Positions 1 to 64,000 of a DNA stretch of 64,000 nucleotides are shown here, piece by piece (the stretch's first letter is position 1; every line of letters begins with the position of its first letter). The DNA comes from Tragulus kanchil (taxonomy: Eukaryota > Chordata > Mammalia > Artiodactyla > Tragulidae). The DNA lies in assembly GCA_022376925.1 (NCBI GenBank), contig JAIOJX010000002.1, positions 134,364,831 to 134,428,830 on the forward strand, written 5' to 3'. The notes beneath the pieces were generated by a model. That model had not been told where the DNA came from and searched no databases. It was given only the letters and a program-made list of their open reading frames with translations. The translations under genes and the position numbers were made by a program.

Positions 1-37
1 GCGGTGTCCCTACCCACTGGACCACCAAGGAAGCCCC
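1..37 (-). mobile_element. 5' head of CHR-derived SINE (duplicate of 1131-1165)
   Basis: The window opens inside the tRNA-like head of a young SINE read in antisense; box-like text ending in the inverted GGGCTTCC start is visible. It is the replayed tail of the element whose full copy lies at 848-1165. Confidence 0.8.
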
Positions 38-120
38 GCTCTAGTATTCTTGCCTTGGAGAATTCCATGGAGCCTGGTGGGCTGCGGTCCTTGGAGTCGC
101 AAAGATGACTGAACAAGGAA
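38..120 (+). mobile_element. Bov-tA SINE, right half (duplicate copy)
   Basis: Right-hand Bov-tA text (TATTCTTGCC, then GTCGCAAAGA). Duplicate of 1166-1250; the left half of this element is at 724-847. Confidence 0.8.
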
Positions 121-335
121 CACTTGTTTCTTGCTTAAGATTATCCTCAGTTGTGCTCAGAATTACCTGGGACTAATTTTGGAACCACAGAGAAATTCCT
201 TAGCCGAGCATTTTTGGCATCGTGTATTTCCTCAGGGTGAATCTAATTAAAACGAGATCAGCGTTGCATAGAAAATGCATAAGGTTTAATGCTCTTACCA
301 GAGTCAGAAGTCCAAAGCCCAGGGTCCTGTGTTTC

Positions 336-723
336 AATGCATCCCAGGAGTGAAAATTATCTCATGTCCAAGTTTTGTTTAGAGTATATAAGATACTTGG
401 GCTAGGGCTCAGCACAGCTAAGCACTCAGAAAATATCAGTTGCTAGGATTGTCTTCAAACTAAGCCAGTGGAGGGGCAGCTTGTGTGAGAGGAGACTGTG
501 AACTGCGGGATTGCTTTGCTAAGGGACCGGCTGCCATGTGAGAGTTCAAACCCAGCTGTGAGCGTGTAGTCATCCTGTGCCACTACTTGGCTCCTGTATT
601 CCATTTGGGCTGGAGTGGGAAGGAACAAGACAGGAGAAACCATAAATTGACAGCCCTTGACACTGAGATGTTTAGGATCCCCTACTTAGGGATATTCAGG
701 AAAGGGTAAGATTATCCTCTTAC
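336..723. other. Non-genic DNA, no recognised element
   Basis: Contains the junction where pair 1 diverges (about 335-380), then AT-rich unique-looking text. The antisense open frame at 455-643 has no recognisable protein features. Confidence 0.6.
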
Positions 724-847
724 CCAGGGCTTTGCTGGTGGCTCAGACGGTAAAGAACCTGCCTGCAGTGCGGGAGACCTGGGTTCAATTCCCTGGGTCA
801 GGAAGATCCCCTGGAGGAGGGCATGACAACCCGCTCTAGTATTCTTG
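724..847 (+). mobile_element. Bov-tA SINE, left half
   Basis: tRNA-Glu-related head (GCTTTGCTGGTGGCTCAG) and the GGAGGAGGGCATG centre of Bov-tA. It is interrupted at 848 by a younger SINE and resumes at 1166. Confidence 0.9.
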
Positions 848-857
848 TTTGTTTTTC

Positions 858-895
<38 letters not shown>

Positions 896-1165
896 TATAA
901 TTTTTTTGGCCACTTCTATTGGTCTTTCATTTATCTATTTTTATCCATCTTTGTTCTTTGGCCTGTGTGGCCCTCCCACCTCAGCGGCCTCTCTTGCTGC
1001 AGAGCACCGGCTCTGGGCACATGCGCTCCAGAGTGCTGGCTCGGCAGTTGGACACATCCGTCCAGCTGCTCTGCGGCACACGGGGATCCTCTCAGGCTAG
1101 GGATTGAACTCGCGCCCCTTGCACTGAAAGGCGGTGTCCCTACCCACTGGACCACCAAGGAAGCC
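848..1165 (-). mobile_element. Young CHR-derived SINE inserted into Bov-tA, with target-site duplication
   Basis: About 270 bp of antisense CHR-2-derived SINE plus an AT-rich tail at its left. The target-site duplication CCGCTCTAGTATTCTTG is perfect over 17 bp (831-847 and 1166-1182). Its tail contains a (TA)n run rather than the C-rich extension seen in some relatives. It postdates the Bov-tA it splits. Confidence 0.9.
858..900. repeat. (TA)n microsatellite in SINE tail
   Basis: Alternating TA broken once by a G, lying in the A-rich tail of the antisense SINE; probably expanded after insertion. Confidence 0.9.
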
Positions 1166-1250
1166 CCGCTCTAGTATTCTTGCCTTGGAGAATTCCATGG
1201 AGCCTGGTGGGCTGCGGTCCTTGGAGTCGCAAAGATGACTGAACAAGGAA
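1166..1250 (+). mobile_element. Bov-tA SINE, right half
   Basis: Continuation of 724-847 after the inserted SINE; starts with the second target-site copy. Confidence 0.85.
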
Positions 1251-1465
1251 CACTTGTTTCTTGCTTAAGATTATCCTCAGTTGTGCTCAGAATTACCTGG
1301 GACTAATTTTGGAACCACAGAGAAATTCCTTAGCCGAGCATTTTTGGCATCGTGTATTTCCTCAGGGTGAATCTAATTAAAACGAGATCAGCGTTGCATA
1401 GAAAATGCATAAGGTTTAATGCTCTTACCAGAGTCAGAAGTCCAAAGCCCAGGGTCCTGTGTTTC

Positions 1466-2374
1466 TTTCAGTTTTTCACTGTGCCATCCCAGGAGTGAAA
1501 ATTATCTCATGGGCCATGAAGGATGCTGCGCTGTCTAGTCATCACGTCCTTATTTCAGCCAGTAGGAGGAGGAACGGTATAGGAAGGTGAAGGACACATA
1601 CGCACTGTTCTGGAAGTTGCCTCTTGTACGTCTGCCTAAATGCTATTAGCTAGAACTTAATCAGATACCCACACCTTGCTGCAAAGGAGTGTGTGGGAAA
1701 TGTCATGTTAATTTCAGGTAGCCATGTTCCCAGCTAGAAGCTATGGTAGGGAGTCTGTCATTTCAGAAGGCAGAGATTGGACTGGGGATCCCGTCTCTGC
1801 CATTCTTGGGTAGGAGGTGTGTAGGATGATCATAAGGCAAGCAGAAACCACTGAGCCCCAGGCTCTGTGGTGCTGCCATGGAAATTGGGGATGCTTGGAT
1901 GGAAACCCCATAAACCATGGGAAACGGTGAATTTTTATGTGCTCAGGGAGCTCAAGAATTGATTTTGTTGCTTTTGTACAAAAGTCTAGATTGACTGCCA
2001 CATAATTTCTACCGTTTTTGTTTCTACTCTGTATTTTCTGTAAAACCATTCTCGGTGAGGTAGTTGAAGAATCTCGCTGGTGACAGGGGACTGGAACTGA
2101 GAATCTCTTACTATGAAACTGCCTAAATTCTGGATTAGAAATAGGGTCCCTCACATAAGCAAGGCAGACTTGTCTCTGTGGCATGTTTTAGAGATGCCAC
2201 AGACCTGCATTTGTGTCTTAGTTGTAAGTATGACAAGGCTTTGGGTAGAATTAGACTCTAAGCCCAAGAAGCTTTTTGCAGTTTGGAAGAGAAGGAAAAA
2301 CAATTTTTTTAAAAAAGGAAGTTGCCTTATTAGAAATAGGGAGACAATAACATAGAAATTTAGAATTCCTAGCA
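1466..2374. other. Non-genic DNA; part resembles an ancient interspersed repeat
   Basis: 1560-1740 has wording typical of an old mammalian repeat (attempted match around 'GGAAGTTGCC', 'TGGGAAATGTCATG', 'GCCATGTTCCCAGC'). I cannot name the class. No exon-like frame with splice signals was recognised. Confidence 0.4.
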
Positions 2375-2520
2375 TGGGGTTGGAGTCAGATAGAACTGGG
2401 TTTGAATTCTGCTCTGCCACCTACAGCTGTGTGAAATTGGGCAAGTCACCCATCTGTAGTGGTCTGCGGAATGGGTTGATGATGGTATCTACCTCATAGG
2501 GTTTGGTGAAAAGCAATGAG
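2375..2520 (+). mobile_element. MIR SINE remnant
   Basis: MIR core wording: TTTGAATTCTGCTCTGCCAC, then GTGTGAAATTGGGCAAGTCA. Diverged, as expected of an old mammalian SINE. Confidence 0.8.
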
Positions 2521-2522
2521 GT

Positions 2523-2712
2523 GGGCTTCCCCAGTGGCTCAGCAGGAAAGACTCCACCTGCAATGCAGGAGGTACACAAGATGATGGTTTTGTCCCGGGG
2601 TCGGGAAGATCCCTTGGAGGAGGGCATGGCAATGCCCTCCAGTGTTCTTGCCTGGAGAATCCCGTGGACAGAGGAGTCTGTAGGGTTGCAAAGAGTCAGA
2701 CACGGCTGAGTG
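2523..2712 (+). mobile_element. Bov-tA SINE
   Basis: Near full-length: head GGGCTTCCCCAGTGGCTCAG, centre GGAGGAGGGCATGGCA, tail with AGTCAGACACGGCTGAGTG. Flanked by an imperfect repeat (CAATGAGGT / CAACGAGGT). Confidence 0.9.
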
Positions 2713-3117
2713 AAGGAACAACAACGAGGTGATACAAGAGAACGATCCACTATCAATAATTCTATGTGAGATGATCATTATTACTTGAGCTGTGGGAAAC
2801 TGTCAAAAGGGGACAGAGCTGATTCGGGAGCTCATTAAATGACTGTGTGTCTTTCATGTATTCAGATAGACTTTCTTCTTAGGTGTGTTTCTTTGTAGAC
2901 TTTAGGTGACACCAGTAAGTTTGGCTTCAGATGGCCAGCTGGCTTAGATTGTATTTTCTCACCCTTCTTGTGAGAAAAACCTAAACTTGCCACGGACTCT
3001 AGAAAAACCCCAGTGCACTAATTTTCTGACTATGATAACCTAGCATTGATAATTATAGTGAGTAAACCAGCTGTTCCCTTTCCTGCATAGATTAGAAAAC
3101 ACGTTTTTAAGCAGCCT
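2713..3117. other. Non-genic unique-looking DNA
   Basis: No recognised repeat, RNA gene or coding signal. Confidence 0.5.
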
Positions 3118-3290
3118 TTTTTTAATTTTTATTTTTTATTGAAATATAGATGATTTACAATGTTGTGCCAATCTCTGCTGTATAGCTAAGTGACTCAGTT
3201 ATACGCACATAAAACATTCTGTTTTTTAATATTCTTTTCCATTATGGTTTATCACAGGATATTGAATATAGTTCCTGTGCTTTTTAAAGC
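3118..3290 (-). mobile_element. L1 3' end fragment
   Basis: Antisense 3'-terminal L1 wording: TTGAAATATAGATGATTTAC, TCTTTTCCATTATGG, GATATTGAATATAG. Heavily 5'-truncated. Confidence 0.8.
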
Positions 3291-3555
3291 CTTATAATAG
3301 ACATTATTCTTAAAAATCCCCAAAGTATTGCAAGAATCCAACCGTTGTGGGTTTCATCAGAATCGACTTTATAGGGTCCAAGTTTATTTTAGTCTGTAAT
3401 TAACACATAGAAATTAGAATAGGTACTTTTAAGAAAACAACAAAGATGAATCAAAGGTTCATTTTATTTTTGGCATATTTTTTCCCCTAGGAACTTATGA
3501 TATCCTGAATTTCAGGTTGAACTGTCTTAGCAAAATCATAAATAGGGTCCCCGCC

Positions 3556-3672
3556 CTTTTTTTTGATCATGTCGTACAGCCCATGGGATCCTTAGGTCAC
3601 TGACCAGGGATCAAACCCATGCCCCTGCATTGGCAGTGCAGAGTTTTAACCACTGGACTGCCAGGGAAATTC
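3556..3672 (-). mobile_element. Short CHR-type tRNA-Glu SINE
   Basis: Antisense SINE with CTGACCAGGGATCAAACCC (inverted B-box region) and head ending CTGCCAGGGAAATTC; T-run at left is the A-tail. Confidence 0.85.
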
Positions 3673-3684
3673 TAACAGGGCCTT

Positions 3685-3961
3685 TTTGTTTGTTTTTAAA
3701 TTTTGGCCTCTTTTATTAATTATTTATTTATTTATTTTAATCCATCTTTATTGTTTGGCCTGTGTGGGCCTCCCATCGCAGTAGCCTCTCTCGTTGCAGG
3801 GCACCGGCTCTGGTGGACGTGCTCCAGAGCACTGGCTCGTAATTGGACACACCGGGCCAACCGCTCTGCAGCACGTGGGATCTTCCTAGGCCAGGGATTG
3901 AACTGGTGTCCCTTGCACTGCAAGGCGAAGTCTTTACCCACTGGACCACCAGGGAAGCCCC
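3685..3961 (-). mobile_element. Young CHR-derived SINE
   Basis: Full-length antisense copy. Target-site duplication AACAGGGCCTT / AATAGGGCCTT (3674-3684, 3962-3972; one mismatch). Confidence 0.9.
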
Positions 3962-4658
3962 AATAGGGCCTTATTGTGATTGTGTCATCCTAAGTCAGGC
4001 TACAGGCTGCTGGAGCCTCTGTTCATCCACTTCTCTCCCTTCCCAGATCCCAGAGGCTTGTGAGAGCGACTCCACTTACCTCTTGGCTCCTTCTGAATGA
4101 GTCCTGGGGGCGTCCTAGGTGGACGAAAGGCAGAGGCCTTTTGAATTTGTGTTTGTTGGTTTGACTTTTATTTTTTCCACCTGAAGGGGATTTGGGGCTC
4201 AAGTCCCAAAAGAAGTAAGAAATGTTAAGGGTGAACGCTGAATCTGAGTAAGAAGAAAGGTTGATTTGTTGCAAAGGCAGTGATTCATTTATTTTGAGCT
4301 GTAATGCACTCGGGGAAAACTCGAAGCTTGGTCACTGGGCAACAGAATGCCTTTCTAAGTAGAATATGACCTTTGAAAATCTAGTTGATATAGGGTTCCT
4401 AAGTTTATACTTTTAAAAATCCCCAAAGTATTGCAAGAATCCAACCGTTGTGGGTTTCATCAGAATCGACTTTATAGGGTCCAAGTTTATTTTAGTCTGT
4501 AATTAACACATAGAAATTAGAATAGGTACTTTTAAGAAAACAACAAAGATGAATCAAAGGTTCATTTTATTTTTGGCATATTTTTTCCCCTAGGAACTTA
4601 TGATATCCTGAATTTCAGGTTGAACTGTCTTAGCAAAATCATAAATAGGGTCCCCGCC

Positions 4659-4775
4659 CTTTTTTTTGATCATGTCGTACAGCCCATGGGATCCTTAGGT
4701 CACTGACCAGGGATCAAACCCATGCCCCTGCATTGGCAGTGCAGAGTTTTAACCACTGGACTGCCAGGGAAATTC
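4659..4775 (-). mobile_element. Short CHR-type SINE (duplicate of 3556-3672)
   Basis: Replayed copy in pair 2. Confidence 0.85.
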
Positions 4776-4787
4776 TAACAGGGCCTT

Positions 4788-5064
4788 TTTGTTTGTTTTT
4801 AAATTTTGGCCTCTTTTATTAATTATTTATTTATTTATTTTAATCCATCTTTATTGTTTGGCCTGTGTGGGCCTCCCATCGCAGTAGCCTCTCTCGTTGC
4901 AGGGCACCGGCTCTGGTGGACGTGCTCCAGAGCACTGGCTCGTAATTGGACACACCGGGCCAACCGCTCTGCAGCACGTGGGATCTTCCTAGGCCAGGGA
5001 TTGAACTGGTGTCCCTTGCACTGCAAGGCGAAGTCTTTACCCACTGGACCACCAGGGAAGCCCC
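4788..5064 (-). mobile_element. Young CHR-derived SINE (duplicate of 3685-3961)
   Basis: Replayed copy in pair 2, with its flanking target-site words also replayed. That shows copying of a whole locus, not a second insertion. Confidence 0.9.
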
Positions 5065-5500
5065 AATAGGGCCTTATTGTGATTGTGTCATCCTAAGTCA
5101 GGCTACAGGCTGCTGGAGCCTCTGTTCATCCACTTCTCTCCCTTCCCAGATCCCAGAGGCTTGTGAGAGCGACTCCACTTACCTCTTGGCTCCTTCTGAA
5201 TGAGTCCTGGGGGCGTCCTAGGTGGACGAAAGGCAGAGGCCTTTTGAATTTGTGTTTGTTGGTTTGACTTTTTAATTTTTTCCACCTGAAGGGGGATTTG
5301 GGGCTCCAAGTCCCAAAAGAAGTAAGAAATGTTAAGGGTGAACGCTGAATCTGAGTAAGAAGAAAGGTTGATTTGTTGCAAAGGCAGTGATTCATTTATT
5401 TTGAGCTGTAATGCACTCGGGGAAAACTCGAAGCTTGGTCACTGGGCAACAGAATGCCTTTCTAAGTAAATATGGAAAATATGACCTTTGAAAATCTAGT

Positions 5501-5736
5501 TGATATGATACACCGGCTATTACAAACACATTCAAAAATATATTATTTCCAAGTACAGTGATACTTCAAGTATTCTGGAACCGGATGCAGCATGTGTAAG
5601 GGGTATTCTGGTCAGTAAAGAAAAAGATGCAGAGAATGGGTCCAAATTGGTCCAAAGATAAACCAAAGGTTTCAAAATAATTTGCACACATTCTTGCTGT
5701 TGGGGCCTCTCTCCTTCCTTTGCCTCTGTCTCTTCT
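5501..5736. other. Non-genic unique-looking DNA
   Basis: No recognised element; its right end, GCCTCTGTCTCTTCT (5722-5736), is the target site of the next SINE. Confidence 0.5.
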
Positions 5737-6053
5737 TTTTTTTTTTTATTTATTTATCTTTTGGGGGGTGGAGTGGAGGGAGGGGGACGGGCGGGCCACT
5801 TCCATTGGTCTTTCATTTCTCTATTTTCATCCGTCTTCGTTCTTTGGCTCCTGTGGGCCTCCCATCGCGGTGGCGTCTGTCGTTGTAGAGCGCCGGCTCT
5901 GGGCGCATGCGCTCCAGAGCTCCGGCTCGGTAATTGGACACATTGGTCCAGCCGCTCCGCGGCACGTGGGATCTTCCCAGGCCAGGGATGGAACCTGCGC
6001 CCCTTGCACTGCAAGGCGGTGTCCTTACCCACTGGACCACCAGGGGAAGCCCC
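5737..6053 (-). mobile_element. Young CHR-derived SINE with C-rich 3' extension
   Basis: Antisense copy with perfect 15-bp target-site duplication GCCTCTGTCTCTTCT (5722-5736 and 6054-6068). Between body and A-tail is a G-rich stretch on the plus strand (5763-5795), that is, a C-rich extension in the SINE sense strand. CpGs are largely intact (GGGCGCATGCGC), suggesting recent insertion. Confidence 0.92.
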
Positions 6054-6846
6054 GCCTCTGTCTCTTCTGCCCGTCTTTTTGTTTCTGTCTTGGTCACCAC
6101 ACGTACACATAGGTGCACAGACAAAGACCAGTATGTCACTGTTTCAAGAGCATGCATCTCCTTTGGATGCTTTTTGGCTACCAGTATTCATAGTTATATT
6201 ATTAAGTATCATTTTAAATCCTCCGGTCTTTTGTCTTTGCAGTCACTTCTCTCCTCCCTTCCCAGATCCCAGACTGGAGCGACTCCACTTACCTCTTGGC
6301 TCCTTCTGAATGAGTCCTGGGGGCGTCCTAGGTGGACGAAAGGCAGAGGCCTTTTGAATTTGTGTTTGTTGGTTTGACTTTTTAATTTTTTCCACCTGAA
6401 GGGGGATTTGGGGCTCCAAGTCCCAAAAGAAGTAAGAAATGTTAAGGGTGAACGCTGAATCTGAGTAAGAAGAAAGGTTGATTTGTTGCAAAGGCAGTGA
6501 TTCATTTATTTTGAGCTGTAATGCACTCGGGGAAAACTCGAAGCTTGGTCACTGGGCAACAGAATGCCTTTCTAAGTAAATATGGAAAATATGACCTTTG
6601 AAAATCTAGTTGATATGATACACCGGCTATTACAAACACATTCAAAAATATATTATTTCCAAGTACAGTGATACTTCAAGTATTCTGGAACCGGATGCAG
6701 CATGTGTAAGGGGTATTCTGGTCAGTAAAGAAAAAGATGCAGAGAATGGGTCCAAATTGGTCCAAAGATAAACCAAAGGTTTCAAAATAATTTGCACACA
6801 TTCTTGCTGTTGGGGCCTCTCTCCTTCCTTTGCCTCTGTCTCTTCT

Positions 6847-7163
6847 TTTTTTTTTTTATTTATTTATCTTTTGGGGGGTGGAGTGGAGGGAGGGGGACGG
6901 GCGGGCCACTTCCATTGGTCTTTCATTTCTCTATTTTCATCCGTCTTCGTTCTTTGGCTCCTGTGGGCCTCCCATCGCGGTGGCGTCTGTCGTTGTAGAG
7001 CGCCGGCTCTGGGCGCATGCGCTCCAGAGCTCCGGCTCGGTAATTGGACACATTGGTCCAGCCGCTCCGCGGCACGTGGGATCTTCCCAGGCCAGGGATG
7101 GAACCTGCGCCCCTTGCACTGCAAGGCGGTGTCCTTACCCACTGGACCACCAGGGGAAGCCCC
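6847..7163 (-). mobile_element. Young CHR-derived SINE with C-rich extension (duplicate of 5737-6053)
   Basis: Replayed copy in pair 3, target-site words included. Confidence 0.92.
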
Positions 7164-7593
7164 GCCTCTGTCTCTTCTGCCCGTCTTTTTGTTTCTGTCT
7201 TGGTCACCACACGTACACATAGGTGCACAGACAAAGACCAGTATGTCACTGTTTCAAGAGCATGCATCTCCTTTGGATGCTTTTTGGCTACCAGTATTCA
7301 TAGTTATATTATTAAGTATCATTTTAAATCCTCCGGTCTTTTGTCTTTGCAGTCCAGTGAATTCTTGGGTGGCGAGTGGGGTCAGCTGAGAATTTCATCA
7401 TCTCTGGCTAATGCTTTCAAAAGCTGGGTCCCTTATCACTCTTGGCATTTGATCTCATCTCAAGGATTCTTTGACTTCACTCATCCTGTGTCTCCACTGA
7501 AACTGTATAATACTTCCCAGAAAGTATCTGTTGGATAGAGCTGCCTTAGCTCCAAGCAGTAGCTTTCAAAATAATCCTAACATGAGCCAGTTG

Positions 7594-7670
7594 TGGGAGA
7601 TAGTGAAGGACAGCCTGGCGTGCTGCCGTCCATGGGGTCGCAAACGGTCGACACAACTGAGCGACTGCAG
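7594..7670 (+). mobile_element. BovB/BovA 3' fragment
   Basis: Words GACAGCCTGGCGTGCTGC and CAACTGAGCGACTG match the shared 3' end of BovB and BovA. Confidence 0.75.
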
Positions 7671-7719
7671 AAGAAATGTGAGCACTTTTAACTTTACTTT
7701 GTCAGCTCTAACCCTTCTT

Positions 7720-7868
7720 CTTCTTTCTTTCTTTTTTTGTATTTATTTGGTTGCACTGGGTCTTAGTTATGGTATGTGGGATCTAGTTCCCTGACCAGGG
7801 GTTGAACCCAGGTCCCCAGCATTGGGAGCACAGAGTCTTAGCCCTTGGACCGCTTGGGAAATCCCCGA
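7720..7868 (-). mobile_element. Short CHR-type SINE
   Basis: Antisense copy with perfect target-site duplication CTCTAACCCTTCTT (7706-7719 and 7869-7882). Confidence 0.9.
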
Positions 7869-7882
7869 CTCTAACCCTTCTT

Positions 7883-8207
7883 AACATGAAATATCAAATT
7901 TAAGATTAACTTTAAAAGAAAAGAAGACATATACATGGACAAAAGAGAAGAAAATGGGTAAAATCAGAGAGAATAGGAGCAGGTGAGAAGGGGATTTGGT
8001 GATGAGGTGGGAAGGAGGCCCTGCTTATTGCTTGGTCCAGGACCTGCTCCTGTTCTAAAGACTTACAGCAGAAACAGATGAGGCTTTGCTGGTCCGCGGA
8101 GGAGTGGATCCAGAGAGACCTCGGGGAGACAGCAACCTCGTGTCCTTCTCATCCTGCTTTTTAGACATTTATCTTTAATGGGGGTGGGGTTTAAAAGACA
8201 CATGGTT
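7883..8207. other. Non-genic unique-looking DNA
   Basis: Purine-rich at 7915-8010, otherwise unremarkable; replayed at about 8969-9293. Confidence 0.5.
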
Positions 8208-8300
8208 GGGCTTCCCCGGTGGTCCAGTGGGTAAAGAGTCCGCCTTGCAGTACAAGGGGCGTGGGTTTGATTCCTGACCCGGGAAGACCCCACGTGCCGG
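8208..8300 (+). mobile_element. Young CHR-derived SINE, cut by duplication junction
   Basis: Sense-strand head and B-box region of the element seen whole at 9294-9580. It stops abruptly at the pair 4 junction without a target-site duplication. Confidence 0.85.
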
Positions 8301-8676
8301 GAGCACGAGTGGTCCAGTGGGACGCACTGAGGTGTTTCAAGAGCATGCATCTCCTTTGGATGCTTTTTGGCTACCAGTATTCATAGTTATATTATTAAGT
8401 ATCATTTTAAATCCTCCGGTCTTTTGTCTTTGCAGTCCAGTGAATTCTTGGGTGGCGAGTGGGGTCAGCTGAGAATTTCATCATCTCTGGCTAATGCTTT
8501 CAAAAGCTGGGTCCCTTATCACTCTTGGCATTTGATCTCATCTCAAGGATTCTTTGACTTCACTCATCCTGTGTCTCCACTGAAACTGTATAATACTTCC
8601 CAGAAAGTATCTGTTGGATAGAGCTGCCTTAGCTCCAAGCAGTAGCTTTCAAAATAATCCTAACATGAGCCAGTTG

Positions 8677-8753
8677 TGGGAGATAGTGAAGGACAGCCTG
8701 GCGTGCTGCCGTCCATGGGGTCGCAAACGGTCGACACAACTGAGCGACTGCAG
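8677..8753 (+). mobile_element. BovB/BovA 3' fragment (duplicate of 7594-7670)
   Basis: Replayed copy in pair 4. Confidence 0.75.
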
Positions 8754-8802
8754 AAGAAATGTGAGCACTTTTAACTTTACTTTGTCAGCTCTAACCCTTC
8801 TT

Positions 8803-8954
8803 CTTCTTTTTTTTTTCTTTTTTTGTATTTATTTGGTTGCACTGGGTCTTAGTTATGGTATGTGGGATCTAGTTCCCTGACCAGGGGTTGAACCCAGGTC
8901 CCCAGCATTGGGAGCACAGAGTCTTAGCCCTTGGACCGCTTGGGAAATCCCCGA
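8803..8954 (-). mobile_element. Short CHR-type SINE (duplicate of 7720-7868)
   Basis: Replayed copy; the T-run differs by several bases from copy one. Confidence 0.88.
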
Positions 8955-9293
8955 CTCTAACCCTTCTTAACATGAAATATCAAATTTAAGATTAACTTTA
9001 AAAGAAAAGAAGACATATACATGGACAAAAGAGAAGAAAATGGGTAAAATCAGAGAGAATAGGAGCAGGTGAGAAGGGGATTTGGTGATGAGGTGGGAAG
9101 GAGGCCCTGCTTATTGCTTGGTCCAGGACCTGCTCCTGTTCTAAAGACTTACAGCAGAAACAGATGAGGCTTTGCTGGTCCGCGGAGGAGTGGATCCAGA
9201 GAGACCTCGGGGAGACAGCAACCTCGTGTCCTTCTCATCCTGCTTTTTAGACATTTATCTTTAATGGGGGTGGGGTTTAAAAGACACATGGTT

Positions 9294-9580
9294 GGGCTTC
9301 CCCGGTGGTCCAGTGGGTAAAGAGTCCGCCTTGCAGTACAAGGGGCGTGGGTTTGATTCCTGACCCGGGAAGACCCCACGTGCCGTGGAGCAGCTGGACC
9401 GCTGTGTCCAGTGAGGAGCCGGCACTCTGGAGCGCATGTGCCCAGAGCTGGTTCTCTGCAAGGAGAGAGGCCACTGCAATGGGAGACCCACACAGGATGA
9501 AGAGTAAAGATAGATGAAAATAAATAGATAGAAAACCAATAAAAGAGGCCAAAACTAAAAAAAAACAAAAAACAAAAAAC
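9294..9580 (+). mobile_element. Young CHR-derived SINE, full length
   Basis: Sense-strand copy from GGGCTTCCCCGGTGGTCCAG to an A-rich tail. Target-site duplication AAAAGACACATGGTT / AAAAGGCACATGGTT (9279-9293, 9581-9595; one mismatch). No C-rich extension. Confidence 0.92.
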
Positions 9581-9839
9581 AAAAGGCACATGGTTAAAAA
9601 ATAAAGTAGTACAAAAGTCAAAAAAAAAAATGTGTGATAGACTGTTGGTCTTTTTATAGAGTATACAAAATCCACTGTGTGGAAGTCACAAAGCAACTGA
9701 ACAACAAAATCCACAGCATTTACATGTGGCTTTTGGAGGTGTGATGAGTGCTTGGAAATCTGATAGGAAATTTATGTGTTTAGCACATACATCCATTGTC
9801 CGTCAATTCACCCTTCCTTCCAAAAAAGTATTCACTCAT

Positions 9840-9925
9840 TAAACTCTGGGTCAGGAATAATGTCAGATGGCAGGACTACGCTGGCGAATGAGATTGAGAG
9901 GATTCTTACTGCCATGGAGCTCACA
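9840..9925 (+). mobile_element. L2 LINE remnant
   Basis: L2 3'-end wording around ACTGCCATGGAGCTCACAGT. Old and diverged; replayed at 11019-11106. Confidence 0.6.
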
Positions 9926-9994
9926 GTGTAATGGGAAGGGTAAGACATTCTATGCACACAAAGTCCTGGCAGTGATAGTTTCACTCTTGTTAGA

Positions 9995-10382
9995 CAACCA
10001 AATGTCCTATATTCATGCATATGTGTGGAATCTAGAAAAATGGTACAGATGCACCTATTTCCAGGGCAAGAAGAGAGACGAAGATGTACAGAGACCGGCA
10101 CATGGGTGAAGAGGAGGGGGAAGGGGAAGGTGGGACGGATTGGGAGATTAAGATTGACGCAGATATACTACTTGGTGTAGAACAGCTAGTGGGAACCTGC
10201 TGGATAGCACGGGAACCTCAATGCAGTGCTCTGGAATGGCCTAGGGGGCGGGATGGGGTGGGCAGGAGGGAGGTCCAAGAGGCAGGGGATATATGTGTTC
10301 ATAGAGCTGAGTCATTTCGTTATATAGCAGAAACGAACACAACATGGTAAAGCAATTATACTCCAGTGAAAAATAAATCACG
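9995..10382 (+). mobile_element. L1 3' UTR fragment
   Basis: Ruminant L1 3'-end wording: TGTGGAATCTAGAAAAATGG, GCGGGATGGGGTGG, TTATACTCCAGTGAAAAATA. Strongly 5'-truncated. Confidence 0.8.
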
Positions 10383-10476
10383 CTTGTTAAACACTTGAAA
10401 TATTCAGATCCAGAACTCGACGTGGGCTTTTTAGACATTTATCTTTAATGGGGTGGGGTTTAAAAGACACATGGTT

Positions 10477-10761
10477 GGGCTTCCCGGTGGTCCAGTGGGT
10501 AAAGAGTCCGCCTTGCAGTACAAGGGCGTGGGTTTGATTCCTGACCCGGGAAGACCCCACGTGCCGTGGAGCAGCTGGACCGCTGTGTCCAGTGAGGAGC
10601 CGGCACTCTGGAGCGCATGTGCCCAGAGCTGGTTCTCTGCAAGGAGAGAGGCCACTGCAATGGGAGACCCACACAGGATGAAGAGTAAAGATAGATGAAA
10701 ATAAATAGATAGAAAACCAATAAAAGAGGCCAAAACTAAAAAAAAACAAAAAACAAAAAAC
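10477..10761 (+). mobile_element. Young CHR-derived SINE (duplicate of 9294-9580)
   Basis: Replayed copy in pair 5, flanking target words included. Confidence 0.9.
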
Positions 10762-11018
10762 AAAAGGCACATGGTTAAAAAATAAAGTAGTACAAAAGTC
10801 AAAAAAAAAAATGTGTGATAGACTGTTGGTCTTTTTATAGAGTATACAAAATCCACTGTGTGGAAGTCACAAAGCAACTGAACAACAAAATCCACAGCAT
10901 TTACATGTGGCTTTTGGAGGTGTGATGAGTGCTTGGAAATCTGATAGGAAATTTATGTGTTTAGCACATACATCCATTGTCCGTCAATTCACCCTTCCTT
11001 CCAAAAAAGTATTCACTC

Positions 11019-11106
11019 ATTAAACTCTGGGTCAGGAATAATGTCAGATGGCAGGACTACGCTGGCGAATGAGATTGAGAGGATTCTTACTGCCATGGAG
11101 CTCACA
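11019..11106 (+). mobile_element. L2 remnant (duplicate of 9840-9925)
   Basis: Replayed copy in pair 5. Confidence 0.6.
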
Positions 11107-11175
11107 GTGTAATGGGAAGGGTAAGACATTCTATGCACACAAAGTCCTGGCAGTGATAGTTTCACTCTTGTTAGA

Positions 11176-11563
11176 CAACCAAATGTCCTATATTCATGCA
11201 TATGTGTGGAATCTAGAAAAATGGTACAGATGCACCTATTTCCAGGGCAAGAAGAGAGACGAAGATGTACAGAGACCGGCACATGGGTGAAGAGGAGGGG
11301 GAAGGGGAAGGTGGGACGGATTGGGAGATTAAGATTGACGCAGATATACTACTTGGTGTAGAACAGCTAGTGGGAACCTGCTGGATAGCACGGGAACCTC
11401 AATGCAGTGCTCTGGAATGGCCTAGGGGGCGGGATGGGGTGGGCAGGAGGGAGGTCCAAGAGGCAGGGGATATATGTGTTCATAGAGCTGAGTCATTTCG
11501 TTATATAGCAGAAACGAACACAACATGGTAAAGCAATTATACTCCAGTGAAAAATAAATCACG
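11176..11563 (+). mobile_element. L1 3' UTR fragment (duplicate of 9995-10382)
   Basis: Replayed copy in pair 5. Confidence 0.8.
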
Positions 11564-11603
11564 CTTGTTAAACACTTGAAATATTCAGAGTGCTGAGGGG
11601 ATG

Positions 11604-12058
11604 TGTACATGGATGCGAACCTATGGAAGGGTTGGGGTAGCGGCAGGGACTTCTGTGGGTGGGGAATTAAAATTCAAACAAGTTCTAGTTCTTTGAGGCA
11701 ATCAGAGAAAGTCTGAGTTGTCAAGGAGCTCAAACATCTGTGTTGTGAAGCTGCTCATATCCCAGATAAAGATACGTAGGTCTTATCTGGGTGACATTCT
11801 GTGGAGAAGCCCTGAATCTGTTTGTGCCTTGGTTACAAGTAAGATGAATATTTAGTAGAATTAGACAGTTACTTTAAGATGGCTTCTCTCTCGGTTTGAC
11901 AGAGAATGTTGACTCCCCTTAGCTTATAACTCAGAGGATGAGCTGACTTCCTTTTTTGTTCAGGAGTTGCAGTTTGAGGTGGCTGTTTTAAAGGAGAAAA
12001 AATCACCATGTCAGAGGTGGAGGGGCACGTCTGAGGTGACGGGTTGAGAATAGAGCAA
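11604..12058. other. Non-genic unique-looking DNA
   Basis: No recognised element or gene; replayed at about 12710-13164. Confidence 0.5.
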
Positions 12059-12077
12059 GTGTGTGTGTGTGTGTGTG
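12059..12077. repeat. (GT)n microsatellite
   Basis: Short pure GT run; replayed with the same length at 13165-13183. Confidence 0.95.
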
Positions 12078-12079
12078 CA

Positions 12080-12205
12080 TACGCAGATTCTTTTCCATTA
12101 GTTTGTTACAGGATATCAAAGTGTATGACTGAGTCACTCTCCTGTATACTAGAAATCAACAGAACATTGGAAATCAACTGTACTTCAATTGGAGAGAGAG
12201 AGGGC
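12080..12205. mobile_element. Rearranged L1 3' fragment
   Basis: The left part (AGATTCTTTTCCATTAG) reads as antisense L1 3' UTR. The right part (ATGACTGAGTCACTCTCCTG) reads as sense L1 3' end. This suggests an inversion-type L1 insertion or two fused scraps. Replayed at about 13186-13311. Confidence 0.6.
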
Positions 12206-12704
12206 AAAATCTATCAGTAAAAGGCATTTGTGAGCTGAAAACCAGTTTTCAGGGGCACAGGATTCCTTACATTTTCTCCTACACCTTCCTCACCCTGGGT
12301 CCATGTCTGATTTCCTGCGACTGGTTCCTTCCATGGGCTTGGGTGGTGTGTTTCCTCCATTTGGAAGATCATTTTTAGGTAGTTCCACAATAAGCAGCTT
12401 TGACTCACATGAAGAGAAACATTCTTTGTCGGTTCTCTTTCCATCTTTCTGATGTCTTCGAGAAGAAAGTCAGTCTCCAACGTAAATCTGAATCCTTTGT
12501 AGATCTTTATTTTTTCTTATAAAGGGACAGGGAATTATGAAAACATGCAGGTGTGTCAGTTTCTACCTATGACCCACTTTTATGACTAAAGTGGAGCCTC
12601 TCGCTGTTCTATCTCTGGGCCTGATTTCTTGCTGATTCTTGTGAGTTAGGAAGGGAAGCAGAGTGTCTTCCTTGGGAATGTCTGGTGTTAGAGGAAAGCT
12701 GCAG
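12206..12704. other. Non-genic unique-looking DNA
   Basis: The antisense frame of 88 codons (12214-12480) occurs in both copies but matches no family I know. No flanking splice signals were recognised. Confidence 0.5.
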
Positions 12705-13164
12705 GGCTGTGTACATGGATGCGAACCTATGGAAGGGTTGGGGTAGCGGCAGGGACTTCTGTGGGTGGGGAATTAAAATTCAAACAAGTTCTAGTTCTTT
12801 GAGGCAATCAGAGAAAGTCTGAGTTGTCAAGGAGCTCAAACATCTGTGTTGTGAAGCTGCTCATATCCCAGATAAAGATACGTAGGTCTTATCTGGGTGA
12901 CATTCTGTGGAGAAGCCCTGAATCTGTTTGTGCCTTGGTTACAAGTAAGATGAATATTTAGTAGAATTAGACAGTTACTTTAAGATGGCTTCTCTCTCGG
13001 TTTGACAGAGAATGTTGACTCCCCTTAGCTTATAACTCAGAGGATGAGCTGACTTCCTTTTTTGTTCAGGAGTTGCAGTTTGAGGTGGCTGTTTTAAAGG
13101 AGAAAAAATCACCATGTCAGAGGTGGAGGGGCACGTCTGAGGTGACGGGTTGAGAATAGAGCAA

Positions 13165-13183
13165 GTGTGTGTGTGTGTGTGTG
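13165..13183. repeat. (GT)n microsatellite (duplicate)
   Basis: Replayed copy in pair 6. Confidence 0.95.
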
Positions 13184-13867
13184 CATACGCAGATTCTTTT
13201 CCATTAGTTTGTTACAGGATATCAAAGTGTATGACTGAGTCACTCTCCTGTATACTAGAAATCAACAGAACATTGGAAATCAACTGTACTTCAATTGGAG
13301 AGAGAGAGGGCAAAATCTATCAGTAAAAGGCATTTGTGAGCTGAAAACCAGTTTTCAGGGGCACAGGATTCCTTACATTTTCTCCTACACCTTCCTCACC
13401 CTGGGTCCATGTCTGATTTCCTGCGACTGGTTCCTTCCATGGGCTTGGGTGGTGTGTTTCCTCCATTTGGAAGATCATTTTTAGGTAGTTCCACAATAAG
13501 CAGCTTTGACTCACATGAAGAGAAACATTCTTTGTCGGTTCTCTTTCCATCTTTCTGATGTCTTCGAGAAGAAAGTCAGTCTCCAACGTAAATCTGAATC
13601 CTTTGTAGATCTTTATTTTTTTCTTATAAAGGGACAGGGAATTATGAAAACATGCAGGTGTGTCAGTTTCTACCTATGACCCACTTTTATGACTAAAGTG
13701 GAGCCTCTCGCTGTTCTATCTCTGGGCCTGATTTCTTGCTGATTCTTGTGAGTTAGGAAGGGAAGCAGAGTGTCTTCCTTGGGAATGTCTGGTGTTAGAG
13801 GAAAGCTGCAGACTCTGGCAGGGTCTGGAAGAGGTAGCGGCCTGTATTCAGGAGTGTCTTATCTTTT

Positions 13868-14129
13868 CTTTGGCCTCTTTTATTGATCTTTTATTTTTAT
13901 TATTAATCTATCTTTATTCTTTGGCCTGCGTGGGCCACCCATTGTAGTGACCTCTCTCTGCTGCAGAGCACCGGCTCTGGGTGCATGCGCTCCAGAGCAC
14001 TGGCTCGGTAATTGGACACACTGGTCCAGCCGCTCTGCAGCACGTGGGATCTTCCCGGGTCAGGGATCAAACCGGCGCCCCTTGCACTGCAGCGTGGACT
14101 CTTTACCCACTGGACCACCAGGGAAGCCC
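13868..14129 (-). mobile_element. Young CHR-derived SINE
   Basis: Antisense full-length copy without the C-rich extension. I could not settle its target-site duplication. Confidence 0.9.
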
Positions 14130-14179
14130 TGGAGGGGTTTCCATCTTTCAATGTTACTGTTGTTCTTGTTGCTACCTTT

Positions 14180-14410
14180 TCTTTTCTAAAACTTTTGGGT
14201 ATAGTTGCTTTACAATGTTGTATTCCTTTCTGCTATATGACAGAGTGAGTCAGCTACATATACATATATATCCCCTGCCTCTTGGACCTCCTTCCTACCC
14301 TCTTCATCCATCCCACCCCCTAGATCATCACAGAGCACTGAACTGAGTTCCCCATGCTGTACTGCAGGCTCCTACTATCTACTTTACGCATGGTTGTGTC
14401 TACAAGCCAG
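14180..14410 (-). mobile_element. L1 3' end fragment
   Basis: Antisense L1 wording: GTATAGTTGCTTTACAATG, ATATATCCCCTGCCTCTTGG, GATCATCACAGAGCACTGA. Confidence 0.85.
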
Positions 14411-14684
14411 TCCTTGTTATGTCCTCTGCCTACTTGTTTGTGTCTCTTGGATGTCTCTCCTCCCCTCAGCCCACATGCAGACAATTTCCCTGCTGGGTCA
14501 GAAGGGGAACTCGGACCCAGACAAGGAAGGGTTCTGATCCACCTGGTTGAATCTTGGCATTTTCTTAGTAAATGGAAATAAACTGCTCCACAGTAACCAT
14601 GTTCCTGGGGGGAGTTCTAGATTCTTCCTTCACCTTGCCAGAGCCCAGTGACCCAACTTTGGGTCTCTAGATAGGCGAGTGAAG
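14411..14684. other. Non-genic DNA
   Basis: Probably continues the antisense L1 for some tens of bases, then unrecognised sequence. Confidence 0.4.
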
Positions 14685-14765
14685 GCTCAGAAGTCAAACA
14701 GACCTGAGTTCTTCTCCCAGCTTTGTCTTCCCATGGCTTTGTGACCAAGGTCTTAAAATGTGATC
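14685..14765 (+). mobile_element. MIR remnant
   Basis: Words CAAACAGACCTGAGTTC and GGCTTTGTGACCAAGG resemble the MIR core. Also replayed at about 15780-15860 and 16935-16995. Confidence 0.6.
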
Positions 14766-14960
14766 CTGTCTTTATGCACCCATCTAACTATCTATCCATC
14801 TACCTTTCACCCACTGGTCCGTTCCTCTTCATCACGTTCTTGTGAGTTAGGAAGGGAAGCAGAGTGTCTTCCTTGGGAATGTCTGGTGTTAGAGGAAAGC
14901 TGCAGACTCTGGCAGGGTCTGGAAGAGGTAGCGCCTGTATTCAGGAGTGTCTTATCTTTT

Positions 14961-15222
14961 CTTTGGCCTCTTTTATTGATCTTTTATTTTTATTATTAAT
15001 CTATCTTTATTCTTTGGCCTGCGTGGGCCACCCATTGTAGTGACCTCTCTCTGCTGCAGAGCACCGGCTCTGGGTGCATGCGCTCCAGAGCACTGGCTCG
15101 GTAATTGGACACACTGGTCCAGCCGCTCTGCAGCACGTGGGATCTTCCCGGGTCAGGGATCAAACCGGCGCCCCTTGCACTGCAGCGTGGACTCTTTACC
15201 CACTGGACCACCAGGGAAGCCC
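14961..15222 (-). mobile_element. Young CHR-derived SINE (duplicate of 13868-14129)
   Basis: Replayed copy in pair 7. Confidence 0.9.
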
Positions 15223-15272
15223 TGGAGGGGTTTCCATCTTTCAATGTTACTGTTGTTCTTGTTGCTACCTTT

Positions 15273-15505
15273 TCTTTTTCTAAAAACTTTTGGGTATAGT
15301 TGCTTTACAATGTTGTATTCCTTTCTGCTATATGACAGAGTGAGTCAGCTACATATACATATATATCCCCTGCCTCTTGGACCTCCTTCCTACCCTCTTC
15401 ATCCATCCCACCCCCTAGATCATCACAGAGCACTGAACTGAGTTCCCCATGCTGTACTGCAGGCTCCTACTATCTACTTTACGCATGGTTGTGTCTACAA
15501 GCCAG
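15273..15505 (-). mobile_element. L1 3' end fragment (duplicate of 14180-14410)
   Basis: Replayed copy in pair 7. Confidence 0.85.
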
Positions 15506-15869
15506 TCCTTGTTATGTCCTCTGCCTACTTGTTTGTGTCTCTTGGATGTCTCTCCTCCCCTCAGCCCACATGCAGACAATTTCCCTGCTGGGTCAGAAGG
15601 GGAACTCGGACCCAGACAAGGAAGGGTTCTGATCCACCTGGTTGAATCTTGGCATTTTCTTAGTAAATGGAAATAAACTGCTCCACAGTAACCATGTTCC
15701 TGGGGGGAGTTCTAGATTCTTCCTTCACCTTGCCAGAGCCCAGTGACCCAACTTTGGGTCTCTAGATAGGCGAGTGAAGGCTCAGAAGTCAAACAGACCT
15801 GAGTTCTTCTCCCAGCTTTGTCTTCCCATGGCTTTGTGACCAAGGTCTTAAAATGTGATCCTGTCTTTA

Positions 15870-15990
15870 TGCACCCATCTAACTATCTATCCATCTACCT
15901 TTCACCCACTGGTCCGTTCCTCTATCCATGCAGCTGTTTTTCCATCCCATCATCCATCCATCTAGCCATCTGTCCGTCTAGCCATTCATT
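15870..15990. repeat. Imperfect (CCAT)n-type simple repeat
   Basis: Degenerate CCATCTAN/CCATCCAT tetranucleotide tract; replayed at about 17003-17120. Confidence 0.8.
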
Positions 15991-16660
15991 CAGTAAATAT
16001 TTATTGTGTACTATGGCTTCCCTGGTGGCGCAGATGGTTAAGAATCTGCCTGCAGTGCAAGAGACCTGGGTTCAATTTCCAGGTCAGAAAGATCCCGTGG
16101 AGTAGAAAATGGCAACCCACTTCAGTATTCTTGCCTGTAGAATTCTCTGTGCAGAGGAGCCTGGCAGGCTACAGTCTTTGGGGTCACAGAGAGTCAGACG
16201 TGACAGAGTGACTAACACTTTTTCACACCGTGAATGGGGTACTATTCCAAGCACAGGAACTAGAGCAGTAAACGAGACAAGAGTCCCTGCCCTCAGGGAC
16301 ATTAGAAGAAGAGCCATTAATAAGTAACTCAGAAGAAATACATCCTATAACGTTAGGTTGCAGTTTGGGCTTTGGAGAGGAATAAGACACCGTGCATGCC
16401 CTTGAGAATCTCCCTGGTCTTTTGAGGGGAGAGAAGCACATGGCCAATTACTTCCAGTACGTAAATGAGAAGCATTTCACCAAGGGTGTGAAAAAGCTCT
16501 GAATGATGTCCTGATTCCCCGGAAGGGAGGAGAAGATTCCACACGGGAGCTGACAGTGGGAACAGTCTTCCAGGAGGAGTAGGAGTTTCCAGATTGACAA
16601 GGGGGCGGAGGCTGCAGAAGGTGTTTCAGGTCCAGGACCACACAATGGAGCCCCGGAGGA
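15985..16660 (+). mobile_element. L2 LINE remnant carrying an inserted Bov-tA
   Basis: L2 3'-region wording appears on both sides of a Bov-tA: CAGTAAATATTTATTGTGTA before it, TATTCCAAGCACAGGAACTA and AGTCCCTGCCCTCAGGGACA after it. Diverged L2 wording continues to about 16660. Confidence 0.65.
16015..16220 (+). mobile_element. Bov-tA SINE
   Basis: Near full-length: GGCTTCCCTGGTGGCGCAG head and AGTCAGACGTGACAGAGTG end. Inserted in L2. Confidence 0.92.
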
Positions 16661-17117
16661 GTAAACGGGCTCTTGGGGGAACAGGAAGGGAGGGTGGGTG
16701 CCGGAGGAGCTGGTGGGAGGGGAGCTGCCTGGGAGGGCTGGCGGGGGTCTGGACCTCTGAAGGCAGCAGTGGGGACTAGGAAGTGACTGTTGTCTTTGTT
16801 GTGGAGCGGGATGTGTGGGGGTGAGTGATATGGCCAAATGTTCGAAAAAGAGCCCGAGATGTGTTCTGAAACTGTAATTGCTGTGACTCAGTTCCTGAAA
16901 TTCCAGACTGGAGGGCTTGGAGGTCTGGGTGACTAGTTCTTCTCCCAGCTTTGTCTTCCCATGGCTTTGTGACCAAGGTCTTAAAATGTGATCCTGTCTT
17001 TATGCACCCATCTAACTATCTATCCATCTACCTTTCACCCACTGGTCCGTTCCTCTATCCATGCAGCTGTTTTTCCATCCCATCATCCATCCATCTAGCC
17101 ATCTGTCCGTCTAGCCA

Positions 17118-17790
17118 TTCATTCAGTAAATATTTATTGTGTACTATGGCTTCCCTGGTGGCGCAGATGGTTAAGAATCTGCCTGCAGTGCAAGAGACCT
17201 GGGTTCAATTTCCAGGTCAGAAAGATCCCGTGGAGTAGAAAATGGCAACCCACTTCAGTATTCTTGCCTGTAGAATTCTCTGTGCAGAGGAGCCTGGCAG
17301 GCTACAGTCTTTGGGGTCACAGAGAGTCAGACGTGACAGAGTGACTAACACTTTTCACACCGTAAATGGGGTACTATTCCAAGCACAGGAACTAGAGCAG
17401 TAAACGAGACAAGAGTCCCTGCCCTCAGGGACATTAGAAGAAGAGCCATTAATAAGTAACTCAGAAGAAATACATCCTATAACGTTAGGTTGCAGTTTGG
17501 GTTTTGGGAGAGGAATAAGACACCGTGCATGCCCTTGAGAATCTCCCTGGTCTTTTGAGGGAGAGAAGCACATGGCCAATTACTTCCAGTACGTAAATGA
17601 GAAGCATTTCACCAAGGGTGTGAAAAGCTCTGAATGATGTCCTGATTCCCCGGAAGGGAGGAGAAGATTCCACACGGGAGCTGACAGTGGGAACAGTCTT
17701 CCAGGAGGAGTAGGAGTTTCCAGATTGACAAGGGGGCGGAGGCTGCAGAAGGTGTTTCAGGTCCAGGACCACACAATGGAGCCCCGGAGG
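17118..17790 (+). mobile_element. L2 remnant (duplicate of 15985-16660)
   Basis: Replayed copy in pair 8. Confidence 0.65.
17148..17352 (+). mobile_element. Bov-tA SINE (duplicate of 16015-16220)
   Basis: Replayed copy in pair 8. Confidence 0.92.
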
Positions 17791-18056
17791 AGTAAACGGG
17801 CTCTTGGGGGAACAGGAAGGGAGGGTGGGTGCCGGAGGAGCTGGTGGGAGGGGAGCTGCCTGGGAGGGCTGGCGGGGGTCTGGACCTCTGAAGGCAGCAG
17901 TGGGGACTAGGAAGTGACTGTTGTCTTTGTTGTGGAGCGGGATGTGTGGGGGTGAGTGATATGGCCAAATGTTCGAAAAAGAGCCCGAGATGTGTTCTGA
18001 AACTGTAATTGCTGTGACTCAGTTCCTGAAATTCCAGACTGGAGGGCTTGGAGGTC

Positions 18057-18425
18057 AGGTAAGAGAAACGGAAATGACCATTTAGAAGCAGTGGTCGCCG
18101 GGGAGGGGGTGGGAGGATGGGGGGTTGTCTCCCACAGCGTGGTGGGGCGACTGCTGTTTTTCACACCCTGAAGAGACATTTGGATTTTCCTTGTCAGTCA
18201 TATTGTTGATGATTCTATTTTGGGAAGCTGTTACTGGGTTATTTTTATGGTTCTAACAATAGGGATATCTGTTCTTCACTGCATCTTTACACATAGAAGG
18301 CTGCAGAAATGATGTTTTTTCTAGAAGGAATCCTCCTCCTCTCCTTCGCTCCTGCTATCACACACCTGACTCGTGTTTATTGAGCACATGCTGAACTGGT
18401 GGTGAAGGATTTGCGCTTGGGAGAC
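18057..18425. other. Non-genic unique-looking DNA
   Basis: Single-copy in the window; no recognised element. Confidence 0.5.
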
Positions 18426-18452
18426 AGAATGGCGTCAGTACAAATCTTGGCT

Positions 18453-18577
18453 GCTGCTTCTTTTTTTTCTTGGCCATGTGGCACGTGAGAACTTGGTTCC
18501 CAGACCAGAGCTTGAACCTGTGCCCCGCTGCATCGGAAGCACAGAGTCTTAACCCCTGGGACGTCAGGGAAGTTCCT
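18453..18577 (-). mobile_element. Short CHR-type SINE
   Basis: Target-site duplication AAATCTTGGCT (18442-18452, 18578-18588); antisense SINE between. Confidence 0.9.
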
Positions 18578-18599
18578 AAATCTTGGCTTCTTATACTGC

Positions 18600-18790
18600 T
18601 CTTCCCAGGTGGCGCAGTGGTAAAGAATCCACCTGGCAACGCAGGATGATGCAAAAGATACGAGTTCGACCCCTGGAGTAGGAAATGGCAACCAGCTCTT
18701 ACCTGGAAAATCCCATGGAGAGAGGAGCCTGGCAGGCTACAGTCCACAGGGTTGCAAAGAGTCAGACATGACTGAGCGACTGAGCTCACA
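18600..18790 (+). mobile_element. Bov-tA SINE
   Basis: CTTCCCAGGTGGCGCAGTGG head, CAGACATGACTGAGCGACTG end. Confidence 0.9.
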
Positions 18791-18799
18791 CATCTGGGA

Positions 18800-18930
18800 T
18801 CTTGAACGTGTTACTTAAAACTCTTTGAGCTTTTGTTTTTTTCAGAGGTCAAAGGTGGTAATTAGAACCTAGTTTGTAGGGCACATGGCAGGTGTTTTCT
18901 GAGCACTTGCCTGATTGGTACACTGTAAGT
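18800..18930 (+). mobile_element. MIR remnant
   Basis: Diverged MIR-type wording (CGTGTTACTTAAAACTC, then GGTAATTAGAACCTA). Confidence 0.5.
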
Positions 18931-19498
18931 ACTCGATCAGCCCAGTTGTTTCCATTATTTCTATGGCCGGAATCTGTCTTGTCCTTACTGAAAGTATAAT
19001 CTTGTTGGGAGGCAAGATGAATGCTCCTGAGTCAGGGACGTGATGCAGGAATGAATGTGCTTCTATATCACGGTCAAGAGCGCTCTGGGAAACCGACAGT
19101 GGATCTGAGGGAGGAGTGCTCAGCTGCCGTCAGAGAAGTGATTCGAATGTGGATGAGCTCTGTGCTAGTTTCCTCGCTTTCAAAATTTTAATTTGTGGGG
19201 AACCTCAGAAAGCTGAATTGAAATCTGTGATTGTCCCACTTGCTCTCTCGTTTTGAAAATGTGTCGAAGGCTTTCAACTTTTATTTCAACGTTAAATAGA
19301 TTTCAGACTAAAACTGAGGGGGTCCCTTTAGCCTCTGGGTGGGATGTTTACGTGCTCTCTGAAGAAGACTAGTAAATAAGGTGGGGAAGGTAGAGGGTTG
19401 CAGAGGTTGGCAGGACTGTCTCTTGTCTTACTGTTACTGTGGGGATGGTGACTCTTATGGAATAGCCCTAGTTTGAAGACCTTCCCTCTCTAAAGGTG
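18931..19498. other. Non-genic unique-looking DNA
   Basis: No recognised element; replayed at about 20008-20575. Confidence 0.5.
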
Positions 19499-19529
19499 GG
19501 AGAGAATGGCGTCAGTACAAATCTTGGCT

Positions 19530-19654
19530 GCTGCTTCTTTTTTTTCTTGGCCATGTGGCACGTGAGAACTTGGTTCCCAGACCAGAGCTTGAACCTGTGC
19601 CCCGCTGCATCGGAAGCACAGAGTCTTAACCCCTGGGACGTCAGGGAAGTTCCT
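19530..19654 (-). mobile_element. Short CHR-type SINE (duplicate of 18453-18577)
   Basis: Replayed copy in pair 9, target words included. Confidence 0.9.
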
Positions 19655-19676
19655 AAATCTTGGCTTCTTATACTGC

Positions 19677-19867
19677 TCTTCCCAGGTGGCGCAGTGGTAA
19701 AGAATCCACCTGGCAACGCAGGATGATGCAAAAGATACGAGTTCGACCCCTGGAGTAGGAAATGGCAACCAGCTCTTACCTGGAAAATCCCATGGAGAGA
19801 GGAGCCTGGCAGGCTACAGTCCACAGGGTTGCAAAGAGTCAGACATGACTGAGCGACTGAGCTCACA
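19677..19867 (+). mobile_element. Bov-tA SINE (duplicate of 18600-18790)
   Basis: Replayed copy in pair 9. Confidence 0.9.
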
Positions 19868-20575
19868 CATCTGGGATCTTGAACGTGTTACTTAAAACTC
19901 TTTGAGCTTTTGTTTTTTTCAGAGGTCAAAGGTGGTAATTAGAACCTAGTTTGTAGGGCACATGGCAGGTGTTTTCTGAGCACTTGCCTGATTGGTACAC
20001 TGTAAGTACTCGATCAGCCCAGTTGTTTCCATTATTTCTATGGCCGGAATCTGTCTTGTCCTTACTGAAAGTATAATCTTGTTGGGAGGCAAGATGAATG
20101 CTCCTGAGTCAGGGACGTGATGCAGGAATGAATGTGCTTCTATATCACGGTCAAGAGCGCTCTGGGAAACCGACAGTGGATCTGAGGGAGGAGTGCTCAG
20201 CTGCCGTCAGAGAAGTGATTCGAATGTGGATGAGCTCTGTGCTAGTTTCCTCGCTTTCAAAATTTTAATTTGTGGGGAACCTCAGAAAGCTGAATTGAAA
20301 TCTGTGATTGTCCCACTTGCTCTCTCGTTTTGAAAATGTGTCGAAGGCTTTCAACTTTTATTTCAACGTTAAATAGATTTCAGACTAAAACTGAGGGGGT
20401 CCCTTTAGCCTCTGGGTGGGATGTTTACGTGCTCTCTGAAGAAGACTAGTAAATAAGGTGGGGAAGGTAGAGGGTTGCAGAGGTTGGCAGGACTGTCTCT
20501 TGTCTTACTGTTACTGTGGGGATGGTGACTCTTATGGAATAGCCCTAGTTTGAAGACCTTCCCTCTCTAAAGGTG

Positions 20576-20999
20576 AGGACATTCTTTAGAATTTAAGCAG
20601 TATGGCAAAGGAGAATTTTGATAATTACCTGGATTTGTGTGTGTGTGTGCCTGGCAAATTGTATGTTTGGGAGTGTTAGTAATTCTTTCTGGAGCAAGAT
20701 TACACTTTGGGAAGCAGGATTGGCATGTAGGCTGGTGAAGGACTGTTTTCTCTTTTGGTTCAAGGTCCATCGTTTGGTGGGTCTCTCTTTGTCATTGCGA
20801 GGATTAGGTCAGCATCCTTCACATGAGTTAGAAGTCTGCCCGATCTGGGCTCTCCCTAGGCTCTCTTTGAACCACACTTCCACGTGAGTTTCACTTTCTG
20901 GCTGAAGACCCAACAGGCCTTCCTCCGTAGAACACAGCGCTGCACAGCCCAGGGCTTTGGCATGTCCCCCATCTTCAGCCTGAACCGCTCTTTCCTGTC
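20576..20999. other. Non-genic unique-looking DNA
   Basis: Contains a short GT run near 20636-20650; otherwise nothing recognised. Confidence 0.5.
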
Positions 21000-21115
21000 T
21001 TTCCTCGTTCACCTCCTACTCATGCTTCAGAACTTAGCTCACCTGTCACTTCTTCAGAGAAGCCTTCCCTGATCTTCCACCACCCAGTATAATCTCACAG
21101 CGCCTTGCCACTTTT
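21000..21115 (-). mobile_element. L2 LINE remnant, right half in antisense
   Basis: Classic antisense L2 wording: CACCTCCTACTCATGCTTCA, TCAGAGAAGCCTTCCCTGA. The same L2 resumes at 23768 after a nest of insertions. Confidence 0.85.
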
Positions 21116-21119
21116 GGAT

Positions 21120-21350
21120 TTTCTTTTCTTTCTTTTTTTTCCCCTTAGTTTATTTGTTTATTTAGCTGCATTAGGTGTTGGTTGTAGCACACAGGATCTT
21201 CATTGCAAGATACCCAGGCTTCTCTCTAGCTGTGGTGCATAGGGGCTCAGTAGGTGTGTGGGCTTAGTTGCTCCCACGCTGTGTGGAATGTTATTAATAG
21301 TTCCCTGACCAGGAATTGAACCCATGTCCTCTGCATTGGAGGATAGATTC
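21120..21350 (-). mobile_element. CHR-2-type SINE, left part, interrupted by L1
   Basis: Antisense SINE wording from TTTAGCTGCATTAGG to CTGACCAGGAATTGAACCC. It breaks at an L1 poly-T and its head resumes at about 23735 (CCACTGGGCCACCAGGGGAG). Confidence 0.85.
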
Positions 21351-21884
21351 TTTTTTTTTTTTAAATGAGTTTACTTTTAATGGAAGGATGATTGCTTTAT
21401 AGTATTGTGTTGGTTTCTGTCATAGAACAACATAAATCAGCCATAGGCATACACATGTCCCTCCCTCTTGAATCTCCCTTCCACCTCCTGCCCCATCCCA
21501 CCCATCTTGGGCATTACAGAACCCCAATTTGAGTTCCCTTAGTCATACAGCGAATTCTCATTAATTATCTAGTCTACACGTGGTCGTGTGTATGTCACCA
21601 TGTTATTTTCTCCATTGGTACCCCACTGTCTTTCCTCCCCCTGGCCCATGTCCATAAGTCTGTTCTCTATGTCTGCATCTCCACTGCTACCCTGCAAAAA
21701 GGTTCAATAGTCTCGTCTTTCTGGATTCTCTCTATATACGCTAACATAATGATATTTGTTTTTTTCTTTCTCACTTCACTCTGTATATAGGTTCTAGTTT
21801 CATCTACCTCATTAGGACTGACTCAAATGCATTCCTTTTTATGACTGAGTAATATTCCATTGTATATATGTGCCATAGTTTCTT

Positions 21885-22221
21885 TTCTTAAATTTTAATT
21901 AATTAATTAATTTATTTATTCTGGCTATTCTGGGTTTTCACTGCTGCCGCAGGCTCTTCTCTAGTTGCAGGGAATCAGGGCTACTCTCTAGTTGAAGTGA
22001 GCAGGCTTCTTGCTGTGGTGACTTGTTGTGAAACTTGGGCTCACACGGTTTCAGTAGTTGCGGCACATGGGCTCAATAGTTGCGGCTCTGAGGCTCTAGA
22101 GCACAGGCTCCATAGCTGTGGCTCACGGGCTTATTTTCTCCACAGCATGTGGGATCTTCCTGGACCAGGGATCAAGCCCATGTCTCTTGCATAGGCGGGC
22201 GAACTCTTTACCACTGAGCTA
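21885..22221 (-). mobile_element. CHR-2-type SINE nested in L1
   Basis: Full-length antisense CHR-2-like SINE. Perfect target-site duplication CCATAGTTTCTT (21873-21884, 22222-22233) within L1 sequence. Confidence 0.92.
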
Positions 22222-22976
22222 CCATAGTTTCTTTATCCATTCATTTGTCAGTGGATATCTAGGTTGCTTCCATGTCCTAGCTATTATAAATAGTGCTGCA
22301 ATGAACATTAGCGTACATGTACTCTTTTCAATTTTGGTATGCTCAGGGTATATGCCTAGTAGTGGGATTGCTAGGTCATATTTTTTTATTCCTAGTTTTC
22401 TGAGGAATCACCATTCTGTCTTCCATAGTGGATGTATCAATTTATGTACCTACCAACAATGCAAGAGGATTCCCCTTTCTCCACACCCTCTCCAGCACTT
22501 ATGGTTTGTGGATGTTTTTGATGGTGACCATTCTGACTGGTGTGAGGTGATAACTCATCGTAGTGCTGATTTGCTTTTGTCTAGTAGTTGCTGATTTGCT
22601 ATGCATTACAGAACCCCAATTTGAGTTCCCTTAGTCATACAGCGAATTCTCATTAATTATCTAGTCTACACGTGGTCGTGTGTATGTCACCATGTTATTT
22701 TCTCCATTGGTACCCCACTGTCTTTCCTCCCCCTGGCCCATGTCCATAAGTCTGTTCTCTATGTCTGCATCTCCACTGCTACCCTGCAAAAAGGTTCAAT
22801 AGTCTCGTCTTTCTGGATTCTCTCTATATACGCTAACATAATGATATTTGTTTTTTTCTTTCTCACTTCACTCTGTATATAGGTTCTAGTTTCATCTACC
22901 TCATTAGGACTGACTCAAATGCATTCCTTTTTATGACTGAGTAATATTCCATTGTATATATGTGCCATAGTTTCTT

Positions 22977-23313
22977 TTCTTAAATTTTAATTAATTAATT
23001 AATTTATTTATTCTGGCTATTCTGGGTTTTCACTGCTGCCGCAGGCTCTTCTCTAGTTGCAGGGAATCAGGGCTACTCTCTAGTTGAAGTGAGCAGGCTT
23101 CTTGCTGTGGTGACTTGTTGTGAAACTTGGGCTCACACGGTTTCAGTAGTTGCGGCACATGGGCTCAATAGTTGCGGCTCTGAGGCTCTAGAGCACAGGC
23201 TCCATAGCTGTGGCTCACGGGCTTATTTTCTCCACAGCATGTGGGATCTTCCTGGACCAGGGATCAAGCCCATGTCTCTTGCATAGGCGGGCGAACTCTT
23301 TACCACTGAGCTA
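22977..23313 (-). mobile_element. CHR-2-type SINE nested in L1 (duplicate of 21885-22221)
   Basis: Replayed copy in pair 10. Confidence 0.92.
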
Positions 23314-23734
23314 CCATAGTTTCTTTATCCATTCATTTGTCAGTGGATATCTAGGTTGCTTCCATGTCCTAGCTATTATAAATAGTGCTGCAATGAACAT
23401 TAGCGTACATGTACTCTTTTCAATTTTGGTATGCTCAGGGTATATGCCTAGTAGTGGGATTGCTAGGTCATATTTTTTTATTCCTAGTTTTCTGAGGAAT
23501 CACCATTCTGTCTTCCATAGTGGATGTATCAATTTATGTACCTACCAACAATGCAAGAGGATTCCCCTTTCTCCACACCCTCTCCAGCACTTATGGTTTG
23601 TGGATGTTTTTGATGGTGACCATTCTGACTGGTGTGAGGTGATAACTCATCGTAGTGCTGATTTGCTTTTGTCTAGTAATGAGCGATATTGAGTATCTTT
23701 TTGTGTATTTATTAGACATCTATGTGGGAAGACA

Positions 23735-23767
23735 GATTCTTAACCACTGGGCCACCAGGGGAGCCCC
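23735..23767 (-). mobile_element. CHR-2-type SINE head, continuation of 21120-21350
   Basis: Head CCACTGGGCCACCAGGGGAG resumes after the L1. Flanking AGATTC words at 21345 and 23735 fit a short target-site duplication for the L1. Confidence 0.8.
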
Positions 23768-23925
23768 TACATTTTCTAATGGTGTATGTATTTGAGTGTT
23801 CAGTGTTTTGTCTCCTCACCCAGAATGTAAGTTTCATGAGAGGTAGGACCACTTCCCGCTGTTCCTGGAGTACCTAGGTCTGTACCTGGCACATGGTATG
23901 TACTCAGATACTTTTAAATGAATAA
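23768..23925 (-). mobile_element. L2 remnant, continuation of 21000-21115
   Basis: Antisense L2 3' end: AATGTAAGTTTCATGAGAG, TGGCACATGGTATGTACTCA, AATGAATAAATG. Confidence 0.85.
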
Positions 23926-24102
23926 ATGGTATAGGGGAGTATACGTCCATTGATGGAGTCATTTGATTGGGTTTTAGTGATACTTTTGCTGTAGCTTGAT
24001 CTGTGATTTTTATGGAGACTGTATTACTTCCTGGTTTGTATGCTCTGGTCATTTTTGTTTGAACCAAATTAAAAAAACCTGTCTTTATTAAAGACTTTTG
24101 AG

Positions 24103-24355
24103 GGCTTCGCTGGTGGTCCAGTGGGTAAGGACACTGCCTCGCAGTGCAAGGGGCGCTGGTTCAATCCCTGGCCTGGGAAGATCCCACGTGCCGCGGAGCG
24201 GCTGGACTGATGTGTCCAATCACTGAATGAAAGACCAATAGAAGTGGCCCACCTGCCCCCCTCCCTCCCCACCCCCCCAGTCAAAAAAATAAATAAATAA
24301 ATAAAAATATAAAATACCTGATTGGACCAATTAAAATTCCAAAAAAAAAAAAAGT
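24103..24355 (+). mobile_element. Young CHR-derived SINE with internal deletion and C-rich extension
   Basis: The sense copy jumps from TGTGTCCAATCACTGA to ATGAAAGACC, losing about 110 bp of the body. It keeps the C-rich extension (about 24247-24281) and an AAATAAATAAATA tail. About 30 bp of extra sequence and a second A-run follow before the second target word. Target-site duplication AGACTTTTGAG (24092-24102, 24356-24366). Confidence 0.88.
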
Positions 24356-24400
24356 AGACTTTTGAGAAGTGATTTTCAGAAGTATGTGAATGCTTCAGTC

Positions 24401-24711
24401 CTTTTTTTTTTCGGAGGGAGGACAGGTTGGGGAGGGAGTGGGGGTCAGGCGGGCCACTTCTGTTGGTCTTTCATTTGTCTATTTTTCATCCATCTTTGTT
24501 CTTTGGCCTGTGTGGGCCTCCCATTGCAGTGGCCTCTGTTGTTGCAGAGCACCGGCTCTGGGCGCATGCGCTCCAGAGCTCCGGCTTGGTAATTGAACAC
24601 ATCGGTCCAGCCACTCTGCGGCACGCGGGATCTTCCCAGGCCAGGGATCGAACCGGCGCCCCTTGCACTGCAAGGCGGTGTCCTTACCCACTGGACCACC
24701 AGGGAAGCCCA
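24401..24711 (-). mobile_element. Young CHR-derived SINE with C-rich extension
   Basis: Antisense full-length copy. Target-site duplication AATGCTTCAGTC (24389-24400, 24712-24723). G-rich plus-strand stretch 24413-24453. It forms an inverted pair with 24103-24355. Confidence 0.92.
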
Positions 24712-24861
24712 AATGCTTCAGTCTTAACCTCATCTTTGGCAATGTTCCTCCATAAAGGCAGAGAGTTCCTCTACTGAAGTCCTTGCCTTTGGGACCCAGG
24801 TAGGCCCGAGTGAAATGTGGTGCTCTTCATAAAGCCAGTTCAGGAGCCATAGAGACGTGGG

Positions 24862-25018
24862 GTTACTCCCTGGATCAGGAAGATCACATGAGGAGGGTAT
24901 GGCAACCCATTCCAATGTTCTTGCCTGGAGGATCCCATGGACAGAGGAGGCTGGTGGACTACAGTCCATGGGGTCGCAAAGAGTCAGACACAATTGAAGC
25001 GACTTAGCACTTACGCAT
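24862..25018 (+). mobile_element. Bov-tA SINE, 5'-truncated or diverged
   Basis: Words GATCAGGAAGATCACATGAG, CCATGGACAGAGGAGGCTGG, AGCGACTTAGCACTTACGCA. Confidence 0.85.
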
Positions 25019-25426
25019 GTGACAAAATAGAAGCTGGAAGCTACTGAAATGGCCATGAGCAGTCCACAGAAGAATACTAGACAGCCATGAGAAGGAGTAA
25101 ACTCCAGGTATATACAACACAGATGAGTCTCGCAAAAAGTCTATGAGCTCAAAATGCCTGACACTCAGTACTGTTCTGTGGGAGTCCATGTACTTGAATT
25201 TCAGTGACAGATGATAATTGTCTGTAGTAATCATAAGTGATAGCAGCTAGGGTGGCGATTCACAGGAGGACTGGTGGGAACCAAGAGGATTCCAGGGTGC
25301 TGGCAACATTGTTTCTTGACCTGGCTGCTGGTTGCATGGCGGGGTTCAGATTGAGCCGTAGACATGTACCCATCATCTGTTACGACATTACCCTTCCGCA
25401 AACACACTTAAAAAGCACAGAGTTTT

Positions 25427-25540
25427 GGGGATCTCCTGGCAGTCCATTGGTCAGGACTCCACACTTTCACTGCTGAGGGTTCAGGTTCAAACCCTGGTTG
25501 GGGAACTAAGATCCCACAAGTCAGGCGGTGTAGCCAAAAA
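25427..25540 (+). mobile_element. Short CHR-type SINE
   Basis: Sense copy (GGCAGTCCATTGGTCAGGAC, GGTTGGGGAACTAAGATCCC). Flanked by AAAAAGCACAGAG-like words at about 25409 and 25537. Confidence 0.85.
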
Positions 25541-25962
25541 AAGCACAGAGCTTTCAGTCACTGAGAATCTGAGAAATGTCAGTGGGGACTTTTTCAGTTC
25601 TGCACACAGGAGTGACGTCTGTAGGGGAGACAAGCACCTTCTAGAGTCAACCACTGAGGGATGGGGCTGTGTACCTTCTTGGGTTGGGGGACATCTGCTT
25701 CCCATTTCAGTGTTGCCTGTTGGTTGCAAACTGTAGAACGAGGAAGCCAGAGCATTCTGACAGTTTTCCCACCCAGTGATGTGCTAATACCAGGAGACCT
25801 TGGAAAGGGCCCAAATGCTTCAGTCTTAACCTCATCTTTGGCAATGTTCCTCCATAAAGGCAGAGAGTTCCTCTACTGAAGTCCTTGCCTTTGGGACCCA
25901 GGTAGGCCCAGTGAAATGTGGTGCTCTTCATAAAGCCAGTTCAGGAGCCATAGAGACGTGGG

Positions 25963-26118
25963 GTTACTCCTGGATCAGGAAGATCACATGAGGAGGGTAT
26001 GGCAACCCATTCCAATGTTCTTGCCTGGAGGATCCCATGGACAGAGGAGGCTGGTGGACTACAGTCCATGGGGTCGCAAAGAGTCAGACACAATTGAAGC
26101 GACTTAGCACTTACGCAT
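25963..26118 (+). mobile_element. Bov-tA SINE (duplicate of 24862-25018)
   Basis: Replayed copy in pair 11. Confidence 0.85.
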
Positions 26119-26527
26119 GTGACAAAATAGAAGCTGGAAGCTACTGAAATGGCCATGAGCAGTCCACAGAAGAATACTAGACAGCCATGAGAAGGAGTAA
26201 ACTCCAGGTATATACAACACAGATGAGTCTCGCAAAAAGTCTATGAGCTCAAAAATGCCTGACACTCAGTACTGTTCTGTGGGAGTCCATGTACTTGAAT
26301 TTCAGTGACAGATGATAATTGTCTGTAGTAATCATAAGTGATAGCAGCTAGGGTGGCGATTCACAGGAGGACTGGTGGGAACCAAGAGGATTCCAGGGTG
26401 CTGGCAACATTGTTTCTTGACCTGGCTGCTGGTTGCATGGCGGGGTTCAGATTGAGCCGTAGACATGTACCCATCATCTGTTACGACATTACCCTTCCGC
26501 AAACACACTTAAAAAGCACAGAGTTTT

Positions 26528-26641
26528 GGGGATCTCCTGGCAGTCCATTGGTCAGGACTCCACACTTTCACTGCTGAGGGTTCAGGTTCAAACCCTGGTT
26601 GGGGAACTAAGATCCCACAAGTCAGGCGGTGTAGCCAAAAA
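26528..26641 (+). mobile_element. Short CHR-type SINE (duplicate of 25427-25540)
   Basis: Replayed copy in pair 11. Confidence 0.85.
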
Positions 26642-26843
26642 AAGCACAGAGCTTTCAGTCACTGAGAATCTGAGAAATGTCAGTGGGGACTTTTTCAGTT
26701 CTGCACACAGGAGTGACGTCTGTAGGGGAGACAAGCACCTTCTAGAGTCAACCACTGAGGGATGGGGCTGTGTACCTTCTTGGGTTGGGGGACATCTGCT
26801 TCCCATTTCAGTGTTGCCTGTTGGTTGCAAACTGTAGAACGAG

Positions 26844-29158
26844 GAAGCCAGAGCATTCTGACAGTTTTCCCACCCAGTGATGTGCTAATACCAGGAGACC
26901 TTGAGCTCATTAACTCCTTTTAGGGCTTGCATTTAAAACATTCTCTATTTGCTAAGGTATTAGTCAGAATCTGTGAAAGCTGCTGTAAGAGATAAGCCTT
27001 GATGCCTCTGTGGCTTGACGGGAAGGGATTTATTTCTCACTAAGTGACACAGACCACTGCAGGCGATCCTGGTCCCACCTGGTCATCTGGGTTGGTCTCT
27101 GCTGGGCAGGTGGATGGGGAAAGGGATACAAGGAAGCACACTCACTTCATGACCTCTTCAGTCTGAAAGGGACACGTGTCATTTCTGCTCATACTCTTTT
27201 GGCCAGAGCTTGGGCACAGGGCCACCTCAACCAAAGTGGGTCTTGGGATGTGTCAGCCCCCTTGGGAGCAAAAGAAAACAGGTGGCTGCTGAGGACCAGT
27301 GAACCCTCCTCCGGTCCCCAGAGCCACGGTTTCCTTTGACTTCCCTGGAACTGGTGTATTTAATTTTACCTCTCACTTGACTTCTTTAAACCTGAGAGGG
27401 GAAACGCTAGACCTCTTTATCTTATCAAACATAGGAGGGAGTGTTTGGCAGAGCACGGTCTGTTTGTGTTGCTAAGGGGGAAATAAAGAGACACTCTTCT
27501 TGCTTTTAGCTGGTAGAACAATCTGGTTCTTGTCAGAATGTCCAGGTTTCCAGCCAGTCAGAATTCTTGTCTCTTCCCATTGCCAGGGGACATCACAGAC
27601 ATTCTGAGTCAGAGATAGGCTCACCTGGTTACTTCTCTGGGAATCGTCTTTTGCTCATTTGTCCTCTCTCCTATGGAAGGCTCCTTTGGTGGTTCTATGT
27701 TTGGATGTTTGACTGGACATAGTTATCTGGTATGTAGCCAAATCACCACCATTTTATTTTGCTCTTGTTTCTGTGGGTCAGTAATTTGGGTTGGGCTCAG
27801 CTGGGTGGTCGTTCTGGTCTAGGCAAGAATCGACTCATCGTGTCTGGGGCCTCAGCTGGCACACGTGGGGCACCTGGGGCCTTTCTCCAGGTGGTCGCAA
27901 CTTCAGCAGGCTGTCCTGAGCTTGGTCATATTCGTGGTGGGTGCTTTCCCAGTGTGTGGGAAGGTCACAGGGCCTCTTGAAATCTAGCCTTTTTCCCTTC
28001 TTCGGGAAGAGCGAAGCCAGAGCATTCTGACAGTTTTCCCACCCAGTGATGTGCTAATACCAGGAGACCTTGAGCTCATTAACTCCTTTTAGGGCTTGCA
28101 TTTAAAACATTCTCTATTTGCTAAGGTATTAGTCAGAATCTGTGAAAGCTGCTGTAAGAGATAAGCCTTGATGCCTCTGTGGCTTGACGGGAAGGGATTT
28201 ATTTCTCACTAAGTGACACAGACCACTGCAGGCGATCCTGGTCCCACCTGGTCATCTGGGTTGGTCTCTGCTGGGCAGGTGGATGGGGAAAGGGATACAA
28301 GGAAGCACACTCACTTCATGACCTCTTCAGTCTGAAAGGGACACGTGTCATTTCTGCTCATACTCTTTTGGCCAGAGCTTGGGCACAGGGCCACCTCAAC
28401 CAAAGTGGGTCTTGGGATGTGTCAGCCCCCTTGGGAGCAAAAGAAAACAGGTGGCTGCTGAGGACCAGTGAACCCTCCTCCGGTCCCCAGAGCCACGGTT
28501 TCCTTTGACTTCCCTGGAACTGGTGTATTTAATTTTACCTCTCACTTGACTTCTTTAAACCTGAGAGGGGAAACGCTAGACCTCTTTATCTTATCAAACA
28601 TAGGAGGGAGTGTTTGGCAGAGCACGGTCTGTTTGTGTTGCTAAGGGGGAAATAAAGAGACACTCTTCTTGCTTTTAGCTGGTAGAACAATCTGGTTCTT
28701 GTCAGAATGTCCAGGTTTCCAGCCAGTCAGAATTCTTGTCTCTTCCCATTGCCAGGGGACATCACAGACATTCTGAGTCAGAGATAGGCTCACCTGGTTA
28801 CTTCTCTGGGAATCGTCTTTTGCTCATTTGTCCTCTCTCCTATGGAAGGCTCCTTTGGTGGTTCTATGTTTGGATGTTTGACTGGACATAGTTATCTGGT
28901 ATGTAGCCAAATCACCACCATTTTATTTTGCTCTTGTTTCTGTGGGTCAGTAATTTGGGTTGGGCTCAGCTGGGTGGTCGTTCTGGTCTAGGCAAGAATC
29001 GACTCATCGTGTCTGGGGCCTCAGCTGGCACACGTGGGGCACCTGGGGCCTTTCTCCAGGTGGTCGCAACTTCAGCAGGCTGTCCTGAGCTTGGTCATAT
29101 TCGTGGTGGGTGCTTTCCCAGTGTGTGGGAAGGGGTCACAGGGCCTCTTGAAATCTAG
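26844..29158. repeat. Step-back duplication pair 12 (26844-27987 and 28013-29158)
   Basis: Offset about 1169-1171. Main difference GGGAAGGTCAC versus GGGAAGGGGTCAC (27958/29127). Filler 27988-28012. Confidence 0.95.
26950..27970. other. Old repeat-like, non-genic DNA
   Basis: Two stretches (about 26955-27300 and 27751-27970) carry wording common in old mammalian interspersed repeats (TTCTGCTCATACTCTTTTGG, TTTCTGTGGGTCAGTAATTT). I cannot assign a class. The rest is unrecognised. Replayed at about 28120-29140. Confidence 0.4.
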
Positions 29159-29424
29159 TCTCGGAACTTACAGTGTCACTTCTCCCAGATTCTGTTAGTA
29201 AAAACGGGTCACAAGTCCATCCCAGAAATAAAGGAAGAAAGGGGAAGAGACTCTTCCTCTTGATGGGAAAAGACACAAAGACCATGTGGCATTTTGGGGA
29301 ACCCTACTAGACCAGTTTCAACGTGGCCCTCATGAGTGCTTAACGCCCGTACAGAGTACATCTGCCAGATTGAACGTGACTCTGTGGTGGGTCCCAAGTG
29401 AGCGTTACTGTTTCACTGCTTTAT

Positions 29425-29630
29425 TGTTGTTGTTTAGTTGCTATGTCATGTCCAACTCTAGGGCCTCATGGACTGTAGCCCTCCAAACTTCTGTCCATGG
29501 GATTCTCCAGGTAAGACTACTGGAGTGGGTTGCCGTTGCCTTCTCCAGTGTATCTTCCCAGCCCAAGGATTCAACCTGGTCTCCCGCATTGTAGGCACCC
29601 TCTGTACTGTCTGAGTTACCACTTGGCACT
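29425..29630 (-). mobile_element. BovA2/Bov-tA SINE
   Basis: Antisense copy starting TTGTTGTTGTTTAGTTGC, then GATTCTCCAGGTAAGA and TCTTCCCAGCCCAAGG. It lies in or beside the BovB 3' end. Confidence 0.88.
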
Positions 29631-29637
29631 GCACAAA

Positions 29638-29980
29638 GTACACTGCAAGGAGATCAGACCAGTCCATCCTAAAGGAAATCAACCCTGAATATACATTGAA
29701 AGGACTGATGCTGAAGCTGAACTTCCAGTACTTTGGTGACCTGATGTGAAGAGCTGACTCATTAGAAAAGAGCCTGATTCTGGAAGGATTGAAGGCAGGA
29801 AGAGAAGGGGACGACTGAGGATGAGATGGTTGGATGGCATCATTGACTCAATGAACATGAGTTTGAGCAAATTCAGGGAGATGATGAAAGATAGGGAAGC
29901 CTGGTGTGCTGCAGTCTATGGGGTTGCAAAGAGTTGGACAGGACTGAGCGACTGAACAGCAACAACAACAACGTGGTTAA
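29638..29980 (+). mobile_element. BovB (RTE) LINE 3' end
   Basis: BovB 3' wording: GCAAGGAGATCAGACCAGTC, GATGGTTGGATGGCATCATT, GGACAGGACTGAGCGACTGA, ending in CAACAACAACAA. Confidence 0.92.
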
Positions 29981-30104
29981 AGATCCAAAACACTCGGCCC
30001 CTGCCCTTGAGGAGGGAGAGATCTGAGAGGGAGACAGACGTGAGAGAATCTGTGTCATCCAGTGTGGCCTGTGTGATCCCAGAGCTGCAGTGGAGTGAGA
30101 TGAG

Positions 30105-30285
30105 GTCGAAGGCTTGAGTTCAGACCTCAGCTCCTCCACTGATCACATGTGGAGAGCCTGGGTGCCTTTCTTAACCTCTTGAATCTCTGGTCTCTTCAAC
30201 TGTGGAATGGAGGTACCAACACAGCCTGCTTCCCAGGATGCCACATGGATCGAATGAGACCTGGCATACAAAGAACATGTGGTTA
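30105..30285 (+). mobile_element. MIR remnant
   Basis: MIR-like wording TTGAGTTCAGACCTCAGCTC and TTCTTAACCTCTTGAATCTC. The 171-codon frame starting at 30149 begins inside this MIR and is therefore not convincing. Confidence 0.7.
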
Positions 30286-30711
30286 CTCCTTGCATGTTAG
30301 TTCTGAGAAGCAGTTCTCACAAATACCTTTGAAGAATGTCCTAAAGGCACCATTTTTGCTGAAATGTCCTCCTGGACTCCGGCCGTTGGTCTTGCTGCTT
30401 TGTCTTCAGAGATGGAGATTTGCAAACCGGTGGCTTATGGGAGGAGGAACTCTTGGGAACACCACCTGTAAGGGAGGGAGGAAGCAGGGAAAGGAGAAGT
30501 TGAATGGTAGTGCGGTAATTGTCATAGAGGCTGAAGCCCGTCCCATGGCTGGAACTGGGATGGTCCTTCAGAACTGGGACAGTGAGGACCAGCGCCAAGT
30601 GGGCACTGGCCATGGGCTGCTCTTGAGGAGCTGCCATTACCTTGGGCAAGGGATGTTCAGATGACAGCTGGCCTCGTTGTGTTTCCTTGTTGACTTGTAC
30701 CTTCTTCTTTT
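30286..30711. other. Non-genic DNA
   Basis: Unrecognised sequence ending in the 42-bp block (30655-30696) that recurs out of place at 33491. Confidence 0.5.
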
Positions 30712-30853
30712 ATAATTGTATTTATTTATTTATTTTTGGCTGTGCCAGGTCTCCATGGCTGTGTGGGCTTTTCTCTAGTTGCTGTGAGCAGGGCTGCTCT
30801 CTTGTTGTGGTGTATGGGCTTCTCTCATTGTGGTGCATGAGCTTCTCTTGTTG
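30712..30853 (-). mobile_element. CHR-2-type SINE cut by duplication junction
   Basis: Antisense tail half of the element seen whole at 31827-32158; stops at the pair 13 junction. Confidence 0.85.
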
Positions 30854-31090
30854 ACCTGATGTGAAGAGCTGACTCATTAGAAAAGAGCCTGATTCTGGAA
30901 GGATTGAAGGCAGGAAGAGAAGGGGACGACTGAGGATGAGATGGTTGGATGGCATCATTGACTCAATGAACATGAGTTTGAGCAAATTCAGGGAGATGAT
31001 GAAAGATAGGGAAGCCTGGTGTGCTGCAGTCTATGGGGTTGCAAAGAGTTGGACAGGACTGAGCGACTGAACAGCAACAACAACAACGTG
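30853..31090 (+). mobile_element. BovB 3' end (partial duplicate of 29738-29980)
   Basis: Replayed copy in pair 13, lacking the upstream 100 bp. Confidence 0.9.
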
Positions 31091-31218
31091 GTTAAAGATC
31101 CAAAACACTCGGCCCCTGCCCTTGAGGAGGGAGAGATCTGAGAGGGAGACAGACGTGAGAGAATCTGTGTCATCCAGTGTGGCCTGTGTGATCCCAGAGC
31201 TGCAGTGGAGTGAGATGA

Positions 31219-31400
31219 GGTCGAAGGCTTGAGTTCAGACCTCAGCTCCTCCACTGATCACATGTGGAGAGCCTGGGTGCCTTTCTTAACCTCTTGAATC
31301 TCTGGTCTCTTCAACTGTGGAATGGAGGTACCAACACAGCCTGCTTCCCAGGATGCCACATGGATCGAATGAGACCTGGCATACAAAGAACATGTGGTTA
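31219..31400 (+). mobile_element. MIR remnant (duplicate of 30105-30285)
   Basis: Replayed copy in pair 13. Confidence 0.7.
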
Positions 31401-31826
31401 CTCCTTGCATGTTAGTTCTGAGAAGCAGTTCTCACAAATACCTTTGAAGAATGTCCTAAAGGCACCATTTTTGCTGAAATGTCCTCCTGGACTCCGGCCG
31501 TTGGTCTTGCTGCTTTGTCTTCAGAGATGGAGATTTGCAAACCGGTGGCTTATGGGAGGAGGAACTCTTGGGAACACCACCTGTAAGGGAGGGAGGAAGC
31601 AGGGAAAGGAGAAGTTGAATGGTAGTGCGGTAATTGTCATAGAGGCTGAAGCCCGTCCCATGGCTGGAACTGGGATGGTCCTTCAGAACTGGGACAGTGA
31701 GGACCAGCGCCAAGTGGGCACTGGCCATGGGCTGCTCTTGAGGAGCTGCCATTACCTTGGGCAAGGGATGTTCAGATGACAGCTGGCCTCGTTGTGTTTC
31801 CTTGTTGACTTGTACCTTCTTCTTTT

Positions 31827-32158
31827 ATAATTGTATTTATTTATTTATTTTTGGCTGTGCCAGGTCTCCATGGCTGTGTGGGCTTTTCTCTAGTTGCTGT
31901 GAGCAGGGCTGCTCTCTTGTTGTGGTGTATGGGCTTCTCTCATTGTGGTGCATGAGCTTCTCTTGTTGGAGAGCATAGGCTTCAGGTGCACGGGCTCAGT
32001 AGTTGTGTCTCTTGGGCTTTAGAGCCACAGGCTCAACAGTTGTGGTGCTTGGGCTCAGTTGCTCTGTGGCATGTGGGATCTTCCCGGATCGGAGATTGAA
32101 CCCACAGCTCCTGTACTGGCAGGTGGATTCTTTACCACCGAGCCACCAGGGAAGCCCC
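31827..32158 (-). mobile_element. CHR-2-type SINE, full length
   Basis: Antisense element of about 330 bp from a (TTTA)n tail to the head CACCAGGGAAGCCCC. Confidence 0.9.
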
Positions 32159-33064
32159 AGGCAGCTTTCTTCTTCAAGGGACAAGTCCCAGGGAAGATGC
32201 AGCTGTGAATTGCTGGCCTGTTGAGGGAATGAGTATCTTGACCCTACAGGTGTGAGGAAAGTCTAGGGGATCCTCTATGGGCTCTTCATCTGGCATCCTA
32301 GTCTCTCTTAGAGGCTCATTCCAAAACACCTTGACTGTTAGTAACTCTGTGGGCCTTCAACCTTGGTCCCTTCTCAGAACTGACTTAGTTGCTGTGTAGA
32401 TTCATAGACCATATCTTTCAGCATTGAAGCACCGTTTGCAGAGAGCCTTAATCTGAGTAGGCTTAATCCAGGTAGGATTTGGGAATAGCTTGCCCAAGGT
32501 CACCTAGCTACTGGGTAGAGACATAGGTTTACACGCCTCCTTGTACGTTCCTCCCGCCATGCTCTCCTGAGTCTAAGCCTGGACTCTGTGACCTCGGTAC
32601 CTTGACCTTTACCCTTACACCCCCTGGCAGCTCCATGCTGTCTTGAATTCCTTTAAACATGTTTTCTAAACTGCAGGTCATCACTCATAAGGGTGTCATG
32701 AAATCAATTTAGTAGGTCATGAGCACCATGAAAAAACTTGAAAATATCAGAATACAAAGCACTTGTATGATTGCCATGAAACTTTTATTTCATGTGAACA
32801 TTTATAGGCATGTGTGAACCAGATCAGATATATCGTGTGTTTCTCCCAGTGGGTGATGGTGAACGTGGTTTGAAAGTCACTGTGAGACGTATAGACAAGA
32901 GGTGCTGGAGGCTCATGGAATTGACTCCTGAGGCTCATGGACTTTATTTTTATAGATGATATAAATGTATTGTTTTCAGTCCTTTATAATTAGATGTTGT
33001 GTTCTCAGCCCATCACGCCATCCCAAGATTATTGTGACAATCATCTTTGAACTTTAAACATATC
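32159..33064. other. Non-genic DNA with a MIR scrap
   Basis: Antisense MIR-like wording at about 32480-32540 (GCCCAAGGTCACCTAGCTAC). 32660-32930 may be another old repeat. Single-copy in the window; no gene recognised. Confidence 0.5.
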
Positions 33065-33490
33065 ACTGATAAAAGTTACTTTTTCCACATAGAATTCTAC
33101 GTGTGAGATAAGAGGTTATTTTTATTTTTAATACAATTACTGGTTTTGATGGAACTGCCTGGGTTGACCTGTCACTTGGTTGAAGAGTCCCAGCGTTGTG
33201 TCAGGTGCTGGTGGAGAGCTGGCTCTCTACTGCAGACAAAGAACTGGTTATCCTGGGAGATAATGCGGGTTGAGAAAGAAGTGTTTTATGAACAGAGTCA
33301 GCCCAGAGGGAGGGAGGAGGAGGTGTTCAGGGGCCTCGCAGAGCTGCCGGAAGACGTGGGAAGAGCGTGCAGGCACGGAGGAGGGCTGCGTCGCCGGGTG
33401 GCTCTCTGCCGAGGGCAGCCTCCAGCTGAGCTTCCCGAGGCCTGGGACTCAGGATGGGTTTCTGCTCTCTGGTGTCCTTGATAGGTAGGG

Positions 33491-33532
33491 GTTCAGATGA
33501 CAGCTGGCCTCGTTGTGTTTCCTTGTTGACTT
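33491..33532 (+). repeat. 42-bp block also present at 30655, 31770 and 34655
   Basis: A 42-bp word beginning GTTCAGATGACAGCTGGCC is identical at 30655-30696, 31770-31811, 33491-33532 and 34655-34696. Flanks at the 30.6/31.7 kb pair differ completely from those at the 33.5/34.7 kb pair. It belongs to no repeat family I recognise. Confidence 0.9.
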
Positions 33533-33594
33533 TCTCTGATTTGGGGCCTAAGGGCCACATGGGGGCCAAGGTACTCCAGATGGAACCCCCAAAA

Positions 33595-34022
33595 AATCGG
33601 GTTCAAGAAAACATAAAAAAACCAAAAATAAACAAGTGGGACCTAATTAAAGAAAGATGGTGCTGATGAACCTGTCTGCAAGGCAGCAAGGGCGATGCAG
33701 ATGTGCGGAACAGACCCGTGGACTCCGTTGGGGAAGGAGAGGGTGGGGTGAATTGAAAGAGTAACATTGAGACATATACATTACCATATGCAGAAGAGAG
33801 ATACCAGTGGGAATTTGCTGCATGACTCAGAGAGCTCAAAGCTGGCGCTCTGTGACGACCTTCAAGGGGTGGGTTGGGGAGGGAGGTAGGAGGGAGGTTC
33901 AAGAAGGGGGGGACATATGTGTACCTATGGCTGATTCATGTTGATGTATGGCAGAAGCCAATGCATTATTGTAAAGCAATAATCCTCCAATTAAAATAAA
34001 TAATACTTTTATTAAAAAAAAG
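33595..34022 (+). mobile_element. L1 LINE 3' end with poly-A
   Basis: A scrap of ORF2-like wording (AATAAACAAGTGGGACCTAA) is followed directly by 3' UTR wording (GGCTGATTCATGTTGATGTA, GCAATAATCCTCCAATTAAA) and an A-rich tail. An internal deletion is likely. Confidence 0.88.
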
Positions 34023-34758
34023 AGAAAAACTGAAATCTGGGCTAGACCTCTTCCTGCTTGAATATATGTGTCCCCAGGAGGGTCTCAATCAGCAGGAGGG
34101 ACTGGCCTCTTTTCCTGGAGATCTTCAAATAAGGCTTTCAGACGCTGCTGACTCGAGTCGATGTGTATTGATTCCTTAATTATATTCCTGGTTCTAAATG
34201 TTTTACGTGTATGATATCTTATTAACATACTGATAAAAGTTACTTTTTCCACATAGAATTCTACGTGTGAGATAAGAGGTTATTTTTATTTTTAATACAA
34301 TTACTGGTTTTGATGGAACTGCCTGGGTTGACCTGTCACTTGGTTGAAGAGTCCCAGCGTTGTGTCAGGTGCTGGTGGAGAGCTGGCTCTCTACTGCAGA
34401 CAAAGAACTGGTTATCCTGGGAGATAATGCGGGTTGAGAAAGAAGTGTTTTATGAACAGAGTCAGCCCAGAGGGAGGGAGGAGGAGGTGTTCAGGGGCCT
34501 CGCAGAGCTGCCGGAAGACGTGGGAAGAGCGTGCAGGCACGGAGGAGGGCTGCGTCGCCGGGTGGCTCTCTGCCGAGGGCAGCCTCCAGCTGAGCTTCCC
34601 GAGGCCTGGGACTCAGGATGGGTTTCTGCTCTCTGGTGTCCTTGATAGGTAGGGGTTCAGATGACAGCTGGCCTCGTTGTGTTTCCTTGTTGACTTTCTC
34701 TGATTTGGGGCCTAAGGGCCACATGGGGGCCAAGGTACTCCAGATGGAACCCCCAAAA

Positions 34759-35187
34759 AATCGGGTTCAAGAAAACATAAAAAAACCAAAAATAAACAAG
34801 TGGGACCTAATTAAAGAAAGATGGTGCTGATGAACCTGTCTGCAAGGCAGCAAGGGCGATGCAGATGTGCGGAACAGACCCGTGGACTCCGTTGGGGAAG
34901 GAGAGGGTGGGGTGAATTGAAAGAGTAACATTGAGACATATACATTACCATATGCAGAAGAGAGATACCAGTGGGAATTTGCTGCATGACTCAGAGAGCT
35001 CAAAGCTGGCGCTCTGTGACGACCTTCAAGGGGTGGGTTGGGGAGGGAGGTAGGAGGGAGGTTCAAGAAGGGGGGGACATATGTGTACCTATGGCTGATT
35101 CATGTTGATGTATGGCAGAAGCCAATGCATTATTGTAAAGCAATAATCCTCCAATTAAAATAAATAATACTTTTATTAAAAAAAAGA
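34759..35187 (+). mobile_element. L1 3' end (duplicate of 33595-34022)
   Basis: Replayed copy in pair 14. Confidence 0.88.
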
Positions 35188-35374
35188 GAAAAACTGAAAT
35201 CTGGGCTAGACCTCTTCCTGCTTGAATATATGTGTCCCCAGGAGGGTCTCAATCAGCAGGAGGGACTGGCCTCTTTTCCTGGAGATCTTCAAATAAGGCT
35301 TTCAGACGCTGCTGACTCGAGTCGATGTGTATTGATTCCTTAATTATATTCCTGGTTCTAAATGTTTTACGTGT

Positions 35375-35530
35375 ATGAACCCATTTCATCTTCCCAACAG
35401 CCGCATGAGGCTATGATTTTATTATTCCCATTTTATGCTGAGAAAACTCAGGCACAAAGAGTTCAGAGTTGTTTCCAAAGTTATAGGTTGAGATGTAGGT
35501 TTGCGTTCACGACTGTATGAAGTGACCAGA
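35375..35530 (-). mobile_element. MIR remnant
   Basis: Antisense MIR wording: AACCCATTTCATCTTCCCAA, CCCATTTTATGCTGAGAAAA. Replayed at 36462-36620. Confidence 0.75.
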
Positions 35531-36093
35531 GAGATGATGCTGGTGACCGTGGGGACAGGGACAGTTGAGGGCTTGCCAAGAGCTGGGGATTTCACAGATT
35601 CCATTCCTTTGAATCTTCATCCTTATTATCCTCTCCATTCATAGGCGAGAAAACAGGCTTAGGAAGAGTAAGGAGTGCTCCTGAGAACTGCAGAGCCCAG
35701 ATTGAGTTCAGGTGTGTCTGAGTCAGATTTTTGAGTTCCCAGTCACCCAGGCAAGGGGCTCAGGTTGGGGACAGCCTTGGTGGGTGGGTGGGGGGCTCTG
35801 GCAGACAGAGGGGTTCTGTGACCAGGCAGGCTCTGGAGTGCTTGGGGATGATCTAGCTTATCCTTCAGAGCTAGAAAAGCATGTTGGCCACAGCCCGTGG
35901 GTAAAACTGGCAAAACCTGATGGATGGCAAGATTCCCTGGTGAGAGAAGATGCTTCAATCAATTTGTCCAGTGAAGGAGTTAGGACATGGGTAGAGTTTT
36001 AGCTGTGGCCCTGAATAAGGCGTTCAGGAAGTGGCTTCCGGTCTGAGGCCTTTGGGTGGTCATGTGACCACAGTCAGTTGATTTCTGTGTGTG
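35531..36093. other. Non-genic unique-looking DNA
   Basis: Short frames on both strands are retained in all copies simply because the copies are replayed; no family recognised. Confidence 0.5.
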
Positions 36094-36276
36094 TGGCGCT
36101 CTGTGACGACCTTCAGGGGGGGGGTTGGGGAGGTAGGTAGGAGGGAGGTTCAAGAAGGGGGGGACATATGTGTACCTATGGCTGATTCATGTTGATGTAT
36201 GGCAGAAGCCAATGCATTATTGTAAAGCAATAATCCTCCAATTAAAATAAATAATACTTTTATTAAAAAAAAGAGA
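36094..36276 (+). mobile_element. L1 3' end, partial third copy
   Basis: Replay of the last 180 bp of the L1 at 33595-34022. Confidence 0.85.
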
Positions 36277-36461
36277 AAAACTGAAATCTGGGCTAGACCT
36301 CTTCCTGCTTGAATATATGTGTCCCCAGGAGGGTCTCAATCAGCAGGAGGGACTGGCCTCTTTTCCTGGAGATCTTCAAATAAGGCTTTCAGACGCTGCT
36401 GACTCGAGTCGATGTGTATTGATTCCTTAATTATATTCCTGGTTCTAAATGTTTTACGTGT

Positions 36462-36620
36462 ATGAACCCATTTCATCTTCCCAACAGCCGCATGAGGCTA
36501 TGATTTTATTATTCCCATTTTATGCTGAGAAAACTCAGGCACAAAGAGTTCAGAGTTGTTTCCAAAGTTATAGGTTGAGATGTAGGTTTGCGTTCACGAC
36601 TGTATGAAGTGACCAGAGAG
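36462..36620 (-). mobile_element. MIR remnant (duplicate of 35375-35530)
   Basis: Replayed copy in pair 15. Confidence 0.75.
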
Positions 36621-37398
36621 ATGATGCTGGTGACCGTGGGGACAGGGACAGTTGAGGGCTTGCCAAGAGCTGGGGATTTCACAGATTCCATTCCTTTGAA
36701 TCTTCATCCTTATTATCCTCTCCATTCATAGGCGAGAAAACAGGCTTAGGAAGAGTAAGGAGTGCTCCTGAGAACTGCAGAGCCCAGATTGAGTTCAGGT
36801 GTGTCTGAGTCAGATTTTTGAGTTCCCAGTCACCCAGGCAAGGGGCTCAGGTTGGGGACAGCCTTGGTGGGTGGGTGGGGGGCTCTGGCAGACAGAGGGG
36901 TTCTGTGACCAGGCAGGCTCTGGAGTGCTTGGGGATGATCTAGCTTATCCTTCAGAGCTAGAAAAGCATGTTGGCCACAGCCCGTGGGTAAAACTGGCAA
37001 AACCTGATGGATGGCAAGATTCCCTGGTGAGAGAAGATGCTTCAATCAATTTGTCCAGTGAAGGAGTTAGGACATGGGTAGAGTTTTAGCTGTGGCCCTG
37101 AATAAGGCGTTCAGGAAGTGGCTTCCGGTCTGAGGCCTTTGGGTGGTCATGTGACCACAGTCAGTTGATTTCTCTGTGTGTGAGTTACTGGACTGGGAGG
37201 ATGGGCTGAGAACCACAAAGTCCTTGTGTCATTTGGAAGGAAGCATTCACATACAGCAGACATGTCTATGGAATGATAGTCCTTTCCTGAAGAGCTGTTT
37301 TCAGCCAGGCCCCGAGCTGAATGCTTCACATATGATTGCATTTAAAGTCTATAGCCCCCCTGGAAATCAGTCTCGTTTTCCCTCCATGAAGAAATGGA

Positions 37399-37612
37399 AA
37401 TCCCTGGTGTTTGGTAGCTCAGATAGTAAAGAATCCACCTGTACTGCAGGAGACACAGGTTAGATCCCTGGGTCAGGAATATTCCCTGGAGAAGGGAATG
37501 ACACCCCACTCCAGTATTCTTGCCTGCAGAATCCCATGGACAGAGGAGCCTGGTGGACCACAGTCCATGGGGTCGCAAAGCGTCAGACACGACTGAGTGA
37601 CTGACACTTCCC
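37399..37612 (+). mobile_element. Bov-tA SINE inserted in a CHR SINE
   Basis: Full-length Bov-tA (GTAGCTCAGATAGTAAAGAA head, CAGACACGACTGAGTGACTG end). It interrupts a CHR-type SINE whose rest follows at 37616. The word TGGTGT before and AGTGTT after fit a short target duplication. Confidence 0.85.
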
Positions 37613-37615
37613 TTC

Positions 37616-37712
37616 CAGTGTTCAGGACTCCATACTTCTACGGCAGGGGGCACAGGTCAGGGAGCGGAGATCCTGCAAGCTACACAGCATGGCCAAAAAA
37701 GAAAGACAAAGA
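37616..37712 (+). mobile_element. Short CHR-type SINE, right part
   Basis: GTTCAGGACTCCATACTTCT and GGAGATCCTGCAAGC, then an A-rich end with GGCCAAAAAA. Confidence 0.8.
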
Positions 37713-38492
37713 AAAGAGATGGAGGTTCAGGGATACTAACCTGCCCCAGTTCTTGAAACGAAGAATTTGAAGACGATGACAAATTCAGGCCATCATTTCT
37801 AAAACTTGTGGTTCAAGGATTCTTCCGGGTCCCTTGAGCCGCCTTTGACCATAGTGACATATCAAGGTATGGTTTATGGGAATGAAAAGCCGCCTGGTTG
37901 AGCCACGCCTCAGGAGGTGAGTTCCCAGTAAGCAAGGGGCTCAGGTTGGGGACAGCCTTGGTGGGTGGGTGGGGGGCTCTGGCAGACAGAGGGGTTCTGT
38001 GACCAGGCAGGCTCTGGAGTGCTTGGGGATGATCTAGCTTATCCTTCAGAGCTAGAAAAGCATGTTGGCCACAGCCCGTGGGTAAAACTGGCAAAACCTG
38101 ATGGATGGCAAGATTCCCTGGTGAGAGAAGATGCTTCAATCAATTTGTCCAGTGAAGGAGTTAGGACATGGGTAGAGTTTTAGCTGTGGCCCTGAATAAG
38201 GCGTTCAGGAAGTGGCTTCCGGTCTGAGGCCTTTGGGTGGTCATGTGACCACAGTCAGTTGATTTCTCTGTGTGTGAGTTACTGGACTGGGAGGATGGGC
38301 TGAGAACCACAAAGTCCTTGTGTCATTTGGAAGGAAGCATTCACATACAGCAGACATGTCTATGGAATGATAGTCCTTTCCTGAAGAGCTGTTTTCAGCC
38401 AGGCCCCGAGCTGAATGCTTCACATATGATTGCATTTAAAGTCTATAGCCCCCCTGGAAATCAGTCTCGTTTTCCCTCCATGAAGAAATGGA

Positions 38493-38706
38493 AATCCCTG
38501 GTGTTTGGTAGCTCAGATAGTAAAGAATCCACCTGTACTGCAGGAGACACAGGTTAGATCCCTGGGTCAGGAATATTCCCTGGAGAAGGGAATGACACCC
38601 CACTCCAGTATTCTTGCCTGCAGAATCCCATGGACAGAGGAGCCTGGTGGACCACAGTCCATGGGGTCGCAAAGCGTCAGACACGACTGAGTGACTGACA
38701 CTTCCC
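38493..38706 (+). mobile_element. Bov-tA SINE (duplicate of 37399-37612)
   Basis: Replayed copy in pair 16. Confidence 0.85.
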
Positions 38707-38709
38707 TTC

Positions 38710-38806
38710 CAGTGTTCAGGACTCCATACTTCTACGGCAGGGGGCACAGGTCAGGGAGCGGAGATCCTGCAAGCTACACAGCATGGCCAAAAAAGAAAGA
38801 CAAAGA
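38710..38806 (+). mobile_element. Short CHR-type SINE, right part (duplicate)
   Basis: Replay of 37616-37712; a third copy is at about 39872-39968. Confidence 0.8.
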
Positions 38807-39253
38807 AAAGAGATGGAGGTTCAGGGATACTAACCTGCCCCAGTTCTTGAAACGAAGAATTTGAAGACGATGACAAATTCAGGCCATCATTTCTAAAACT
38901 TGTGGTTCAAGGATTCTTCCGGGTCCCTTGAGCCGCCTTTGACCATAGTGACATATCAAGGTATGGTTTATGGGAATGAAAAATGTTGCCTGCCATATCA
39001 GCAAACAAAGGATGCTGCAGCCATCACGCCTCCAGGATGAAGTCACAGGGGCTGCCTACCACCAGCCCTCTGCCACTGCAGCCTTGGCAGGGCACCCTGA
39101 GGGGGGCTCAGGATGGGAAAGCACAGGGTACTGGCTCTAGACAGCTGAGGTGCAGATCAAGGGCATGATTTCGGTGAGCCCAGATGCTTGCATCTTCCCA
39201 TACATACTTAGAGAAGTGCAAGATTCATTAACTTGAGATATCTGATTTTCTTT

Positions 39254-39510
39254 TCTTTTTTTGGCCACTTCTATTGATCTTTCATTTATTTATCTTTGTT
39301 CTTTGGCCTGTGTGGGTCTCTCATCGCAGTGGCCTCTCTTATTACAGAGCACCGGCTCTGTACGCATGCACTCCAGAGCTCCGGCTCGGTTGTTGGACAC
39401 ATTGGTCCAGTTGTTCCACGGCACGTGGGATCTTCCCAAGCCAGGGATCGAACTGGTGCCCCTTGCACAGCAAGGTGGTGTCCTTACCCACTGGACCACC
39501 AGGGAAGCCC
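39254..39510 (-). mobile_element. Young CHR-derived SINE
   Basis: Antisense full-length copy. Target-site duplication TGATTTTCTTT (39243-39253, 39511-39521). No C-rich extension. Confidence 0.92.
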
Positions 39511-39792
39511 TGATTTTCTTTAATTAACAATAATACTTGGATGTTCTGACTACCCAGTCTTTGTGGCAGAAACCACTGTATATCCTGGCTCCTCCCTCAC
39601 TGTTTTGGAGCAGTCCCTCAGATCTCTCTGAGAGGCTGTCTCCTGGGCTTAAGTCCTCGGTTTTGTCTGCCAAATAAAACAGAATTCTCAACTTTTAGGC
39701 TGTGTGTTTTTTCACTTAACGTTTACCTTCCTGTGTATTTTCCAAAATCCACTCACAGGAGAGTAATATAAAGGGCTAATTGCACAGTGTGA

Positions 39793-39866
39793 CCCATGGA
39801 CAGAGGAGCCTGGTGGACCACAGTCCATGGGGTGCAGCGTCAGACACGACTGAGTGACTGACACTT
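39793..39866 (+). mobile_element. Bov-tA SINE, partial third copy
   Basis: Right end of the Bov-tA of 37399-37612, restarting at the pair 17 junction. Confidence 0.8.
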
Positions 39867-40416
39867 CCCTTCCAGTGTTCAGGACTCCATACTTCTACGG
39901 CAGGGGGCACAGGTCAGGGAGCGGAGATCCTGCAAGCTACACAGCATGGCCAAAAAAGAAAGACAAAGAAAAGAGATGGAGGTTCAGGGATACTAACCTG
40001 CCCCAGTTCTTGAAACGAAGAATTTGAAGACGATGACAAATTCAGGCCATCATTTCTAAAACTTGTGGTTCAAGGATTCTTCCGGGTCCCTTGAGCCGCC
40101 TTTGACCATAGTGACATATCAAGGTATGGTTTATGGGAATGAAAAATGTTGCCTGCCATATCAGCAAACAAAGGATGCTGCAGCCATCACGCCTCCAGGA
40201 TGAAGTCACAGGGGCTGCCTACCACCAGCCCTCTGCCACTGCAGCCTTGGCAGGGCACCCTGAGGGGGGCTCAGGATGGGAAAGCACAGGGTACTGGCTC
40301 TAGACAGCTGAGGTGCAGATCAAGGGCATGATTTCGGTGAGCCCAGATGCTTGCATCTTCCCATACATACTTAGAGAAGTGCAAGATTCATTAACTTGAG
40401 ATATCTGATTTTCTTT

Positions 40417-40673
40417 TCTTTTTTTGGCCACTTCTATTGATCTTTCATTTATTTATCTTTGTTCTTTGGCCTGTGTGGGTCTCTCATCGCAGTGGCCTCT
40501 CTTATTACAGAGCACCGGCTCTGTACGCATGCACTCCAGAGCTCCGGCTCGGTTGTTGGACACATTGGTCCAGTTGTTCCACGGCACGTGGGATCTTCCC
40601 AAGCCAGGGATCGAACTGGTGCCCCTTGCACAGCAAGGTGGTGTCCTTACCCACTGGACCACCAGGGAAGCCC
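40417..40673 (-). mobile_element. Young CHR-derived SINE (duplicate of 39254-39510)
   Basis: Replayed copy in pair 17, target words included. Confidence 0.92.
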
Positions 40674-40960
40674 TGATTTTCTTTAATTAACAATAATACT
40701 TGGATGTTCTGACTACCCAGTCTTTGTGGCAGAAACCACTGTATATCCTGGCTCCTCCCTCACTGTTTTGGAGCAGTCCCTCAGATCTCTCTGAGAGGCT
40801 GTCTCCTGGGCTTAAGTCCTCGGTTTTGTCTGCCAAATAAAACAGAATTCTCAACTTTTAGGCTGTGTGTTTTTTCACTTAACGTTTACCTTCCTGTGTA
40901 TTTTCCAAAATCCACTCACAGGAGAGTAATATAAAAGGGCTAATTGCACAGTGTGACCCA

Positions 40961-41364
40961 GCTGGCATGTTCGACCACCCCTGCAGGTGCAGGGGATGAT
41001 ACAAGGCACTACAGCATGTTACTCCCTTCCGGCAGCCTCCAGGAAGTCTGTCAATCAAGCATTTATAACACAGGGTGATCTGGCTCTAATGGTGACAGAG
41101 GTGGAACTCTGGAAGAGCTTGAGTCCTGGGATCTTAAGAGGTTGTGTGTAGGAGCGCAGGTTCTACGTTGAGTTTTGAGGAAGTGGCAGCAGTGAGAGAG
41201 TGAAGAAGAGTGTCCGCAAAGGAGGGAGGAGAAGCAGGAGAGAGATGGAACCCTTGATTAAGAAGCAGTTATTGAAGGGTCAGGAATGTGAAGCTTGGAG
41301 ACGAGATGACTTAGAGCGGCAGAGAGAAGCCAGGAGGACGTTGAAAGTAGAGAGAGTAGAGAAA
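40961..41364. other. Non-genic DNA, possibly old L2
   Basis: 41100-41340 has loose L2-like wording; single-copy in the window. Confidence 0.35.
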
Positions 41365-41690
41365 GTAGCTCGGTGGTAAAGAATCTGCCTGCCAGTGCAG
41401 AAGACACGGGTTCAATCCTTTGTCCGGGAAGATCCCACATGCTGTGGAGCAACTAAGCCTGCGAGCCACGACTATGGAGCCTGTGCTCTAGAGCCTTGGA
41501 GCCGTAACTGTTGAGCCCATGTGCTGCAGCTACTGAAGGTTGTGTGCCCTAGAGCCCGAGTTCCACAGTAAGGGAAGTCACCGCAACAAGAAGCCTGCTC
41601 ACTTCAGCTAGAGAGTAGCCCCCATTCCCTGCAGCTAGAGAAGAGCCTGTGGAACAGTGAAAACCCAGTATAGCCAAAAAAATTTTTTTC
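41365..41690 (+). mobile_element. CHR-2-type SINE, full length
   Basis: Sense element: TAGCTCGGTGGTAAAGAATC head, GAGCAACTAAGCCTGCGAGC, AGAGAGTAGCCCCCATTCCC, then GTATAGCCAAAAA tail. Confidence 0.92.
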
Positions 41691-42492
41691 ATTAAAAAAA
41701 ACCCCAAAACCACCAAGGGCTCAAAGTGAGCAGGACTCTTCTCAGCCTGGTGAGGTCAACAGCCCTAAGTGCTGATGAGAACGTGGTAAAGTAAGGAAGG
41801 ATCAAGGAGGGTATCTTCCAGGGAGATGTGAAACCATTTGGTATTATTTCAGGGAGGCTCCAAAGAGCTCCGGGACCACAGTCCTTTAGGTATCGGTGTT
41901 CAAAAGAATTTAGTGCGAGACAGTGATAGATAAGAAGTGGTCTATGAAAATACAACGCTTGTGAGGAGGGCGAGAAATTCTGCACCCCTCCAAGAACTTA
42001 GGTGACAGCGTCATAATCAGGAAAAGTGGGGAGGGGAGAACTTGTGTTTGTCTTTCTTGAGTGGATGTCACGCTTCCCTCATCGGCTCCTCCTCCCTGTT
42101 GAGCAGGGCTGTTTTCTTGTCCCTACATGGTTGAGCTAGATCCACGTATTTATTATTTTTTCTGGGTGCAGAAAGGCTGTCCTAGGGATCACTAAGTTCC
42201 TGAGCTCACTGGGCAGGCTGTGGGTCTCATTCCCCATTGTTTCATTGTTTGAGGGCATGTCCTGTGCTTCTAGTGCATGGTTTTGTTGCTAAGTAAGCCT
42301 GGTTTCTTGAGTAATTATTGAGTTATAGGGATCTCCCTGCAATCTGCCTGCAATGCAGGAGACCCAGGTTAGACTAGTTAATCACCTAGCTGGTCCTTTC
42401 ATCCTGTCCCTATCAATGAGAGAGGAGAGGACAGGTGGACATGAAAAAGAAGGGAAAATGAGCGGGGAAAAAAGATAGGTTTAAGGTCAGTT
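41691..42492. other. Non-genic unique-looking DNA
   Basis: No recognised element apart from a possible Bov-tA scrap at about 42340-42370 (CTGCAATGCAGGAGACCCAG). Replayed at about 42790-43589. Confidence 0.5.
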
Positions 42493-42637
42493 GGGGCTTC
42501 CCAGGTGATGCTAGTGGTAAAGAACCTGCCTGCCAAAGCAGGAGACATAAGACATGGGAGTTTGATCCTTGAGTTTGGAAGATTCCCTGAAGGAGGGCAT
42601 GGCCTTCCCAAGGTATGCTTGTAGAATCCCATGTAGT
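42493..42637 (+). mobile_element. Bov-tA SINE, cut and scrambled at junction
   Basis: Left part of the element whole at 43590-43820; degraded after 42603. Confidence 0.85.
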
Positions 42638-42788
42638 AGGTTGTGTGCCCTAGAGCCCGAGTTCCACAGTAAGGAAGTCACCGCAACAAGAAGCCTGCTC
42701 ACTTCAGCTAGAGAGTAGCCCCATTCCCTGCAGCTAGAGAAGAGCCTGTGGAACAGTGAAACCCAGTATAGCCAAAAATTTTTTTCAT
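42638..42788 (+). mobile_element. CHR-2-type SINE right half (duplicate of 41537-41690)
   Basis: Replay starting in mid-element. It has shorter G, C and A runs than copy one. Confidence 0.9.
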
Positions 42789-43589
42789 TAAAAAAAACCC
42801 CAAAACCACCAAGGGCTCAAAGTGAGCAGGACTCTTCTCAGCCTGGTGAGGTCAACAGCCCTAAGTGCTGATGAGAACGTGGTAAAGTAAGGAAGGATCA
42901 AGGAGGGTATCTTCCAGGGAGATGTGAAACCATTTGGTATTATTTCAGGGAGGCTCCAAAGAGCTCCGGGACCACAGTCCTTTAGGTATCGGTGTTCAAA
43001 AGAATTTAGTGCGAGACAGTGATAGATAAGAAGTGGTCTATGAAAATACAACGCTTGTGAGGAGGGCGAGAAATTCTGCACCCCTCCAAGAACTTAGGTG
43101 ACAGCGTCATAATCAGGAAAAGTGGGGAGGGGAGAACTTGTGTTTGTCTTTCTTGAGTGGATGTCACGCTTCCCTCATCGGCTCCTCCTCCCTGTTGAGC
43201 AGGGCTGTTTTCTTGTCCCTACATGGTTGAGCTAGATCCACGTATTTATTATTTTTTCTGGGTGCAGAAAGGCTGTCCTAGGGATCACTAAGTTCCTGAG
43301 CTCACTGGGCAGGCTGTGGGTCTCATTCCCCATTGTTTCATTGTTTGAGGGCATGTCCTGTGCTTCTAGTGCATGGTTTTGTTGCTAAGTAAGCCTGGTT
43401 TCTTGAGTAATTATTGAGTTATAGGGATCTCCCTGCAATCTGCCTGCAATGCAGGAGACCCAGGTTAGACTAGTTAATCACCTAGCTGGTCCTTTCATCC
43501 TGTCCCTATCAATGAGAGAGGAGAGGACAGGTGGACATGAAAAAGAAGGGAAAATGAGCGGGGAAAAAAGATAGGTTTAAGGTCAGTTG

Positions 43590-43820
43590 GGGCTTCCCAG
43601 GTGATGCTAGTGGTAAAGAACCTGCCTGCCAAAGCAGGAGACATAAGACATGGGAGTTTGATCCTTGAGTTTGGAAGATTCCCTGAAGGAGGGCATGGCA
43701 ACCCCCTCCAATATTCTTGCCAATAGAATTCCATTGACAGAAGAGCCTGGCGGGCTACAGTCTATAGGCTCGCAAAGAGTTGGACACAACTGAAGCGACT
43801 TAGCACACACACGCATGCAC
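43590..43820 (+). mobile_element. Bov-tA2-type SINE, full length
   Basis: GGGCTTCCCAGGTGATGCTA head to AGCGACTTAGCACACACACG end. Confidence 0.92.
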
Positions 43821-44682
43821 AAGGCCAGCAGAGGGATTCTTGCTTGATGGTCTCTACTAGGCTTTATGAAGTAGGACGAAAGAGGATTAGACAGATCTGG
43901 ATTCAATCCTGTGACCCCACGTAAATTTCTTATCCTTAGCTTGGTTACTTTGAAAAGAAGGTAAATGATCTGGGACAGTGCCTTCTATAAAGATATGTGA
44001 TGATCCCATGTGATCATGTCAGGTCAGCACAGGCCTTTGGCACATGGAACAATAGAAGTCTTACGAGTCATTGTCAGCTATTGAGGGAGTTCTGATTTGG
44101 GTACTTGATGAATGGAGATATCATAAAGAGCAGGAGAAAACTCGAAGAGGAGAAAGCTTAGGGGTGAAGATCGTGAATTGGCTGTGTTGAGTTTGAAATG
44201 CTTGTAGTCCAGGTGTAGGCGTCCAAAAGGTAATTGGGAATAATGACAAATCAGAGATGGCAATAAATATTTGGGAATAATGAATACAAGGCTGTATTCT
44301 TCAAAATACCCACAGCATATTTCTGGTGGTACTCAAAGATTTTAGTTACGCGTGGCATGAAACATCATAGAAATATACACTCACACACATATTTTTTTCC
44401 CTCTTCAATTCTCTTTTAATTCTTCTAGTTGTTAAGGAGAATTTCGCAGTGTGGTGCTATCATGTCTTAGACTTTTCTAAAGTGTGCTAATTTCTCTTTT
44501 AAATAAAAAGAATGAGGCAACCTCAGGCTCAGAGCTGTGTGGCTGCTGGGATTAATACTTATAATTTTCATTTGTGTGTGTGTGTATGCTTGTCTTCTAT
44601 TTAGAGCTAATGTTACTAGTTTTCCAGTTCTGGTGGTGGTTTCAGGTAGTATGCTTTGGATGTTAAGAGTCGAGTATTTGGA
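43821..44682. other. Non-genic DNA with MIR-like stretch
   Basis: 43885-44070 loosely resembles MIR (TCTGGATTCAATCCTGTGAC). Short GT run near 44573-44585. Otherwise unrecognised; single-copy. Confidence 0.4.
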
Positions 44683-44905
44683 ACTTCCCAGGTGGTGCTA
44701 CTGGTAAAGAACTCGCCTGATAATGCAGGAGACATGGGAGATGTGGGTTCCACGCCTGGGCCTGGAAGATCCCCTGGAGGAGGGCATGGCAACCCACTCC
44801 AGTATTCTTGCCTGGAGAATCCTATGGACCGAGGAGCCTGGCGGGCTACAGTCCATGGAGTTGCAAAGAGTCGGACATGACTGAGCGACTTAGTATGCAT
44901 GCATG
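44683..44905 (+). mobile_element. Bov-tA2-type SINE, full length
   Basis: ACTTCCCAGGTGGTGCTACT head to AGCGACTTAGTATGCATGCA end; includes the intact GGAGGAGGGCATGGCAACCC centre. Confidence 0.93.
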
Positions 44906-45777
44906 TCCACGTGCAGTAGAACATTTAACAAGTTGTCTGAGGTAGGTGATGTGAGGGGTAGTCAGAGGTGTAACAGGGCCATTAAAGACAGGGGATTCTC
45001 CCAGTTATTTGATCTGCCGTCCTTCGAGTATCGTAAGTATCTTCCCTCTTGGCCCCAAGAAGACGGTGGAGTAAGTACCAGGAGTCATCTCCTCACAGGA
45101 CAGCATACAAATGCAGAAGGAAAGGGACCCAGGACAAAGGATTTGTTTTCGAGGATCTCATGTCATGCCTTGGAACATAGCAGCTGCCTCTGACAATGAG
45201 GGAAAAGGCTGGCAGGCTGTGAGTGGCAGTGTGGAGAGATGGAGAGGGACTTTATCTTTTGTGATGTTGTTGAGCCACTGAATTATCTGACCTCTATATA
45301 GCCCTGATATTTCTGGAAATTTGGTCTTATTAGACAATAAATCCTCTGACTGGTTAAGCCATTTCAAGATGGGTTTTCTGTTACCTGCAGCTGAATGCCT
45401 TATCTCTCAGACAATTTCAGATTATTGCCCTAACCTAGTAGGAAATGTTCCTCCCTTTTTTCCTTGGTTATTTGTTATAGTCTCTTGAGATTGGGTTATT
45501 TTTTCCTGTTTTCTCTTTTTTTTTTTTTCATGTGTTGTGTCATCTCAGAATGTATGCTGGACATCGTTGAGTGTTAGGTTTTGGAGGTCTCTGGATGCTG
45601 TTGTGTTTCTCTGAGGAATGTTGGTATTTTCACCTTAGTAAGCTGTTGGACAGTAAACTATTTTTTGGATGACAGCTAGATATCAGTTCTGTTTTTAAAT
45701 TTTATTTCTGAGTTTTTTTAAAGGCTACCCTATATTGTTCAAGAGTCAGCCAGACACTTGGAAAGAGTTTCTACAGC
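44906..45777. other. Non-genic unique-looking DNA
   Basis: No recognised element; most is replayed from 46254. Confidence 0.5.
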
Positions 45778-45814
45778 TGTATTCTGCTTTATTGTGCTTT
45801 GAAGATACTGCAGG

Positions 45815-45845
<31 letters not shown>

Positions 45846-46229
45846 TGAAGTTTTTTAGCAAATCCTGACATTTATGTCACTTAGTCATGTCCAACTCTGT
45901 GGTCCATGGACAAGCCATGGAATTCTCCAGGCAAGAAAACGAGTGGGTAGCCTTTCTCTTCTCCAGGGGATCTTCCCAACCCAGGGATCAGACCCAGGAC
46001 TCCCGCATTTCAGGTGGATTCTTTACTGTCCGAGCCACCAGGGAAGCTCTTCAGCAAATCTGGCACCATGTTTCCAAAAGCATTTGCTTACTCTGTATCC
46101 CTTTGTCATGTTTTGGTAATTTTCATAAGATTTCAAATGTTTTCATTTCCATTATATTTGATATGGTGATTTGTGATCAGTAATCTTTGATGTTACTACT
46201 GTAATGTTTTAAGTAGTTATTTTTAAATT
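45778..46229. mobile_element. Tigger1-type DNA transposon remnant, split by BovA2 (first copy)
   Basis: TIR-proximal Tigger1 wording: TTTATTGTGCTTTGAAGATA, TTACAAATTGAAG, CATGTTTTGGTAATTTTC, GTGATTTGTGATCAGTAATC. Interrupted by a SINE at 45865-46052. Confidence 0.8.
45865..46052 (-). mobile_element. BovA2/Bov-tA SINE inserted in Tigger1
   Basis: Antisense copy (CACTTAGTCATGTCCAACTC, GAGCCACCAGGGAAGC). Target-site duplication AGCAAATC (45857-45864, 46053-46060). Confidence 0.88.
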
Positions 46230-47012
46230 GGTATGTTCCTCCCTATTTGATCTGCCGTCCTTCGAGTATCGTAAGTATCTTCCTCTTGGCCCCAAGAAGA
46301 CGGTGGAGTAAGTACCAGGAGTCATCTCCTCACAGGACAGCATACAAATGCAGAAGGAAAGGGACCCAGGACAAAGGATTTGTTTTCGAGGATCTCATGT
46401 CATGCCTTGGAACATAGCAGCTGCCTCTGACAATGAGGGAAAAGGCTGGCAGGCTGTGAGTGGCAGTGTGGAGAGATGGAGAGGGACTTTATCTTTTGTG
46501 ATGTTGTTGAGCCACTGAATTATCTGACCTCTATATAGCCCTGATATTTCTGGAAATTTGGTCTTATTAGACAATAAATCCTCTGACTGGTTAAGCCATT
46601 TCAAGATGGGTTTTCTGTTACCTGCAGCTGAATGCCTTATCTCTCAGACAATTTCAGATTATTGCCCTAACCTAGTAGGAAATGTTCCTCCCTTTTTTCC
46701 TTGGTTATTTGTTATAGTCTCTTGAGATTGGGTTATTTTTTCCTGTTTTCTCTTTTTTTTTTTCATGTGTTGTGTCATCTCAGAATGTATGCTGGACATC
46801 GTTGAGTGTTAGGTTTTGGAGGTCTCTGGATGCTGTTGTGTTTCTCTGAGGAATGTTGGTATTTTCACCTTAGTAAGCTGTTGGACAGTAAACTATTTTT
46901 TGGATGACAGCTAGATATCAGTTCTGTTTTTAAATTTTATTTCTGAGTTTTTTTAAAGGCTACCCTATATTGTTCAAGAGTCAGCCAGACACTTGGAAAG
47001 AGTTTCTACAGC

Positions 47013-47620
47013 TGTATTCTGCTTTATTGTGCTTTGAAGATACTGCAGGTTTTTTTTTTTTTTTTTTTTTTTACAAATTGAAGTTTTTTAGCAAATCCTG
47101 ACATTTATGTCACTTAGTCATGTCCAACTCTGTGGTCCATGGACAAGCCATGGAATTCTCCAGGCAAGAAAACGAGTGGGTAGCCTTTCTCTTCTCCAGG
47201 GGATCTTCCCAACCCAGGGATCAGACCCAGGACTCCCGCATTTCAGGTGGATTCTTTACTGTCCGAGCCACCAGGGAAGCTCTTCAGCAAATCTGGCACC
47301 ATGTTTCCAAAAGCATTTGCTTACTCTGTATCCCTTTGTCATGTTTTGGTAATTTTCATAAGATTTCAAATGTTTTCATTTCCATTATATTTGATATGGT
47401 GATTTGTGATCAGTAATCTTTGATGTTACTACTGTAATTGTGTTGGTATGTTTTAAGTAGTTATTTTTAAATTAAGGTATATGTATTATTTTTATAGACA
47501 GTGCTATAGCATACTTGATACACTATGGAACAAAACTTTAATATGCACTGGGAAACCAAAATTTTGTGTGACTTGCTTTATTACAGTGTTTACTTTAGTG
47601 CAGTGGTCTGGAACCAAACG
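47013..47620. mobile_element. Tigger1-type DNA transposon remnant, second and more complete copy
   Basis: Replays 45778-46229 and then continues to the other terminus: TTAAATTAAGGTATATGTAT, TATGCACTGGGAAACCAAAA, GCAGTGGTCTGGAACC. Both terminal regions are present and the transposase interior is missing, so this is a non-autonomous deletion derivative. Confidence 0.85.
47098..47285 (-). mobile_element. BovA2/Bov-tA SINE in Tigger1 (duplicate of 45865-46052)
   Basis: Replayed copy in pair 19. Confidence 0.88.
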
Positions 47621-47635
47621 TGAAGGTTCTAGATC

Positions 47636-48705
47636 CACAAAGCTGAGCTGAGCCGTTTCTTGGCAGCCTTGGGACAGTTTTGCCCTGGATGGCTTCTTGA
47701 AATGCTTTGATCAACAGGCAGTGTTGCAAACAGTATTTTAGATAGAAACTTAGCAGTACCAGTAAGATGCCTAATTATTATTTTTTGGCAATTATTTTGC
47801 CAAAGTAAGCCAGTAATAACTAGTTTTAGTCTAGAACCAAACCCAAAGGTTTGAACTTCTGAAGTCTGCGTGTACTCAGGAGTTGGGGCTTCTCTCTGAG
47901 CTTGCTCTATTCCTGGATTCCTTCCTCCCTTTCCAGTAGCTGTGGTTGGCCTGAAATCTGTCCTCTGGTTCTGCAAGTCAGGAAGACTTAAGGTTTTATA
48001 CTGGGGTCTTAGCTGCCCCTTGGTGCTGACAACCACCTGTTCTCAGGGTCAAAGCTGTGAAATGGCTATTCTTTTCTTTCAAATTTCAGTTCCTCCTCCA
48101 GACTCTGCCTTCTTACGTTCATTCTTTAGTACTTTCAGAAAAAAATGTTTTTGGTTGCAAGGTTAAACTTGCTATCTATAAAGGAAGCTTGTTTGACTGT
48201 ACCAGAAACAAAAGTCTTTTTTTCTTTCTTTCTAACGTATGAGAAAATGGGTGCCCAGAGAGGTTAAGCCGCTTCCTCAACATCACAAAGCTGGAGAGTA
48301 AGTGGTACAGCCAGGGCCCAGACTCAGACAGTTGCACCGTATGGCCAAGCTCCCTCTCGGGTTTCTGGCTGTGCATTTGTGCCTTGGAAGAGTTAGCCAG
48401 TTTGGGCTCAGTTTCATTTTGGCCTGGCAGGTGTCTGCCCTACGAGTGGAGCTGCAGCAGCTGCAAAGCTGAGCTGTGCTGAGATGAGCTGTTTCTGGGC
48501 AGCTTTGAGACAGTTTTGTCCCCTTTCAACCAGATAAGGGGTCCCTGGATGGACCTCCTGGGATATCCCTGGATGGGCTCCTTGAAAAGCTTGGATCAGC
48601 AGGCAGTGTTGGAGTTTTGGATAGAAACCTAACAGCACCAAGAAGATGCCTAATTCTTACTTTTTTGGCAATGATTTTTACCAAATGAAGCCAGTAGTAA
48701 GTTGT
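47636..48705 (+). repeat. Old diverged local duplication (47636-47835 versus 48457-48705)
   Basis: Both blocks run AAAGCTGAGCTG..., CAGGCAGTGTTG, AGATGCCTAATT, TTTTTTGGCAAT and AAGCCAGTA in the same order, with many substitutions and indels. This is a true ancient duplication, unlike the near-identical replays. Confidence 0.8.
48236..48345 (-). mobile_element. MIR remnant
   Basis: Antisense MIR: ATGAGAAAATGGGTGCCCAG, TCACAAAGCTGGAGAGTAAG. Replayed at 49371-49478. Confidence 0.85.
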
Positions 48706-49370
48706 GGTTAGAAGAGAGGAAGTTCAGAGTTCAGTAAGCTTTTTTTTTCCTTCTTTTTTAAACCTAGAAGAGGAAGTGACTACTCTTATTTTCTTACCAG
48801 TCTTGTCACTAATGGATATGTATTAAATTCTTAGCTGAGCTGAGCTCAAGCTTTGAAACATTGTAAGAAGGGTTTCCTTTGTGAAGCTGCTGGCGTAATT
48901 ATTATTTTTTGGCAATTATTTTGCCAAAGTAAGCCAGTAATAACTAGTTTTAGTCTAGAACCAAACCCAAAGGTTTGAACTTCTGAAGTCTGCGTGTACT
49001 CAGGAGTTGGGGCTTCTCTCTGAGCTTGCTCTATTCCTGGATTCCTTCCTCCCTTTCCAGTAGCTGTGGTTGGCCTGAAATCTGTCCTCTGGTTCTGCAA
49101 GTCAGGAAGACTTAAGGTTTTATACTGGGGTCTTAGCTGCCCCTTGGTGCTGACAACCACCTGTTCTCAGGGTCAAAGCTGTGAAATGGCTATTCTTTTC
49201 TTTCAAATTTCAGTTCCCTCCCTCCAGACTCTGCCTTCTTACGTTCATTCTTTAGTACTTTCAGAAAAAAAAATGTTTTTGGTTGCAAGGTTAAACTTGC
49301 TATCTATAAAGGAAGCTTGTTTGACTGTACCAGAAACAAAAGTCTTTTTTTCTTTCTTTCTAACGTATGA

Positions 49371-49478
49371 GAAAATGGGTGCCCAGAGAGGTTAAGCCGC
49401 TTCCTCAACATCACAAAGCTGGAGAGTAAGTGGTACAGCCAGGGCCCAGACTCAGACAGTTGCACCGTATGGCCAAGC
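49371..49478 (-). mobile_element. MIR remnant (duplicate of 48236-48345)
   Basis: Replayed copy in pair 20. Confidence 0.85.
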
Positions 49479-50261
49479 TCCCTCTCGGGTTTCTGGCTGT
49501 GCATTTGTGCCTTGGAAGAGTTAGCCAGTTTGGGCTCAGTTTCATTTTGGCCTGGCAGGTGTCTGCCCTACGAGTGGAGCTGCAGCAGCTGCAAAGCTGA
49601 GCTGTGCTGAGATGAGCTGTTTCTGGGCAGCTTTGAGACAGTTTTGTCCCCTTTCAACCAGATAAGGGGTCCCTGGATGGACCTCCTGGGATATCCCTGG
49701 ATGGGCTCCTTGAAAAGCTTGGATCAGCAGGCAGTGTTGGAGTTTTGGATAGAAACCTAACAGCACCAAGAAGATGCCTAATTCTTACTTTTTTGGCAAT
49801 GATTTTTACCAAATGAAGCCAGTAGTAAGTTGTGGTTAGAAGAGAGGAAGTTCAGAGTTCAGTAAGCTTTTTTTTTCCTTCTTTTTTAAACCTAGAAGAG
49901 GAAGTGACTACTCTTATTTTCTTACCAGTCTTGTCACTAATGGATATGTATTAAATTCTTAGCTGAGCTGAGCTCAAGCTTTGAAACATTGTAAGAAGGG
50001 TTTCCTTTGTGGAGCTTCTGGCGTGATGTTTCTGACTTTCAAACAACCCACAGGGCCACAGCGAAGAATCCTTAGGAAATCTGTGATTTTATGTCCTTTA
50101 CGTTAGGAACAACAACAAAAAATCCCCTCCAAAATTGTCATTTCCAGTTCTCTGTCTTCATCAGTCTCTCTGCTCAGAGATCTGTGTCACCTTCAGGTAG
50201 TATACTTCAAGCTTCTTGTTGTATGGCTGGAAGTATGTCCACCTTCACGATTTAAAAAAAA

Positions 50262-50540
50262 AATCTTACTGAGCACCTTCTGTAGGCCAGACACTGGCGA
50301 TACAGTGGTGAACAAGACAGAGGGCTTCCTTGGTGGTTGATAGTTAAGACTCTGTGCGTCCACTGCAGCAGGGTGCAGGTTCAATCCCTGGCTGGGGAAC
50401 TAAAATCCCACACTGCTGCTCGTTGTGGTCAACAAAAAGAAAACTAAAGAAACAAACAAAACCCCCTGAGAACAGTGGTGAACAAGACTGAGAAAGTTCT
50501 TTATCTTTGTGTAACTTACATTTCCTTGTTTATAAACAAT
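50262..50540 (+). mobile_element. L2 remnant split by a CHR SINE
   Basis: L2 wording TACTGAGCACCTTCTGTAGG before, and TTTGTGTAACTTACATTTCC after, the SINE at 50323-50472. Confidence 0.65.
50323..50472 (+). mobile_element. Short CHR-type SINE in L2
   Basis: Sense copy. A 20-bp target-site duplication (50303-50322 and 50473-50492; one mismatch) contains CAGTGGTGAACAAGAC. Confidence 0.9.
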
Positions 50541-50720
50541 AAGGAAAAGAGAGATCATTATATTGTGATAAGCACTAGGAAAGAGAAAAACTTAGAAAAA
50601 TAGGTTTCCTACAGCAGAAACCTATGTTGGGGTGCTGTAATCAAATGGAAGACGAAAGAGAAAGCCGCCTTTTCCATTTCCCTACTCTTTAGTTCCTTTA
50701 GTGGAGATAGGATAGTTCTT

Positions 50721-50871
50721 TTTTTAAAAAAAAATATTTTATTTATATTTATTTGGCTGCATTGGGTCTCAGTTGTAGCATGTGGGGTCTAGTTCCCTGA
50801 CCAGGGATTGAACCTGGGCCCCTTGCATTGAGAGCAGAGTCTTAGCCACTGGACCACCAGGGAATTCCCTG
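50721..50871 (-). mobile_element. Short CHR-type SINE
   Basis: Antisense copy. Target-site duplication GATAGTTCTT (50711-50720, 50873-50882). Confidence 0.9.
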
Positions 50872-50930
50872 GGATAGTTCTTATTCCATGAAATTTTATA
50901 ATGCAAGATATTGTAGATGAATCTGCCTCG

Positions 50931-51055
50931 TTTTTTTTTTTGGTTTGGTTGTGCCATGCAGCATGCGGAATCTTAGTTCCCTGACCAGGGATTGAACTCA
51001 TGGCTGCTGCAGTGGAAGCATGGAGCCTTAACCACTGGATTATCAGAGAAGTCCC
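50931..51055 (-). mobile_element. Short CHR-type SINE
   Basis: Antisense copy: TTGGTTGTGCCATGCAGCAT, CTGACCAGGGATTGAACTC, ending GAGAAGTCCC. Confidence 0.88.
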
Positions 51056-51450
51056 TGAATGTGTTTCTTGGGCTGGTTCTTGGGTCTATAAGCTGATGCC
51101 TCTGGGATGGTGGGTTACTCCCTTCCATTTCCCCAGATCTTACGTTTCATGCTTGGCACCCCCTTGGGCTAGACTGAGCCGAGTGAATGTTATGGAATGG
51201 TAGACTTAAGCCCAGAATGTGAAAAACTCTGGCTGTCCTGCTAAAGAATCTGCCTTTTCAGCTTTGTCTTCCCTTGGCATCCCCCTCTTCCGTGGTTCAG
51301 AACCTATGCCTTGACAGATGGTCCCCAGGCTCTGTGGATTGAATTCTGTCCCTTCCTCTTATCCTCCATCCTTAAAGCAGTTAGTGCCTCTTCTTTTTTC
51401 ACACCTGAGTTTCAGTAAGGAAAAGCAGTCGTTGTTAACTCTATTGATTG
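51056..51450. other. Non-genic unique-looking DNA
   Basis: No recognised element; replayed at 52154-52548, and its last part again at 53493. Confidence 0.5.
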
Positions 51451-51818
51451 AAAGTCCGTGGTGAACAACAAAAGAAACTCTGTGCGACTAAGGGAGAAAC
51501 TAAAATCCCACACTGCTGCTCGTTGTGGTCAACAAAAGAAAACTAAAGAAACAAACAAAACCCCCTGAGAACAGTGGTGAACAAGACTGAGAAAGTTCTT
51601 TATCTTTGTGTAACTTACATTTCCTTGTTTATAAACAATAAGGAAAAGAGAGATCATTATATTGTGATAAGCACTAGGAAAGAGAAAACTTAGAAAAATA
51701 GGTTTCCTACAGCAGAAACCTATGTTGGGGTGCTGTAATCAAATGGAAGACGAAAGAGAAAGCCGCCTTTTCCATTTCCCTACTCTTTAGTTCCTTTAGT
51801 GGAGATAGGATAGTTCTT

Positions 51819-51969
51819 TTTTTAAAAAAAAATATTTTATTTATATTTATTTGGCTGCATTGGGTCTCAGTTGTAGCATGTGGGGTCTAGTTCCCTGACC
51901 AGGGATTGAACCTGGGCCCCTTGCATTGAGAGCAGAGTCTTAGCCACTGGACCACCAGGGAATTCCCTG
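51819..51969 (-). mobile_element. Short CHR-type SINE (duplicate of 50721-50871)
   Basis: Replayed copy in pair 21. Confidence 0.9.
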
Positions 51970-52028
51970 GGATAGTTCTTATTCCATGAAATTTTATAAT
52001 GCAAGATATTGTAGATGAATCTGCCTCG

Positions 52029-52153
52029 TTTTTTTTTTTGGTTTGGTTGTGCCATGCAGCATGCGGAATCTTAGTTCCCTGACCAGGGATTGAACTCATG
52101 GCTGCTGCAGTGGAAGCATGGAGCCTTAACCACTGGATTATCAGAGAAGTCCC
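52029..52153 (-). mobile_element. Short CHR-type SINE (duplicate of 50931-51055)
   Basis: Replayed copy in pair 21. Confidence 0.88.
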
Positions 52154-52855
52154 TGAATGTGTTTCTTGGGCTGGTTCTTGGGTCTATAAGCTGATGCCTC
52201 TGGGATGGTGGGTTACTCCCTTCCATTTCCCCAGATCTTACGTTTCATGCTTGGCACCCCCTTGGGCTAGACTGAGCCGAGTGAATGTTATGGAATGGTA
52301 GACTTAAGCCCAGAATGTGAAAAACTCTGGCTGTCCTGCTAAAGAATCTGCCTTTTCAGCTTTGTCTTCCCTTGGCATCCCCCTCTTCCGTGGTTCAGAA
52401 CCTATGCCTTGACAGATGGTCCCCAGGCTCTGTGGATTGAATTCTGTCCCTTCCTCTTATCCTCCATCCTTAAAGCAGTTAGTGCCTCTTCTTTTTTCAC
52501 ACCTGAGTTTCAGTAAGGAAAAGCAGTCGTTGTTAACTCTATTGATTGTAAAGTGCCTGTATGGAAGATGTTCATTATCGCCCCTGGGAAAGGATTAAGC
52601 CTGTAGGTTTTCAGCAGTCAGAGGGGCACAAAGCCAGGTGTGCCTTGACTTCCTGTTTCTCAAAAGAAAGAGAAAGCGTTTGGGGAGCTGGAAACCTCAG
52701 GCGTGGGGTAATAATTAATGAAACCATATTTATCCCCATAAGCACATCTCTTCCTCAGATTCTGGAGTCAACCAGACTTTGTGACCCACCACAGATGATA
52801 TAGTGAGATTATCCTGTTGTGTTAGAGGGAAAAATTAAATTCGTAAGAAATGCGT

Positions 52856-53035
52856 TAAGTATCTGCCTGCCCATGCAGGAGACGTGGGTTCTATCCCTGG
52901 GTCGAGAAGACCCCTGGAGAAAGAAATGGTTAGTCCACTCTAGTATGCTTGCCTGGGAAATCCCGTGGACAGAGGAGCCTGGCGGGCCACAGTCCATGAG
53001 ACTGCAGAAGCGTTGGACACAAGCAACAGCGTAAC
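52856..53035 (+). mobile_element. Bov-tA SINE, 5'-truncated
   Basis: CTGCCTGCCCATGCAGGAGA, GTGGACAGAGGAGCCTGGCG. Replayed at 54000-54179. Confidence 0.88.
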
Positions 53036-53478
53036 CTCACGAAGATGAATTAAGTATCATAGACATGCTATTCAAGATTTCTTTTTGGCATTTTTGACAT
53101 CCCAGTGTAGGTCCTGTCTCCCTTACCCAGGGGTCATGATTGGTGTCTCTTTTTAGAACCTTTTTTCTGTTCCTGTTTGTGTCCAGACTGATGGTATGGT
53201 AGTTTGTGTGTGCACGCGTCTTGCTGAATGGTGTCATACATCACTCACCGCTTTGCTGCTTGATTTTTCATGTCACAGCATCTCAACGGGCAGCCTCGGT
53301 TGTTAGGCTTCTAACTACAGACTCCCTAGTAGTCTATAGTATGACCTTTCTCCCATTTTTATGGCCACTCAATTGAGCAACATTTAGATTCTGTCTTTTA
53401 GGTGTGGTGGTGTTGCAGGATGGGGATCCTTTCCAGCACCCAGCGTGGGCTCGTGTCTAACACTTGGGAATGAATTGT
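53036..53478. other. Non-genic, possibly very old LINE-like DNA
   Basis: No confident match; replayed at 54180-54626. Confidence 0.4.
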
Positions 53479-53999
53479 TACTGCCTGTTTGCAAAGAATC
53501 TGTTCGTTTTCTTCCCTTGGCATCCCCTCTTCCGTGGTTCAGAACCTATGCCTTGACAGATGGTCCCCAGGCTCTGTGGATTGAATTCTGTCCCTTCCTC
53601 TTATCCTCCATCCTTAAAGCAGTTAGTGCCTCTTCTTTTTTCACACCTGAGTTTCAGTAAGGAAAAGCAGTCGTTGTTAACTCTATTGATTGTAAAGTGC
53701 CTGTATGGAAGATGTTCATTATCGCCCCTGGGAAAGGATTAAGCCTGTAGGTTTTCAGCAGTCAGAGGGGCACAAAGCCAGGTGTGCCTTGACTTCCTGT
53801 TTCTCAAAAGAAAGAGAAAGCGTTTGGGGAGCTGGAAACCTCAGGCGTGGGGTAATAATTAATGAAACCATATTTATCCCCATAAGCACATCTCTTCCTC
53901 AGATTCTGGAGTCAACCAGACTTTGTGACCCACCACAGATGATATAGTGAGATTATCCTGTTGTGTTAGAGGGAAAAATTAAATTCGTAAGAAATGCGT

Positions 54000-54179
54000 T
54001 AAGTATCTGCCTGCCCATGCAGGAGACGTGGGTTCTATCCCTGGGTCGAGAAGACCCCTGGAGAAAGAAATGGTTAGTCCACTCTAGTATGCTTGCCTGG
54101 GAAATCCCGTGGACAGAGGAGCCTGGCGGGCCACAGTCCATGAGACTGCAGAAGCGTTGGACACAAGCAACAGCGTAAC
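54000..54179 (+). mobile_element. Bov-tA SINE (duplicate of 52856-53035)
   Basis: Replayed copy in pair 22. Confidence 0.88.
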
Positions 54180-54624
54180 CTCACGAAGATGAATTAAGTA
54201 TCATAGACATGCTATTCAAGATTTCTTTTTGGCATTTTTGACATCCCAGTGTAGGTCCTGTCTCCCTTACCCAGGGGTCATGATTGGTGTCTCTTTTTAG
54301 AACCTTTTTTCTGTTCCTGTTTGTGTCCAGACTGATGGTATGGTAGTTTGTGTGTGCACGCGTCTTGCTGAATGGTGTCATACATCACTCACCGCTTTGC
54401 TGCTTGATTTTTCATGTCACAGCATCTCAACGGGCAGCCTCGGTTGTTAGGCTTCTAACTACAGACTCCCTAGTAGTCTATAGTATGACCTTTCTCCCAT
54501 TTTTATGGCCACTCTCAATTGAGCAACATTTAGATTCTGTCTTTTAGGTGTGGTGGTGTTGCAGGATGGGGGATCCTTTCCAGCACCCCAGCGTGGGCTC
54601 GTGTCTAACACTTGGGAATGAATT

Positions 54625-55028
54625 GTCACAAACCAAGAGACTTTACTGGGAAGGGGCACCTGGGTGGAGAGCAGGAGGGGACGGGAACCCTGGAGGACTG
54701 CTCTGCCATGTTCTTTGCAGTCTTGGGTTTTATGGTGATGGGCTTAGTCTCCAGATTGTCTCTGGCCAATCGTTTTGACTCAGGGTCCTTTCTGGTGGTG
54801 TGCGCATTGCTCAGCCAAGATGGATTCCAGCAAAGAGGATTCTAGGAGACCCATGGAACATACAGGCTGGTGTCTCCTCTCTCCTTTTGACCTTTTCCAA
54901 ATTCCTTTGGTTAGTGGTAGCTTATTAGATCTGCGTTCCTTACCAGGACCTCCTGTTGTTAAGATAACTCATACAAGTGGTTACTCTGGTGCCTGGCCAG
55001 GGTGGGCAATCTCAGTGTTCCCCTAACA
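54625..55028 (-). mobile_element. Endogenous retrovirus LTR-like block (ERVK/BTLTR1-type)
   Basis: Antisense wording I associate with a ruminant ERVK LTR: TCAGCCAAGATGGATTCCAG, TTCCTTACCAGGACCTCCTG, GGTGCCTGGCCAGGGTGGGC. The right edge CCCTAACA gives a 5' TG terminus on the minus strand. The left edge is uncertain because it coincides with the pair 22 boundary. No retroviral genes lie next to it, so a solo LTR is likely. Confidence 0.65.
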
Positions 55029-55235
55029 GTGCTCATTATACGCAGTACTAGAACCAACATCCTTGTACATGTCCTCACACATGGCTGTGCTTCTCTAGTG
55101 CCTGAGAAGTAGAATAGGGTATACACAATTCAGATGTTAACAGACATCCTCCAAAGTGACGGATGTTACTCCCTCAAGCAGTGTGTGTTTCTGTTTCACT
55201 ACATCTTCCTTACATCACCATATGGTCAGGGTGAT
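55029..55235. other. Non-genic DNA between LTR-like blocks
   Basis: Nothing recognised. Confidence 0.4.
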
Positions 55236-55350
55236 CTCAGGTGGCCTTGGCCTGCCGCAGCTTGAGGCAGGATTTTAGTTCCTGGCCAGAGATTGAAGTC
55301 AGGCTGTGACAGTGTGAGCGCTGAATCCTAGCCACTAGATCCGTGGCCCA
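55236..55350 (-). mobile_element. Old CHR-type SINE
   Basis: Diverged antisense copy: CCTGGCCAGAGATTGAAGTC, TCCTAGCCACTAGATC. Confidence 0.6.
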
Positions 55351-55407
55351 TGACAAGGCCCTGATCTAATGACTCCTCGGCTTTGTGGAATTCCCACAGA
55401 GAAAGTC

Positions 55408-55876
55408 ATGAAACCAAGTGTTGATTAGGAGGAAAAAGAGTATAGGTGAATAGGCACACACAGGTGGACTCAGAGAGTCAAACGCTTGTGGTAGATTAAA
55501 CCACTTATACGGAGCATTTCTTCTGGGTTTCCTTTGGCCAGTCATCTTGATTTGCCTGGTTCTGGGTGTGGTTCTTGGTTTAATTCAGGATCCTTCTGTG
55601 TGTGCACATGCATCTCTTGGCTAAGATTGATTCTAGCAAAGAACCCTATGGGTAGTTAGCATCCCTCCTTTTTGACCTCCACGGAGTCTTTCTGCACATG
55701 TATACTCTGGAAGTTCTCTTTGATCTTGAGGATGAGAAATATGTGGTCTCTGTCTTTTACCTGGGCAAAGCTCAGCCTCTCCCTATTATATTTCATTTCG
55801 GAGTGTCTGTTCACAGGAGACAAACTCCAGCTGCTCGGTCTGGTGCCCATCTATCTCCTGCCTCAAAGTTTTAACA
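55408..55876 (-). mobile_element. Second ERV LTR-like block
   Basis: Ruminant LTR-type wording: TGAAACCAAGTGTTGATTAG, TTAAACCACTTATACGGAGC, CTTTGGCCAGTCATCTTGAT, GGAGTGTCTGTTCACAGGAG. The right edge TTTTAACA would give a 5' TG on the minus strand. It shares a weakly similar middle with 54715-54850 but looks like a different family. About 470 bp. Confidence 0.65.
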
Positions 55877-56102
55877 TTTTTGCCAACCCGAAGGGAGAAG
55901 AGTGGCAGTTAACTTTAATAGGCTTCTTGATGACTAATGAGGTTTCTTTTTACTAATTTCTCAGACAGTTGCATTTCATTTTTTATGAATACCCGACTTT
56001 TACATTTCCTTGTTGATTTGTAGGAGTTTTTACTTTGGTCTACGAAACACCAGTCACTCACTAGTGTTGATTGAAAGAAAACAAGCAACTTAAGAGTTGT
56101 GA

Positions 56103-56483
56103 GGGCTTCCTTGGCGGCCCGGTGGTGGAGAGTCTGCTTACCAATGCAGGAGACACAGGTTTGATCTCTGATCCGGGAGGATTCCACATGCCATGGAGCA
56201 GCTAAGCCTGTGCACTGCAGCTACTGAGCCCATGCTCTAGAGCCCAGGAGCTGCAACTACTGAGCCCATGGGCCATAACTACTGAAGCCCACACACCCCA
56301 GAGCCTGTGCTCCACAGCAAGAGAAGCCACTGCTATGAGAAGCTCGTATATGGTAACTAGTATTGTAACTAGAGAGTAGCCTCCACTCACTGCAACAAGA
56401 GAAAAGCCAGTGTGTAGCAACGAAGAACCAGCACAGCCAACAAATAAAAACAAAAACTAGTCAGCAATATTAACAAAAAAAAT
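56103..56483 (+). mobile_element. CHR-2-type SINE, full length
   Basis: Sense element. Target-site duplication GAGTTGTGAG (56094-56103 and 56484-56493). The body is typical but carries a local irregularity, GTATATGGTAACTAGTATTG, near 56346. Confidence 0.9.
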
Positions 56484-56508
56484 GAGTTGTGAGTTGAAGT
56501 TTTACTCA

Positions 56509-56712
56509 GGGACCTTACTGAGGACTCTATGCTTGGAGACAGTTCCTAGGGATCTTACTGAGGACTCTAGCCTGGGAGACAGTCTCTAGAGACCTTACTG
56601 AGCACTCCAGCCTTGGGAAAAAGTCTCTAAGGACCTTACTGAGGAATCTAACCTTAAGAGACTGTCTCTAGGGACCTTATTGAGGACTTTAGCCTGGGAG
56701 GGAGTCTCTAGG
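56509..56712. repeat. Minisatellite, five units of 40-41 bp
   Basis: Units start at about 56509, 56549, 56589, 56630 and 56671. Each runs GGACCTTACTGAGGACTCTA, then GCCTGGGAGACAGTCTCTAG with substitutions. Not part of any step-back replay. Confidence 0.92.
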
Positions 56713-56997
56713 CAGCTGTGTGGGACCAGCTCTGCAGAGGTATTGGGAAAAGCCAGTACATATATGATATTTGACTGGGAGTACATGGAGTCACGCATGC
56801 ATCTCAGTAAAGGATGACTGTCATCTCAAGGAACAGATATCTCAAGTTAATGATTTTAGTACTTTTCTATGTATGGGCAAGATTCTGGTTTCATTAAAAT
56901 CCTTCCTGAGATACATATCTGGCTATCTCAGGGGCTTGTTTTCTCGAGGCTGAGTGCCCTGTCTTGTCTCTCATCTGAACTCCCCTCTGGGTGCACT
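56713..56997. other. Non-genic unique-looking DNA
   Basis: May continue the element that hosts the minisatellite; class unknown. Confidence 0.4.
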
Positions 56998-57211
56998 GTT
57001 GGTCAGCAGCTGTGATGGCTGATGCCTCCATCCTTGTGGAACTGGTTGGTAAACCACACTTTTTGTTGTATACTAGTCATTTGTGTCTGTGTTTGTGCCG
57101 TTCTATTTTCATCAAATCCTGAGTGCTGTATCTCTCTAGTCTTTGGAATGAGAGACTCTCTTATCTTGCTTTGGCTCTTAAGGCCAAACATTGTTTCTAA
57201 GCAATCCATCA

Positions 57212-57292
57212 CCCCCACTTTCAAGGTGAGAAAACTGAGGTTCAGGAGGATACAGGATTAACTCAGGGTTCGAGCTGGTGCAGACATGAAAA
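57212..57292 (-). mobile_element. MIR remnant
   Basis: Antisense MIR: GTGAGAAAACTGAGGTTCAG. Replayed at 58349-58430. Confidence 0.7.
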
Positions 57293-57331
57293 AACTCTGA
57301 AAGCTGGAGCAGACCTAGAAATAGATCAGAC

Positions 57332-57450
57332 TGGGAATTCCCTAGTGGTCCAGTGGTTAAGACTCAGAGCTTTCACTGCCCTGACCTGGGTTCTGTTCCT
57401 GGTTGGGGAACTAAAATTCCACAAGCTGTGGGGCGTGGCCAAAAAAAAGA
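57332..57450 (+). mobile_element. Short CHR-type SINE
   Basis: GGGAATTCCCTAGTGGTCCA head to GGCGTGGCCAAAAAA tail. Flanks AGAAATAGATCA / AGAAATAGACCT. Confidence 0.9.
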
Positions 57451-58104
57451 AATAGACCTAACTGCTGTGAACCACAAGAGAGATTATTATCTCTAACCTT
57501 TTACTATTACCCAGACACTTCCACTTAGTATCTTGAGAGAAAAGTCTGTTTAATTATTCATGTCTTTTCCGAGTAATTGGTGACACGTCCTCCAGCTGGG
57601 AGACTGAATAAGCTTTGTTGCTAAAGCTGTCCACCACACATAAGACAGGTTCCAGCCCCAAAGAGTTAATGGAGAATTAATGGAGATCTTATCCTTGGGG
57701 GGTGTGTCTGCTGTGGGTCTCCTTGAATGCTAGCAGCAGCCTTTTGCTAAAATGCCCTGTGAACAGAAGGCTGGGAAACCAGTATCACCATGGTCCACTT
57801 CCATTTCAGAAATGACTTTCTGTATCCTTTATTTCTTCGGGGTCTTTAAAAAGAATTAAAAGCCCTTTATAGTTAGAAGCAAGGACAGGGATGTCTGTAG
57901 GCTTTCCAGGGAGCAGTGTACTGTCTCATGTCACAGAATGGGCAACAAAAATTGAACTCAGACTTGTACAACTGGTCTAAGCGAGGACCTCCCTGTATTG
58001 GATGCCAGACGTTCATTTGAAACACTTAATGATACTTTGGGACATGCACCAGTATTTTGAGAGTTTCTATTTGTTGAGTATTTATTTGAAGCAGGCACAG
58101 TAAT
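57451..58104. other. Non-genic unique-looking DNA
   Basis: No recognised element; replayed at 58588-59242, and its second half again from 59944. Confidence 0.5.
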
Positions 58105-58468
58105 GTTGAAAATATTTATTATGCTGGGATCTGTGTTGGTCAGCAGCTGTGATGGCTGATGCCTCCATCCTTGTGGAACTGGTTGGTAAACCACACTTTT
58201 TGTTGTATACTAGTCATTTGTGTCTGTGTTTGTGCCGTTCTATTTTCATCAAATCCTGAGTGCTGTATCTCTCTAGTCTTTGGAATGAGAGACTCTCTTA
58301 TCTTGCTTTGGCTCTTAAGGCCAAACATTGTTTCTAAGCAATCCATCACCCCCACTTTCAAGGTGAGAAAACTGAGGTTCAGGAGGATACAGGATTAACT
58401 CAGGGTTCGAGCTGGTGCAGACATGAAAAAACTCTGAAAGCTGGAGCAGACCTAGAAATAGATCAGAC

Positions 58469-58587
58469 TGGGAATTCCCTAGTGGTCCAGTGGTTAAGAC
58501 TCAGAGCTTTCACTGCCCTGACCTGGGTTCTGTTCCTGGTTGGGGAACTAAAATTCCACAAGCTGTGGGGCGTGGCCAAAAAAAAGA
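58469..58587 (+). mobile_element. Short CHR-type SINE (duplicate of 57332-57450)
   Basis: Replayed copy in pair 23. Confidence 0.9.
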
Positions 58588-59300
58588 AATAGACCTAACT
58601 GCTGTGAACCACAAGAGAGATTATTATCTCTAACCTTTTACTATTACCCAGACACTTCCACTTAGTATCTTGAGAGAAAAGTCTGTTTAATTATTCATGT
58701 CTTTTCCGAGTAATTGGTGACACGTCCTCCAGCTGGGAGACTGAATAAGCTTTGTTGCTAAAGCTGTCCACCACACATAAGACAGGTTCCAGCCCCAAAG
58801 AGTTAATGGAGAATTAATGGAGATCTTATCCTTGGGGGGTGTGTCTGCTGTGGGTCTCCTTGAATGCTAGCAGCAGCCTTTTGCTAAAATGCCCTGTGAA
58901 CAGAAGGCTGGGGAAACCAGTATCACCATGGTCCACTTCCATTTCAGAAATGACTTTCTGTATCCTTTATTTCTTCGGGGTCTTTAAAAAGAATTAAAAG
59001 CCCTTTATAGTTAGAAGCAAGGACAGGGATGTCTGTAGGCTTTCCAGGGAGCAGTGTACTGTCTCATGTCACAGAATGGGCAACAAAAATTGAACTCAGA
59101 CTTGTACAACTGGTCTAAGCGAGGACCTCCCTGTATTGGATGCCAGACGTTCATTTGAAACACTTAATGATACTTTGGGACATGCACCAGTATTTTGAGA
59201 GTTTCTATTTGTTGAGTATTTATTTGAAGCAGGCACAGTAATAAGCCACACATATGAATTATCTTAGTTAATTTTCATAGTAACCTATGACTTAAATAGT

Positions 59301-59806
59301 TTTGTTGTTCAGTTGCTCAGTTGTGTTCGACTCTTTGCAACACCATGGACTGCAGCACACCTGCTTCCCTGTCCTTCACTATTTTCTGGAATTTGCACAA
59401 ACTCACGTCCATTAAATCGGCGATACCATCCAACCATCTCATCCTCTCTCATCCCCTTCTCCTCCTGCCTTCAGTCTTTCCCAGCATCAGGGTCTTTTCC
59501 AGTGAGTCGACTCTTCTCATCAGGTGGCCAGAGGATTGGAGCTTCAGCTTCAGCATTAGTCCTTCCAATGAACATTCAGGGTTGATTTCCTTTAGGATTG
59601 AGTAGTTTGATCTCCTTGCAGTCCAAGGGTTTCTCCAGAGTCTTCTCCAGTACTACAGTTCATAAGCATCAATTCTTTGGTGCTCAGCCTTTTCTTTATG
59701 ATCCACATTTCACATCCATATATGAGTACTGGAAAAAACATAGCTTTGACTGTATGGACCTTTGTCAGCAAAGCGATAGCTCTCCTTTTTATTTTTTTGA
59801 TTTTGG
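59301..59806 (-). mobile_element. BovB (RTE) LINE 3' end (first copy)
   Basis: Antisense BovB 3' wording: TTGTTCAGTTGCTCAGTTGT, GGTGGCCAGAGGATTGGAGC, GCTCAGCCTTTTCTTTATGA. Replayed at 60424-60929. Confidence 0.93.
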
Positions 59807-59945
59807 CCTCTTACTGGTTTTTTATTTATTTATTTTCATCCGTCTTTATTCTTTGGCATGTGTGGGTCTCCCATTGCAGTGGCCTCTGTCGTTGCAGAGC
59901 ACTGGCTCTGCACACCTGCACTCCAGAGCGCTGACTCATAATTGG
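59807..59945 (-). mobile_element. Young CHR-derived SINE cut by junction
   Basis: Tail and body of the element whole at 60930-61172; stops at the pair 24 junction. Confidence 0.85.
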
Positions 59946-60423
59946 AGATCTTATCCTTGGGGGTGTGTCTGCTGTGGGTCTCCTTGAATGCTAGCAGCAG
60001 CCTTTTGCTAAAATGCCCTGTGAACAGAAGGCTGGGAAACCAGTATCACCATGGTCCACTTCCATTTCAGAAATGACTTTCTGTATCCTTTATTTCTTCG
60101 GGGTCTTTAAAAAGAATTAAAAGCCCTTTATAGTTAGAAGCAAGGACAGGGATGTCTGTAGGCTTTCCAGGGAGCAGTGTACTGTCTCATGTCACAGAAT
60201 GGGCAACAAAAATTGAACTCAGACTTGTACAACTGGTCTAAGCGAGGACCTCCCTGTATTGGATGCCAGACGTTCATTTGAAACACTTAATGATACTTTG
60301 GGACATGCACCAGTATTTTGAGAGTTTCTATTTGTTGAGTATTTATTTGAAGCAGGCACAGTAATAAGCCACACATATGAATTATCTTAGTTAATTTTCA
60401 TAGTAACCTATGACTTAAATAGT

Positions 60424-60929
60424 TTTGTTGTTCAGTTGCTCAGTTGTGTTCGACTCTTTGCAACACCATGGACTGCAGCACACCTGCTTCCCTGTCCTTC
60501 ACTATTTTCTGGAATTTGCACAAACTCACGTCCATTAAATCGGCGATACCATCCAACCATCTCATCCTCTCTCATCCCCTTCTCCTCCTGCCTTCAGTCT
60601 TTCCCAGCATCAGGGTCTTTTCCAGTGAGTCGACTCTTCTCATCAGGTGGCCAGAGGATTGGAGCTTCAGCTTCAGCATTAGTCCTTCCAATGAACATTC
60701 AGGGTTGATTTCCTTTAGGATTGAGTAGTTTGATCTCCTTGCAGTCCAAGGGTTTCTCCAGAGTCTTCTCCAGTACTACAGTTCATAAGCATCAATTCTT
60801 TGGTGCTCAGCCTTTTCTTTATGATCCACATTTCACATCCATATATGAGTACTGGAAAAAACATAGCTTTGACTGTATGGACCTTTGTCAGCAAAGCGAT
60901 AGCTCTCCTTTTTATTTTTTTGATTTTGG
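60424..60929 (-). mobile_element. BovB LINE 3' end (second copy, continuous with the rest)
   Basis: 3'-most part of a BovB that runs to about 62645, interrupted by two SINEs and a 616-bp replay. Confidence 0.93.
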
Positions 60930-61172
60930 CCTCTTACTGGTTTTTTATTTATTTATTTTCATCCGTCTTTATTCTTTGGCATGTGTGGGTCTCCCATTGC
61001 AGTGGCCTCTGTCGTTGCAGAGCACTGGCTCTGCACACCTGCACTCCAGAGCGCTGACTCATAATTGGACACACTGGTCTAGCTGCTCTGTGGCATGTGG
61101 GATCTTCCTGGGCCAGGGATTGAACCGGTGCCCCTTGCACTGCAAGGCAGACTCTTTACCCACTGGACCACC
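60930..61172 (-). mobile_element. Young CHR-derived SINE inserted in BovB, altered 5' head
   Basis: Antisense copy. The usual head end after CTGGACCACCAG is replaced by TCCAGTGGTGGAC, which makes an inverted repeat at 61160-61182 before BovB resumes. Confidence 0.88.
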
Positions 61173-61425
61173 AGTCCAGTGGTGGACTGTCTCTGCTTTT
61201 TAATATGCTGTCTAGGTTTGTCATAGCTTTTTTTCCATGGAGCAAGCATCTTTTAATTTCATGACTACATTCATTGCCCACAGTGATTTTGGAGCCCAGG
61301 AAAATAAAGTCTGTCACTGTTTCCAGTTTTTGGTATGAAGTGGTGGTACTGGATGCTGTGATTTTAGATTTTTGAATGTTGAGTGGTAAGCCAGCTTTTT
61401 CACTCTCCTTCTTCACTTTCATCAA
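61156..61425 (-). pseudogene. BovB reverse transcriptase fragment
   Basis: An antisense frame of 89 codons reads as the RTE/BovB RT segment downstream of the catalytic box, with LNIQKSKI, SKITVGNECSHEIKR and MTNLDSILKSRD. It is cut at its N-side by a SINE inserted at 61435 and at its C-side by another SINE. The initial Met is incidental. Replayed at 61772-62041. Dead remnant. Confidence 0.92.
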
Positions 61426-61434
61426 GAGGCTTTT

Positions 61435-61788
61435 TTTTTTTTAAAGACCTTTTTCTTTTTTCTTTTTTAACATTTATTTTATTTATTTATCTTTTTGGGG
61501 GGTGAGGTGGGGAGGGAGTGGGACGGGCGGGCCACTTCTATTGGTCTTTTCATTTATCTATTTATCTATTTTCATTTATCTGTCTGTTCTTTGGCTCCTG
61601 TGGGCCTCCCATCACGGTGGCCTCTGTCATTGCAGAGCACCGGCTCTGGGCGCACGCGCCCCTGAGCTCTGGCTTGGTAATAGGACACATCGGTCCAGCC
61701 GCTCCGCGGCACATGGGATCTTCCCAGGCCAGGGATCGAACCGGCGCCCCTTGCACTGCAAGGCAGACTCTTTACCCACTGGACCACC
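61435..61788 (-). mobile_element. Chimeric young SINE at 616-bp junction
   Basis: Body and C-rich extension match the SINE at 62048-62415. The head (GGCAGACTCTTTACCC, then CACCAGTCCAGTGG) matches the SINE at 60930-61172. It is thus a fusion of two elements. Confidence 0.88.
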
Positions 61789-62041
61789 AGTCCAGTGGTG
61801 GACTGTCTCTGCTTTTTAATATGCTGTCTAGGTTTGTCATAGCTTTTTTTCCATGGAGCAAGCATCTTTTAATTTCATGACTACATTCATTGCCCACAGT
61901 GATTTTGGAGCCCAGGAAAATAAAGTCTGTCACTGTTTCCAGTTTTTGGTATGAAGTGGTGGTACTGGATGCTGTGATTTTAGATTTTTGAATGTTGAGT
62001 GGTAAGCCAGCTTTTTCACTCTCCTTCTTCACTTTCATCAA
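61772..62041 (-). pseudogene. BovB reverse transcriptase fragment (duplicate of 61156-61425)
   Basis: Replayed copy in pair 25; identical in frame. Confidence 0.92.
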
Positions 62042-62047
62042 GAGGCT

Positions 62048-62415
62048 TTTTTTTTTTTAAAGACCTTTTTCTTTTTTCTTTTTTAACATTTATTTTATTT
62101 ATTTATCTTTTTGGGGGGTGAGGTGGGGAGGGAGTGGGACGGGCGGGCCACTTCTATTGGTCTTTTCATTTATCTATTTATCTATTTTCATTTATCTGTC
62201 TGTTCTTTGGCTCCTGTGGGCCTCCCATCACGGTGGCCTCTGTCATTGCAGAGCACCGGCTCTGGGCGCACGCGCCCCTGAGCTCTGGCTTGGTAATAGG
62301 ACACATCGGTCCAGCCGCTCCGCGGCACATGGGATCTTCCCAGGCCAGGGATCGAACCGGCGCCCCTTGCACTGCAAGGCGGTGTCCTTACCCACTGGAC
62401 CACTAGGGGAAGCCC
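62048..62415 (-). mobile_element. Young CHR-derived SINE with C-rich extension, inserted in BovB
   Basis: Antisense full-length copy. Target-site duplication AAGAGGCT (62040-62047, 62416-62423). G-rich plus-strand stretch 62113-62147, then (TTTA)n. Confidence 0.92.
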
Positions 62416-62645
62416 AAGAGGCTCTTTTGTTCCTCTTCACTTTCTACCATTAGGATGGTGTCATCTGCATACCTGAGGTTATTGGTATTTCTCCCGGCAA
62501 TCTTGATTCCAGCTTGACATTCATCCAGCCCAGTATTTCCCATGATGTACTCTGCATATAAGTTAAGTAAGCAAGGTGACAGTATACAGCCTCAACCCAT
62601 TCCTCTCCCAATTTTGAACCAGTCTGTTGTTTCGCTGTCTCGTTG
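62416..62645 (-). pseudogene. BovB reverse transcriptase catalytic segment
   Basis: Antisense BovB RT. The YADD catalytic box is encoded at 62460-62471 (tyrosine codon at right), followed by T-I. The SINE at 62048-62415 separates this box from the rest of the thumb-side RT at 61789-62047. The 5' truncation of the LINE is near 62645. Confidence 0.92.
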
Positions 62646-62744
62646 TATGGATAATTTGAGACTCATTTATTTGAGTTCCTCAAGGTCAAAGACAAATAAA
62701 TAACAGCCATGGTTTCAATGCTAAAATGCATACTTTTAAAGTTA

Positions 62745-63022
62745 TTTATTATTTTATTTTTTGCATACACTGAGTCTTCATCGCTGCTTGTAGACTTTCT
62801 CTGGTGTGGTGAGCAGGACCTACTCTTAAGTTGCGGTGTGCAGGCTTCTCCTTGCAGTGGTTTCTCTTGTTGCAGAGAATGGGCTCCAGGGTATATGGGC
62901 TTCAGTGGCTGTGGCATGTGAGCTCAGTAGTTTTGGCTTGGTTTCTCTGAGGCATGCAGAATCTTCTTGGACCAGGGGCCAAACCCTGTCCTCTGCATTG
63001 CAAGGTGGATTCTTTACCATTG
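62745..63022 (-). mobile_element. CHR-2-type SINE
   Basis: Antisense diverged copy: TTGCAGAGAATGGGCTCCAG, TGTGGCATGTGAGCTCAGTA, head GGATTCTTTACCATTGGA. Confidence 0.85.
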
Positions 63023-63799
63023 GAGGAAAAGACCGTCTGTTTCCTTCTTCTAAAAGACCTTTTATTTCCTTCTTGACCACGAAGGAAATAAAAAGATGTA
63101 TGCTTTTAATCATTACACTATTATGATGTCAGTTAATATAACCATTTCGTCTACATTTTCTCTTTTGTTCTGGAACGGGTAAGTGTTTTTCCAGGAAGGT
63201 TTTCATAAGCTGTTGACATGAATACATGGAGAAGACTGTGACCAGCTTAGAAGGGGAGTACATTCATCTCAGATGAACATTTATGGGGTTTATTTTTAAC
63301 TGGTTACAGATCTTGGACTAACATTTGAACACAACTTGTCTACAAAGCTCTTTATTCTAATTTTAGCTTGAGCCACTCTGGATGAATCTAAGAAGGAGAC
63401 GGGAATTCCTTTTTATTGAGTTTGACTCTGAAGTGGGTATGCTCATCTCAAAAATGGAGAAGTAAAATTGAGGTGACTCGCACAGGGTCATTCTGGTCTA
63501 TTATATTAGTGAATCAGTGATTTGCTGTCTCCATGTAAGAGGATTATAGATTCTCATCTGTTGCTATGTGATGCAGAGTATTTACCTACAGGAAGAATGA
63601 ACTTTCCTTTTCCTGTTGATATGGAGCATGGCTGTGTGATACCCATTGGCCAGTGGAATTGAGAGGATATGATATTCTGTACATCTAACCAGAAGCTTTA
63701 ACAGTCATTGAGTGATTTGCCCATTGCTCTTTTCCCTATCCTCAGGACCACGTGAGGACTGTTTCCTCAGCTTATATCCTGACATATAAAAGACACATG
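63023..63799. other. Non-genic unique-looking DNA
   Basis: Includes a short inverted repeat of TTTATTTCCTTC / GAAGGAAATAAA around 63060-63092; no other recognised feature. Confidence 0.5.
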
Positions 63800-63915
63800 G
63801 ATTTGAAGGAGTGGGAGGAAGGGAGGCTCGAGAAGGAGGTTCAACTGATTTGCCGTGTTGTCCGGCAGAAACCAACTACAAAACATTATTTATTTAGACA
63901 AATAAATGCATAAAA
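63800..63915 (+). mobile_element. L1 3' terminal fragment
   Basis: Very short L1 3' end: GTGGGAGGAAGGGAGGCTCG, GGCAGAAACCAACTACAAAA, then A-rich words. Confidence 0.65.
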
Positions 63916-64000
63916 ACTGAAAGTCTTCATCGCTGCTTGTAGACTTTCTCTGGTGTGGTGAGCAGGACCTACTCTTAAGTTGCGGTGTGCAGGCTTCTCC

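Follow-up and report, generated by a model that had tools for sequence, protein, structure and literature searches.

The window analyzed here, a 64,000-nt stretch of Tragulus kanchil contig JAIOJX010000002.1, is largely made of direct duplications in which the sequence steps back by about 1.1 kb and then reads on, and these step-backs are very probably an assembly artefact, left where long-read consensus units sharing a node of constant length would have been joined without trimming. A biological origin of the repeated 1.1-kb stretches can almost certainly be dismissed. Self-BLAST of the window recovered 23 complete pairs and two truncated by the window ends (Table 1), so that the chain of steps described in the first-pass annotation is real, and 25 of the 26 direct duplications counted there stand as step-backs, the other one, with an offset of 616 bp, being different in kind. 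The 23 complete pairs aligned over 1,059–1,200 bp, with offsets of 1,079–1,238 bp and identities of 98.6–100%, and the second copy began −8 to +42 bp from the end of the first. Counting complete pairs only, they cover 75.8% of the window, and its redundant share is 40.4%. Pairs 33065..35378 and 35007..37182 share 372 bp, and therefore the shared stretch occurs three times.

Table 1. Step-back pairs and the 616-bp tandem duplication, in window coordinates
Feature	Span	Strand	First copy	Second copy	Remarks	Source
Step-back pair, truncated by window start	1..1465	+	1-335	1131-1465	copies equal, hence junction placed near 336	
Step-back pair	3310..5506	+	3310-4391	4413-5506	21-bp filler	self-BLAST
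Step-back pair	5135..7354	+	5135-6244	6250-7354		self-BLAST
Step-back pair	7250..9392	+	7250-8305	8333-9392	27-bp filler similar to sequence 3' of 9392	
Step-back pair	9242..11589	+	9242-10408	10426-11589		self-BLAST
Step-back pair	11592..13811	+	11592-12704	12698-13811		self-BLAST
Step-back pair	13743..15923	+	13743-14828	14837-15923		self-BLAST
Step-back pair	15802..18056	+	15802-16925	16935-18056		self-BLAST
Step-back pair	18418..20579	+	18418-19501	19497-20579		self-BLAST
Step-back pair	21511..23678	+	21511-22586	22603-23678	identity 100%	self-BLAST
Step-back pair	24707..26903	+	24707-25802	25809-26903		self-BLAST
Step-back pair	26837..29158	+	26837-27987	28006-29158		self-BLAST
Step-back pair	29733..31968	+	29733-30853	30848-31968		self-BLAST
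Step-back pair	33065..35378	+	33065-34214	34229-35378	identity 100%	self-BLAST
Step-back pair	35007..37182	+	35007-36095	36094-37182		self-BLAST
Step-back pair	36819..38982	+	36819-37888	37918-38982		self-BLAST
Step-back pair	38627..40960	+	38627-39796	39793-40960	word directly past start presumably a ruminant-type SINE	self-BLAST
Step-back pair	41537..43699	+	41537-42603	42638-43699	34-bp filler similar to sequence 3' of 43699	
Step-back pair	45006..47438	+	45006-46205	46244-47438	38-bp filler, its first part a copy of sequence 3' of 47438 minus the initial bases	self-BLAST
Step-back pair	47769..50024	+	47769-48896	48893-50024		self-BLAST
Step-back pair	50398..52554	+	50398-51455	51498-52554	42-bp filler similar to sequence upstream of 50398	
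Step-back pair	52327..54626	+	52327-53478	53481-54626		self-BLAST
Step-back pair	56997..59242	+	56997-58104	58134-59242		self-BLAST
Step-back pair	58815..61069	+	58815-59946	59939-61069		self-BLAST
Tandem duplication, outside the presumed artefact series	60946..62403	+	60946-61787	61559-62403	period ~616 bp, identity 94.6%	self-BLAST
Step-back pair, truncated by window end	62773..64000	+	62773-62851	63922-64000	copies equal, junction ~63922	

The pattern had been described for the window, where it is indeed present, but it is not specific to it, since step-backs were seen in every other 10-kb stretch sampled (18/18, from 15 of the 16 large contigs), with 49 junctions in 180 kb. A pair census of the window and these 18 stretches (offsets of 900–1,500 bp, identity of at least 93%, length of at least 60 bp; all censused contigs at least 73 Mb) gave 74 pairs. 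In 61 of them, including the 23 of the window, the copies abut within 100 bp, our definition of a complete pair, and the second copy reads on into new sequence; the remaining 13 are truncated at the ends of sampled stretches. Between the abutting copies of the 61 complete pairs the gap or overlap ranged from −49 to +71 bp, and their offset formed a single class of 1,120 ± 38 bp (range 1,022–1,238 bp), independent of sequence. Identity of the copies was 97.7–100% (mean 99.5%), and the number of junctions per stretch was underdispersed (variance/mean of 0.25 over the 18 stretches of 10 kb). When the census was repeated with no offset limit, at identities of at least 97% and lengths of at least 100 bp, 83 direct pairs were found in 244 kb, 71 of them at 1.00–1.25 kb and 12 at about twice that distance, with no other offset class among them and no inverted pair at the same thresholds. 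Chance is not a candidate for their origin, because all 83 sit at one or two step lengths and none is inverted. The 616-bp tandem lies outside both censuses. Eight short loci, kept out of the census counts, were scanned separately, and five held pairs, two of these lying at or beside the window; no step-back was found in the other three (3.4–3.5 kb) or in the 4.1-kb locus L037, which is unsurprising given a junction density, from the pair census, of only about one per 3.67 kb. Words of ruminant-type SINEs match the window with up to three mismatches, in support of a ruminant origin. The 16 large contigs measure 73–297 Mb, which suggests n = 16. If the sample is representative, the redundant share of the 3.17-Gb assembly would be about 30%; removing it leaves about 2.2 Gb (2.06–2.34), which is less than is usual for ruminant genomes and counts against the artefact reading.

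While the overlap length stays constant, the units themselves vary from 1,795 to 4,624 bp (22 units in the window). Successive nodes were spaced 681–6,777 bp apart in 49 cases; as these come from the window and the 10-kb stretches, long spacings are under-represented. None of the 49 fell under 681 bp (P = 1.4e-8 for exponential spacing of equal mean). The overlap between one node and the next reaches 428 bp in the window and 439 bp in the sampled stretch L018. Fixed-size overlapping chunks, cut to allow polishing or parallel processing and then put together again untrimmed, would also predict a constant overlap and noisy ends, but their length should be constant, and with units and node spacings as variable as these we consider such chunks very unlikely.

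The copies of the 61 complete pairs differ by 237 events, namely 154 indel events and 83 substitutions, 35 of the latter being transitions. The earlier view that the differences are mainly in homopolymer length holds for 75 events, which are length changes in runs of at least three, but leaves out 60 other indels and the substitutions; a further 19 are changes in runs of two. Of the 237 events, 114 are no more than 50 bp away from an end of the overlap, where about 9% would be expected, including 41 of the 83 substitutions and 38 of the 51 non-repeat indels. Two haplotypes stitched side by side, the ordinary haplotypic false duplication, could differ by the 0.5% or so that corresponds to the mean identity; from them, however, one would expect even, mostly transition SNPs, not substitutions of which about half crowd at the overlap ends and fewer than half are transitions. 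Since they would predict neither a fixed 1.1-kb length nor a spacing floor, and several pairs are 100% identical across more than 1 kb, this origin is extremely improbable. Twenty-nine fillers were 10 bp or longer and had their flanks within the sampled stretch; 15 of them match the true continuation of one of the two units, first or second, at P < 0.05, with about three expected, and 14 match neither, which counts against untrimmed joins.

The 616-bp duplication is an old, ordinary and genuine tandem duplication, judged so because its copies are separated by 39 substitutions, 31 of them transitions, and five indel events. Such substitution-dominated, transition-rich divergence is not displayed by the step-back pairs and gives no support to the initial placement of this tandem in their series. 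It also bears on whether the step-backs could be true tandem duplications of recent date, some 1.1 kb long and generated genome-wide by a replication or repair process. Head-to-tail copies that are 97.7–100% identical are what a recent duplication would also produce, but the only genuine tandem of the window has the opposite pattern to theirs, in which indel events outnumber substitutions and differences crowd at the overlap ends. Near-constant length in unrelated sequence, and 83 pairs with no other offset class or inversion, are also hard to reconcile with such a process. Repeats are also informative: paralogous copies from elsewhere in the 244 kb sampled spanned none of 60 junctions, whereas control positions at the first-copy start, the second-copy end and mid-copy were spanned in 11, 13 and 16 of 60 cases, respectively, with overall repeat hits being similar for junctions (371) and the three controls (335, 339 and 352). 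This comparison used 60 of the 61 complete pairs, one lying near a stretch end, and disregarded any hit lying less than 2.5 kb away along one stretch. Furthermore, seven exon-sized matches of the conserved families PF00562 and PF00521 are doubled, with copies 1,072–1,199 bp apart, which again speaks against real duplication. We thus hold a genuine origin to be vanishingly improbable, and a lineage-specific process that copies a fixed 1.1 kb or so beside itself every few kilobases, whatever the sequence and throughout a mammalian genome, hardly deserves any credence.

Constant overlap, variable units, a spacing floor, one offset class, error-type differences and repeat copies lacking the junctions were all directly observed. 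The reading of untrimmed long-read consensus joins, already proposed at first pass, is strengthened by the 18 positive stretches, the single offset class and the absence of junction-spanning repeats, and it also fits the indel-rich ends, the 15 of 29 fillers that look like continuations and the doubled exon matches in two families. Contigs would be strings of units whose consensus was made one by one from long and noisy reads, and adjacent units would have in common, at their ends, one anchor segment, the node, of a constant 1.0–1.2 kb or so. Were the units written consecutively with the common node left in both, each node would therefore be doubled, back to back, often with a short filler between the copies, which may be noisy sequence from the ends of units, where coverage is thin. 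The joining step, we infer, was skipped, mis-set or failed. Against untrimmed joins stands the close similarity of the copies, which ought to have let a functioning joining step merge them.

Within the same reading, the assembler was probably of the wtdbg/wtdbg2 type, an attribution that rests on likeness of design. These programs use a fuzzy Bruijn graph, and wtpoa-cns makes the consensus, called per unit; by default bins are of 256 bp and the overlap of neighboring nodes is limited to one bin. In their normal output the common anchor is merged once, whereas in this assembly it would have been left twice. A spacing floor exists here (minimum spacing of 681 bp in 49 spacings), although overlaps of up to 428 and 439 bp exceed one 256-base bin. 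An open period search over 200–320 bp had its best value at 264 bp (p = 0.26) and did not single out 256 bp. A directed test of 256 bp, the period being taken from the wtdbg2 bin size, gave p = 0.009 for the 41 spacings under 2.7 kb, 0.035 for all 49, 0.007 for the 31 under 1.9 kb and 0.013 for the 47 under 4 kb; periods of 250, 260, 350 and 360 bp also reached p < 0.05 on the same 41 spacings. Given the result of the open search, after which the directed test was run, the 256-bp bin fingerprint is only suggestive. As outlined in the literature, the graph points of wtdbg2 are segments of 1,024 bp (PMC7506008), and its contigs are computed as overlapping read sequences, with the consensus made by a second program (PMC12037172). 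The likeness lies in anchors of about 1 kb common to neighboring units of variable length, the 1,024 bp outlined for the anchor (PMC7506008), which would be counted in read bases, being close to but below the observed mean of 1,120 bp, counted in consensus bases; deletions in reads or shifting node edges may account for this difference, which counts against the attribution. Another long-read assembler with constant-length anchors and the same untrimmed joins would be a variant of this explanation and not an addition to it. Overlap constancy and error spectrum point to no particular program, and neither the weak 256-bp fingerprint nor node overlaps larger than one bin speak for wtdbg, but nodes of about 1 kb with limited mutual overlap are numerically near wtdbg-type graphs, and we consider another program unlikely. 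Among the papers listed on the subject, titles and abstract beginnings contain no evident report of this untrimmed-node failure.

The importance of these observations is practical and not biological. If the sample is representative, a mammalian assembly of chromosome scale would be spurious in about 30% of its sequence, and in that case genome size would be inflated, exons doubled, gene models damaged, segmental duplications mimicked and read depth halved. Before duplications or gene families are sought in this assembly, it should be rebuilt or its second copies masked, and the signature of one offset class, abutting copies and indel-rich ends allows other assemblies to be screened easily. Known false duplications in assemblies, of the haplotypic or overlap type, are alike in counting sequence twice side by side and in inflating assembly size. 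In one benchmark, false duplication by k-mer counts amounted to 0.3–2.3% in most of the 23 human assemblies compared (PMC9668749), whereas our sampling suggests about 30%, with a single overlap length.

Self-comparison of the window (C31:134364831-134428830, on the contig designated C31) gave a string of direct duplications. In each complete pair the second copy starts at the end of the first, to within -8 to +42 bp, before continuing into new sequence. Complete pairs number 23, and each end of the window cuts one further pair. Where the segments present twice, here called nodes, overlap their successors, a common piece stands in three copies, the outer two spaced about 2.2 kb. The complete pairs cover 75.8% of the window and, when they alone are counted, 40.4% of it is redundant. 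The step-back duplications reported by the first-pass annotation are thus borne out, once a 616-bp tandem that it had placed in the series is taken out.

That tandem (see the table) is an internal contrast to the step-back pairs. Transitions make up 31 of the 39 substitutions between its copies, which also differ by five indel events, and because of this transition-rich, substitution-dominated divergence and an identity of 94.6% it looks like an old, genuine tandem duplication. The copies of the 61 complete pairs sampled (67,599 aligned columns) differ instead by 154 indel events against 83 substitutions, of which 35 are transitions; the indels comprise 75 length changes in homopolymers three or more bases long, 19 in runs of 2, nine in short tandem units and 51 others. 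Nearly half of the differences (114/237, about 9% expected) fall in the outermost 50 bp at either end of an overlap, including 41/83 substitutions, 38/51 other indels, 21/75 and 12/19 changes in the longer homopolymers and runs of 2, respectively, and 2/9 tandem changes. Noisy reads turned into consensus unit by unit, with coverage thinning towards the ends of each unit, would be expected to leave such a pattern; neutral divergence would leave the opposite.

Coordinates of individual features (window positions unless a contig is named)
Feature	Position	Particulars
Truncated pair, window start	junction near 336	
Truncated pair, window end	junction near 63922	
Clear filler case	after 46205	opening part repeats the sequence after 47438, minus its first bases
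Minisatellite	56508-56712	40-bp unit, 5.1 copies, 78% matches
Tandem duplication	60946-61787 vs 61559-62403	offset 616 bp, 94.6% identity
Word that we take to be of a SINE, in the tandem (60946-62403)	61161, 61777, 62393	
Long stop-free frame with PF00521 match	G000:C4:146618980-146620356	1,230 aa from ATG, reading through some unread bases

The junctions themselves set the pairs apart from ordinary genome. Within the sampled sequence, paralogous repeat copies spanned 11/60 first-copy starts, 13/60 second-copy ends and 16/60 mid-copy points but 0/60 junctions, with similar hit totals for the four query sets (335, 339, 352 and 371), although a junction query is a little harder to span, since it must be crossed including its filler, the bases between the copies. 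At their outer boundaries the pairs therefore act as uninterrupted genome of the usual kind, the junction alone being foreign. The filler analysis covered 29 of 10 bp or more. Against stretches drawn at random from the sampled sequence (P < 0.05), 15 of them resemble a true continuation, eight that of the first unit and seven the sequence upstream of the second (1.5 expected each), and 14 resemble neither.

The assembly holds 3,167,203,957 bases in 32 contigs, 16 of them large (73-297 Mb), and our census took in the window and 18 other 10-kb stretches on the 15 large contigs other than C23. Step-backs were present in 18/18 stretches (49 junctions in 180 kb, 1-4 each), more evenly than Poisson (variance/mean 0.25). 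With the window included there are 74 junctions, and the 61 complete pairs have a mean offset of 1,120 bp (SD 38, range 1,022-1,238), gaps between copies of -49 to +71 bp and identities of 97.7-100%. A search unrestricted in offset over the same sequence, at identities of at least 97% over at least 100 bp, returned 83 direct pairs, 71 at 1.00-1.25 kb and 12 at about double that, and no inverted pairs. We know of no biological process yielding a single length class. A separate scan of eight short loci matched in the repeat search found pairs in five and none in the other three (3.4-3.5 kb). Matches to the window's first 2 kb on C1, C3, C6, C8, C26, C27, C31 and C32 are often paired at a spacing of about 1.09-1.16 kb, which again points to the artefact.

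In exon-by-exon searches, five matches to PF00562 (RNA-polymerase family), on C3 and C8, were paired at 1,072, 1,080, 1,102, 1,124 and 1,188 bp (10/19 rows; nine single), and two to PF00521 (topoisomerase family) at 1,182 and 1,199 bp (4/9 rows; five single). Judging from the families, the paired matches would be exons of functional genes, and a biological origin for exon doubling at the artefact's own spacing is hard to credit; the doubling of the PF00562 matches means that this assembly's gene annotation has probably suffered damage. Besides exon-sized matches on C17 and C23, PF00521 matched a long frame on C4, probably a retrocopy, and the 4.1 kb read there held no step-back pair.

We conclude that the organism itself does not carry the step-back duplications, and the earlier reading of them as an assembly artefact is upheld for all but the 616-bp tandem. 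Extrapolated from a junction every 3.67 kb, each duplicating 1,120 bp, the redundant share of the assembly would be about 30%, or 26-35% within two standard errors across the 18 stretches, and 2.06-2.34 Gb would remain. This is lower than is usual for ruminant genomes, a small tension of which repeats dropped by the assembler, or sampling bias, may be the cause.

Because the overlap is constant, the unit length variable (in the window, 22 units measuring 1,795-4,624 bp) and the node spacing never below 681 bp (49 spacings), the anatomy is that of a fixed-anchor graph, in which fixed-length anchors would be linked by variable edges and consensus called per edge. We hold with great confidence that the pairs are untrimmed joins of this kind, the merging of shared nodes having presumably been skipped, mis-set or failed. 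In wtdbg2, bins measure 256 bases, one bin of node overlap is allowed by default, and the consensus program aligns the shared node and so merges neighbouring units. Node overlaps in the window reach 428 bp, exceeding one bin. A directed test for 256-bp steps was mildly positive, at p = 0.009 (41 spacings below 2.7 kb) and 0.035 (all 49), but was run after an open period search over node spacings had found no significant period (p = 0.26). A pipeline of the wtdbg type is a likely source: passages on wtdbg2 describe points of 1,024 bp (PMC7506008) and contigs formed of overlapping read sequences, with consensus left to a second program (PMC12037172).
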